The position numbers and the translations under genes were made by a program. Of a DNA stretch of 64,000 nt, positions 1 to 64,000 are shown in pieces; within the stretch, counting starts at the first letter, position 1; each line of letters starts with the position of its first letter. The notes beneath the pieces were generated by a model. The model was not told the DNA's origin. It saw nothing but the letters and a program-made list of their open reading frames with translations, and searched no databases. Source of the DNA: Nereocystis luetkeana (taxonomy: Eukaryota > Sar > Phaeophyceae > Laminariales > Laminariaceae). The stretch covers positions 6,131,661 through 6,195,660 of the forward strand of contig JARUPZ010000030.1 in the NCBI GenBank assembly GCA_031213475.1, given 5' to 3'.

Positions 1-159
1 ATTTCATTTCTGGTGTGACCACTTCCAGAGACAGCAATGGGGTTACTATGTAACTGCCTCGTGGGTGCCTCACCATGTACACAGTACGTGATACAATCGT
101 CCCCCTTGTGCGGAGTAAATGTTCTCCCCGCACAAAATGATCTGACTTGACCACCAGCC

Positions 160-2200
160 GTGGTAACCGCCAAAAAAAAGTACCCTGACTGTCTAGCTCA
201 CGCAGTGAGAGGCGTGTTTTGCAGCGTCAGGCACACGATAGTACCAAGCGAAACAATGAGTAGGGGCTGGCATACATTTATCCCCCCCCCACGAACGTGG
301 AGAGAAGAAGTAGTAGTAAACTTATCCAAGAAAGGAGATAAGGCTGACCCGGGGAACTATAGAGGGATAACGCTACTAAGCACAGTAGTAGGCAAAACAT
401 TCTGTAAGATTTTGAACGATAGAATGGGAACGATGATGGAGAAGGAAGACAAAATAAGCGAAGGGCAAGCAGGGTTTAGGCCAAACCGTGGCTGCGTAGA
501 CCATGTGTACACTCTAGGTAAGATAATCCAAGGTAGGAAAGACGCGGGACTACCAACGTACTGTTTCTTTCTAGATGACAATGTACAGAAGGCCTACGAC
601 ACAGTATGGAGAAAAGGATTGTGGAAAAAACTATGGGAAATAGGAATCAGAGGAAAGATGTGGAGAATGATGAAAAATATGACGGAATGTGCGAGAAGTG
701 CTGTGATGCTGGACGGGGAAATATCGAAGTATGTTGATATTCTACAAGGAGTTGCACAAGGATGTACGCTGTCACCCAACCTATTCAAGATATATATTAA
801 CGACCTGATAGTAGCAGTTGAAGCAGCAAGGCAGGGAGTCACGGTAGGGGAAGATACAGTGTCGGGATTGATGTTTGCTGATGACTTCGTGGGGATATCA
901 GAGACACCTGAAGGATTGCAAAAACAAATAGAGAACGCGCTAGAATACACTAGGAAATGGAGGGTAACGGTGAACGTCAAGAAATGCGCAGTAGTTGTTT
1001 CTGTAACGAAGATAAGGTGAACCCGATAAATTTCAGTTGGAAGTGGGGAGAAGACGAATTGCCGATCGTAGACCAGTATACGTACCTTGGCGTAGAGATC
1101 TCAAAAGACTGCTCTTGGGATACACATATAGCAAAAGTAATAGGAAAGGGTAAAGCACACATAGGCAAGATGGATGCGATCCTAATAAGACTCGCACCTC
1201 GACACCAGGATTAAGAGATGTATCCTGATGAATGTGATAGTACCAAAGCTAGAATATGCAGGAGAAGTATGGGAAGGGAATGTGAAACTCGTAAAACAGT
1301 TGGAAACAGTACAGATGACAGCAGCTAAAAATTCCGACTAGTAATACAGTATTAAGAGCAGAACTGAGAATGCACCCACTCAAGACAAACAGGGATATGA
1401 GAAAGTTGAAATGGCAATATAAAGTAAGGAACATGCCAAAAAAGAGGTTGCCGGCCATAGTTGATAAAGCTGTATGGGAGAAAGTAACAACAGTGCGAGC
1501 TGGAATAGGGTGGGATAGCGTAGTTGAGAAAGTATGGAAGGATATAGGGGGAAACCAAGAAGAGGTGATGTCCGCCAGGAAGTTTGGGAAGCACAAGGCA
1601 GAAGTAGAAGAAAGGATAGAAAGAAGGGAAGGGCTAGCGCTACGAAACAAGGTGGAATCGGAAAAACACCTAGAGATAGACGGGAGATTGAGGGAAGGAA
1701 TAGGAATGAAAACGTATCTGCACGGCCCAATGGACTTCGCGAAAACGCTGAAGCTGCGGTTTCGTGTAGGCGACCTGGACTTGCCAGAAAGAAAAAAGAG
1801 GTATACCAGTAGCCGGGAGGAGGAGGAAATAGATGCACGGATGTGCCCGTGTGGCAAAGCGATAGAGAGTAGAACTCACATAGTAGGAGAATGTGAAATA
1901 TACAAGGAGGAACGGGATGTGTTAGAAGAGGAGATGAGGGAAATAGACGAATGTGACATGGAGGAGTTTGACACACTAGATAGCAGCGAGAAAACGATCG
2001 CTATCCTAGGAGATAGATGGTGGCCACAGGCGGCCAAACAGGAAGGGGATAAGCTTAGCAAAAAGTTTCTATGTAATATATGGAAACAACGTAATGAGCG
2101 CCCAATTGTTGGAGGTGTCTCTATTAGGAGTAGGAACGGTGCTCCGTCTCGAAAGGGATGCGTGGTCAATGGTCAAATGACTAAGGCAAGCAACAAATGA
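160..2200 (+). mobile_element. Degenerate LINE-like (non-LTR) retrotransposon, reverse transcriptase region
   Basis: A decayed non-LTR retrotransposon. The first open stretch (160-1020) is a reverse transcriptase: it shows a RGITLLS-type motif near 364, a RPNRGCVDHV block near 478, KAYDTVW near 592, QGVAQGCTLSPNLF near 750 and the catalytic LMFADDF core at 868-888 (the usual Y is F, common in LINE RTs). The frame then breaks: the thumb-like continuation (YLGVEISKDCSWDTHI) is read in a second frame up to 1214, and after several more lesions the C-terminal part is open at 1370-2200, with a CxCx8Hx4C zinc-knuckle-like cluster near 1846-1896. No endonuclease ORF is seen in the window, so the element is 5' incomplete or starts outside. 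It is probably dead. The part beyond 1370 is charged and typical of LINE C-termini. The RT assignment is firm; the clade is not determined. Confidence 0.92.
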
Positions 2201-2205
2201 GTACG

Positions 2206-2232
2206 CCCCCCCCCCCCTCCCCCCCCCCCCCC
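2206..2232. repeat. Poly-C tract directly after the LINE fragment
   Basis: Almost pure C run interrupted by one or two T, just downstream of the LINE reading frame. It is followed by the first copy of a dispersed unit containing CATGCATGGCCGTAGTCGT (about 2421-2450). Confidence 0.8.
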
Positions 2233-3062
2233 GAATGCCTCACCTCTCACATGTCAAGTCGGTGCTCAAGCTTCGTCGATGTGGGCATCTCTGAACGGGC
2301 AGCATGATTCAGTGCACCCCTTTTATTTATGTCGGTGAAAAAAAATTGTTCTGGTATGTGGTGTGATGATCAACATATGGTTTTGACCCTCCAGGGGGGG
2401 GAGGGGAGGCCCACATGTTCATGCATGGCCGTAGTCGTGTGACAATAGACGCTCGTGGGAGGACGGAGTGTTGATCACGTCTGTCTGCATGTTGGGAGGG
2501 GTACAATAAGGGCTAATATAGCCCTTTAAAAAAAACATCCGAAAACAAACACTTCACGAAGCAACAGCCATCGCGTGCATGCAACGACTAAATTTTACGG
2601 CTTCGTGGCAAAACCAATAGTGCAACACGCTCGCTTGTAGCTCGTTTTTAGCTCGGAGAGGCCATCGATTCCAACTCCAGGATTATTGGTTGTCATCGGA
2701 GATCGACATGGATCTATCGTAGACTACTGAGGAGTTATATATGGATGATGGCTTTTATAATGAGGCCAAGAGGGCCCGTCGGCGTTAGTGGTGATTGGTA
2801 CGATGTCTGTCGTGGAAGCATCTATCTTTGATATTGTATTTTGTATTCAATATTGTTATTAGTAATATTCATATTATACATCTGTGTGTTTTCCTGTGAG
2901 CTACATGAGCTCCTCTCGATCGTCCTCGCCGGATACCTGTCCGAGCTTGAGGCCATTCCAACAAGGATCTACTTTGGAGAATTTTGAGGGCAGATATATA
3001 CAGTAGATGATTATTAGAGATATGTTGTGATCTACTATTAATAGTCTACTGTATGATATAGT

Positions 3063-3170
3063 ACGGGGGACCATATTAAGTAGGACCTACCAGGTACGAT
3101 ATAGACAAAAACCTATATATTTCGATATTTTTACTCACAATATTCGGTCCTATTTACTATGGTCGCCCGT
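3063..3170 (+). mobile_element. MITE family A, copy 1
   Basis: Starts ACGGGGGACCATATTAA and ends TTTACTATGGTCGCCCGT, with the family's AT-rich core (CCTATATATTTCG...TTTTTACT). Its left half carries a TACCAGGTA motif that the consensus lacks. Confidence 0.85.
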
Positions 3171-3570
3171 AAATAGCTCGTACTGCCGGTTGATACTGGT
3201 ATGGACTACGCAGATGCTGCACAACTGCTCATGAGAGCAGGTTAGGATCTAATAGTTGATCTGTATGACCTATCTGTAGATGATCTATCTATACCCGACG
3301 GGTGAAACAAAAAAAACGCAGCGAGCACAAGGCAGAAAAAAAAAACACGCACGCGCTGAGGAAACATAATGAGAACAAAAGAAATAGTAGCGCGGTTTTT
3401 CCCTTTTATCCGTTGGTGTTGACCTCTTCGATTGACTTATTCCCGTTTTTTTTGTTGATTGTGTTGTTGTGCCTTTTCCTGCTTTGAAGCTCCCTCCGAT
3501 GCTGGGAGGCTGCCTGCTGCGTGAGGATGCTTGCTAAGGATGCTTGCTTGAGTGCGATCGCGATAGAGGC

Positions 3571-3616
3571 GGACGGACGGGCGGACGGGCGGACGGACGG
3601 ACGGACGGACGGACGG
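3571..3616. repeat. GGAC/GGGC tetranucleotide tandem array
   Basis: About eleven units of GGAC with occasional GGGC. The arrays of Arg/Pro or Gly/Arg codons it creates in several frames are not real genes. Confidence 0.9.
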
Positions 3617-4914
3617 CCTCTCTTCTCCTTGCCGTCCAGAAAGACTGCTGGACAAGCAAAAGCCTGCTGAATAAAGAGCATTTCGTCTCCCCGATTTCAG
3701 AAAATATATACCTGGTAACTAATTTACCACAAAAAAACAAACGATGTAAAAACTATTCATACGATTTTTTGTTTTGTTTTATGATCGTATAAATATATCG
3801 ATATATTTCTCTCTAGCTCCATGCTGATTGCTTTACTCCCTCCTTGTACAAGGAGCAGGGGGGTTGTTAGTGTCCGCTCTTTCTCACGTTATTGATTCGT
3901 CTGCTTCGAGCATTTATGGGCCCTACTTACTTATGCCTCTTCACTGCTGTTGGAACCATCTGACGCCGCAAAGAGCTCGTACTACACGTGTACCCGGTAC
4001 GTACTTGCAAACATATATATGGAAAACGCAAAAGAAATGCGAATGTGTGCCGTAACTACTATAAGTACTTGTGACTTCAGTAACCAACTTACTGCAAGAA
4101 GAAAAATCACGCGACCAATATATATGCAAAGGAGTAGCCTCCTATCGTAGAAAGACCCCCGCCCCCTCCTCCCCGCGCCTGATTTCTCGCGAGACAACAA
4201 CAAAAAGAGCATGACGGCGGTGTGGTACGCCCTCCGAGGGACACACCGGGGTGAAGGCTGAAGCGCTCACACTTCATCGCCCACCCTGATGGGCCCCGTG
4301 CCTGCCGCAACCACCAGCAGCAGGAGGACTAACTACAGCGCTATACCACGGCACTGCAGTGGGCCATGTTCGCTCCTCTCCTTTCTTTTGCTCTTAACCC
4401 TCTCTTAACTACTTCAAAAACGACCCTACCCTGATTCCGAGTACTTCGTCCAAAACATAGAAAAACCGCGGGTGGTTGGTGCAGTTAGTTCTGTGTGTGT
4501 TTTTTTTGTTTCAGTCTGTCTCGACTCCCTGCTTAACAAGTCGACTATTGACGACGAGTACTACTGTGTACTCGCAGCAGCTTTCTCGGCGAGCATGCAT
4601 ACCGCACGATGTAGAGACGCGCCTATGGTTGTGGTTGCCGCGGCACTCGCGCCGCGAGAAAAAGGGTCACACCAAGACCAACCAACATGGATGACAACAA
4701 GCTGAAGGTTTGTTGGCGCAGTAAAATCAAAACTCGTCGTCACCGGTTGTAACGCTGTGATCGCCGGCGACGCAAACATATCTGGTACCTACTAGTATGT
4801 ACCCCACCCGCCTGTCTGTCCGAAGATGCAGCGACCGTTTGGGTCTGAGCAGGAACAACCAAGTGGTCCTTGCATATGCGCACGTAACAAACAAACAAAC
4901 AAACGAACTTTAAC

Positions 4915-5023
4915 TATTACGGGGGGCCATAGTTAATAGGACCTGTGGTATACATAAAAACCTATATGTTTAACCATTTTTACTAACAATATTTGGTCCT
5001 GTTAACTATGGCCCCCCGTAATA
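4915..5023 (+). mobile_element. MITE family A, subfamily with GGGCCATAGTTAA ends, copy 2
   Basis: Full-length: TATTACGGGGGGCCATAG at the left and CTATGGCCCCCCGTAATA at the right, so the ends pair over about 18 bp. The inner arm AGGACC/GGTCCT also pairs. TA flanks could be a TA target duplication as in Tc1/mariner-type elements (inference). Confidence 0.9.
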
Positions 5024-5294
5024 TATGCTACCAGGTATACTATAACCGCTCGCCCCGAATATCACAAAGAACTATTAATAAATAAACAACAAACAGCAAA
5101 CAGCAAAAAAACAACAAACTTCGTACGATACACCATCAGATACGAGGTGAATGCACACAATAATATCAGACAGGCGGGGCATCTCTCCACGCGAGCTCTG
5201 TGCGATCGGAGCACAACAAACAACGTTGCCGTCACCTACTACGTATTGATAATATGATCGTCGAAAAGACAAACAACCCTCGCGAACGACACTA

Positions 5295-5376
5295 ATTCGG
5301 GGGGACATAGTGGAATATGTAGGTTTTCGTGTCTGTAGTAGATGACGGGTCCTATTTACTATGGGCACCCGAAATA
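5295..5376 (-). mobile_element. MITE family A, internally deleted copy 3
   Basis: Ends are recognisable (ATTCGGGGGGACATAGT and CCTATTTACTATGGGCACCC) but about 25 bp of the core is missing. The inner order (ATGTAGGTTTTCGTGT) shows it lies in reverse orientation to most copies. Confidence 0.75.
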
Positions 5377-6488
5377 ACACTCACACTCACAAACAAAACG
5401 TGTATACTACCGTAGTAGTAGTATTTGCATCTGATATAAATAAAGCTACCGTTAAAGGCTTGATCGAACCTACCAAGCCGCGTTTCACCAGTTCCTGAAA
5501 AGGCTACGTACAGTCACATAGGCTAGAATTCACACCAGGTGTAAGCTACCAAGCGTTTCGCCAATTTTTCGAGTGTATCGTATCATACACACGAGCGTAC
5601 AATACCAGTAGCATGTTTGAACAGCTTGGTACCGAATAAGAAAATTAGCTCGCGCGACCTCAACCTTTTTTAGTGCTACCCTATACATGAACCTACCGTA
5701 AATCGGACTGTAATTCCAAGTGTTTTTATCACAATGGGAGTGCTCTCCTTAAGGCCAAAAGGGATTATTGAGGGTACGACCATTGCGCCTACCGCCGTCT
5801 ACAACAACAGTTGTGATGCTGAACCGAACTACACGAAAGTATGCCCACTTCTCGCTCTACTGCTACCTGGTACTTGACAATATCTCCTCCCTCCTTAGGC
5901 TTCACGTGGCGTATGCCTGTCAGTCCTCGCGAGGGAGCTGTGACTGCATAGCAGGAGCTGCATGAAGTAGGTAACTTTCGTTCCGCATGGCGTACACGTC
6001 AAGCATGGCGGTGCCGCCCTTAGTTGGAGACGCGTTCTACCATCATTCGCAAAAAAACGACCGGCTGCTTGCTACAGGTAGGTGCTCATCAGGTAGCCGT
6101 TCGTCATAGATGGGTGTCGCCCGTGTCAAAATAACGCTCTCTCTGAACGGGAATGTAAGGACCGTTGGGTGTTGATATTGCTGCTTCAACGGTCGTTAAA
6201 TATCCGTTCACAGAGCGGTACACGAGCGAGGACGAACAACCTACAACTTGTGCACACCACCATGTACTACAACCTTTAGATTCTTCAAGAGGTTGGAAGC
6301 TAGCCTCCTCCTCCTCCTCCGCCTTCTCTCATCATGCAAGTCGTTCTTGGCTTGGATTATTCACCGACTTCCTTCCAGCGACGCTTCGATTGATCGGGCG
6401 GTCGGATGTCGGCTCGGCTTGCCCGGTGTTGGCTGTTCGCTTGACTTGCGACGTTGGTGTGGGTTGGCCGGTGAGGTCGATTGAGCTC

Positions 6489-7588
6489 CTAAGCTTTCGT
6501 CGGGCGGCACTGAAGTACGGCAGTCAGTCACATGGGTCACAGCCAAGGGAGGGCGGGGGGGGGGGGGGGGGGGGGCGATGGTCAAAGGACAGCTTGTATT
6601 ATGGCTATCCATAGCTGCCGTAACATCCCTAAGGCTGACCCTCGGCCTGCACCGCTACAATAGTAGTTTGGTTCTCCCCATGCTTACATATGTACAACCT
6701 GAAATCAGATGTTAGGCCAACATCCTTCGTGAGAAACCTGAAACCAGATATTTACGCTAACATCCTTCTTAAGGAACCTGAAATCAGATGTTAGGCTAAC
6801 ATCCTTTTATCCTTATTTTGCCGCGGAACGAGAAGGGGGGCCTCTTTCTCACGGAAGGTTTCCTATAGACGGGGGGGCTGCCTGGACTACCCATACACTT
6901 GCTCTTTTTCGTCGACATTTCTATCTACGTAGGCGATAATTCTCAGAAGCCTGTTTTCTTACGAGAGGGGTCGATAGTTAGTTGTATTAATCCGTTCGAG
7001 ACTTCGCCGGGGAAAAATTGCGATACAATGGTTGGTGCCCGAGTAACGATGGTTGGTGCCCGAGTTACGATGGTTGAAAGCAATCAGTCGCACAGCACGG
7101 GCGCAAGCATCATGATCATCCTACCCTACCTATGTACCCCTAACCTGCTTAGTGGGCGCTCGTACTCGTGGTCGTGTACGATAGACATGTTGCACCAAAA
7201 GCGTGATTGTTTTTTGCTGCTATCTGCCACACCCGAAGGGTTTGACCCTTTTTATTAATAGTACTGTTAGGACCGCAGTCCCATGTTGGGGACGAACCAG
7301 TCAAGTTCCAAGTAGGTTGTCGCCAAAACGGGACTGCCGTCCTATATGGGTTTTGCTATCTGCTTCTGTTTTTGTCTTGTTTTTTTTGCTTCGCTTCATC
7401 TTCTTTTTTAGGTTTTTGTCTGCTATTAATAGTCTCCTTTTTGCTTCCCTGGTGTCCTTAGTGGTGGAGTGCGTATGCTTGTTTCTTGTTTTTGCCTCTG
7501 TTTTACTACCGAGGTATTTCTTCCACTCCAGAGTTATTGGAGCCTGTCCTGTGACCACGGACTGCATTGTATTGTGAGTTAATGTGAG

Positions 7589-7628
<40 letters not shown>

Positions 7629-10600
7629 GGATAAGGGTGCACCTCCCACTATTACGGGGGACCATATTAAGTACCAGGTACCTGGTAGGACTTCTGATAA
7701 ACACAAAAACTTATATATTTAGCTATTTTTACTAACTATATTTGATCCTATTTACTATGGTCCCCCGTAATAATGTATCTTGAGGCTACCATACTCCCTA
7801 GAGGAGATCTATACTATTAGTGAGTCATTGGTACAATTAGTGAGTCGTTAGTACCACGTACGAGTAAGTCATTACTTGCAGCCGTACTAATGGTAAGTCA
7901 TAGTACTATTAGCAACTCATTAGTACTATTAGCAACTCATTGGTGCTACTAGTAAGTTACCCAACACCTGCCTTGCGCATCCCAAAGGCCAACGTCAAGG
8001 CATACTATTAATACAGTAGCAGATATATCTATATAGAAAAATAGTGTGTAACACAAACTACAGTCCTAGGGATAGCCTGGCCTAAAGCTTCTACCTTCCT
8101 TATCGTATAGCAAGCGTCATACTATATCCCCGGTATACCGTTTTATGGAAAAATACAGCAGCTAAGCACAGAGTGAGTGTCTCAACCCTTCTACCACTCG
8201 TAGCTATCCTGTGGGGGGAAAATGATAATCACCTGGTAGTAGCAGTCGGCCATGAAGGTGCATTCGTGCCCGGCGTGACAGCACGTGGACCCCAAGAAAT
8301 TGTTACCACCGCACTGCAGCCAAAGGCGTCGGACCAACGGAGGCACCGGATGGCACCAAGGCGAGGGGAGAAAGGGGGACGGGGAGTCGGGAGCGGGGGG
8401 GAGAGGGGGGGGGGGGGGGTAAGGGTTCGAGCGGTGTTTAGTTTTTGTTGTTGTGAGAGTTTGCAAACCCTTGAATTCCTGCGCGGCAACGAAGTGGGGA
8501 TCAACAGTCTGCTCGAGGCATAATTGGGCTTGGGCTGGACAAAAAGTTGTGATGACCCACCCTGTTTGATGGCTGACACCGTCATGATTAAGGCACTGCT
8601 GTGCCTAGTGGAAGCTCGAGTCAACAGCAAACAGCATTTCAGATTGACCTCCGAAGGCACGGTGCTTACTTGCGTTCCTACGTGACCCATGGGATACAAT
8701 ACCGCAAAAATGATTCCAGTGGCAATACAATTTCAACCAATTTCTTCCAAAAAAAAAAAGTGTGGGAGGAGAAGTGGAGTTCCAAAGGGATGGATGGCCT
8801 TAATATGTACCGTGGTGTCATACAAGGGGATGCAACTTTGTGTTCGTAAGCATCCACCTGTTCTTAGATTAATATCAATAGGTACTTGGGCCCAAATGAG
8901 CGGGGGTGGGGTTCCAAACGAGCTAACTGTTTGTCGTATGTACCGGGTGTAGTATCTAGTATCATTCAAGGGGACGCAATTTGTCCTAAACCCAACTAAA
9001 CAAGCTCAAGTAAACAAGCGCCGAAAATACACACCTATGCGTACGTTGGCCACGGTAGACTCGGCACTTTAGCGACAGCCGGCACTACTACGGGGGACCA
9101 TATTGAATAAGACCTACGGTAGACACAAAAACCTACACATTTCGCTATTTTTACTGACAATATTTGGTCCTGTTTAATGTGGCCCCCCGTAATATATACT
9201 CCGCGCACTACCGCTCTGGCGAACCCCGTGTATCTGCGCCAATCGACTCCACGGGCACTTTGAGAGGGAAACCGGCACGACTGTTACACCACCCGCACTG
9301 TAGAGGGACCACCACTTCTATATATTCCAGTACCTGCTCGTAGGCCTCGACAGGGTCGGCGCACTCTCCCTCGCTGCCCTCATTGTCGCCTCCTGCGCCC
9401 GCCGTGGTGTTACCCCCCACCCCTGCATTCAGCCGTGCAAGGTGCCAGGTACCCATGAATTGGTTATGGAGCGAGCGACCCGAAAAAAGAGGCAGCAAAT
9501 AGAGGGCGGCTTTGTATGGTGAGCTTGAGGCATGCGTGGGGGGGCAAAAAAAAAAAAAAAACACACACACACACACACAACGAATAGAGAGCTTTTCAAG
9601 GTTATAGCTTAAGGCATGCGTGGGGACAACATCCTTTTCTGAGTAAAAAAAAGATGAAACAAAGAAAGTGTTTGATGTCATTATTATGCTTGCCTTCCGA
9701 CAGCATAGCGTAGATGCCATTCCAATATGAACCGAATATACAGACTTTCCGAATAATACTTCCGGACCGAGTGGTACTGTGTACCTTGGTACGTAATAAT
9801 AGTGCATACACCACGGCTCGCTCGTACTGTTTATCCCCTTGCGTACTGGTACTGCCCGTGCGCAAATATTATTATTTCGTACCAGGTACGTGCTTGTTTT
9901 CTCCCATGGAGGCGTGTTTGTTTTTTGTTTCAGCCTGTTTCGGCGGCTTTCCACTGCCTAGACTTCAGGGAAAACGAGCTAATGCGAGAACATCATCATC
10001 ATCATCATCATCATCGCCATCACCATCACCACCACCACCATCATCGTCCTCACTATCATCATCTCTTCGCCATCATCATCAGCCCAGGGGATATGGTGCA
10101 CATCTAACAAAAACGCATTAGTTTGACGTTTACCAGATACCAGGTACATGATATGATGCTGCGTACTCTTACGGCTGCAGCCTTACGGGGATCCACAATT
10201 ATCAGGACCCAAAATGGTGAATATTCCTATACACGAAAGCCATATTTTGGGTCCTATTTTGTTACGGTCCCCCGCAATAGTATTACGGGGGACCATATTA
10301 AATGGGACCTGCGGTACACACAAAAACCTATATATTTCGCTGTTTTTACCTACAATATTTGGTCCTATTTACTATGGTCACCCGTAACGGTGGACTACCG
10401 GGTATTAGTTTACTATCAGTGTCCTATTAGCGCTCTAGTAGTGTACTGGTGGTGTGCTTGTAGTGTGCTAGTGATTTCTGTGCTTATCGAACACAATGGA
10501 CTGAAAGCAACAGCCGTTCTGACCTTCGGTGGGGCCTGACGGCGATTTAGTCTCCTCAGGGCTGTCCTCAGTAGATGCCGGTGCTTCAGTCGTCGGTGCT

Positions 10601-13600
10601 GCAGTCGTCGGTGCTGCAGTCGTCGGTGCTGCAGTCGTCGGTGCGTCCGTGGGCGTGGGTCCCGAACCGTCTGATTCATGTAATCGCCCACCAGTACGTA
10701 TAGTTCATGGAGTAATTGTTGATGGGGAGTAGGAGGGTCAGGGAAGGGCGCAACGGCAGCAGCAGCAGCAGCAGCAGCAGCAGCCAGCATGCAACAAAGC
10801 AGCAGCAAGCAGGCATGAAAAAAAACACCCCATAGATACATGCCTCTGCGTTTGTTAGTATTATTATTATTATCCTCATGTGAGTTTGCCCTCCGACAAG
10901 AAGCAGACAGCAAGGAGCTAAACATCCCACCCCGCGGTTGCGTTCGGTGTTTCTCATCATGTTCCCACCCGACAACGTATGCTATTAATAGTACAGAAGT
11001 CAACCAAAATGAGATAAGCCCATGCGAGCCCCCCCCGCGCACAGGCAGAGATAGAGAAAGGGAACTGCATGCACGTTTTTTCGGAGGGGGGGGGAACTAC
11101 GTGGGATCAGGTGTGTACTTCGCTTGGAGGTAAAAAAAAGGGTGCTGCACCCATGTCTTAGGGGGGAACAAGACTAACCAATTGTGACAAAACGTTTTCT
11201 CGGCAGAAAAATGGGTTCCTAAAATAAAAACAAAGCCTAGATAACGATAACAGCAACAACAGCAACGACGACGAGCAATACCAACAACTAAAAAGAACGC
11301 GGCAGTCAAATGCGATAAACCAATCCCCCCCCCCCCCCCCGCCTCCCCCGCGCGCACGCCTCCTCCTCCGCTCACCGACAGAAATGGAAAAGTCGGAGCA
11401 TCCCCAAAATTCTTCGGCGTATGCCCAGAGATCATCACCACAGTAGTCGACGTCGAGGTGTACCCAGTCTTCCTTGTCGGGAGCGCACGTGCCGGGCCAC
11501 GAGGGGGGGTTGAACTCCTCGTACCCTGGGTGGCGGCACTTGTGTCCCGTGTCTAGTGCGGGCGTGCAGGCGTAGGGTAGGGCGTTGATGGTGACGGGGG
11601 GAGGCGTTCAGCGGGGGAGGTAGTGGGGGCGGGGGGGGGGGGGGGAGGGTACAGTAAATATTACGGGGGGTCATAGTAAATAGGACAGAATATTGCTAGT
11701 AAAAATAGCGAAATATAGAGGTATTTGTATGTACCGTAGGCCCTATTTAATATGGTCCCCCGTAATAGTCCCTTTTTTGGAGGTTGCTTACATAGGTGTA
11801 GTAGCCCCTTGTAAGAGGTAGAGCAGGCACCGGCCCCTTACAGTCGCAGAAACTCGAGCTTCCTTCTACTTACTGGGGACCGTTTTCCTTTATCGCGGGG
11901 TCGATTGGAAGGGGCTATACTGCTAACGTCTATGAAAGGGGGGGGAGAGGCGGGGGGGAGGGGTGAGGGTGTACTCGATAGGAGAGATGTACTTGATCTC
12001 ATGCATGGCCGTAGTCGTATGGGGCGGCGGGGGGGGGGGGGTACTCATTACCATGCATGGCCGTAGTCGTATGACCATAGACCCTCACACCCCTACAATG
12101 CCGGGACAGAGCACGTCTGGCTGTTACCGACCAGGCCGACATTGCTTGTACCAAGCGCGAAGCGCCGTGAGGTGTTGGGCGAGTCGAGGGGGGGGGGCGC
12201 AGTGTACTCCTCATTGCCATGCACGGCCCTATGTAGTGGTATGATCATAGAGCCTCCCATCCCTGCTATGCCGGGACGGAGCACTCCGGGTTTTTACCGA
12301 CCAGGCAAGACATTGCTTGCTTGCACCCTGCTAGAAGCTCAAAGCTACCCCGTGGAGTGTTCGGAGGGTCGCACGAAGGTCGAGCCTGCATCCTGCTAAG
12401 AAAACCGCCTGCAAGACCGGACTATCGACACCTTGTGCGTACAGTACTTTATTGCACATGGATGACAGCATCGGAATACCTTGACTCGTTTTGAGGGGCA
12501 GAGGTAGAGTAGAAGCTTCCGGATTATTCACGCACCGCCTCCCGAAAATACACGCATCACATTAAATACACACCGGCGCCGAAGTTTTTTCTGAGCGGAG
12601 GCAGGAACGCGTGAGGCATCTCTGCTCGCCACTAACGCTTCTTTAGTTCAAAACTATCCTTTCAACTATAGTACTAGGCAGAACTAACACGCACGAAACA
12701 CGTGCAGAATACACGAGTCAGTATTAGCCCCTTGAGTACCGCAGTCCCGATTTGGGGACAAACCAGTCTAATCCCAAGTGATTTGTCCCCAAAACGGGAC
12801 TGGGGTCCTAAAAGGGTTAAGGAGCTGTGCCGGTCTATTTCGTGTCTTGAAATGGTGGGATTACTACAAGTAACAATGGCTACTCATGTTTTTTTCGTTT
12901 AGCCATCCGAGAAAATGTTTAGCAGCAGCAGCAGCATGAGCTTCAACGTTGACCGCGCTCATAAAAAATAACCACGCTCCCGTTTTGACGCGTGCTACGC
13001 TATAGAGGCAGCTCTTTTGATACCAAAATTGTTTCGGCTGACCGAGCTCCTTAAGCCAAAATCGTGGGAACGCTACGAGTGGTCTACCATAAATTGGCTT
13101 TGGGGTTGTTCTTGGGGTTTTGCTTCTACAGTAGCTTTCATCAAAATTAGGTATTTGGTGGATATAAGGAGCTCCTATACTGAAATCAAATGAGGAGTCC
13201 CTGAAAAAAGTTAGGGGATGCCCCTCTGAGGCAAATACGCGTCCCCGAAAGAAGAGCAAGATTTTGTTCACTTCAACGTCTTCCGCTCATGAGCGCATTC
13301 CCTGACATAAGAAGAAAAATAGCAGCAATTCCATTCCGAACAGGCAGACACCACCACCACCAACAACAAATAACTCACAGTACGTCATCTGGAGGACGCA
13401 GTGCGTGCAGGTCAGGTCCGCAGGCAGCTGGTAGTTCATGGTCATGATGTAGCCGCCGTCCGAGCGCGGGTCATGCTCCTGGTCGGTCTCCCTCTCGCGG
13501 CACTCCGGGTCGCAGTAGTACCTCCCCGGGTACTCGGGGTCGATGGGACTGTTCACGTCGTCCCCCTTAGCCCGCGTGAGAGGGTATTTGTTGAAGCACT

Positions 13601-16600
13601 CCTGGGTCACAACTCCGCCTTTGGGATCATCGAGGTCGGCCGTGTTGCATACGGAGAATTCCAGGTGGCCCTAGAGAGGAGAAGGGGGTGGTGCAGGAGG
13701 GGGGGGGGGAGGGAGGGAGGGAGGGAGGGAAGGAGGGGGGGGGAGGAGGGGCAGGGGGGGGCATCAGTGCGGGGGGCGGGCGAGGGGCGTGAAGTAAGTG
13801 TATGCTGGTACGAACCGGTCGAGGTTTGCCGTGCCGCACGCGATTTATTGTAGTGTAGTTGGTCCAGAGGGGAGGAGGAGGGAGCGCGGGGGGGGGGTAC
13901 TCATGTTATGCATGGCCGTACTCATGTTATGCATGGCCGTAGTCGTATGACCATAGACCCTCGCAGGGGCGGGCGGGGGGGAGGGCATTTATTTGGAGGG
14001 CGCGGGGGGTCTTTAATACGCCACGCGGCGAAACCAAATCGTACGTATTATATGAGGGTGTGGTGCGTATACATGAAAAGGCACAGCCCCCACCAGCTAG
14101 CTGGCTGATGCTGCTGGCCTTGGTTCTGTGTGTATTTTGTACGTATGTATGCCTGCGCGTCTCACCAAGGCCCCCCGACGAAACACCATGGATCGCGGAC
14201 AGCATAAACCACAAAAATGGCACGAACAACAAACAAGGGCAAACTCGACTATTTTTCCGGCACTGATGTAGTGTATTCTGTAGGCGGGGACAAAAGGAAT
14301 GTTATAAACACCCCCTAGCCCCAGCGCTGACAAAGAGGCCGTATTACAGTAGGAGGAGGAGCCTGTACATGAAGATCAAGTGTCACAACTCAAACAAAGA
14401 CGAAAAAATGTTTTTTTGTGCGTACAGCATTTAATAGTTCAATAGTCTATATACGTGCGATATGTAACGTACCCAGTGGTAGGCGCTCATGGCGACTTTC
14501 ATCTGTATGACGGCGCCTTGAGTGGTCTCGTAGTCCACCTCCCAGTTTTCGTTGGGTGTGCCGTACCAGTTCCAGCTCTCGTCCTGGTGCTGATAAACAA
14601 ACAAACAAAAGCGAACAGATCAGACAGATCAAAGACAAAAGTTTAGTCTACATGCACAGATCGGACAGATCATGCACAGATGATTTAGAGATCGTGTACG
14701 AACGGATGATGTACATATCATGATCTAGATATTTCAGGGCTCATTTGTATGGCCTACGAGATATGATACGTGGCACATGTTTCCCGCGTAACATCTCATC
14801 ACAGCGGCAGATGAAATTACAGCAGATGAAAATTACAGATAGACGATCTATTAAGAGCATAGATCGTCATACGCCTGCGAGTGAGTGAACTAAGGTTACA
14901 ACTTATCCTGCTTGAATTGAACACTTCAATACATTTCCCCAACAACAGCTGCAGCGTACCGTAGTGTACATACACGTGTGCTGCTATACACAACTACTAC
15001 TGTAAAAATGGTCAGTCTAAAAAACAAATCCGAGCGTAAACGTAGGTGTAAATATACACGATGACATGGCATTCACCTGCCTCGGGTCGCCACACACACC
15101 GTGCCTCACGGCAATGGCCTCAGGCTCGACGTAGTTTCCGTTCGGAGCCATTTCACCTCGAGTGACAAGGGAGCAAACGAACAAATATCGACACGGGGCG
15201 GATTTTACGATGGAAAAGAAAAAAGAAAAAAGGAAAAATATCAAGCAAGGACAAAAAGAAAGCCACAAATGTATCGATATGGAACGAATCACCAAAATCG
15301 AGATGATGAGCAGATTAGGATGGGAAATACTGTCTGTCACGGGGAACCATAGTTAATAGGGCCTATGGTTTACACAAAAACCCATATATTTACCTATTTT
15401 GACTCACAATATTTGGCCCTATTTAGTATGGTTCCCCCGTAATAGGTAAACGAAGAACAAACTGTATAAAAAAAGGAAGAAAAGAAAGGGACAAGGAAGA
15501 AAAGAAAAGGGACAAGAAGTGTATCGAGACCCAAGAAGGGAACAAAAACATCGAGATGGCCGGATTATTAACAGGACGGAAAACGAACGAAGAAACGAAA
15601 ATATGGATCGAGACGGAAAGACAAAGGAACGAGGATCGAGATGGGAGGGGGATTGAATACACTGCCTGTGTGTAGGGCGGGGAAGAGAAGGAAGACCATA
15701 CACCCATCGATCGAGATGGGAGGATAAGGAGGGGGAAGAAAGGGAGAAACACGTCTCTCATCATGGATGGGGGGACTAGAACGGAAGAAAGAGATATACG
15801 ACGTACGTGCGTATCATCTCTAGACGAGATCGTCGGTATGGGCGGATCAGGACGGACGGGGGAGAAAGGAAGAAACATCGTATTGACACTATTTTTTTTT
15901 AAATCGGATTGCTGGTTGGTGTAGGGTGAATAGAGAAGAAAGAAGTAACCAGCAAAATAATCAGCAAGGGAAGGGCGGATCAGGATGGAGAAAGAGATCG
16001 AGGCGGGGGAGAAAGGGCAGAAAAAGGAGATGGGCATGGACGGTCGGATGAACACAGACAGGGAATATTAAGAAAGGAAAAAAAAAACTCGAGATGGGTG
16101 GACGAGGTCGGATGGAGAAGAGAGGAAGACATGTCTATGGTATGAAGATGGGCGGGTTAAAACCATTTGAGAACTGCAGTAGTCCCGTTTTGGCGACAAG
16201 CCCGTCAACTTCGACGTAATTTGTCCTCAAAACCGGACTGCAGTTCCACCTTTTGGACCTATCTGACTACGGGAGTACTAGTGTTGAAAGTTTTCCTCTC
16301 AAAAGATTGCTTTCAAGAAACAGCCGAAGGTACGAGTATTTTCTCGTACCGCCGCTGTGCGAAAAAAGGGAAAAACATGCTTGTATTTTTCTTGCTTCTT
16401 TTCGAACGGCTGCAGGCGGTGCAAATAGTTTTTTTTTCTCTTTGGAAGTTTGTTGTCAACACACTGATGATAACAAATCAGCTGCTCGTGCGACGATAGA
16501 CCTTCGATCTCGACATAGACTCAGCCCATGGCCAACCCACTTGGTGCCCGGCAGGGCCAACGGGTGCAGATGACGGCCTCGAAGATATCAGGTGGATCCA

Positions 16601-19600
16601 TTGTCTAGGGGGCGAGAGCTTGCCGGCGGCGTCCTACCTTCTTCTCCCAAACCTGAAAAAAAAACTATTTCTTGCCTTTCGAGACCGGTCGAGAGATTTA
16701 GTCATCTATTTTCTGCACATCAGCGACCAATTGTGTTTTTATCATACGCCTGGCCAGCGCCCGCCACATGACACCGACCATGGTGTGAACACAGTGACCC
16801 TAGGGTGGGTGGGTCGGAGCCCCTAACGAGCGCACCCCGTTCAGAGTTCATGACGCGGTCATTGGATTTGTCGATCGATGTCTGTCGAGGACTCGGAATC
16901 TCGCCGCTTCGGACCAAGCATACGTCTGAGTTTTTCCGAAGCCGATATTGGACCCCAACATCGGCCCCGGAATTGTTTTTCGTCGGGCTTTTCTAACCGT
17001 TTGGAGCTTTCAGTTTTAAGAATCGTGCTCATCATAGCAAAGCTTGTTCTGCAAAAAATTGGTGGATATCTGTGAAGTTCAAACTTTTAATGGAATTTTT
17101 GCGTTTCCATTGGCATAATAGGTCTTAGATCAGGTCCTTTGCAATGATTGCGGGACGTTGGGCAGCATGGCAAAAAAAAAACTCCTCATCCTGAGGACCG
17201 CACTGGCATTTTTTAATTTAGGATACTACCCCACCCCCTGTATGAAGTATATGTACGCATACATACATCAACAGCCAACGGTACATCATGAGATCATCCC
17301 CGCACGAGCCAAAAAGCTGTACGACCCGATCCGATTTTTTATAAAATCTAAAAAAATAACGTCGGTCACAACTTCAGAACAGAACAGGATTCAAGATCAT
17401 GTCTGTCAGGGTCGTTGGTTGGTGACTATACCCCTCCCTGTGGTCTACTGAGTATTTATCTACAGCGGGGTATACAACGGCAGCTTGAGTCTCGGATTCT
17501 TTTCCAACCGGAAAGAAGGCGGGCATGCGCTGCTGTGCTGTGCTCAGCCACTGTGCTGTGCGCAGTGCGGCCTGGATGGAGGGAGAGTGGAGGGGGGGTG
17601 CCTGCTCTATGTGCCTCTTGCTATAGTAGTATATCCGAGAGTGAAGTTGGAGAAGTACGAGAGGGCGAAAATGTCATAGATGGGACGGAAACAAAAAAAC
17701 AAAAACGGCGGCCTGATGACAAACGCGCTGCTATTATTGGTACGCTTCCGTGCGACCGCCTGGGGTATTGGGGTGCATGTATGATGCCGGTCACCTGGTA
17801 CGTATTAGCCCGACGGCGGGAGCATAGTGTGAGCGATCACGGTGTGACTATGGTTGTGATCATGTTGTGAACATGGTGTGAGTGTAGACATGTATGTGGT
17901 AGGGGCAGAGGGGGCGCGAGAAGGAAAGGCAAACGCACTTCAACGTAACTGTGTAGTAGCAATACAGTAGAGGTCGTCAAGGGTCACCTTACCCTGTTGT
18001 TTAGGACTGGACTCCCGTTTTTGGGGACAAATTTCTTGGAATTAGAGTCTCACACATACATGAGTACCACTCTGTTCCTAAATGAAATATAATGACCATT
18101 TTTCCACTAACATTCAGACAAAACATAAATTAGGTACAGAGAGGTACGTACAGCAGCACCACACACAGCACTACTACCAGGCACATGACTAGTATTAATA
18201 GAGGTTACCTTTGTCGAACACCCAGCGCAGAGGGTAAAATCCTTCGCCGTACTCGGCAAGGACGGCAGGGTCAGTCTTCTTCATTGCCCGGTCACGGGTA
18301 TCGGCGGGTCCACCAGCATTATAGCAGTGAGGACAATCTTCAAACCTAGCGGTGCCCCTATAGATTATTACACATCAACCATTTTGAAATTGGTGTACCA
18401 CCCGGTAGAATGTAAACGGAACGCGCAGCGGGAGGGTGGGCGGGCGGGCGGGTAAGAAGCAGCGGAGTTGTTCTGGCGATGCCCACGGGACGAAGCAGCG
18501 TCGCGCGGCGCGATGACCAGGCGACGCTATTATATTTAGCATATAACCAGCCAATAAAGGCGAGTACTTACAGAAGTACGTATGCAGCAGCAGTAGCCGG
18601 TTGCCCCGGGGGTTTTAAATTTTGGTTACCCTCGAAGGCGACTACCAGGTACCTATTTAACAATAAAATATTTGATCATGGAGTTTGCATCTAACCGAGG
18701 TCGGAGTGTGAATGTATTTGCGAACATAAATGGAATCAACCGCTGAGAGCGCCTATTAATAGTAGCAGCGTGGGTAGGCGCAATAATTGCAATTCGGGGC
18801 GAGTCGACAAGGAAGGGAAGAAATGGCTGAAGTGTTCTGACGATGAAAAAAGCAAGGCATGAACTTTATTGGAGACGGGGGAGAGGAGCCTGCTATGTGA
18901 CCCCGGGTCTGAGTCACGGCTACGTATCTACGCATACTGCAGGAGGGAGATAAATGAGCAGAGGGTGCGGACTATATAATAGATGGTGGGATGAAAAAAA
19001 GAAGATAAAAAGGAGAAAACAGTATGATACGGCAGTACAGACAGTAGTAGTAGTGCCTACGATAGCTATGCATATAGCCAAGTCGAGGACGGCAGTGCGC
19101 TCATCATATCGAACTCGCTTTGGCATCACTCGTACGCATATACGACGACGGTATGCTTGACGCTCGGGCACACTGGCACGGATACAGCACCGTGACGATC
19201 ATCCAACGGCCATAGATCCAAAATCTACCTGGTACACATTATTTAGTAGAATATTCTGCGCATAAAAAAACACACTCTCATCAAATAACTCCGCTTGCTC
19301 GATCTGCTATTAATACTACTATTAATATTGATGTAAGTAACGTCTCCTGTACGACCCACCACCACCACGGCGGTTCGGTTCACGTACACCCACCCGTGTT
19401 ATCTCGGCGGACATCGATCGAGCTGCCCCTCGCCGCGTCCTCGAGGTTGTTCGCTTTTTACGCCGCGGCGCAGCTGGGCAACTGTCTCAAGTCTCAAGCG
19501 ATCTCAGAGCTTCTTGTAAATTGAGTCTACTGGTTGGTATAAAATAATACCGCTGTACTGACAGTAGTACGTGGTACGCACCCCGGCATGATGATGATGA

Positions 19601-20088
19601 TGCATGCCTACACGGAGTTGGATCCCAGAAGCTACGAGCAATACTGCACCTCGATCACGCGAACGACAAGGCTATACGATTACATTCACACCGAACGCCC
19701 CGGCTGTGCTCGTACAGCAATCCTTGATGCATCGAACACCGGATCATCTACAGTAACTACACTACTCTTATTAATAGCACCCATGCTGCATCATCTACTG
19801 TATGTATCTACAGCAGCAGCAGTTGTATCTATCTGCTTGCCGCTTACAAACAAACAACCCCCGAGCAACACTCTATCTACAGTAGTAGGCCTGCTGCTTG
19901 CTGGCTTGGAGCCGTGGTGACACTCACTCTTCCTTGAAGACACGCGACATGAGGTACTGCCGGCTGTGGGGCTTCATCAGGTAGGCGTGCCCATCCACGC
20001 CAGGCACAACATGGTGGCTGATGGCCGCCAACAACAATAGCGCAGTCGCACTCCCACCAACAACCATCCAGGAGCGTTGCTGCGGCAT
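6489..20088 (-). CDS. Secreted AA15-type lytic polysaccharide monooxygenase with Thr/Pro linker and C-terminal CBM1 (10 exons)
   Basis: Copper LPMO that oxidatively cleaves a crystalline polysaccharide (chitin or cellulose; substrate not decided by sequence), outside the cell. Exons in transcript order: 20088-19928, 18357-18209, 15156-15077, 14589-14473, 13670-13379, 11552-11376, 10670-10524, 9422-9334, 8313-8233, and a tentative last exon 6509-6489; all reading phases agree, giving about 437 residues. Residues 1-33 are a signal peptide ending VDG, so the mature protein starts HAYLMKP with the required N-terminal His34. Next come CPHCYNAGGP, HGVCGDP, the second copper His in SAYHWGHLEF (H168), CFNKYPL, TCTHCVLQMTYYTG and AEEFWGCSDFSI, all landmarks of AA15. 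A linker of PTTAAPTT repeats follows, then the CBM1 (exons 8-9). The exon 7 donor is weak (GTCAGA): if it is read through, translation stops at 10468 and the CBM1 is lost. Core domain certain; last exon uncertain. Introns carry MITEs and microsatellites. Confidence 0.82.
6555..6575. repeat. Poly-G tract
   Basis: Run of about 21 G just upstream (transcript sense) of the proposed last LPMO exon. Several such G or C runs of 15-25 bp occur in the window (8402-8419, 11323-11340, 11629-11646, 12027-12040, 28861-28874, 29837-29849, 35120-35136, 47111-47130). Confidence 0.85.
6696..6806 (+). repeat. Three tandem ~40 bp units, each with a small palindrome
   Basis: Units start at about 6696, 6735 and 6775 with AACCTGAAATCAGATGTTAG. 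Each contains GATGTTAGGCYAACATC, a near-perfect hairpin (degraded in the middle unit). It lies in the last proposed intron of the LPMO gene. Confidence 0.85.
7270..7343 (+). mobile_element. Inverted-repeat family B, copy 1
   Basis: Begins GGACCGCAGTCCCATGTTGG and ends AACGGGACTGCCGTCC, the two ends pairing, with a GGGGACRAA...TTGTCSCC inner arm. Directly abuts the (CAA)n-tailed element at 7350. Confidence 0.8.
7350..7627 (+). mobile_element. (CAA)n-tailed short retroelement-like repeat, copy 1
   Basis: About 280 bp ending in 13 CAA/AAC units. A second copy lies inverted at 60583-60862, about 85-90 percent alike by eye from TTTTGCTATCTGC to the microsatellite. A short-unit 3' tail is typical of SINE or LINE insertions. 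The complementary strand has an open frame with MQSVVTGQAPITLEWKKYL that is kept in both copies, which hints that it derives from a coding element; no family was recognised. Confidence 0.7.
7650..7772 (+). mobile_element. MITE family A, copy 4, with an extra TACCAGGTA insertion
   Basis: Complete ends (TATTACGGGGGACCATATTAA and TTTACTATGGTCCCCCGTAATA). Compared with sister copies, about 15 bp reading GTACCAGGTACCTGG are inserted between TTAA and TAGGAC, making this copy longer than the rest. Confidence 0.9.
7812..7962 (+). repeat. Degenerate ~20 bp tandem repeat (TACTATTAGCAACTCATTAG type)
   Basis: About seven imperfect units of TACTATTAGYRASTCATTRG, the last three nearly identical. Non-coding; in the last LPMO intron. 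Confidence 0.7.
8233..9422 (-). CDS. CBM1 (fungal-type carbohydrate-binding module) exons of the LPMO gene
   Basis: Two exons make this module: 9422-9334 ends CADPVEAYEQ, and 8313-8233 encodes CGGNNFLGSTCC, HAGHEC and ends DCYYQ. Together they give the CBM1 signature QCGG...TCC...C...YYQ, with the final Cys expected at the start of the next exon. Both boundaries are phase 0, and exon 9422 starts with two bases that complete the codon left open by the linker exon at 10524. CBM1 binds flat crystalline cellulose or chitin by aromatic residues; here Tyr replaces the first Trp (AYEQCGG). The next exon must start with TGC; 6509-6489 (Cys-Arg-Pro-Thr-Lys-Ala-stop) is the nearest match, with another at about 4350. 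The domain call is strong, its splicing to the AA15 domain is inferred from phase, order and linker. Confidence 0.78.
9089..9193 (+). mobile_element. MITE family A, copy 5
   Basis: Starts TACGGGGGACCATATTGAATA and ends GGTCCTGTTTAATGTGGCCCCCCGTAATA. It sits in the intron between the two CBM1 exons. Confidence 0.88.
9560..9580. repeat. (CA)n microsatellite after an A-run
   Basis: About 17 A followed by ten CA units. Intronic. Confidence 0.85.
9991..10079. repeat. (CAT/CAC)n microsatellite
   Basis: Eight perfect CAT units then mixed CAC/CAT/CGT. Gives a poly-His reading frame that has no other coding support. Confidence 0.9.
10183..10279 (+). mobile_element. Diverged MITE family A relative, copy 6
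   Basis: Ends (TTACGGGGATCCACAATTAT, ...GTTACGGTCCCCCGCAATA) and the GGACC/GGTCC arms are kept, but the core is different: AGGACCCAAAATGG pairs with CCATATTTTGGGTCCT. Lies one base before copy 7, so two related elements stand head to tail in the same intron. Confidence 0.75.
10281..10387 (+). mobile_element. MITE family A, copy 7
   Basis: TATTACGGGGGACCATATTAA to ACTATGGTCACCCGTAA, with the standard core. Intronic in the LPMO gene. Confidence 0.9.
10756..10784. repeat. (CAG)n microsatellite
   Basis: About nine CAG units within the intron before the Thr/Pro linker exon. Would be CTG in the transcript. Confidence 0.88.
11659..11767 (-). mobile_element. MITE family A, copy 8
   Basis: Full copy in reverse orientation (core reads AAAAATAGCGAAATATAGAGG on the plus strand). 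Sits in the intron between the LPMO exons at 13379 and 11552. Confidence 0.9.
12000..12250 (+). repeat. Clustered copies of a CATGGCCGTAGTCGTATGAC unit
   Basis: Three partial copies (about 12002, 12053, 12219) of a unit GCATGGCCGTAGTCGTATGACCATAGACCCTC, each beside a G-run. More copies at 2421, 13909 and 13930. Together with the repeated CTGYTACCGACCAGGC blocks it looks like a complex minisatellite. Intronic. Confidence 0.75.
12736..12810 (+). mobile_element. Inverted-repeat family B, copy 2
   Basis: ACCGCAGTCCCGATTTGGGGACAAA at the left pairs with TTTGTCCCCAAAACGGGACTGGGGTCC at the right. Intronic in the LPMO gene. Confidence 0.85.
13690..13780. repeat. G-rich purine tract (GGGA)n
   Basis: Long GGGA/GGAG/poly-G stretch right inside the intron next to the LPMO exon ending at 13670; on the transcript strand it is a C/T-rich tract leading into the acceptor, so it may serve as a very long polypyrimidine tract (inference). 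Confidence 0.75.
13905..13962 (+). repeat. Tandem pair of the CATGGCCGTAGTCGTATGAC unit
   Basis: ACTCATGTTATGCATGGCCGTA occurs twice in direct tandem, then continues as GTCGTATGACCATAGACCCTC. Same family as the cluster at 12000-12250. Confidence 0.8.
15336..15444 (+). mobile_element. MITE family A, copy 9
   Basis: CACGGGGAACCATAGTTAA to TTTAGTATGGTTCCCCCGTAATA; both ends share the GGAACC/GGTTCC change, so the compensating substitution keeps the inverted repeat paired. In the 3 kb LPMO intron. Confidence 0.88.
16171..16248 (+). mobile_element. Inverted-repeat family B, copy 3
   Basis: AACTGCAGTAGTCCCGTTTTGG at the left and AAAACCGGACTGCAGTT at the right pair with each other. Confidence 0.82.
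18001..18048 (+). mobile_element. Inverted-repeat family B, truncated copy 4
   Basis: TTAGGACTGGACTCCCGTTTTTGGGGACAAATTTC matches the left half of the family; the right arm is missing. Confidence 0.6.
18697..19020 (+). mobile_element. tRNA-derived SINE, 5'-truncated copy
   Basis: Body matches the element at 30365-30731 block by block: GAGAGCGCC, GCGTGGGTAGGC, GAGTCGAC, GAGCCTGCTA, GTGGGATGAAAAAAA. It lacks the tRNA-like head and has a short A-rich tail. Relative to the other copy it has gained about 11 bp (ATTAATAGTAG) inside GCGCCT...CAGCGTGG. It lies between LPMO exons 1 and 2. Confidence 0.8.
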
Positions 20089-21119
20089 TTTAAAGTCAAC
20101 GATCTGTTTTTCAGACCAGGTAGCAGATGATCGTACTCGGGAGTGGAGTGTACCCTGATGGGTTTGGTGTTGTTGCTGTCGTTGCGAGTGCAAGCAGCAG
20201 AGAGCAGTGGCGCTCGTACGGAACGAGAAGCCCGAAGTTTTGGTTTTTCTGTTGTACTGCTTTGCTGCTGCTTGCTGTCGTATATGCGCAAGGCACGGAT
20301 TTTGGAGACTGATTTTTTTTTGCACCTGGTACGTCTTGCCTCTGGCAGCTGGTGCGTCGTATCGGAATATAATCATTCCTGAAGATCTTTATTTCCTTGC
20401 ATTTCTCTTGAGAAACTTGGATTTGGGATCTTTAAGGTTTTTGTTTCGCCATTTTCTTCTGTTTCTGTCGTTTGCTGGTAGCTTTTTTTGCTTGCTTGCT
20501 GGAGATACAGATGTTGCGACGCACAATAATAGGTGCACAATCGACATCCATCCACGACCACGACTGACTACTGGCTGTGCTTGCTTGTGATGATGCTGAT
20601 GATGACACACGAGGACGGGCCCAAAACCTCTGATATAATAGTTATCTCGTCATTTGTCGTGTGTCCGTTGTGGCACAAAAGACGGACAGAGGTTTTGAAC
20701 AACAAACAGCAAGTACCAGCAAACAGACCAGAGGGGAGACAGCAAGCAGCTGCAGCGTGTCTGTTGTGTGGGAAGTGTGCACGATCTCAGAACGATCCGA
20801 ACGCAAGTCAAGTAAAGCCGCTCGAAGCTCGCAGCCCTCAAGAAGAGGCGGATACTTACACCCACACCACGCCACGGAAAGAAGCAAGCGGCACAAAGTA
20901 AACCCAGCTACTTTTACAAGCATGTCGTTTTCCATGGACACAAAGGCCCGGCCGGGTGCTTTGGCATTTTGTACAGACAATATTTCAGATTTTGGGGATT
21001 CAAGATTTTCTGCGTTCTTTCATGTGTACTGCTATTATTATCAAATCCACTGCCGCTATGCTGCTGTACGTACGAGGTACACAGTAACTAGTTGTTGAGA
21101 AGTGACGCTCACACTTTGT

Positions 21120-21560
21120 ACGGGAAGAAAATGTATGTGTGTGCTCTTCACATTAAACCGCACCGACCGTTCTTTCTACCCGTCGACATCCCCAGCACAA
21201 CCAGTCCGTGTTCGTGCCGTTTCTTCAATCCTAGAAGAGATACAAGTTCTGTGGTCAGAAAGCTACGCCACAGAGATACCACGTTTTTTTTTCTGCCCCG
21301 GAGAGCGAGAGGAAACCCCTGTCCACACTTATTTCTCAAGTTTTCGTGTACCGGTTCGAACCCGGTTCGTTTCTTCCACCTTGGTCGGGCCTGTCTGTGG
21401 CCGTCATTAAAGTGTGTGGTTTACTCCAGAGATACTACGTTGCCACGTACTACGTTGCCACGTACCAGGTATGCAGTAACAACAGCATGGATGGGCAATG
21501 CAATCTGCAATGCCATGTCAGCATACTGAATACGATAGGCACGACATGCCCATTCTATGC
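21120..21560 (+). repeat. Dispersed repeat, copy 1 (partner at 33880-34140)
   Basis: Shares CACATTAAACCG, TTCTACCCGTCGACATC, CACAACCAGTSYGTG, TTCTTCAATCCT, CTACGCCACAGAGATAC and ATGGGCAATGCAATC with the complementary strand of 33880-34140, in the same order. This copy is longer because of extra blocks, including two tandem TACGTTGCCACG units. Unclassified, probably a transposon remnant. Confidence 0.75.
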
Positions 21561-21856
21561 AATAGAGAAACGAAAGGAAACTAAGGAAAACAAACAAAAA
21601 CAAAGAAGACAAATCGAATGAGAAACAGAAAGAAAGAAAAAAAAATGTAGAAGAAACAAACTTGTCGTGCCCCCCCCGCAGACGATGTAGCAAACACTTG
21701 AAAAGGACGAAAAAAAAAAGAACAAAGAAGGAAAACACCACTCACTGCTTGCAAACAGAGTAGGACAAAAGAACCAAGGAGAAATAACAAGGAAGGGGAG
21801 AAAATAACAGATAAACCACATTGTAGTATATATACCTGGTACTTTTTTGTTTTCAT

Positions 21857-22990
21857 GCTTGCCATCCGACAATGATGTGTATAGTGTTGTTCTAATAAAC
21901 GACTATTCATGACAGAAAGTGAAGAACTTTCCAGAACAAAAGCGCGGCAGTATCCTACGACAAATCAGAACTGATGTGACGCTCATGAAGACTATATATA
22001 CTACAACCAATATCCCTCCATCTCGTCCACCAAAAAACGACCACTCCCCTCCTTAAGCACCCCCGAAGAAGCATCTACCAAAAACCCGCTGTCCATCAAA
22101 ATGGCTGGTTTATTACTGCTACACGCATGTTTCAACGCGCAGAAGGTCGTGCTCTTAAACAATGTGGTTTGCGTGTGTCAGCTCGAAGCTGGTGTGGAGT
22201 AGCGTGTGTCAGCTCGTGGCTGGCATACCTACGCTCAGATCCGCTTATCGATGGCGGATAAGACACAATCTGGAGAGGGCAAACGCTTATTAAGCTGCAG
22301 TTAAGCAAACTTGTATGTGTAAGCTTCTCTGTAAGATAAAGAGATTTTGTTGGCGACTCCTGGCCAGTGTTAATTGATTGTGCTCAGCAGATAGATGATG
22401 GGCCGATGATGATGAGCAGATAGATGTAGAGTGAGCTCATGTGGGGGGGGGCGATGCGTGCTTGCGCTTGCAACAAAAGTAACAAAAAACTGAAAAGATA
22501 CCACCCCAATCAATCCATGACCCTAGCCGGTAGCCAATATTGTTACTACTCCAACAGCTCAACTGCTAGGGTGCGCTCAAATCAATACCCCGTGGCAAAT
22601 CCCGAACCTTATCGGTTCTAAGAGGGATACTGGATATGACAGTCCCGCTACATGTACACATGTACTTCCGTACGTACGATACAGTGCATACACTTTATCA
22701 CATACCTGGTACCTGGTATCAGTAACGACACAGCTTGTAAACTGTTGTTTGTCACACATTCAAGCTACGTACGCACTACTTAAAGTAACTACAGCAACAA
22801 TACGATACATATCAAACAAGGCTGCTTGTGGTACATATGCTACGCTATGTATACCAGATGACTCTGTATTATCAAGTAACGACAGATGGTTACCTAAAAG
22901 TATCATCTCCAATACGTGCGGTGTTCCTCGTCTACACTGCTATCGGTAGTGCCTAGGAGAGAGTCCCTGCCGTCTCGCTGTTCCTGCGGC
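21857..22990 (+). repeat. Segmental repeat copy A, interrupted by ~760 bp
   Basis: From CTTGCCATCCGACAATG through GCGGCAGTATCCTACGACAAATC and CCCGCTGTCCATCAAAATGG to CGCGCAGAAGGTCGTGC (22152), it matches copy B (23567-24045). The match then resumes at 22915 (CGTGCGGTGTT...CTACACTGCTATCGGTAG). In copy B these two parts are adjacent, so 22153-22914 is an insertion flanked by CGTGC on both sides. Confidence 0.8.
22153..22914. mobile_element. Candidate 762 bp insertion with 5 bp CGTGC target duplication
   Basis: Defined by comparison with the uninterrupted copy B. Left edge TCTTAAACAATG, right edge ATCATCTCCAATA; no inverted ends, no TG...CA ends, no coding potential. Inside are a direct repeat of GCGTGTGTCAGCTCG near 22170 and 22203 and a double TACCTGGTACCTGGTA. 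Type of element unknown. Confidence 0.6.
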
Positions 22991-23058
22991 TCTTCCACCT
23001 TATTCTCCAATCCTTCCCCCACATACCTCTACAGTTACTTCTCGTACCCCTAACCCTG

Positions 23059-23093
23059 CCGTTTGGATATATTCAATGAATATATCCAAACGG
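23059..23093. repeat. Perfect 17-bp hairpin with one-base loop
   Basis: CCGTTTGGATATATTCA followed by A and its exact reverse complement. Could extrude as a cruciform. It stands alone, with no ORF or obvious promoter, and a TACCTGGTA motif begins three bases after it. Confidence 0.9.
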
Positions 23094-23566
23094 TATTACC
23101 TGGTATAACATTTCATGCATTCATTCAGGCTGATTCAACCCAAACTTTGTCAGACAAGAAAGAACGCCGAGCACAATATCTCATACTTGTCGAGAGTGTC
23201 ACAAACAGCAGTACATATATAACAGAGGCAATAAAGATAGATATAGATACATACTACGAGTAGATAGGGGAGATATCATACTGACCGCGCCATGTGAACA
23301 GTGGAAGGCGGTGACACATCCAGTTTTTTTATTGAGGTCTTACAATATTCGGGAAAGTTATGAGTGATCCTTGTTGAAGATCATGCTGCACATTGTCGGA
23401 TGGCAAAAGAAATAATAATATATATATACTCGTAGGGCTGGCTGTCCCGCAAGCGGCGAAAATGCGGCCAACCACACGCGGCCCATGGGAAATGGTGAGA
23501 AACACCACAGGACATGCGTTTCCGTATGATTTTCGTCCAAAAGGTGTATGTCTATTCATATTTCAC

Positions 23567-24045
23567 ATGCTTGCCATCCGGCAATGTGTAGTTGTGTTAT
23601 GAGGCTTAGATTGGGTAGGCGATTGGTTAACCTTTTACCTTTCTTTATAGCCCAACGGACTAAGACCCTCACAAATGGCGTCGACGGCAGGACAAATTCT
23701 GTTCTAAAAGAGACTAAGGAACAGAACGAGAAGAACTCTCTCTTCAGAACCAAAGCACGCGCGGCAGTATCATACGACAAATCAAAACCGATGTGACGCA
23801 CATACATACATACATACATACACATAAATGAAGGTTACCACACTCTCCTCCTTAAGCACTCCCTAAGAAGCATCTAACAGAAACCCGCTGTCCATTAAAA
23901 TGGTTGGTTTATAACTGCTACGCGCATGTTTCGACGCGCAGAAGGCCGTGCGGTGTTGTTGCTGGTCTACACTGCTATCGGTAGTACCAAGGAGAGAGTC
24001 TCTTGCTGCGGTATCTCCTCTCTCTCTAGCTCTTCTGCAGAAAAT
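23567..24045 (+). repeat. Segmental repeat copy B, uninterrupted
   Basis: Direct-orientation partner of copy A, about 80-85 percent alike by eye, with unique additions such as a (CATA)n run at 23801-23822. It ends near GCTCTTCTGCAG. Unclassified. Confidence 0.8.
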
Positions 24046-24293
24046 CCGCGCAAAATAGTCGAAGGAATGACTGCGATGGACCAATATCAAGTCATATTTA
24101 AAGCACCAAAAGTTGATCCTATGCTGAGACGAAAGTAATTACGAGAATATAAAGCCTGCTCTTTTTTTGCACTTTTACCGCACCAAAAGGTCTACAATTT
24201 GCCCCATATATTTTGGACCTTGAGATTTGGAGAACGTGTTTTATGAGCCCCTGCCAAGCCCTTGACGATTTTCTTCTCTTTGCCGGAAATTTT

Positions 24294-25182
24294 CAGGGCT
24301 TTTCGCGGGTCATGGGGTGTTCAAAATTTCACGGGTCGGGTCGGGTCGGGTCGGGTCGGGTCAGGAAGTGTTCAAAATCACACGGGTCGGGCTGGGTCGG
24401 GTCAAGAGGTTTTCAAATATCGCGGGTCGGGTCAGGTCGGGTCAAGAGTTCATCAAATCTCACGGGTCGGGTATAGGGTCGGGTCAAGATTTTTTTCAAA
24501 TCTCACGGGTCGGTTCAGGTCGGGTCAAGAGGTGATGAAAAGCTCACGGGTCGGGTCAGGCCATGACCCGCGAGAAACGGGTCACTCGCGGGTCGGGCCA
24601 GCATGGCCCGCGAGTTATTTTTCGCTGACCCGCGGGTCGGACCCGCGCATCCGGCTCGCCGATCCGACACTTGAAACACTTGCCGCTCTCTTACCTAAAG
24701 GTTTATCTCGTACTGATACTCGATAATACTTCTTTGCTATAATGTTCAAACATTGAAACATCGCCAAATCCAAAGACACATGCCCGCATCAATCCTTACC
24801 CACCACAGCCAGGCCACGTATCGCCGCGGGGCACAAATATGAGTATTTACATGTTGTTGAAGTGTCGATCCACGTGCCGGATCCGCGGGTCGAATCCGCC
24901 GGTCAAGATAAATGATCTCGCGGGTCAACGTGACCCGACCCGCATGAAACCCGTGTCTCATGGGTCAATCGGAAGGTGGCGGGTCGGGTCGGGTCGGGTC
25001 GGGCCAGGAGGTTTTTAAATATCGCGGGTCGAGTCGGGTCGGGTCGGGTCGGCAGATTTCAAATCTCACGAGTCGGGTCGGGTCAGGTCAAGTCAACACA
25101 CCTCAAAATTTCGCGGGTCGGGTCGGGTCAGACCCGACCTGGCCCGACCCGTGAGGTTTGATCTGACCCGCGAAAAGCCCTG
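24294..25182. mobile_element. Non-autonomous hAT-like element with 19 bp terminal inverted repeats and CGGGTCGGGTC subterminal arrays
   Basis: The left end CAGGGCTTTTCGCGGGTCA and the right end TGACCCGCGAAAAGCCCTG are exact reverse complements over 19 bp. Flanks GAAATTTT and TAAATTTT match at 7 of 8 positions, the 8 bp target duplication expected of hAT transposons, whose ends usually begin CAG. Both subterminal zones (24326-24640 and 24890-25165) are packed with GGGTCGGGTC units spaced by short AT-rich pieces such as TTCAAATMTC, like transposase-binding repeats of hATs. The 250 bp centre has no transposase frame, so it depends on a partner elsewhere. Confidence 0.85.
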
Positions 25183-25999
25183 TAAATTTTGGATGTCTTC
25201 AAGAAGATCAGAAATAAAAACACACACAGAACAATAATGCGTGCCGAACACCAGGGAAGTGACGCGTGTCAAATACGTTAAGGATAGCGGTAGGGGCACA
25301 GCGACGCATTCTACGACAGAGGTAGCACGTTGTGGCACTAACTGTGGTGATTTTATTTTCTGAAGTCACGGGTCTCTCCGTTTGAGGGTCTGCCCAACAT
25401 CGTTCATTTTTTGCCGTATCTCTATTATTATCAGTCTCGTCGCATACCGAAACCATGGGATGGTCCAGGTCATCGGGCTTCCCATTCGTTTCCCTTTCCT
25501 TTCTATAAAAGCCAGGTTTTAGACGAGATCGAGAGTACAGAGGTCTTGCACTATAGTGCAACGAGGAGAATTGCAGAAACAGCGCATAGGAGCTATTACA
25601 GTACTTTTAACCTATCATGCGTCTAGCACCAACCACTCTGAGTGTCTGCCAACATTAGGACCGCTTGGTATTCATATCAATGTATACACCGAGGCGTTCT
25701 TCCCCTCTTTCGGGAACGGACTTCTTATACCTCTATCTATACTCTTTGGACTTGATATGCTAGTTGGAGTGTGGGGAGCTCCTTGACGGCTGAGGGATGT
25801 CCGTCAAGGGACAGAGGTACCGCCAACAGGCATGTTCTGGCTGTTGGACGCTTGTCGGTTTTTACTGTGACCATTTTTTTTCTGCCGTTTTTTTTGTACC
25901 AAGGGTCCGCCCGAAACGCTCCCTCCCTCGCGAAAACTAACGTGTTTTGAGAAATATACGCTCACGCTTTGCCGGTCCTCTGAATTATTGGTAATTACT

Positions 26000-26082
26000 A
26001 TGGAAGCTCGTGTGGAAGCTTCCACTGCATCCGCGGAAGCTTCCGCCACTTCTTCCATGGAAGCGAAAGGAAGCTTCCACAG
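26000..26082. repeat. Cluster of GGAAGCTTCC palindromes
   Basis: TGGAAGC occurs seven times on the two strands, including three full GGAAGCTTCC palindromes, in about 80 bp. It falls in a short open frame rich in Glu/Ala/Ser. Not recognised. Confidence 0.7.
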
Positions 26083-27451
26083 ACGCAGAGACCATCGCTC
26101 GCCAACTGCTCACTGCTCACAGGACTTTCTGATCTGCTCGTCTTCGGGTGCTGCCGTAGGAAGCTCTACTATTGGTAACGGTTTGGTCGTTTTCGACTGA
26201 TCCATTCGGATAACAAGGCACTGGAACACTATCAGAAAAAAATGACGAACACAACGCGCGCGTTCAGCGAAGGCTCGACTTTATCACAGCACTTGACCCT
26301 ACGCTCGACCATCTCAAGGCCGGGTCTAACGGACCCACCGAGTTTTTGCCACGTCGGCCGCAACCCGACATTGAGCACGGTTCCAGCGGGTCTAGTCGAC
26401 TCATGCCAGTAGAAGTGGATGATTGAGCTATACATTATACTTCTGGGCTGAGTCTTACGGACTCGTTCTTCGCTTCTGGTCTCCCTCCCTGGTCTGGTAG
26501 TGACATTTTGGGCAGGGTTCCGCTCGCCACTTCAGAGTTTTAGTGTTTTCCGCGAACACTGACGACGTAAGTGCGAGAAATGACAAGGTTCTTTCTTGTC
26601 CGGCAGTATTCGACGTGCTTCTGCCTCTCTATCCCTACCAGCAGTGATGGCCGTCTTGACGACGCCACCGGTTTGGCCCAATGGTTTGGTTGCCTCCGAC
26701 AGAAGTACCGTCGCTTCGATCTTCGCCGTGCCCTTCAGTGGGCTGCACGGGTGCGCCAGGTGCCCTCCCCCGCCGCCGCGCTAGATATAACCCATCTTGC
26801 TCTTTCGCCGAAAAGAAATAGGCAGGCTGCCGACAACACAATGCTCCTAAATGTCCTCACAGCATCCCCAACACGAGCCTTTGATTCATACTTCCACACC
26901 TCGCACATATATATTTCTTCACCTACAGTATGTATTGCGTAATCTACAGTACTTCCCCCATGTCCCGTTGTGAGAGGTTGTGCAGGCTCTGCATAGTTCA
27001 GATCCAACTCGAGAAGCATGTGCTAGATCGCGCGTGCGAATTGTAAGGGTCCGCCCGGCAACATGATGACCTAATGTCAAGTGTAAGGAGGATTCGGATA
27101 CTTGAAATGCCTCGTCCCAATCATTCGAACTAGATGGCCATTCGGCCGCGGGCCTGTTGCTGTCTGATTCGGCAGTGCCCACGTGTAATCGGCTACAGCC
27201 TTACCTGGTACAAGTTACAGGTGTGGGAGTGGGTTGTGAAGCGCCGCATCATTAATTCATTTCTCCGAATTCTCCGGATTGATTTGGTATAGCGCAGTAG
27301 ATAAATCTGCTCCGCCCGACGAACAACGCGTCTTTCTCATAACGCTCTCACGGTCTTCTCCTGGGTGGACCCTCCGCCATGCGTGAGAGTCGGGAACAAA
27401 CGCTGCTGCGCCCTGTAGTGCTGAGAGTGACCGCGTGAGCTCGGCGAGAAT

Positions 27452-28324
27452 ATGACTAGTGCCTGTCAGGCCGCCGACGCCGCCGACGCCGCCGCCGCAA
27501 AAGCGCTCAAAGACGCGGCATTTCGTACGAAGGTGGAGGCTGCCTCTGCCACGGACGACGAATGCCACTCGGCCGTCGAGTCTGCCGCGGCCCACGTCAC
27601 GCACCTCCGACAACACCTGGACGTCGCGGAGCGTGCCGAAGCGGACGCCTCCTACACCCGGGAGAAATCCCGCGAGGTCAAGGCGGCCATCGACCGCGAG
27701 GCCCTGGAGCGGCTACGCTCAACAAACATCGCTCCTGCGCCCCTCGCCTAGCATCCCGGAGTGCCCCTCCGTGACGCCGCCAACCTTTGATTTCGCTTTC
27801 ATTCGTCTGTCGGTGTCGACAATCACCACGCACACCCAACCTTCCACCCGGAGGATGCGAAGGTAGTCTATTCGGTGGGACGCTCCCTCTTGGCCTACGT
27901 GAAAGCTTCTCGGATGGGCGCTCTAGACATGATGTTGGCAAACCCTGCCAAATTGCCGACGGCGACTATCAACGCGGCCTGTGACCTCCTTTTCGCCCTC
28001 CGTAAGGCGTACAAAAACGCCTTAGCGACTCCCTCCTGGCCGGACGACCCCCTTCCCGCCACGGACCCCGCCCTGGACCGCAAACGCGGTCCGCACAGCG
28101 TTGACTCCAAGGGTCGCCGCGACCACAGCGGTGGCGCCTCCTCCTCTCGCGGCTCCTCTTCGCGTAGCGCTGCGTCCTCTACAAGACCGAAGTCAGTCAA
28201 ACTGGGCAAGGGCCCCCGCCAGCGCTCTTCCTCCGCCAAAGCAGCTTACATCAACACCGACTCGGATGGCCAAATTTGTCGGCAGAGAAAAAAAATCAGA
28301 CCTCGAACAGGTGCCAAAAGCGTC
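27452..28324 (+). pseudogene. GC-rich coding-like stretch, broken; unknown protein (possibly retroelement gag-like)
   Basis: Base use differs from the AT-richer surroundings. Frame one, 27452-27751, encodes an Ala/Glu-rich helical protein (AADAADAAAAKALKDAAF..., REKSREVKAAIDREALERLRS). After a stop and short gap a second open stretch, 27846-28324, encodes VYSVGRSLLAYVKASRMGAL, LPTATINAACDLLFALRKAY, then a basic Ser/Arg-rich tail. A family A MITE has inserted at 28325 and cuts the frame. The order helical region, compact domain, basic tail resembles retrotransposon gag proteins, but no protease, zinc knuckle or polymerase follows and I do not recognise a family. Could also be a dead host gene. 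Confidence 0.35.
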
Positions 28325-28433
28325 TATTACGGGGGACCATAGTAAATAGGACCAAATGTTGTTCGAAAAAATGGGGAAATATATAGGTTTTCGTGTGTAC
28401 CGTAGGTCCCATTTACTATGATCCTCCGTGATA
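28325..28433 (-). mobile_element. MITE family A, copy 10, interrupting a coding-like stretch
   Basis: TATTACGGGGGACCATAGTAAA to TTTACTATGATCCTCCGTGATA in reverse orientation. Its left end follows directly on the last sense codons of the GC-rich stretch. Confidence 0.88.
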
Positions 28434-30364
28434 GTCGACAACGCCGGTGTTAAGTGTAAGGCAGCATGGACCTAGGGACCGACTACTGCTAGCAGGTGAT
28501 GCCTTTGGCTCTGCTCTGTTCACTCATACAAGGTGCTGACGACGTTAGAAGTTGTAAACTCTTGTACTAGGTGCTGCTTGCCTCGCCAGGTGTCTTCTCA
28601 ACAAAGAGGCGAGGCGCTCATCAGAAAGGCAGGCGATAACGCCTGCCAGGTACGATGAGGGGACTATTGCTACAAACCACAATGCCGCAACAGGGGAGAG
28701 GGGGTACCATAACACTAAATCATACCAGTTACCTGCTATACAATATCGGGAACATTCCAGCCTTGAAAAATCTAGATCATGAAGTGGAAATCGAAGATCT
28801 GTCCGATGAGTGACGTGCACTCTTCCCTTCGAAGAAACTCTATGGCAGCTCCTCGTCTACCCCCCCCCCCCCCCTCATGTACAGTACAGGAACCACACAC
28901 GGTACCTTCAGCCTTCTGCGCCGCATCTCGCCCATAGGCGCAGGTTTCTTACGAGAGAGGTGGATGTAGCAGTACTATCGGAGGTTGAACCGAACACGAC
29001 CGGAGGGAAGAAGAGTCAAGCGACTGGCAAATACTTACTTTAAGACAGAGAGGCGAGAGCATGAGACGTTGAGACAAGTCAGGCATATTAAATAGGTAGG
29101 TGCGGGAACGCTCACCCACCATTTCTAAGGGCAACCCGAACCAATACTTGTAGGAGGGTGGCACTACACGGCACTTTAACCTCGCCATCCCAATTAACCA
29201 TCAACTTCCAATTCAATAGGCAAGCCTGAATTATTAAAATCTCAATAGTAAAATATTCTCAATCGTTTCCTCAAGGCAATCATATAATAATAATGATTCC
29301 TCAAGGCAATCAACTTTTGTTTTTTGAACTCCAAATCCCAAATCGGGCGCTCACTATGTTCCCCCTGGATAGCGGTCCGAGTCCTGATAAACATGTCGTA
29401 CATTACAAGCATTCAAGCTGTTGTGCAGAGTGGGGGAGAAAAACAACATTTTTTTGGACACACACGCGTTCATCGCCATACATACTACTATATATGTATA
29501 CCTCACTGTGGTATTAACTTTCGGCACGCGACACGTTTAGATCCTCGCAAGTAGGAAGGATCGACGATAGTAGTAATGCCTGATGAATTATCGACCATCG
29601 CACACTAAATAAGTATCCCGGTGCAACAGAGACCGATTTAGCTCGAGAGCAGCCGTGCACTTTGCGCTGCATTTACTGCTGCAGTCCGTACTATACTATA
29701 TATATGTGTCGTGTGTGTATATGTGTACATATGTGTTCCAACAATTCAATCACAGGCTTTATTTCGTCGTCCCTGTAGCCTACCAGGTATTGTGGGACCC
29801 CCCCCGGCAAGAGACCCCGTTCCCCCTCCGAACCCCCCCCCCCCCCCCCTATCCCCGCCGCCCCCCCCCCCCCCAAATCGGCATCCCCACGACCGGGTTC
29901 CTCCCCATCATTTCAGGTCGATAATACCGACGGAAACGCGATATATCCGGGTTATGTCCACGAGACGTGTGTGTGCGTGTGTGCGCGCTGCGATGTACAA
30001 GAGTATAGGGGTACGAGTTTATAATATACTCTGCTGCTAGCAGCTGTTGTAGTTCCTAATATTTCTGAAGCTCTACTCCCCACACATTTTACTTGTTGTT
30101 CTCGTGGTTTTTCGTAAATCGAAATACTACCAGCAGGTACCAGGTAGGTACCATTATTATTTTATTTCTACTATTAATACTACGAGTATAGTTACTGCTG
30201 TACGACGACCCAACCAACTGTGCCAGGTATACTACGATAATAGTACCTGGTAGAGAGAGCGAGAATAATACTGGTAAGTGTTTTTGGGCTCAAAAGTGCA
30301 GTCCCTACATACAGCAGAGAGCTCTTTATATATATATAAAGTGCGGGGGCACAACTATTATATA

Positions 30365-30691
30365 TAGCCGGTCGCCCCGGTGGTTCAAGTGGTTAACCTC
30401 GAATTCTACTTGTTTGAGTCCTGGGTTCGAGCCCCAGGAGGGTCGGACTTTGACTTTATTTGCAAAAATAAAAAAAGGGATTCAATTGTTGAGAGCGCCT
30501 TGCAGCGTGGGTAGGCACAATTCGATGCGAGTCGACGAGGGAAGAAAAGGCTGAAATCTTCTCGCGATAAAAATGAAGGCACGTACCGTAGCGGGAAGGG
30601 GGGAGAAGAGCCTGCTACGTGTCCCCGGATCTAAGTTACGAGTCGGAAGGAGAGAGAGAAGAAGATGTGCGAAGATAATGAATGGGATGAG

Positions 30692-30731
<40 letters not shown>
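30365..30731 (+). mobile_element. tRNA-derived SINE with poly(A) tail, full copy
   Basis: The head contains a polymerase III A box (TGGTTCAAGTGG) and B box (GGTTCGAGCCC) 30 bp apart and a good T-arm (CTGGG TTCGAGC CCCAG), but the flanking bases do not make a paired acceptor stem, so it is tRNA-derived rather than a working tRNA. A ~260 bp unrelated body follows and it ends TGGGATGAG plus about 40 A. A second, head-less copy is at 18697. Pol III transcription and LINE-driven insertion are expected from SINE biology. Confidence 0.8.
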
Positions 30732-30732
<1 letters not shown>

Positions 30733-31403
30733 AAAAAATATTCCATTCGCGGGGATATCGGCACTCCGCCCGTTCGACAAATTCACTACCCAAACCTGTG
30801 CCACGGGTTCTTAGTACAAGCATGATCCCGCTGTACGTACAGATAGATACTACAGATAAAGGCGCAAAGTAGTGATTCTACGTATATCAGTGTCAAGGGC
30901 GCTCATATATACCTACGAGGGGCTGATACTTTTTTCGGGGGCCAATCGACAGGAAAAAAAAGTCCCGAGTCCAGAGGAACAGACAAACACTTTTCGAGCC
31001 CAAGAAAAGTGGTGCATGATACAACAAACTGTAGCAGACGAGCAGTACTGCTTGCAGATGAATGAGTAGCTTGTACGTGGCCTGTACTGTTGATTGTGCT
31101 GCGAGCTGCGGGCTGCGAGGTCTCAATGGGTCGACACCGCAGCGAACATGGGCACCGGGCACTTGGCACTCATCATGCAAGTAGGAACAGGAACGGACAA
31201 AAATCAGATCTCCAAGGAAGATCAAAAAAATATATACCTATCTATATATTTTTTCCATTCCAACTCTACCCCTGGCCCCTTTCTTCTACGCTTTCAAGAT
31301 CGAATGAAACCCCAGTTTGTAATTTTAATTTGAGTGTCTGTTTTGCATCACTTCCCTCCGGTCCGAGTGCAAAACCGTGCAAGCTCGTACCGGCGCTCTA
31401 CCC

Positions 31404-34400
31404 ATGACTACCACTGCGATGCAAGCAGGAATGGTGGTAGAAATACAGGAAATGCTGCTGGACGGTGACTGCCCAGAAGGGATCGACGAGTCCGCTCACG
31501 GAAACTCCGCACGATGCGGGTCAGACTCCCCTCCCGCTGAAACAGCTTCAAAAACACCTGGATTCATGGAAAGGGTCCAAGCTCGTGTCAGACCAGATGC
31601 CGACTACAGGGAGGAGATCGTCAGGTCTATCTTCGGGGAAGTTGGGACTCCTGTAGAAGGTGACCGCAGCCTGCTATGTGTACGTTGGGTAGTGTTGCTG
31701 CGGGTGGCGCGTGAGCAAGTTGCTTGGTAGCGTCTGGTGTTGTTCTGAAAATTCCGAGCACACGAAAGTCGTAGACGTTCATTTTTCATAGAGCAGCAGC
31801 AGGCTACTCGTATACTATTAATACTATAGCAGGTCAGGTATGCTATTATTAATAATAGCTGCACTGAGTGCTGAGTAGCGATATGTATCATTCGAAATCT
31901 GAAAGTTGGAGCAATTGACACATCATACTCGCACTTTCAAGTCCAATGTACGTACTGCTGTAGACTGCTGTAGGGTGATCTCGTGATGACCAGGAGAGAT
32001 GAGTAGACACCAGAGAGTGGGCTACGTAATACAGCTACGTACACAAGTAGAGCGGAAGCATACGAGTAGTCGTAGGAGTGGAGGGGGGGTCGCTCTTGCG
32101 TCATCGATAGGTGTCTGTCTCACTGCTGGGGAAGCGGCGCACCGATTTCTTGCTGCTGGCAGTGCTACTGCTGATGATGAGAGGTACAGGTATCCAGAGG
32201 TATACTGACTGGTACGAAGTACCTCGGATATGCGTTCTGAGTATGTGATACATCCTACCAGTGTGTGCTTCAACGTCAAGGGTTAGGGGCAGGGTGTCGG
32301 GAGGTTGCTCTTTGCTTATGATGAATCCATTACCCACCTCGGCCATTACAGAGCAGTACCCATTTCTCATCAAGCGAGCAAACATGCTTCACGCCTCACC
32401 CTCACGGGTTTCGTATGTGTGGGTGCGTTCCTGTCACAGCAGTATACCAAGTATACAGGCATACAGACAGGGCATGTACAGTCAGTAGTACAGTAGTATG
32501 TAGAGAGGACAAGGTAACCCACGCCGCTTCTGCCGCGGACAGCTTGCGAGTTCTATTGTTTGTATGGTTGGCCTTGGCGCAGCAGCGCTGCTGTCAGCGC
32601 TGTCAGTGCGATATGACGCCCTTTTGACGAACAAGTGCGAAGGCCACCTCAGAGCAAAGATGTCAGGAGACAGCATTTTCACCCCTTGAAAAGACAGCAA
32701 CGTTGCCTCGACATGCCGCGACTGACACCAAATTACTAGGTTTTAGTATTGAACACTCAGCCCTGCACCCTTGACAGCGCACGTTTTGCCTTGCTTGGCG
32801 TATCTCCTGACATCTTTGCTCAGGAGTACTCGTCGTGTATGCAGCATTAATTATGTACGTTGTGATCGCTTATACCGCCGAACCTCCGATGACGCGTTCC
32901 TACTCCCTAGTACCAGGTACCAGGTTTGTATTATATATACCAGGTATGTCTATAACCTTTGTTTATTCCGAGCAAGACGACGGGCATACCGAGTGCCTAT
33001 GCAACCATGGATCACAGCCAGCGACCGAAAATACACCATGAGTGCCAGTACCAGTACTCAAACTGGTTTTTGCTGCACGGTGTGATCGTACCTGGTACGA
33101 ATTCTGATACCATCAGATTTTCGGATTTTCCACATGAGACGAGGGGCATGCCGCCTGAACCTGAATTGCAGCCAGCGACAGCAATTACATGATTTACATG
33201 ATGGTGTGTATATCAATCGCAGTACATTTTGAGCATACTGGTGTTCTGAGGTATGGCTGTTGTCTGTTCCATACATAGTCGCACGTGCATGTGCAATACT
33301 GGTGTGCTGAGGTATGACTGTTGTCTGTGTCATACATGCACGTACATGCATATGCCAGAGCCGGCAAGTCACGGGATATTTTGGTCAAGCATGGTTTTTT
33401 ATGCAAGCCAACGATTGTGCTACGCGTAAGATAGCGACCAATGGACACCAACATGTACCGGTAAGCTTGATGGTTTGACCACAAAACAACCCCCCTCGTA
33501 TTAGGGATCATTTGTAGAACAGATATCTTCATATATATAAAATAAATATATATATGTACATACCAGGTATATATTATATACGAGTATACCTGGTATACGA
33601 TAACTTGGTGGGTCAGCCAGCCTGAGGTTTTGGTTTCCCGCCTTCTCGCCTATTTTCCTGGCGGTTCGTTCGTCCGCGTCGCCAGATTTTTCGTGTGCCG
33701 TGGTGAGCCGCATCCTGTTGCATGGGCGCATGTATGTGACCAATACTTTCGTGTGCTTCTACAGCAACCTCTTCGGCTTCGAGAAGATCATCAAGATACC
33801 TTTCTGGTGAGAGTTTCGTGGCACCGTTCAACATGTTACTTTTAGTACACTACGTAACGGTCGGCATTTCGTTTTTTTGTTTGTCTCTATTTCATAAGAG
33901 TGTTTATGCCGTGCCTGTCGTATCCTGTATGATAACATGGGATTGCATTGTCTACTCTGCTTACTGCATACCAATGTACCGGGTAGTATCTCTGTGGCGT
34001 AGTTTTGTGACAACGTAACGTGTACCAGGGGTATTTCTCTACTATTATTAACAGGATTGAAGAATCGGCACGGACACTGGTTGTGTTGGATGTCGACGGG
34101 TAGAAATAACGGTTTAATGTGAAAACACACGTGTAAGTATTGGAAACCTTCAATCAGATGTCGGCCCTTTTAGGACCGCTGTCCCGTGTTGGGGACAAGC
34201 TGCTTGGAATTTACCCCAAACGGGACTGCAGTCCTATAATAGAAGGGTTAAGCTAGCATAATTTGAACCCTATTCGGGCGGAGCGAGAAGAGGGTAGGGT
34301 AGTTTTTTTACATATTCCTACTGTATGTAGGCGGCGAGCGCCCAGGCTTGCATACTTCTACTTTCTTACTTGGAAAAATATTCTAGGCTAGATTTCTTAG

Positions 34401-36561
34401 CGTCTGCTTTCTTACGAGAGGGCGGGTACTACAGCAGTAAGCCTGTATGGTTTGTCCGTAGACCTGCTGGATGACTCCTGTATCAGCGTTCATACTGTAG
34501 ACCTGCTGGGTATAACTTTAACTAGGTGTAATCAGCATCGGCAGATATCGATTCGATCAGATAACTTCGAGATACTAGGAGCGGGCGCGTATTACTAGAA
34601 AAAATCTAAGTTCTTCTTAATCGCTGTCTTCTGAGGCAGTGTTTTACGCATGTACGGCCAGGTCGGGGTGATATTTATAGCTATGGACGTGTCGATGGCG
34701 TAACAGGTAATTCAGATGGAGGGGTACACACTGCTGGTAGAGGAGCATCCTAACGTAGGTCATGCAATAGTGGAACACAGAGAGGACATTGACGTCATCA
34801 CATCCATCCTCAACATCATTAATCATACATCACTGTTATCAACATAGCAGTATTAATAGCAGTACTGCAGTCGTAGCAGTAGTTGTAGTCTATGTGTACG
34901 TGGTAGTCTAGTAGTAGTATTGCTCCTTCGCTGCATCGGGTCGAAGGGGAAATGTAGCAACAGTGTCGGCATGCTTTCCTACGCAGACGTACTCACGAAG
35001 ACTGTCTTGAGACGTGAGAAGGCCAAGACAGCGGTGCGAAAACGGGTGATATTTTTTTGCGGGGTTCGTGGGTCTTGTGGGTAACCGAGGGGCTACAAAA
35101 GGAGTGAACTTTGGGGAAATGGGGGGGGGGGGGGGGCAACGGTTACTTGGGAGGGCGCGAACAGGAGGACTGGATGGATTGTCTCGAACACGACCTGTTT
35201 TTATCCAACGTATTCACCCGAGTGAAACCCGAGTGAAACGATGGACGCTGGCAGCGAAGAAATCGTGGAAGTAGCTCAGACTCGTAGAAGCAGCGGCAGA
35301 GAGGTGCATGAAAGCGCTCGTTCGATACGAAGAAGGGACAGGTACCAACACCACGAGAGCTTGAGGTATAAACTGCGCACAACTTACGACGTCGAGGTCC
35401 GGGGGGGGGGCGGGGGAGAGGAGCCGCGTTGAAGGAGGCGTAGCAATCGCAGCTATACTGGTTAAGAATGTGAAGGAACTGCCGTAACGTACCGCACTCC
35501 GCCACTCTGCATCGGTTGCGTCACCCTATTTTGTTTTTGTTTGCTCTTATGTTTTCAGCCCCCTTTAGGCTGTCCCTGCCCTCTTTTTTTGTTGTTTCAC
35601 TTTTTTTTTCTTTTTTTTTTTCGTGTCGTCCTTGGCCCACGAAGTGGACGTAGGACTGCCCTTTGTGTTGTTGTTAGCTCTTCGTCTCTGCCTGCTTCTT
35701 GCCCTGTCTACCGTCTATCTGGTAGTCTTTTCGTGCCGCACCGTGTCGGTCCTTCAACTGCCATCAGCTGGACAGATCATAACACTAATCGTACCAGCAA
35801 ACAGCAACCTTTCCCTCGGGACTCGTGCTGCGCCCTTGGGCCCATGTTTGTTTTGTTCCCTTTGTACCTCTATTTACTTTCTTTTGTTTCTGTTCTTCTG
35901 TTTTTGTGTTCGCCATTCTTACACGAAATAAAAAAATGTACACCCCACTTTTTTTTCTGTGTCCCAGGCAGGGGGGGAGGTGGGCTTTACTAAAATCACG
36001 TGAAACAAAAGTGAAAAAAAAAAATTAATTCAATTTCTGATCAAAAATCCCAACCCGATACTATTACGGGGGACCATATTAAATAGGACCTACGGTACAC
36101 ACAAACACCTATATATTTCGCTATTTTTACTAACAATATTTGGTCCTATTTTCTATGGTGCCCCGCTACTAGTAGTTTGTTGACAATTCCGATTTGGTGG
36201 AGAGAGTGGTTTCGTTTTATCTTTTTTTGGTGTATCTCTTCCCTTCTTCGTTTTTTGTTTTTGTTTCTTGTATACATACCGTGGATGTGTTCCTGGTATC
36301 GTTTGGTTCCAACGTTGCCAGTGGTACCTGATGGTATGTCACGGCTGGTTGGTGCCGTCCCCTTTTTTTCTTGGTTTGTGCTTGCTTGCTTGCTTTCTTC
36401 CATGGAGGCACTTTTTTGGTGAGCCTGGTTTGCGTCCACATCATCTGTAGTGTACAGTTGTAGTGATAGTGCAGCAGTGGTAGTATCCATCTAGGCCGGA
36501 CGAAAAGGTATTTTGTCCCTTTTTTGTCCTTCCCTATTCCCGACCTTGATGCGCTCGACGA

Positions 36562-36593
<32 letters not shown>

Positions 36594-36728
36594 CGGGGGA
36601 CCATAGTTAATAGGACCTGTGGTGTACATAAAAACCTATATATTTAGCTATTTCTACTAACAATATTTGGTCTTACTAACTATGGTCCCCCGTAACAGTA
36701 GCATTAATAGTAGTAGTAGTAGCATTAA

Positions 36729-36769
<41 letters not shown>

Positions 36770-36770
36770 A

Positions 36771-36805
<35 letters not shown>

Positions 36806-36852
36806 ATAGTAGTAGTAGAGTAGTGGTAGTAGTAGTAGTAGTAGTGGTAGTG

Positions 36853-36892
<40 letters not shown>

Positions 36893-36894
36893 TG

Positions 36895-36925
<31 letters not shown>

Positions 36926-39900
36926 TAGTAGTAGTATTAATAGTAGTAGTAGTAGTAGTAGTAGTAGCAGTAGTACTCTTGGTGGTAAAACGTCAGAGCG
37001 ATGTTCCCTTCGTCAATGATGAGCCCGGCCTCGCCTGCAAGCATGACGTGCATGACGTCAAATTCCGGACAAATTCCGGATTGCCGGGGTAGAAAGAAAC
37101 GTAGGCGTACACTCGACTGCCATTCCGATCTCATGGCCAAGGGAAGATTCAGGTTACACACTGCTGTACATTGAGCGAGATCAGCGATTGACTTTTTTAC
37201 TGTTTTTATTCTAAACTAACCAACGTATGAATGGTTTCATAAACGCCTATTTATATTTACCCAAAACTGCTGTTTAATGGGCGGACAACTTCCCAAAGCC
37301 ACCCTACTCCGAACGCATATAGAAAATATAGACGTCCCGAACCTAATCGAGTTTTTTCTCACGCTGGGCTGTATTACATGCGCCTGCCGCGTCCAGTTTC
37401 ATTCCTATTGGTTATTCAAGTGGGGGGACTGGAGTACGACGACGGCATCATTGCTTGGCACGGGAGCTGAACCAAAAAAAAAAAAGAGCTTTTTGTCAAA
37501 TGTGCTCGTAGCGGCTGCGGCCGCACGTCTGGCAGAGTTCATCCTTGGCCATTGTGGCTGCGATCTCCTCTAATGTGCTCTGTTTGATATTCCCGGCGTT
37601 TGACTCTTCGGCAGCGCCTCTCTTGTTCGTTTTTTTTTTTAATTCCCTGAGGTTTGACTCCTGTGTTGCTTATTTTCTCGTCCGTGTCCCCTCGAAACCC
37701 AAACCGCAGCCACATGCGATGCATCACCAAGGAGAAGACGGCTCTCTTCATCCCGAACGCGATCGCCATCATAACCGCGAAGAAGGAGTACATTTTTCGG
37801 TCGTTTTGGGACAGGGAGGAGGCGTTCCGCACCCTCAAAGCTTGCCACGAGAACAGCTTGGCGCTGTCCGCCTCCCTTGGTGAAGGCTCCCTGCCGCGGG
37901 AACGGTCACCCTTGTCCGCGAAGAGCCGGTTAGTGTGGTTCTTTTTTTTTCTTCTTCGTTCATGCTGATTGAAAAAAGGCGTTTGGTCGCTCGTACGAAA
38001 TCCTGATGAGAGGTACTGCTGCATGTGGCGGGGTTGCGTGGTTGGGCGCTACTTTACTCGCTACAATATGGCCGTAAGCCACTCCGAGCTGTCCTCAGAT
38101 CAGATGCTGGAGGGGGGCTCCCCGAACGGTTCTCAAATTGAACGCTAGGGGGGGCACCCCCCTGTCTATGGTTGGTGTCGGGGATGGGCGGGAGGCACTC
38201 GTTTGTTGCTCGCCTCAGTCAGTTGGCCACTGAGCACGCATCTCTTTCGAGACGGGGGGGGAGGGGGGGCTTGGAAGTCTGGAAGTACAAATTACGGGAA
38301 GCTTTGTGCAGGTTTAATTTGCGTGGATCGGTGTCTCAGCTAGGTGCTGTTCTTTTCGTTGTTGCTTCCACGAGCGTTGAAGTACTACCCTGTGGTCGCC
38401 GGGTTTGTTGCCAACATCATCTTCTCGCATGCCTAACATCGACGTATCCTGTTCTGGTATGCCTAATATCGACATATTGGTCTTCTGGCATGCTTCATAT
38501 CGACGGTACGCCCTGTGTCGTCATCTCTGCACCCGGAATGACCTCCAGGGATCACGAATCTGAGCAAAGCCGAAGCCTCCGGGCGAGACGAAGCAGCAGC
38601 GGTAGCCGAGGCAGCGACAAGGACTTGAAGGACGCCGATGACAAAGGTAGTCATTCTCGTCTTGGGATGTTTGTTGTAGGCACATCACACCCCCTGTCGT
38701 GTCTGCAGTAATCACGTGCGACGGTGCTGTGACCCTGTGACCCCTGTCGCTACAAAGACCACGCGGTTTTCCAACGCTAGATTGGCGTTTTCTATTTATA
38801 AGGACATTGTTTTTTTGTCTGCGGTTTGTCGTGGCGGTGGATGTATCGTGTGTCGCCGTGCCGGCTGCTTTTTCCCGGCCTGTTGTATGTTGTCAAGCCT
38901 CCGGCAGTTATTATAGGCGTGCTGTTATGCTATTATTGTATGTTTTCAGCTTGGAGGTCTGGTGTGCTATTACGGGGGACCCTAGTTAACAGGACCTATG
39001 GTGCACATAAAAACCTATATATTTAACCATTTTTACTAACAATATTTGGTCCTGTTAACTATGGCCCCCCATAATAGTGTCGCCGACGCTGCACATGGCG
39101 TACACCGGCACGCCACGACTCTTTAAGAAGCGACGTTTCGGCGCTTGAAATGCGGGCCGGGCGGCGCCTTCGTCTGTCACCCCCGTTAGCCGTCACCTAT
39201 GCGAAAGAGGTATAGCGTCAAACCGTTGAACATACCTTGGACAGCTCATGCATGATCTGCTGCAATACCTGGTAGATAGCAGATCGTTTCGTCCTTCGCC
39301 TGCCGTTGCGCGAGGTTGTACAGGGTCCGGGAAACCACGGACTAGACCGGGAATGGATGCATCTGCCTTGAAATGTCTACGTAGATCATGAAAGTGGGAA
39401 GTACGTACCGGTATATTTTCTGTCGGGAGGTGTGTAACCGTTTCGCTCGCCCTTTGCTTGTTATCGTAGTGACTGCTTGCGCTCTCTCTGCGCTCTTCGT
39501 ACGCCTGCTCACTGCTGTGCGACCCCCCTCATTCGCGTCCGGCATGTCTCTCTCAACGTCATCCGACGCTTTCCCCCCCCTCGCTCTGTCCATCCACGGC
39601 AGGCTTGTTCAAGTCCAGGCCGCCCACGAAGCGGAGGCTGCCGTGGTCGGGGATGAACGAGAGACGGAGGTCATCCCTCGTCGCGACAGGTGCCCTACAA
39701 CTGAAAACTTGAACGAGCACCTCTCCCGGTGCCCTCGGTTTCATAACGTAGTACGAGTATAGGTCACCAAAAGCAATCGGTAGTGACCTTCCGAACAGTT
39801 TGGACTGTTTTGGTACCCCGGCATGGATGGTTTGAGGTTGTTTTAGGTACTCACCGCGGCCGAAAGTCGACCCCTACACCCGTGTCGTGGTTGGACTATT

Positions 39901-42900
39901 ACGGGGGGCCGTAGTTAACAGGACCTATGGTATACATAAACACCTATATATTTAACCATTTTTACTAACAATATTTGGTCCTGTTAACTATGGCCCCCCG
40001 TAATAGCAATAGCGTCAAGCCGCCCTCGTGTACCTGTTAATCTACCTGGTAGTTGTGTTGTCCTGATTTTCTTCTTTTCTTCCACTCCGGAATGAAGGAT
40101 TGAGGCCTGTCGTGTGTCCACAAACCAGAGTATAGCGATGAGTTCATATGAAAACAGCAGCAACAAACAGGCAGCCGCGCTTACGCGCGACCTCAATACC
40201 TGCTGTGAATCTAATTTTATCTTGAAAGGGTCGCCTCCTTCTTTTCGCCCTTCTTTTTTGTCGCTGTCCTTTCACCCGTCCTCCTTGTTTTGTTGTCCTT
40301 TATTTTGTCTGGCTGGCGTTTGTAGGGGGCGCTCCCGAGGAGCACGGACGCAGTATGTCGGGCGCTAGCTCTAACACGAGCAGCAGCCTTTCGGTCGGAG
40401 GGGTGGCCGACACAGTAAAACAAGTAGGAGACCTCAACCTTAGCAACCTGGAGGTGCAGCTGCCCTCAAGGCACGACGTCAGTGCTGAGGAGGAGGCGGG
40501 CGAGAGCGCGCGGAGTGGACGGCGGGAGGGCCGTGCAGGCTCGGTGGCTAGCGGCAGAGCGGGAGGGAGAGACAGCGGGGGCGGTAGCCGAGTGGTGTCG
40601 GACGAGTCGGAGGTGGACGTGCTCGGGGTGAGGCGATGGTTAGCGGGGGAAAAAACGGCGTACGTACTCGTAGGCGTTTTGTCAAGTAACGTGCTGGGGG
40701 TGCGGTGCGATGTGGTGCGGTGTGAGGAGGTTATTTTTTCTTCAGACTTTAAATTGTTTGATGTTAGCGGCTGGCAGCGGCTGGCAGCGGCCGCGCGCGG
40801 CTGCTTTTAGCTGTGCGGGGCTCAACGCGCCGAGTGTGTTGCACATGTCGTTTTCGTAGCTCAATACTAGGGAGTTCCAGAGGTACCCGTGGTATTCATG
40901 CCCGACCGGGCCTTCACGGCCCCGTGCGAGCAAGAACCATTTTAGTATGTAATGATCGATGCGATGCATGCTGATATGGTTTTTGGCTGTCGATCGTCCA
41001 AAAAGCGCAAGCCTCCGACACACCGCAACGCCGTCCCTGGCACCGCCCCCCCTGGCACATGCCAACGCCTTCCCTGGCGCATGGTAGCGTCCTCCCTGAC
41101 ACATGGTAACGTCCTCTGCTTTGGTTTTTTTTTCTTCTTTTAGGTGGAGGGTTCTCCGGTCACCGCCGTTTCCCTTGGCTCAACCTCTGGAGGGGGCAGT
41201 CCGCCGTCTAAGGCTGAGGAGTTTAGGCTGGCGCTTTCCTCGCTTGGTGACGGCTGGCTGGCGGGTAGCGAGAAGCAGTCCGACATCCCACGTCACCACG
41301 GCGCCACGGTCAAGATTTCTGCGCAGCTTTCGTGCCAATTGCAGGTTCGTGCGGTGTATACCGGGCGTGGCTCAGCCGCATCATCACCTAAAGCGCAGCT
41401 CAGCCGAGAACGTATAGGGCAGGACGACGAGTGCTGAAGCGGAACTCAACCGACAACCCATACGGTTGGACGACGAGTGTTGATGAGCAACTTGACGAAT
41501 TGACAGCCCGGACACGCGCACGGTAGTAACGATTTCCTAGCGCGTGATGCGAGGCGGCATAGGTTAGGGTGGGAAGTGATCCTGATGCGGTTCGTGCAGG
41601 CTCTTGACACGGTGAGACGCGACGAAAAGGCGTCCGGTCTTGTGAAGAGGCTACGGTACCGTCACTCTGCCGACAAGCTGCCGCCGTTGGTTCGCCCGTT
41701 GCCCTGTCTGGTCTGAGTTCACCGGGTCTTGCTTTCTTATCCCTCTATGCTGCTACTACGAGTTCTACGTATGAATGCGGCGGTGTGTATGTATGCATGT
41801 TTGTATGCGCTTGGGTGTTTCATTTCATTGACTGTATTTTTATTTTTTCGGTCACAAAATTCACGCTTCGAGTATGTAGAGCTACTGTAATACTCGTACG
41901 TTTTTCGTTTCTTCCCGACCTGCAACCCCGAGCTTGCGGCTAGACCGCTGCCGACAGCAACGCTCAGTCTATTCTTTTCAATCCTGCCAACCCCTGGTCT
42001 GTCGTGCAAATCAGACGTTCTTCGAGCTGTTCATCTCCAACGACGCCGAGAAGGGGATACCGGCTTTCCACGAGACTCTCGGGGATTCGGACATCCAAGC
42101 GACGCCTTGGAAGGTGGCGGGCGGTGCGCTGGGGATGACCCGGGAAATCCGCTTCGTGCACCCCATGTCTGCCCCGATCGGTCCCAGCAGCACTCGAGCA
42201 GTCAAATTACAGCGGTGAGCGCTGGACGAAGGGTCGGACGGTGTCAGGTCGGGCTGGTTGCACTTGTCGCTCTCAGCTTTATGGTCTGGCGCGCGTCTGT
42301 GCTGTCACTGTAAAGGGTCGGCGGGATGGAGTCCGCAGCGCTTGCGGGACCTTTCTTTTTTTTCACGCGTGGGATAGAGGATGATGTAGATCATGGATCC
42401 TCGCTTGATGATCTAGGCATTTCAAGGCACACGTATGATTTGTATGATTTGTATGTATGATTTGTTGCTAGCTCATGTTGCCGGATGGGACCTGTCTAGT
42501 TTGCATGATTTATACATCACATGTTTCCTCGGTACTTTGCAGATCCCCCACAACCTCTTACGACGGCAGGTGATGAACTAAAAGATCTGCAGATGATCTG
42601 TAGATGATCTGTCTAATTTGTCCGAGGTGTGGGGTTGTGTTTTCCCCGGGTGGGCCCTGAAACGTTGCTCTTTGTGCACCCGTTGGTGGTGGGTGCCTTT
42701 GCCGCTCAAAGGTTCGCGGCTGCGCCGTAAGTCACATACGTACGTCTCGGAAGTGGTCGAGCGGTATCACATCAGTATACCTTGGGAATGCTTGTTTCTA
42801 CGCCCTCTTTTTCGCGGGCGATTGTTGGTTGCGGGATAATAATGAAGCTGGCAGCAGGATGACCGCGGAAGGCGCGCCAGCGGTCGATGAGAACGTCATT

Positions 42901-45900
42901 TTGCAACAGTCGGCGCCTCGCGTAGTCCTAACCCCGGTAATGTTAACGACCTGGCCTATCAATAGCTTGGACACAATACAAAAGTTCACGGCAGATACAT
43001 CGCTGATCTGTGTGATCTGTATGATATAGCTCACGTTGACGGGTGGGAGCCCTATAATATGCATGATTGAGGACATATTCCTCGGGGGGGCTCTGTACTA
43101 CACTGACCCTGCACAGCACCTCGTAACGATAGGTTTGGGTCTAGATAATCTATCTGACCTATCTGTACATGATCTATCTGTCCGACGTGTGGAATGCTTG
43201 ATATTCCGCACTCAATCCCTCGTTACATATTTATTCCTTGAATTCTCCCATGCGGTCCGGTGTTCGGGTTTATTATGTAGGGTTAGAATAGGGCCTTGGA
43301 CTCGAACGTATTCACACCTTGGACTGATGAGACAGATCATCTACAGATCATCTAGATCATTTGGTTACCCAACTGCCGTTTTATCACAGACTGTACAGGA
43401 TTTGCATAGTATAGATCCAACCCAGGAAACATGTGCTAGATCATGCCGATTATACGGGTCCCACGCGGCAACCTGAGCCAGATCATACGACATCGGGAAT
43501 ACATGATCTATCTGCCTTGAAAGATTTAGACCACCGAGTGGGAATTGACGAATTTCTTCCAGTTTGTCGAAGAAAGGCCAAGGTCTATATACACATATAC
43601 CAGAAGTATACACACAGCCCTAGCGGACCTTGTTCGTGTTGATTGTTTTCGTTTTTTTTTGTCCGTTTCCTTGTCTTGCCGCCCTTCTTGTTATATGGCG
43701 CTTTCCTTACCTCAGCGACCTTGCCGCCGTCGCCGTTCCTTGCTGCAGCTGCCGCCTCTACGGAGAGCACGGGCTGATCATCGAGACGTCGACACACTTG
43801 GAGGACATCCCCATGAGTGATTATTTTCAGATAGACGACCGCTGCGTGGTTCAGCCTGGCCGGGACGGTGACAGCGCAGTGTGCGTCGACGTGGAAGTGG
43901 AGGCAAGCTGGGGGGGGGGCTGGGCTGCTAGCAGCACAAATATTTCCTTTTTGTGGGGCTTTGGGTTAGGGTCTCAAAAGCTTGTGTTGTTGGGTAAGCC
44001 ATGGGCCGAGGTTGCGAACAGGTGTTCCAGTGAGGCCATGATCGGCGCAGTATATGGGGTCCGCGAGATTTTTCTTTGAAGAGCGCGGGTGTGGCAGGTG
44101 TAACCGTTCGCCCGCGGCTTGAACGACCCGGGCTTGGGTTGGCTGCCCGCAACGGAGGCTTTCGTTTCTCGTTTCATGATATACGGCACCCCGGGCACCG
44201 CTCAGGCGACGAACTGAACAGAGACGAGTGGGTTGCTCGGAGACAGATTTTGATTTTGGTGTGATACGGCACCCCGCACCGTTCAGGCGCATAAAAAATA
44301 GAAGAGTGCTTGTCGAAGTTGACTGCTACCTCCAAGAGTCAAGCGTACGGCTTTCCAGCGGCGGTAGACATCGTCGTACGTGAGCGGTTGGCGTTAACTG
44401 TCGGTTGTCAACCGTCTATATCTAGGTGTCACCCGCGTTTGCTTGGTCAGATTAAGGGCATGCTGTACAGCAGTTGCGGCTACAATCAGTAATCAAATTC
44501 AATCCCCAGACTTTAGCTAAGTTTCTGTGGTAAATTGAAGGCAATGCTGTTAATGCGGCTATATATATTAGCGGCGTGTGATGCACGTGATTTAGTCGAA
44601 TCGCTGTGTTGTGCTTCTGTAACCTGATCGCCCGCCGTCGCCCGCCAACATATGTGCCGCTTTTTGGAATACTCCCGTGTACGAAGCGCAGATTAAGTTC
44701 TTCAAGAGTACCATGTTTCGCAAGACGATCGAGGCCAAAAGCCTTCAGGAAACGCGGGAAGTTTGGGAGTCTTTCATCGTCATGGCAAAGAGCGCCATCC
44801 AGATCAGGCAACCCGGTGAGTAGCTGCGAGTAGCTGCTACGGGATATTACGCGATTGCCTTGGACAGCCCACCGGTGGGGTGGGGAGGATATCGGAAGCG
44901 GTCGATCTACATGATGGGTCTAGCTGTGTTGTTGCGTGGTTGTTCCTGCCTCCGCCACCGTTACCGCGTGGTGCCAACCATTGCAGCTGTTGTCGGCGAC
45001 AGGAGGCCGTTCCGCCATTGCGCCTGCCAAGATCGTACATGTGGTAGATGAAAACACCGTGGAGTGCGTATCTGGTAGGAGCTTGCACTGCCACGGCTTC
45101 CTTTGGCTACTTCTGGACTGACACAAACGTCTGCCGCCGCCTCTTGTCTTCTGCGTCCGGCATCGAGACGTGACGGGGTGCTCCTCGGCCCGACAAAACT
45201 CCGTATAGACCCTGGTTATGTTCGTACTCCGACTGACACCGCTGCCCTATTAAATAGTAGCTTGAATCCCCCAACATTTTCCTGCTCTTATGTAGTATGT
45301 ACCACTATGTCCCAAACATTGAGCAACGTTTATATATTGATATGTACCTGGTAGTGCATACGATCCTCGTATTTAGGTACGGGTTGGTATCATGGTATCA
45401 TACAGTTCCAGTTTTTGGGCGAGCTGCAGTCGCGCGTCACCCGTATAAACTGGTCCGATTTTGTTTTCAAAGCGCGATGCTTCGTTGTTTGTCTTTTTTG
45501 CCTGTGCTCTCGCAGCAGCGCGATCTCGTCAGCGCCTCGACGCGATCCCCATTTCCCGACCGACCTCGGTACCTGAACACACCCGCGTTATCCCGTTGTT
45601 TCCACCCCCCCCCCCGCCCCCCCCCCCTCCCCCACTGCCCCTCCTCCCTCTCCCCCCCTCTTCCATGTTTTTTAGCGATGCTTGTACGGCCCTCCAGTGC
45701 AGGTGCAGAGTCCGACGACGAGGGCAGGGCGCGTGCCACCCGCGAGCGTATCCGCGAACGCCGGAAGCACCGCCACCGAAGTCGAAACCACCCGCACGAC
45801 CAGACGCAGGGGTCAGCATCGTCGGCTGCTTTAGCGGCGCCAAAGGACGGGTCGAGCCGGCCGAGAGCGAAGTCTGCCGCGCCGGCAATGCCGTCCCGAC

Positions 45901-46316
45901 AGCCACCGCCGGCCCACGCGGCGGAGAAAGCTCCGCCGCGCGCGCGCGGGAATGGCGTCGGTAGCCGCAGCGCCGGAGGGAGCGAGAGGAAAACTGCGGG
46001 GGCAACGACTGCTAGTGCCTCCTTGCGCCAGACCCCTCTCCCCTCCCTGACGAGGTGGCTTTTCTCGTTCGCTGCGGTTCCGTGGCTTGTGCTGGCTGTT
46101 GTGTTTCTGTGGGAAGGGCTGCAGTTCTTGAGGTTTTCAGGCGAAGTTGCCGGGTTCTTGGAGGCCGCGGAGAGGGCGTTAACGGTTCTGGGGGAAGGGG
46201 AGGGGCAGGGAGAGGCGGTATCGGTGCCGAACTCGGCTTTGAAGGAGGAGCTGGCCCGAGGTTTGGTGCGCATCTACGCTCGGAATCGGTTCGTGTGGCC
46301 CTTTAGTAAGCTATAG
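31404..46316 (+). CDS. GRAM-VASt-transmembrane protein, Aster/LAM (GRAMD1)-like sterol transporter (10 exons)
   Basis: Likely an ER-anchored protein that moves sterol at membrane contact sites, as known for GRAMD1/Aster and yeast Lam proteins. Exons: 31404-31659, 33686-33806, 37710-37928, 38549-38646, 40326-40627, 41144-41344, 42015-42214, 43749-43902, 44692-44815, 45676-46316; all phases agree, giving 771 residues. The GRAM domain (about 80-165) reads DFSCAVVSRILLHGRMYVT, CFYSNLFGFEKIIKIPF, ITKEKTALFIPNAIAI, FWDREEAFRTL. A low-complexity Ser/Arg/Gly linker follows. The VASt domain (about 400-558) shows FFELFISNDAEKGIPAFHE, MTREIRFVHPMSAPIGPSST, EDIPMSDYFQIDDRCVV and IKFFKSTMFRKTIEAKS. A basic region precedes one membrane helix (WLVLAVVFLWEGLQFL, about 689-712), near the C-terminus as in the family. 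The intron after 43902 starts GC (GAG|GCAAGC). The ATG at 31404 is the first in frame; an earlier exon is possible. Introns hold four MITEs. Confidence 0.88.
33880..34140 (-). repeat. Dispersed repeat, copy 2 (partner of 21120-21560)
   Basis: Reverse-strand match to 21120-21560 in the 3.9 kb intron after the first GRAM exon; shares the TTCTACCCGTCGACATC and CTACGCCACAGAGATACT blocks. Confidence 0.75.
34171..34236 (+). mobile_element. Inverted-repeat family B, copy 5
   Basis: TAGGACCGCTGTCCCGTGTTGGGG at the left and CCCCAAACGGGACTGCAGTCCTA at the right pair. Intronic, 30 bp from the dispersed repeat. Confidence 0.82.
36062..36170 (+). mobile_element. MITE family A, copy 11
   Basis: TATTACGGGGGACCATATTAAATAGG to CCTATTTTCTATGGTGCCCCG, standard core. 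In the GRAM-VASt intron 2. Confidence 0.9.
36561..36975 (+). repeat. Long (GTA)n microsatellite split by a MITE
   Basis: About 400 bp of TAG/GTA repeats with scattered GTG, TTA and CAG variants, the largest microsatellite of the window, interrupted at 36592-36696 by a family A element. Intronic; makes a false poly-Val or poly-Ser frame. Confidence 0.95.
36592..36696 (+). mobile_element. MITE family A, copy 12, nested in the (GTA)n array
   Basis: TACGGGGGACCATAGTTAATAGG to CTAACTATGGTCCCCCGTAA. The array continues in register on both sides, so the element either landed in it or seeded expansion next to it. Confidence 0.92.
38968..39076 (+). mobile_element. MITE family A, GGCC subfamily, copy 13
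   Basis: TATTACGGGGGACCCTAGTTAACAGG to CCTGTTAACTATGGCCCCCCATAATA. In the intron between GRAM gene exons 4 and 5. Confidence 0.9.
39897..40005 (+). mobile_element. MITE family A, GGCC subfamily, copy 14
   Basis: TATTACGGGGGGCCGTAGTTAACAGG to CCTGTTAACTATGGCCCCCCGTAATA; about 95 percent like copy 13, which lies 0.8 kb away in the same intron and orientation, suggesting recent activity. Confidence 0.92.
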
Positions 46317-47956
46317 TTGGTGACGCCGTTCTGGCGTGGTGGGTGTTTTTTATGAGAAAGGTTGCGAATAGATTCCAGCAATGGATGTCGACGAGGTGGG
46401 TGCTCTACAAACTGAGCGCGAAAAACTGTCGCGCTTGAGTGGGAGTAGGGGTTGGTTTGTCGCCCTTGGACGCCACCTCGAGAAACAGGCACGGGGGGCG
46501 GCTGCGGCCAACTTATTGGTACCCCCTAGCTCGATGGTGCCCGAATCGTATTTCGCGCCGAAGTGGATGGCAGTTTATTAGGTGCTGTTTGGGTTACGTT
46601 GGTTAACTTATTAATGATTTGCCATTCCGGGTAAGGCATTGTCTTGTAATAGACCCCTTGTGTATTTGACGTGCTGTAGTGGTGCCCATTGGGTAGTAGA
46701 CCTGAAGAGTGTGGCACTGTAGTCAAGGTTAGCATGAGGTTGCTGTGCTCTGATGGTTCAGATGTAAATGTTACCCTATGTGTGTTTCGTACGTCAATCT
46801 GATGCGCGCCGTGTTTTTTCAAGGATGGCATTTCGTGACTCGGTTGTGCTCGGTTTGCATTGTTTTTTTTTTCGTCTAAGTGCGCGTGGCGATCGCGCTC
46901 TCCAACTACAGCGCGTGGTGCACATTCGATACGTTCGACCAGCCCCCCCATTGTAGCACTATAGCAATGGTTGCAATGCTTCCACGTAGACTTTTATAGG
47001 GTTGACGGCGCGGCGGTGGTTTTCATAGAAATGTGGCGTTTCGTGGGAATTGTGCGAAGTTTGCATTTCCGGAAGTGTGGTAGTTGACACACGACCCGCG
47101 GAAGCGGGATAGGGGGGGGGGGGGGGGGGGCAGGCGGGTTGTGGTGTTGGGCAACTTCACACTCTATAAGGGTTAGCGCGGGCCATCCGCCAGTACGCTT
47201 ATCACAGGATGAGCGTGACCCCCCTAATAATAGGCAGGTGTACGGGCTTCGGGTGATTTACTACGGCACACCCGGGAACACCAGCTGTGCTGGCGTTGCA
47301 GTCAACCACGATACATTGAGTTTTTTAGCAAGCTCTCCACCGAGAACACCAAAACAGGAGCAAAGTGTATTTTACTCATACCAGTAAAACTACGTTGCTC
47401 AAAAACACGGTTTTTATCCTTCAAAATCTACCGTTTCAGCAAAGTCCCGGGGTCCCAGAGGAGGAGCCCCCACCCCCAAAAGAGCGCTGCCTGCGTTTCT
47501 ACCGGCGAGCTTGGCCCAGCAATCCCTGCACTCGGCGACCTTTATTTGTCCATGTATGCAATCCCAATGTGCCAGCTTGACTGAATATGCCTGCCTAAAT
47601 GGAAGGCATGGCCGCTTGCCTGTCGAATACGCGAGGGCGTCCCATTCCATTAGATTTCGGAAACAGCGGAGATATGCCGCCATGAACAACAGACACGCCG
47701 CTTACGCTTCATCGTTGCCGCGGCCGGCATCAGAGGCTGCTAACTTCACGCTTACGCCCCCGTGTCCCCCGAAAAATCACGAATCTTATTCCACGTCACC
47801 AATGTATGTCGCAGGCGCGTCAAAGTACCGGCCAATCAGAACTGCTGTGATATCATCCAGAGATTTTCCAACAATCGCAACAGCCCTGAAAAAAAAAATT
47901 CAAAATAAAAAAACAGCGGGCACGAAACCCCTTTCGCTTGCAGTTCGGAGTAAAAA
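46317..47956. other. Convergent gap between GRAM-VASt and helicase genes
   Basis: 1.64 kb holding both 3' ends. There is a 20-base G-run at 47111-47130 and no convincing exon; the short frames at 46381-46581 and 47511-47960 show no family features and are most likely untranslated sequence. Confidence 0.6.
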
Positions 47957-52747
<4,791 letters not shown>

Positions 52748-55288
52748 GTACCGATGTCAAGAAATGCGAGTCCTGCTCTTGCTGCTGCTGCTGCTGCTGC
52801 TGCTGCTTCTACTCACGCAAGAACCTGCCTGACACTTGGCTCGTCTTTTTGTGTCGATGTTTGTGGACAGCAAGCTTTCGGAGCGTTTTACTGCCGTCAA
52901 TATTCGCAGAGAACAGGTGGCACAGTTCGTTCACTTGCAACCGTGGGTAGAAGGCACACACAGCAGCAGCAGCAGCAGTAGCAGGTCGGTGCGGGGGCCT
53001 CGTCCGGTTTAGCAGTTTTCACAGCCCCCGTCTGCCTAATGCCGCAAATACCAATGGAACTCCTTTGTTGGAAGAAAATGAAGAAATACAGCAGTACGAG
53101 GTCGCTTTTCGCCGCGCAGCAGTACATGCCATTCCCACCAGCGGGAGCTTCAGCGTCGGCATGGGGGATAACGAGTACTCGGGTCCATGTGCCTGCCTGT
53201 TGAACTGCTTCAGGGTCTGGAGAGAACGAGAATCTCTCCGTCGATATGCGGAGTTTTTGCGAGCAGGTGAAGTACGTAACAAAAGGCCAAACAAAGCGTA
53301 TATACGAGGACAGCAGCAGCGGCACTACGAGTCGTAGCAGAACCTGGCGTCCGTGTGAGGGCGGAACTGCTTCTGAGGTGCACGTTTCGAAAAGATGATG
53401 CCGATCACTGCTATTAGCTATTACTACTGCTGCCGTTATGTATGTGTGTCGTTCGTCACACAGCAGTGTGTACTGAGTGTTTTGTCAAAGGTTATCCTGA
53501 CGATTCCAAGATTTGCCGAATTTCTCTTCGCTCATCATGTGAGCAATGTGCGCAATCGGTCGGCCTGCGCATTGTGAGCCTGTTTTCTGTTGTTGCTCGT
53601 CCATGTGCGGTACATATCATATATGCATGGGGTTGGAACTCGGGGACCAGAATCCGCCCTCTCGGTAGTTACATGAAAAGATAATTCGTGTTGGAGTCTA
53701 ATCTGCATTGAATGGCACACGCTCGCCAGAACAACATACCTGTAACTTATTATACGAATTAGGACTACAAAATTGACTTCGCGGTCGACGCCGACATCGG
53801 CACGACAGTAGTCGCATCACCACATGCATCGAGGCGTGGACACCTGCTGAGGCTGTTTCCTACCAGGTACGCGGTATGCGGTTCGATTCCGAGCTTCAGA
53901 TTTGTATCTTTCGACACCGAAAAGGAAAGCAGATGCTCTCGTATGCAGTGAGGCCACTTCCTATGCAGTCGGATTTGCTGTCAGTTGGAAATGGTGCTAT
54001 CAGCACGTTCGCACGAGCTTTTGCCGAAAATGCGCCAAACTGCTGTTTCTCGCCTCAGAATGAGTTGGACTTTTCTCCAAGATCTACCTAGAGAAGTTTC
54101 CCGCTTCTCCAGGTGCCCAGTTACAGGAAATCACCTTCGGTACTGTTCCGATCCAACTGGGTCAAATACGATTACGATCAGGGATCGGATCGGAAAAAAC
54201 GTTTTTTCCGATCCAATCGGGTATTGTGATCGTATTTGACCCAGTTGGATCGGAAAAGTACCGGAGGTGATTTCCTGCAACTGGGCACCTGGAGAAGCGG
54301 AAAACAGCTCTAGATAGGTCTTGGAGAAAAGTCCCACTCATTCTGAGGCAAGAAACAGCAGGTTCGCACATTTTCGGGGCAAAAGCTCGTGCGAAACTGC
54401 TGTTTCTTGCCTCAGAATGAGTGGGACTTTTCTCCAAGACCTATCTAGAGCTGTTTTCCGCTTCTCCAGGTGCCCAGTTGCAGGAAATCACCTCCGGTAC
54501 TTTCCCGATCCAACTGGGTCAAATACGATTACAACCCCCGATTGGATCGGAAAAAACGTTTTTTCCGATCCGATGCCCGATCGCAATCGTAGTTTTGACC
54601 GAGTTGGATCGGAAAAGTACCGAAGGTGATTTCCTGCAACTGGGCGGCGCATGGAGAAGCGGGAAACAGCTCTAGATAGGTCTCGGAGAAAAATCTAAGT
54701 CATTCTGAGGCGAGAAACAGCAGTTTCGCACATTTTCGGGGCAAAAGCTCGTGCGAACGTGCTGATGGCACCATTTCCAACTGACTGCAAATCCGACTGC
54801 ATAAGAAGTGGCTTTATTAGGCCACCTCTTAGGCCACTTCTTATGCAGTCGGAAACTAGGATCGAAAAAGCCGGTTTCCGATTGGAGACAAAAAAAAGGC
54901 AAAATCTCATGCAGTTGAAAAAGCGCCTTTTCAGTAAAAAAAAAAACGATTATGATTTCCAACTGGACCAGACTGTCGAAAAAACTGAGATTTCCGATCC
55001 AAATCACCAGTCGGATTCGGGCATCGGAAATGTTAGAAAGTCCAGCCGCATACTCGTACGAGTATCACACACCCACACAACAACACGACATAGTATGATA
55101 CGACACAACCCCACACCACAATACCGGCGACGCTGGCTTGGCTGCTGTCACTTCTGCTGTTGCTCGGCTCGGGTCAGCGTGATATATCCTCATCTATGTC
55201 CGTCAGTAGCACGTGACAGCACCCGATGCCCGCAGTGTGCGGTATCGATGAGGACCTTTTGCCAACTGCTGCGCTGGCTGTAGCTTAG
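52748..55288. other. Upstream region of the helicase: CTG/CAG tracts and fold-back array
   Basis: Directly upstream of the helicase ATG is a (TGC)n run (52780-52806) and further on an (AGC)n run (52961-52981); both would lie in or near the 5' leader. The rest to 53900 shows no gene. The inverted-repeat array at 53930-54870 is listed separately. Confidence 0.55.
53930..54870. repeat. Alternating inverted-repeat (fold-back) array of four ~180-240 bp arms
   Basis: One unit is read forward, backward, forward, backward. Symmetry centres: 54200/54201 (CGGAAAAAAC|GTTTTTTCCG), about 54376, and 54557/54558 (CGGAAAAAAC|GTTTTTTCCG again). Each arm holds GTTTCTYGCCTCAGAATGAG, TTTTCTCCAAGA, CCGCTTCTCCAGGTGCCCAG, GGAAATCACC and GATCCAACTGGGTCAAATACG. 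A fourth hairpin, GACTGCATAAGAAGTGGC against GCCACTTCTTATGCAGTC, closes it near 54820. Related shorter blocks occur at 55600-55830. No gene is in it; it resembles fold-back elements or nested MITEs. Confidence 0.88.
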
Positions 55289-55398
55289 GCAACTGTCGAA
55301 GAAACCCAGCGTCTTGATGGCCTCGAGGACGAGATGGAGAAGAACGCCCCGCGTGTGAAGCTTACACGCCGCTCGAGGAAGAAGCTAGACATCAGCAT
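55289..55398 (+). CDS. Orphan coding exon, charged protein (likely 5' exon of the PH-like gene)
   Basis: Between an acceptor (TAGCTTAG) and a donor (CAT|GTATGTG) an open frame with strong coding character encodes about 36 residues: ATVEETQRLDGLEDEMEKN, then APRVKLTRRSRKKLDIS. Too short to stand out as an ORF. It is on the same strand as, and upstream of, the PH-like gene. Its donor leaves two codon bases, and no exon found so far both accepts that phase and joins to 57610, so at least one linking exon is missing from my model. Confidence 0.5.
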
Positions 55399-57051
55399 GT
55401 ATGTGTTGTTGGGCGCAGCTGCTGGAGGATGAAGACCTCTCTGACCCCACAAGCATTACGGCGACGCAGTTTGGAACCGACTTTCGTCTACCCTACCCTT
55501 TTTTATCGGTGCTACAACAGCAGCAGTGGTCAAGCTACACTCACTCACTTGCATAAGCGTCTCCTGGTCTCCAGAAAAAAACACAAGAACAGTATATTCG
55601 ATCCGACGGACGATAAGAAGGGTAGCTATTCGCAATCCAGTCGGAAAAATAACCGATCGGAAACCGGATTTTTCAATCCTAGTTTCCGACTACATAAAAA
55701 GTGGCCTGAACATGCAAAATCCGACCGGATTTTTTTCGAGTTGGGAATCCGATGGCTCAAGTCGTCAGATTTTGGCCCAAAATCCGACGAGTTGGGCCAT
55801 CAGATTGTCAAATCGGAAAATGGCATGGTCTCTAAGTCCAAGATGTTATCAGCGACAGCGAGCAACAGCAAAACGATCCATGAGTTTGATAGGGAGACGG
55901 CCGTATAACGACGTTGCTTCGCACCCGACGCGCAGTCGGTGGGCGGCGCGTCTCTCCGTGGCCAGATTGCAGTCGGCTGGCGCGGGCTCGGACCTGCGGA
56001 CCAGCGCTCGGCGCGCACCTCTCCGCGGATACGTACTCGTAGACTGCACGAACAGCAGCAGCAGCAGCCAGCCACATCGTGTCAAATTACTAAATAGCAA
56101 GAGAGGTTGAATCGCACTCGGTACTCAGCTTCGCTGCCATACCAGAGGCAGTCAGCGTAGCCTCGAACGCTTGGGTCCTACGCGCAGTGCAGCGCACTCG
56201 CGCCTCTTCGCGGCGCCAGACCACAAGAATAGCAGTTGGTCTCGGCGTTTGCTCGAATCTCTGTACGCACAATAAATCCGTTTTTTTTCGCATAGGTAGA
56301 ATGTTTCATTTTGCTAACGTTACAGCTGAAAATGCGATCGGGACGAAATCTGAAGCTCGAAATCAGAACCGCATAGGAAACAGCCTGATAGTGAATATTT
56401 ACGGAGGTTTTGTGCTTGGCGCCTAAAGCCGACCCTCCGACCTGAACCCTAGCCCGAACCCTAAGACAGTGATAAGTGCTGGGATGTTGTGCTTGGTAAG
56501 ATTTTAGGTTGATTCGGCCCGCTCGGGATGCTGTGGCGTGGAAAATGTCTAGGTTGTTTGAGCCGCGTATAACAGGTACTCCTTAGCCAGCCAGAGTGCG
56601 CAAATAGCTACGTTAGGAAGATTCACTATCAGCAGATGCCCACGACTGCATGCATCACCACCGCACCCTACGGAGCGTACTTACGAATCTGGTCGTAGTT
56701 GTCTCGTCATATGGCAGTAAGCCCTTTGACCTTCACGGCAGTAATACCTTCGTATAGACCAAAGGAGCAAACGAGGTGTATACGTACAGAGTATGTATTG
56801 CTGTCGCTGTCGTCGCTGTCTTCGTATCGTCGTGGGTTCCGCGTTCAGCGTTGTGCGGGAGGCGCCGCTCGGGCGCGTCTGCGGTGTTTCCGTCTTCGGC
56901 GTGCCCTGGGTACCCTGCTTTCGGGGTTGCTTCTACAGTAATATTGATAATTTGACCTGCGCTTGGAGTTTCGACGTTGACTCACCGTCATGCTGAGGTT
57001 TTCCTCCGTCGGGTACGCATAAAATACAGTCGTCTGCTCTCTTCTTATAAT

Positions 57052-59210
57052 GCCCAAGACATCCTCTGGAGGTAAGTTGTTTGTATGAAGCCAAACAATC
57101 CACGACCTGTGCGCGGTTGACGTTACTGCTCTGTGTTCGCATCCATACGTTTTACATGGCGTCGAATACAAAGCATCCCTTCAATCTCACGGGCATTGCC
57201 GATTGTTTAACTCAACCAGAACACATACTCGTAGGCGTCATGATGTTTGCTTCTTCGCACCGGTATGAAGGAATACTTCAGCATGGCGACGAGCCACCGG
57301 TACAACGCTACGCGCAGGCAATAGTGAATAATACTATATTCTAAGCAGGATGCCGAGGGCACGCCGGCGACACCAAAACCGCGAACACGCCCGAATGACC
57401 TCTTCCGTATAACGCCGGTTGTGAACAGACGACGGAATAGAAAGGCGGCAGTGACATCAGCGACAGCAGGACATTGCACCCTTAATATATATATGAAGCA
57501 AAATGTGGTCAAAGAGGTTAGGAAACGTTGGGGCCCTGAACGCGACCAGGCATGCAGTAGCGCATGTGTTCATGATTAATTGACACTCTGGTTTTGATGC
57601 TGTGTTCAGGCGATCGATTTAAACGACGAACTTTCACATTTGGCTTCGGGACCGGCAACGAAGCGACGGACGTGCGGCTTAAGGCAGAATTCGATACCGT
57701 CCTGGCGTGGAGGAAAGAAAACGAGGGGGATGGCACCTCGTGGCACGAGATCGACCTCAACGATGTCAAGACCATAGAAGCCAAAGGTGAAGATCACCCG
57801 CTCTATTGACAGTGACAGTTGCCCTCTCGGGATAGGTGATAGTTTTCGTACATAACCCCTTTGGTACTGCAACCGTTTTTTTTGGGCAAACTACATGGAA
57901 TGAGTGTAAGATTGGTTTTCGCAGTAGTAAAAGTGTTGAATATACCTGGTAAGTAAATACAGCGTGTCGGATGCTGCAAGATGATAGCTCTTCCGTGCTG
58001 GTGTTGCAGCATCGGCAGGTTTCACGTACGGTATCCCCCCTAAGAGCGGGTACTTTTCAAGATGTTTGCAGCACCACGCCGACGTACCTGCAGCATTTCG
58101 CTATCCTTTGCGCCGTCAATTTTGCTATGATACGAGACGAACGAGAGTGCAAGTCTATTATGCATGAAGTGATAGAAGGCTCCGCGCATATTTCGCGCGG
58201 CATCGTCGAGTCACAGAAACGCCTCCCGGTCAATCGAAGCTCCTTTTGATCCTGGAAGCCGCATGCCTGTTCACTTGGATGCATTGCTTGCTTCTGGCGT
58301 TTGTCTGGCAACGTATAGGACTATCGAGTCTGGTGATGTCCTCAAAAACAGGCGATCTTTTGTTGGAGTTGGAGGCCGCCGACGAGAGCGTTCGAGACAA
58401 ATGGGTGAGTGACTCGGTTTCGTTTAGTTAAATGGTGGCTTCATTCCATAAACTCAAAGAACACTTCGCTCTATTTTTTGCTGTTGTAGTTTGCACAAGG
58501 AGTGTTTTGTCTGTTGTGAAAGCTCTCGAGTAGCTTCTCGTTGTAAATACCCGGTGCCACAATCGATAATATGACCGTCGGCACGCATCGAGGCCGCCGT
58601 GAAATAATACAGTTATGATGCGAGCGTGAAAGTAAGTACGCACGTCGCGCTGGCTCGCAAAAAAATCATCCCGTCCGTGTAGTGGCCGTTTGCGCGCAAC
58701 AGGCGGACCCGGGTTGTAGCTTGTCAACGCTACGACCACAGCGACCGGATAAGGCTTAAACTTGGTGTATCGAAATCGAAGAGAGGGTGCGGAAAAACAG
58801 CCAAAGGCACACAAGAACGACGACACCAAGAGCGAGGTGCATTGTACAACACCATATGTCTACGTGTAACACTGCGCGTAGCACCGGATAACATGGAGTT
58901 TCCTGCATACCAATGGACGTCGTCCCACTATTGCCAACTGTCGTCGCCCCTTGCTTTTGTTTGCGTTGACGATCAGGTGGAAGCGCTGAAGGCGTTATTG
59001 GAAAACCTGAGACTAAACCCGCAGGCCAGGATGGCGCAGAAGAGCGTCAAGGACAGGGTCAAGGAGCAAGCGCAGCGCCAGCGCCATGTCGCGAAAAGAA
59101 CGATAGAGATGCAACAGCAGAAAAAGGACAACGATGCGCGCAAGGCCCGGTACCTGAAAGAAACGGGGGGAATGCAGTACACGGCGATAGCCATGGCGAA
59201 CCGAAAATAA
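57052..59210 (+). CDS. PH-like domain protein with basic coiled-coil C-terminus (4 exons, 5' end uncertain)
   Basis: Exons: 57052-57073 (MPKTSSG start), 57610-57786, 58352-58404, 58977-59210; phases agree, 161 residues. The joined middle part reads VLAWRKENEGDGTSWHEIDL, NDVKTIEAKG, DLLLELEAADESVRDKW, VEALKALLENL: strands followed by a helix containing the invariant Trp, as in the second half of PH or PH-like folds that bind lipids or proteins. The C-terminus is a Lys/Gln/Arg-rich helix ending ARYLKETGGMQYTAIAMANR. The first PH strands are not seen, so exons upstream (perhaps 55289-55398) probably exist and the ATG at 57052 may be internal; an in-frame stop lies just before it. Function unknown beyond this. 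Confidence 0.65.
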
Positions 59211-59483
59211 GGCAATGGTAGAAAGCTGCCGCGTTTTGTGGTCAGCTGTTTTGTGTACTTACTAGTTGAAATCGCCTCTTGGGCTACTTTTTATTAATAG
59301 CCACCCGCCCGGGTGGCGAGTTGTTTTCTCGCCCAAATACTGTTGGACGGCATTTTACGATGAATGCGCCAGACTGCGATACGTCTGGGGCACTACTTGA
59401 ACTACTGTACAGCGGTCATCACATGCGCAGATGGTTTAAAACCACGCCGCCGCACGCACAGCGCTATAGCAGATGGCTCGGTG
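59211..59483. other. Short convergent gap between PH-like gene and HSCB
   Basis: Only 273 bp separate the two stop codons, so the 3' untranslated regions must be short or overlap as antisense. No clear AATAAA signal is seen on either strand. Confidence 0.6.
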
Positions 59484-62194
59484 TCAACCCGCAGGAGGCC
59501 TTGAGCGTTCGTCCTCAAGTCTATGCATGACCCGCCGCGCCTCATCCTCGATGCGGTGGAGGTACCTCAGACGCACAGCAGCGTCGTCCAGCTCTTCTCT
59601 ATCACCCCCCGCTTTCAACACCTTGTCCATCCCGCGCAAGCATTCGTCTACTGCCCCTGTCGCTTCCGTTAATATCCTCTCTGCTTCGTCCTTAGACTCG
59701 CACTGCTCTAAGGACTCTCTCGTTTCCATGATCTCCATTAGGAAGTCTGGGGGGACGGGTGTTTTATCCTCGGCCCCTTCCTCCTCTAGCGCTCTTGATC
59801 CCCGCGTACGCATCTGCGAGTCGTCACGAAGACAGCTGAATATTGTCAGTCTGATGCTCTCATTTGTGTGCTACCCTACTGGCGACTACACTACCCAACA
59901 GCACCCAGTACGGTAGGAGTTGATCGTCAGCGGCATTTCTATGGCGGCCCGACCAGCGAGCATGTTGAGCCACACATAAATAATCCCCGACAGCTGTAGC
60001 GTGCGATCGAAGGGGAGAACATTGTGAACACGTACGTGCAAAAACATTGCGACGGCAGGTGCAGAACGTCTGCCCTTCAAACAGAAATACGAAAGTACTG
60101 CTGTCAAAAGTACTGGGTTACGGCCGTACAACAGGTGCATTTTCTCTGGGGCGATTCCAACGCAAATATCGATACCAATCATTCTTGCGGTCTCACCAGA
60201 TACTTTACGCGCGGCATCGGGCGAACCAGAGTTTGGTATGCTTTATTTGCCGTGGCTGAGTTGGCAGCAGAGATCGCCTGCTCGTCCTTGCATTTGCAGG
60301 CGAATAGGTCCTGGGTTGGGGGAAAAACAGCCGACTTGAGGGTTAACACTACACAAAATGGCTGGAACAGCTTCAGCGATAAGCACAGACCCGCATCGTA
60401 TTGTAGGACAAGACGGCATCGTCTGCACTAGATTCTCAGCGAATCAGTGCCGGCAGGCAAGAAGGAGGCAAACCTGCGTGATAATTCAGCAGTAGTAGTA
60501 GTCCGTGCCTGGTATATTACAGTATTGCCACCGTGCGTGGATTCGGTTCAGCTCTGAAGCGCACTCGGAGGACAGCGACTAGTTGTTGTTGTTGTTGTTG
60601 TTCTCACATTAACTCACAATTCAATGCAGTCCGTGGTCGCAGGACAGGCTCCAATAACTCTGGAGTGGAAGAAATACCTCAAGTAAAAACAGAGGCAAAA
60701 AAAAAAAAAAAAAAAAAACAGGCATACGCACTCCACCACTGCGGACACCAGGGAAGCAAAAAGGAGACTATTAATAGAAGACAAAAACCTAAAAAAAGAA
60801 GATGAAGCTAAGCAAAACAAAAACAAAAACAAAACTAAAACAGACGCAGATAGCAAAACGCGAAAAAAAGGCAAGGCAAAACGGACCATACTAACAAAGA
60901 CACAAAGAGGTATGCTGCAATGACATACCTGGTACGGATTATCAGAGATCGTATACGTTAGCTATTAATACTGCAATCATTATGATGGCACGCAAAAGGC
61001 ACTCGTATAAACAAACAATTAGGGCTGCTATCGAGCTATCGTAGTACAGCACGTTGTGCGTAGAGGTAGGCTCATTTTTGTGAAACTCATCAGAACTTAT
61101 TACCCCACGTCACAAGAGTCTGCAGTGGTTCGGGGTTCGGGGCGCGTACCAACTTCCCCGAGTACTACAATGCGTCAGTGGCGCTCAAGATACTGCTGGA
61201 CTACTGCCCGAGACTACCTGGCACAACCGCCGGACATAGTGAGCGCCCGCAGTTAAGAATCATTACGTAAGGAAAATCGTTGTCCCCCCCGAGTTTTAGG
61301 TGATACCAGGCTCTTATTATTTATTTATTTTTCGGATTCAGGGAGAACAAATAGGCTCAGATCGGCACGAATAAAAAAAAAAAATGGGACAGATCAACAG
61401 CAGTGGGACCAACTCTAAATCCTACCTGGTATACAATAGAGTTAGATCAAAATCGGAAAGAAGTAAGCCATCGAGCCTGGACACCAAATAGACGTTTCTT
61501 ATCACCGGGCGCCACTGGACGGCAGTATGGCAGGTACCAGGTAACTGGTATACCGGCAGGAAAGTAGAACGCTACTCACAGGATGGAAGGCGCGCTGCAT
61601 GTTTTTGAATTGTCTCTCCACTGCCTGGAGGTCCAAAAACACAGAAGGGGGCGAGCCCAGCATCTCGAAGTAGTCCAGACGGCCGTCAAGCGGCTGCACT
61701 GCGCCGCATTCACAGAAGAACTCTCGCTCGGCCACCGCCAAGCTGCACTTCCAGCAGCTGCTGCCGTCGTTGCCTTCAGCCCTGCCGTTGTCGCCGACGA
61801 CCCCCTCGCTGCCGGAGGCACTTGCAGTAGAATTTGCAGTAGGACTTGCAGGATTTGACGCCCTAGTCGACAGAGATCGCCAAGATGGTTGACGCTTTCG
61901 ACATGTTGGTGCCTCGAATGGTATCAACATCCGTCTAACATCGACGGTACAGCAGTCTTGGGCAGACCGGGGCATCGGCTCCGACCATATAGAGGCGTTG
62001 GCTCGGTGTTTCCTCGGCGGCGGAGACCGTGGTTGGTGTCCCTGCGAACCGAGCTGGGGCAGAGCAACCTCGGTGGCATTCCTCGTCGCTCCATGATGGT
62101 GAGTCAAGGATGGAGCTCCGCCGATTCCGAGGTTCGCACCGTTCAGCGCACGCAGTGCCCCCCTTGCCAGGTTTGGGCACTTTGTAAGACGCAT
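59484..62194 (-). CDS. HSCB: HscB/Jac1-type mitochondrial J-protein co-chaperone for Fe-S cluster delivery (3 exons)
   Basis: Brings the Fe-S scaffold (ISU) to mitochondrial Hsp70 and triggers its ATPase so that the cluster is handed on. Exons: 62194-61580, 60310-60197, 59813-59484, all phase 0, 352 residues. The N-terminus (MRLTKCPNLARGALRALNG) is basic and helical like a mitochondrial targeting peptide. A zinc-site remnant CWKC...FFCECG (147-163) precedes the J domain DYFEMLGSPPSVFLDLQAVE, FKNMQRAFHP. The Hsp70-activating HPD motif is split by intron 1: His-Pro end exon 1 and Asp starts exon 2 (DLFACKCKDEQ...NKAYQTL). Exon 3 holds the ISU-binding HscB C-terminal domain (PDFLMEIMETRESLE, RLRYLHRIEDEARRV). 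The second zinc pair is CxC, not the usual CxxC. The first intron carries the (CAA)n-tailed repeat. Divergent from the FKBP gene. Confidence 0.92.
60583..60862 (-). mobile_element. (CAA)n-tailed short retroelement-like repeat, copy 2
   Basis: Inverted partner of 7350-7627; the tail appears as TTG repeats at its left and an internal A-run of 19 at 60699-60718 has grown in this copy. In HSCB intron 1, antisense in direction to nothing else of note. Confidence 0.72.
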
Positions 62195-62627
62195 CTTCAA
62201 TAGTGCAGGGGAAGTTCAACGCGAGATGACGAAAAACTCGGCAGCAGACAGTATCACCGGGCCACTTGGCAGCTTGCCAGCTTGTCACCGCCGCAGGTGT
62301 ACATTCTACTGCTGTACGTCTCGGTTCGGGCTGAAGGCTATTATGGTTCTCGATTTCGGTTTGGTTCTCGTTTTGGGTTCTCGACGTTATTTTGGTGACC
62401 AATGGGAAGGCTTTATTTATTTATTCCGCCGCTGGCTGAGGCCGAGGGTGCGCTGAACGCTGCACTGCTGCACTGCTGCCTGCTGTACTGCTGCACTGCT
62501 GCCTACTGTACTGCTGCATTGCCTGCGCCTGGTTCTGCTGTTCATAAGAGTAACCTCTCTCGATTTCTATCCGCACACCAGGCGCACTAAGAAGAGCTGC
62601 CTACACAGCGGCACGGCAGGGTGAACC
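62195..62627. promoter_or_regulatory. Shared divergent promoter region HSCB / FKBP
   Basis: 433 bp between two start codons pointing away from each other, so both promoters must be here. It contains a (TTTA)n stretch at 62411-62424 and a CTGCACTGCTGCCTGCTGTA tandem tract at 62459-62530 on the FKBP side. No TATA box or other known element is convincing. Confidence 0.55.
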
Positions 62628-62822
62628 ATGGCGATGATGAGCGCAATGTACCACGAGAACAAGGCAAAGGAGCAAGCAGGAGAAGCGCTGCGTGAAGCCA
62701 AGTACGGTGGCGAACAGGAGGTCGACACCATGGTGGACCTCAGTGAGGACTCGATCCCTGGAGTGTTGATGAAGAAGATAGTGAGGCCAGGCAACGGAGA
62801 TATACCCCCTGTCGGGAGCACG
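62628..62822 (+). CDS. First exon of an FKBP-type peptidyl-prolyl isomerase (partial)
   Basis: FKBPs speed cis-trans turns at proline bonds. The ATG has a strong Kozak context (GAACCATGG). The 65 codons give a helical acidic/basic leader (MSAMYHENKAKEQ, EALREAKYGGE) and then SEDSIPGVLMKKIVRPGNGD, IPPVGSTV, the first strands of an FKBP fold (consensus GVLKKI...GTG..P..G..V). The exon ends ACG|GTGAGA in phase 0; the expected continuation (VHYTG...) is not found before the window ends at 64000, so the intron is at least 1.2 kb. The lack of a signal peptide suggests a cytosolic, nuclear or membrane-attached form. Fair certainty on the family, none on the subtype. Confidence 0.7.
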
Positions 62823-63239
62823 GTGAGAACCCAGCGCAACTGTACCTCCTCAGAGAAAACTGAAGTTCTGTCTGTCTGACTCGTTGTTCTGCGGACCGAA
62901 CACACAGCTGAGCTTTGCTTTTCTATTTGCTTCTACCATGAAATGCCGACCCATGCCAATGGGAACAGCAGTATCTCAACTTAATAGTGTACGTGTTCGT
63001 GTGCTCGTACTACCGAAATCTTCTACCATCCCGGCGGCTGTATCTCGCGAGGAACTTGGGAATATGAGTTCCTATCATCAGGAGTACACTATAGTCCTGC
63101 GAGAGCTTCCATATCAGTTGGCAGTTCTTGCTGGGTCTAGGTTTTTGCGGCTGAGCGAGATTTTGCTTGACGGGCCCAAATATGCATGGGTGCTCAATAA
63201 TATTATTCGACATTTTACAGTAGTGGCATACCATTAATA
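62823..63239. other. Start of the first FKBP intron
   Basis: 417 bp with no exon or repeat I can name. A 7-of-8 match (GACATTTT at 63219, TACATTTT at 63967) flanks the next repeat and could be a target duplication. Confidence 0.5.
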
Positions 63240-63945
63240 GATGCCACGGCATGCCACGGCAAAACCCACGGCTTACCATCTGCCGCGGGACGTGCCACGG
63301 TTGTGCCCAAAGATATTGCCGTGGTACTTGCCGTGGCATCCCACGGAAAGATCCACGAAAAGACCCGCGACGGCAATGTCCGCGGCTGGACCCACGGCAA
63401 GTCGCACGGCAAATCCCAAGGCGATGTCCACTGCAAGACGCCCACCTGGCACCCTGTTCCCATTTGGCAATTTGAGCCCGCAGTGGGCCCATCCCTTTGG
63501 CACTCTGCTCCCACCCACAAGGTGCAGAAATGTCATAAGCCCTCTGCAAGAGCCGCCGGAGGCCCACCTGGCACCCTGTTCCATTTGGGTCTTGCCGCGG
63601 ATTTTGCCGCGGGACTTACCGAGGATTTTGCCGCGGGACTTACCGCGGGTTTTGCGGCGGGGCCCTTGCCGCGGGCCTTGCCGCGGGGCCCTTGCCGCGG
63701 GCCTTGCCGCGGGGCTCTTGCCGCGGGCCTTGCCGCGAGTGTTCCCGTGGGCATGACCGCGGGGTGGGCCTTGCCGTGGGTATTCCCGTAATATGCCGTG
63801 AGCATTGCCGTGGGTCTTGCCATGGAGCGTGGGGCTTGCCGTGGCGCTTGCCGTAGGCCTTGCCCCGGCAGTCGTTCCGCGGCATATAGTGGCATGTCGT
63901 GGCATGCCGTGCGCACTGTCGTGACATGTCGCGGCACTGCCACGA
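63240..63945. mobile_element. CCACGGC / GCCGCGG repeat-packed element with inverted halves
   Basis: The left part (63240-63430) is full of CCACGGC and CCGCGRC units; the right part (63580-63930) is full of the complementary GCCGCGG/GCCGTGG units, often as CCTTGCCGCGGG. The middle (63430-63580) is unique. The layout, opposite repeat strands at the two ends with an unrelated centre, copies that of the hAT-like element at 24294, but here I cannot fix the termini. Frames through it (Pro/Arg/Ala-rich) are artefacts. Confidence 0.65.
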
Positions 63946-64000
63946 AAAAGTCAACTGATGCACATCTACATTTTGCAAAATGATGACGAACACAATAAAA

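What the first reader, a model, noticed from the sequence alone, without database searches (positions are those of the whole stretch)
3088..61541. A 9-mer, TACCAGGTA, is scattered about 33 times through 64 kb
By eye I count 33 exact TACCAGGTA/TACCTGGTA sites (for example 3088, 3709, 5029, 9879, 10138, 18642, 21464, 27204, 30138, 33087, 39268, 45344, 50605, 53861, 57947, 60927, 61533), against about 0.5 expected for one 9-mer on both strands. Neighbouring bases differ, so it is not one long repeat. All sites lie in introns or gaps. Near-misses such as GCCAGGTAC are also common. It could be a very small mobile unit, a footprint left by a transposon or repair process, or a protein-binding site. 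The core CAGGTA also looks like a splice donor.
Basis: partly seen in the sequence, partly recalled or inferred. Interest (0 to 1): 0.85.

Follow-up and report, generated by a model that had tools for sequence, protein, structure and literature searches.

The report
Genome-wide 7-bp transposon scars at TA
A brown-alga-like genome carries about 180,000 copies of a tiny 7-letter insertion that drops into TA sites, most likely scars left when a now rare or missing jumping gene cut itself out again and again.

Summary
TACC[A/T]GGTA occurs 33 times in the window (0.41 expected) and 182,395 times in the 465-Mb genome, against 1,744 for the reversed word. The host looks like a brown alga. The 9-mer is a 7-bp insertion, CCWGG+TA, into an existing TA: of 32 sites testable against paralogous copies, 16 have a copy with a bare TA at that point, against 2 of 159 control TA-N5-TA sites, and those 2 trace to the same unit. 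Allele lengths step by 7 bp. The centre is A/T, rarely C/G (182,395 vs 10,882). Flanks show a mirror-symmetric target preference. Mismatch counts fit neutral decay of about 7% per base, not a conserved binding site. Best explanation: excision footprints of a TA-targeting cut-and-paste (Tc1/mariner-type) transposon with ends CCAGG/CCTGG cut 5 nt in. A comparable TATTAATA scar occurs alongside an identifiable MITE. No donor with CCWGG ends was found in the 333 kb examined, so direct micro-insertion by an unknown enzyme is not excluded.

The parts
3088..3096 (+). TACCAGGTA, single unit inside a TTACGGGG MITE copy (3059-3172); 5 paralogous copies in the sample have a bare TA here
3709..3717 (-). 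TACCWGGTA unit
5029..5037 (+). TACCWGGTA unit beside MITE copy 4915-5023
5864..5872 (-). TACCWGGTA unit
7672..7687 (+). double unit TACCAGGTACCTGGTA inside MITE copy 7650-7772; 2 MITE copies have a bare TA here
9880..9888 (+). TACCWGGTA unit
10138..10146 (+). TACCWGGTA unit
18643..18651 (+). TACCWGGTA unit
19226..19234 (-). TACCWGGTA unit
21463..21471 (+). TACCWGGTA unit
21833..21841 (-). TACCWGGTA unit
22703..22718 (-). double unit (two direct units)
23097..23105 (-). TACCWGGTA unit
27202..27210 (-). TACCWGGTA unit
29781..29789 (+). TACCWGGTA unit
30138..30146 (+). TACCWGGTA unit
30244..30252 (-). TACCWGGTA unit
32911..32919 (+). TACCWGGTA unit followed by what looks like a decayed second unit (CCAGGTtt)
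32938..32946 (+). TACCWGGTA unit
33089..33097 (-). TACCWGGTA unit
33561..33569 (+). TACCWGGTA unit
33587..33595 (-). TACCWGGTA unit
39266..39274 (-). TACCWGGTA unit
40043..40051 (-). TACCWGGTA unit
45345..45353 (-). TACCWGGTA unit
50605..50613 (+). TACCWGGTA unit between two helicase ORF segments (50423 and 50815), presumably an intron
53861..53869 (+). TACCWGGTA unit
57943..57951 (-). TACCWGGTA unit
60926..60934 (-). TACCWGGTA unit
61423..61431 (-). TACCWGGTA unit
61535..61543 (+). TACCWGGTA unit

Best explanation
Each TACC[A/T]GGTA is a 7-bp scar (CCWGG plus a duplicated TA) left in a former TA dinucleotide when a cut-and-paste DNA transposon of Tc1/mariner type jumped in and out. Shown: the 7-bp gain at a pre-existing TA, its scale, the symmetric target preference, stepwise 1-2-3 unit growth, mismatch counts that fit neutral decay. 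Inferred: the element's ends begin CCAGG or CCTGG; excision is staggered so that 5-nt overhangs CCWGG remain on both flanks; the overhangs anneal through their C:G pairs around a central A:A or T:T mismatch, whose repair gives A or T. This is the Sleeping Beauty scheme, where footprints equal the 3-nt overhangs, stretched to 5 nt. Doubles and triples are later visits to the TA of an existing scar, which itself resembles the preferred target. The donor is rare, silent or lost in this assembly.
For: Empty sites: 16 of 32 testable sites have a paralogue with a bare TA, against 2 of 159 control TA-N5-TA sites (Fisher P 1e-12). Both control positives are TACCACGTA words directly abutting a CCAGG unit, and all 9 control sites whose paralogue is 7 bp longer, plus the one that is 14 bp longer, gained CCWGGTA units. 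Junction lengths 0 (33 pairs), 7 (19), 14 (3), other 4; copies whose aligned flanks are 95-97% identical still differ by the unit. In several multi-copy families only empty copies were seen besides the occupied one (8 for genome C1:397755, 5 for window 3088), so the change is a gain. In an indel census CCAGGTA was the commonest TA-bounded insert (9; the next, a bare TA, 7) and made 9 of 22 7-bp indels; inserts not bounded by TA were not tallied by sequence. Centre W:S 182,395 to 10,882. Among 32 TA-NN-(W or S)-NN-TA classes in 341 kb, TACCWGGTA has 135 and the next 11. Mirror-symmetric flanks: position -7 is A/T in 178 of 208 half-sites against 0.51 at random TAs (P 2e-25); also -6 A, -3 A, -1 R. 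Units 182,395, pairs 15,917, triples 1,689, about 9% and 11% per step. Internal comparison: TATTAATA (as CTATTAATAG 22,282 against 267 control) equals TA+TT+AA+TA, the expected 2-nt scar of the MITE with ends TA|TTACGGGG, 12 copies in the window; both prefer A at -2 and C at -1.
Against: No full-length element with TACCWGG...CCWGGTA inverted ends was found in 264 kb; the one long inverted pair there (sample C1 19156-19489) is part of a larger inverted duplication that runs on outside the units. In 333 kb the 104 TACCWGG words not followed by TA show no target-like flanks (mean score -0.91, any TA -1.00; the real sites, which trained the score, +1.43). DDE_3 and mariner Transposase_1 searches of the whole genome gave 0 hits (the latter rang in no control genome either, so it is weak). 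Pogo-type DDE_1 gave 28 hits, but none of the 20 loci seen (1.5 kb each side) shows exact inverted ends of 11 bp or more beginning TACCWGG. A 5-nt stagger is longer than the 3 nt described for Sleeping Beauty and mariner. Excision in rice is mostly messy (8 of 94 perfect, all superfamilies, PMC4423477), whereas this scar is uniform. Same-centre doubles (40 of the first 59 listed, my tally) exceed the half expected from random resolution of the middle base.
Confidence: 0.66

Rival explanations
1. Direct micro-insertion: an enzyme (for instance a domesticated transposase) cuts TA targets and joins or templates a 5-base CCWGG plus TA, so that the 7-bp unit is itself the mobile thing and no large donor exists.
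For: No donor seen in 333 kb; the product is very uniform; units are added one at a time.
Against: No known enzyme does this (recalled). The W-only centre and mirror symmetry follow naturally from annealed transposon overhangs. A comparable TT/AA scar in the same genome goes with a real MITE.
Confidence: 0.2
2. Functional palindromic binding site for a dimeric protein, kept by selection.
For: Palindrome with a W centre, high copy number, symmetric flanks.
Against: It arises as a 7-bp insertion with TA duplication. One-mismatch neighbours exceed background by about 7.7% per outer position on average and the centre W to S by about 5.0% (my arithmetic), as for neutral decay; in 264 kb each position has 7-21 mismatch copies before background, with no clearly protected base.
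Confidence: 0.03
3. Remains of decayed longer repeats or microsatellite slippage, so the count is only repeat copy number.
For: Some sites sit in duplicated stretches and are shared by copies: of 18 single-single pairs, 14 are identical, 2 differ A/T in the centre, 2 carry another change.
Against: Neighbouring bases differ from site to site. Copies differ by exactly the unit. Unit numbers fall to about 9-11% per step.
Confidence: 0.04
4. Splice-donor-like element (CAGGTA) or chance composition.
For: The CAGGTA core resembles a donor consensus (recalled).
Against: Half the copies are on each strand; changes in the TACC half are as rare as in the rest; shuffle, third-order Markov and reversed-word controls do not explain the count.
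Confidence: 0.01

Closest known systems
Sleeping Beauty / mariner excision footprints (Tc1/mariner superfamily)
   Same: TA target and TA duplication; scar equals the overhang left by staggered excision (PMC7827188, passages read). The TAC(A/T)GTA form of that scar with its central mismatch is recalled.
   Different: Here the core is 5 nt (CCWGG), not 3; about 180,000 intact copies; donor not found.
Stowaway (plant Tc1/mariner MITE) footprints
   Same: TA-bounded TIR fragments left after loss of the element; an insertion next to an older footprint is documented (PMC1925063, passages read).
   Different: Those scars are variable (1-4 bp TIR fragments) and described at single loci; these are uniform and genome-wide.
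Ectocarpus Mariner-Tc1 families
   Same: Probably a related host; 17 families and almost 12,000 copies, mostly non-autonomous (PMC12477816, passages read).
   Different: 'Footprint' and 'excision' do not occur in the main text; its families were not compared here.
Paramecium TA-bounded IESs
   Same: TA-bounded, Tc1/mariner-related DNA removed in tens of thousands (search listing with abstract starts only; details recalled).
   Different: IES removal leaves a single TA (recalled), not a CCWGG core.

Membership tests
Tc1/mariner-type excision footprint | Target TA duplicated on both sides of the scar | tested here: met
   33 pairs in which a paralogue has a bare TA; 16 of 32 sites against 2 of 159 controls, those two explained
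Tc1/mariner-type excision footprint | Self-complementary core with a mismatch-resolved centre | tested here: met
   182,395 W-centred against 10,882 S-centred copies genome-wide; that the W comes from mismatch repair is inferred
Tc1/mariner-type excision footprint | Symmetric insertion-site preference around TA | tested here: met
Tc1/mariner-type excision footprint | Donor element whose inverted ends begin with the scar bases | tested here: inconclusive
   none in 264 kb nor at the 20 of 28 pogo-type loci seen; the rest of the genome could not be read
Tc1/mariner-type excision footprint | Transposase of the superfamily in the genome, linked to such ends | tested here: inconclusive
   DDE_1 28 hits, DDE_3 0, Transposase_1 0; no link to CCWGG ends
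Tc1/mariner-type excision footprint | 2-3 nt excision stagger | tested here: not met
   a scar core of 5 nt implies a 5-nt overhang under this model, against 3 nt in Sleeping Beauty/mariner; so 'works like', not 'is a standard member'
Functional protein-binding palindrome | Conservation above neutral | tested here: not met
   excess of one-mismatch copies fits neutral decay
MITE or other small transposon | Terminal inverted repeats plus interior longer than the scar | tested here: not met
   the unit is 7 bp including the TA

The most novel reading that the evidence does not exclude
The 7-bp CCWGGTA unit is not a by-product: a cellular or domesticated enzyme adds it directly at preferred TA palindromes, making it a mobile or mutational unit with no donor element, roughly 340,000 events of which about 180,000 are still intact.
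Probability: 0.2. Interest if true: 0.9.

Novelty: new variant of a known kind. Interest (0 to 1): 0.64.

Why it matters
If right, one uniform 7-bp scar marks about 0.75% of all TA dinucleotides in this genome (182,395 copies over about 24 million TAs, extrapolated from the density). That would be a readable record of cut-and-paste transposition at a scale that none of the papers listed by my searches describes (listings and a few passages only). It turns 'how often does a DNA transposon jump and excise over evolutionary time' into a counting problem, supplies many binary markers for strain comparison, and predicts an unusual 5-nt-stagger transposase that could be sought and tested. If no donor exists, it would be a new kind of mutational insertion.

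Tried and rejected
Splice-donor reading: rejected (no strand bias; TACC half equally sharp). Binding site under selection: rejected (neutral-looking decay; arises by insertion). Long-repeat or microsatellite origin: rejected. Local hopping: not settled. Gaps between neighbouring arrays under 500 bp number 28 against 19.8 for random TAs (maximum of 500 draws 32), and 51 gaps are under 1 kb against 33 for an exponential, so there is mild clustering. Large inserts at paralogous junctions: one search gave 139 pairs with gaps over 40 bp; I read five junctions (four of these and one of 19 bp), which were tandem duplications or local rearrangement rather than an element; the rest were not read one by one, and many belong to one tandem family. 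Viral origin: the double unit occurs once each in 9 IMG/VR stretches, which I take as chance without a computed expectation. TATTAATA paralogue test: uninformative (9 empty pairs at 3 sites, control equally noisy). TACWGTA paralogue test: 3 empty pairs at 3 sites, control 19 pairs at 6 sites, not clearly above it. A PIF/Harbinger-type DDE_Tnp_4 family has 57 hits; the one 3.5-kb stretch read held a lone TACCAGGTA and only two 10-bp inverted matches, not at TA.
Full report
WHAT WAS CLAIMED AND WHETHER IT IS THERE. The window holds 33 exact TACCAGGTA/TACCTGGTA sites, at the stated places to within 4 bases; the mean of 100 dinucleotide-preserving shuffles is 0.41 and none reached more than 3. With words of period 1-3 left out it has the top over-representation score of all 9-mers in the window under a third-order Markov model (33 against 0.53; 5.4 under a fifth-order model). 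The window lies in a 465,085,209-bp assembly, G000:C30:6131661-6195660, and that genome holds 91,240 + 91,155 copies against 861 + 883 for the word read backwards. The host is eukaryotic and photosynthetic: an LHC-family search gave 68 hits, and one gene (L058) encodes a fucoxanthin-chlorophyll protein far closer to PDB 9ygv FCP17 (410.6 bits) than to the next entry, 6ly5 FCPI-12 (215.4 bits). From that and from recall of such proteins I infer a brown alga; no tool named the organism.

IT IS A SHARP WORD WITH A SYMMETRIC CORE. In a 264-kb sample (window plus C1:200001-400000) there are 112 copies, and no one-mismatch neighbour other than the complementary-centre word exceeds 13. Among the 32 classes TA-NN-(W or S)-NN-TA in 341 kb, TACCWGGTA has 135 and the next class 11. 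Genome-wide the centre is A/T in 182,395 copies and C/G in 10,882, the S control being 1,899. The flanks carry a mirror-image preference around the TA: A/T at -7 in 178 of 208 half-sites (0.51 at random TAs), A at -6, A at -3, purine at -1.

IT IS AN INSERTION OF 7 BP INTO A TA. I took both 60-base flanks of 125 unit arrays in 341 kb (loci L003, L004, L006, L038, L047 and L048 were dropped as overlapping or duplicate) and looked for paralogous places where both flanks align right up to the TA. 32 arrays were testable; 16 have at least one paralogue with a bare TA. The same procedure on 1,109 other TA-N5-TA words left 159 testable and 2 empty. Those two are TACCACGTA words abutting a CCAGG unit, and the control sites with a paralogue 7 bp longer (9) or 14 bp longer (1) all gained CCWGGTA units, i.e. 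they are the same events seen from the other side. Lengths at the junction of unit arrays were 0 in 33 pairs, 7 in 19, 14 in 3 and other values in 4. A looser earlier count that still held overlapping loci gave 29, 35 and 9 at 0, 7 and 14 bp, 16 pairs at other small lengths and 139 with gaps over 40 bp; the single pair at 21 bp there is not a triple unit. Window examples: site 3088 lies inside a MITE of which five copies have TA alone, and 7672-7687 is a double unit in another copy of that MITE. One local family shows two, one and zero units in neighbouring copies (genome C1:244425, C1:245029 and the copy near C1:245590). Copies with aligned flanks 95-97% identical can differ by the unit, so insertion went on until recently on that scale. 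An indel census that did not assume the motif found CCAGGTA in 9 of 22 7-bp indels.

AGE AND SELECTION. With one mismatch allowed the counts are 280,656 and 280,004, control 35,099 and 34,799. Subtracting the exact, complementary-centre and S-centred words, about 174,100 outer-position neighbours remain against about 62,600 for the control; the excess is on average about 7.7% of the intact number per outer position. The centre W to S excess is about 5.0%, near what neutral change at the same rate would give, since A to T is invisible there. Evenness between the outer positions was seen only in the small sample (7-21 mismatch copies per position, before background). This arithmetic is mine and assumes that the reversed word is a fair background. 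It implies roughly 7% mean divergence and about 340,000 original events. A conserved functional site would not decay like this.

GROWTH BY STEPS. Adjacent pairs number 15,917 and triples 1,689, about 9% and 11% of the step before, as expected if each scar offers a good TA for the next event; TACCAGG itself fits the preference (A/T) A n n A n R. At larger distances there is only mild clustering. Of the first 59 listed pairs, 23 are A-A, 17 T-T, 14 A-T and 5 T-A (my tally). The T-A deficit fits the -3 preference in direction; the excess of same-centre pairs is unexplained.

MECHANISM. In Sleeping Beauty and mariner the first cut lies three nucleotides inside the end, and after end joining the footprint equals the overhang (PMC7827188, passages). 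A 5-base overhang CCAGG or CCTGG would anneal to its partner through four C:G pairs around one A:A or T:T mismatch, which explains a uniform core and a W centre. The same genome holds comparisons. The MITE family with ends TA|TTACGGGG has 12 copies in the window, and its expected 2-nt scar, TATTAATA, counts 52 in 341 kb and, as CTATTAATAG, 22,282 genome-wide against 267, with the same neighbours (A at -2, C at -1) as the MITE. Pogo-type elements with ends TA|CAGTACCGG exist (L042), and TACWGTA (135) exceeds TACSGTA (58). The paralogue tests for these two other scars were not informative, so they support the picture by sequence and context only.

WHAT IS MISSING. No element with CCWGG ends was found: not in 264 kb by paired-end search, where the one long inverted pair belongs to a larger inverted duplication; not by target-like flanks of the 104 TACCWGG words without TA in 333 kb; not as exact inverted ends at 20 of 28 pogo-type hits; and searches for DDE_3 and Transposase_1 were empty. 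Zero in 333 kb allows up to roughly 4,000 copies genome-wide (Poisson, my estimate). A low-copy element that keeps jumping would leave many scars and few copies, but a direct micro-insertion enzyme remains possible (0.2).

LITERATURE. The 9-mer occurs in 119 papers, of which 20 were listed, and with 'alga' in 9, unrelated by title. Searches on footprints, mariner and brown algae listed nothing describing such a scar at genome scale; only listings and the passages named here were seen. Stowaway scars are short, variable TIR fragments, and reinsertion beside an old scar is known (PMC1925063, passages). In rice only 8 of 94 excisions, over all superfamilies, were perfect (PMC4423477, passages). 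The Ectocarpus TE paper reports 17 Mariner-Tc1 families and almost 12,000 copies and does not use 'footprint' in its main text (PMC12477816, passages).

VERDICT. Insertion of a 7-bp unit at TA: shown. Excision footprint of a TA transposon with a 5-nt stagger: most likely (0.66). Identity of the transposon: open.

Noticed in passing
window MITE copies 3059-3172, 4915-5023, 7650-7772, 9086-9194, 10281-10391, 11659-11767, 15336-15444, 28325-28433, 36062-36165, 36589-36699, 38968-39076, 39897-40005: About 110-bp MITE family with ends TTACGGGGGACC and TA duplication, 12 copies in 64 kb.
   Followed up: partly
window, CTATTAATA words; genome-wide CTATTAATAG: A second abundant palindrome (22,282 copies against 267 control) that fits a 2-nt excision scar of that MITE family.
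   Followed up: partly
L042 168-2399, also L039 and L045: Pogo-type DDE_1 elements with inverted ends reading TA|CAGTACCGGCC.
   Followed up: partly
L013 4418, 5022 and 5582 (genome C1:244418, 245022, 245582): TACCACGTA, the commonest one-mismatch neighbour (13 in 264 kb), abuts true units here and also stands alone in the copy without units; it may be a variant scar.
   Followed up: partly
first 59 double units listed: Same-centre pairs (40 of 59) exceed and T-A pairs (5 of 59) fall below random expectation; no full explanation.
   Followed up: partly
G000:C10:1013897, C12:5719694, C13:273115, C13:4457588, C19:8576567, C31:2436527, C1678:15911: Seven DDE_Tnp_4 (PIF/Harbinger-type) hits with equal scores and equal 294-aa open frames, suggesting a recently active transposon.
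   Followed up: no
window 151-1017: LINE-type reverse transcriptase ORF (RVT_1, E 3e-27).
   Followed up: no
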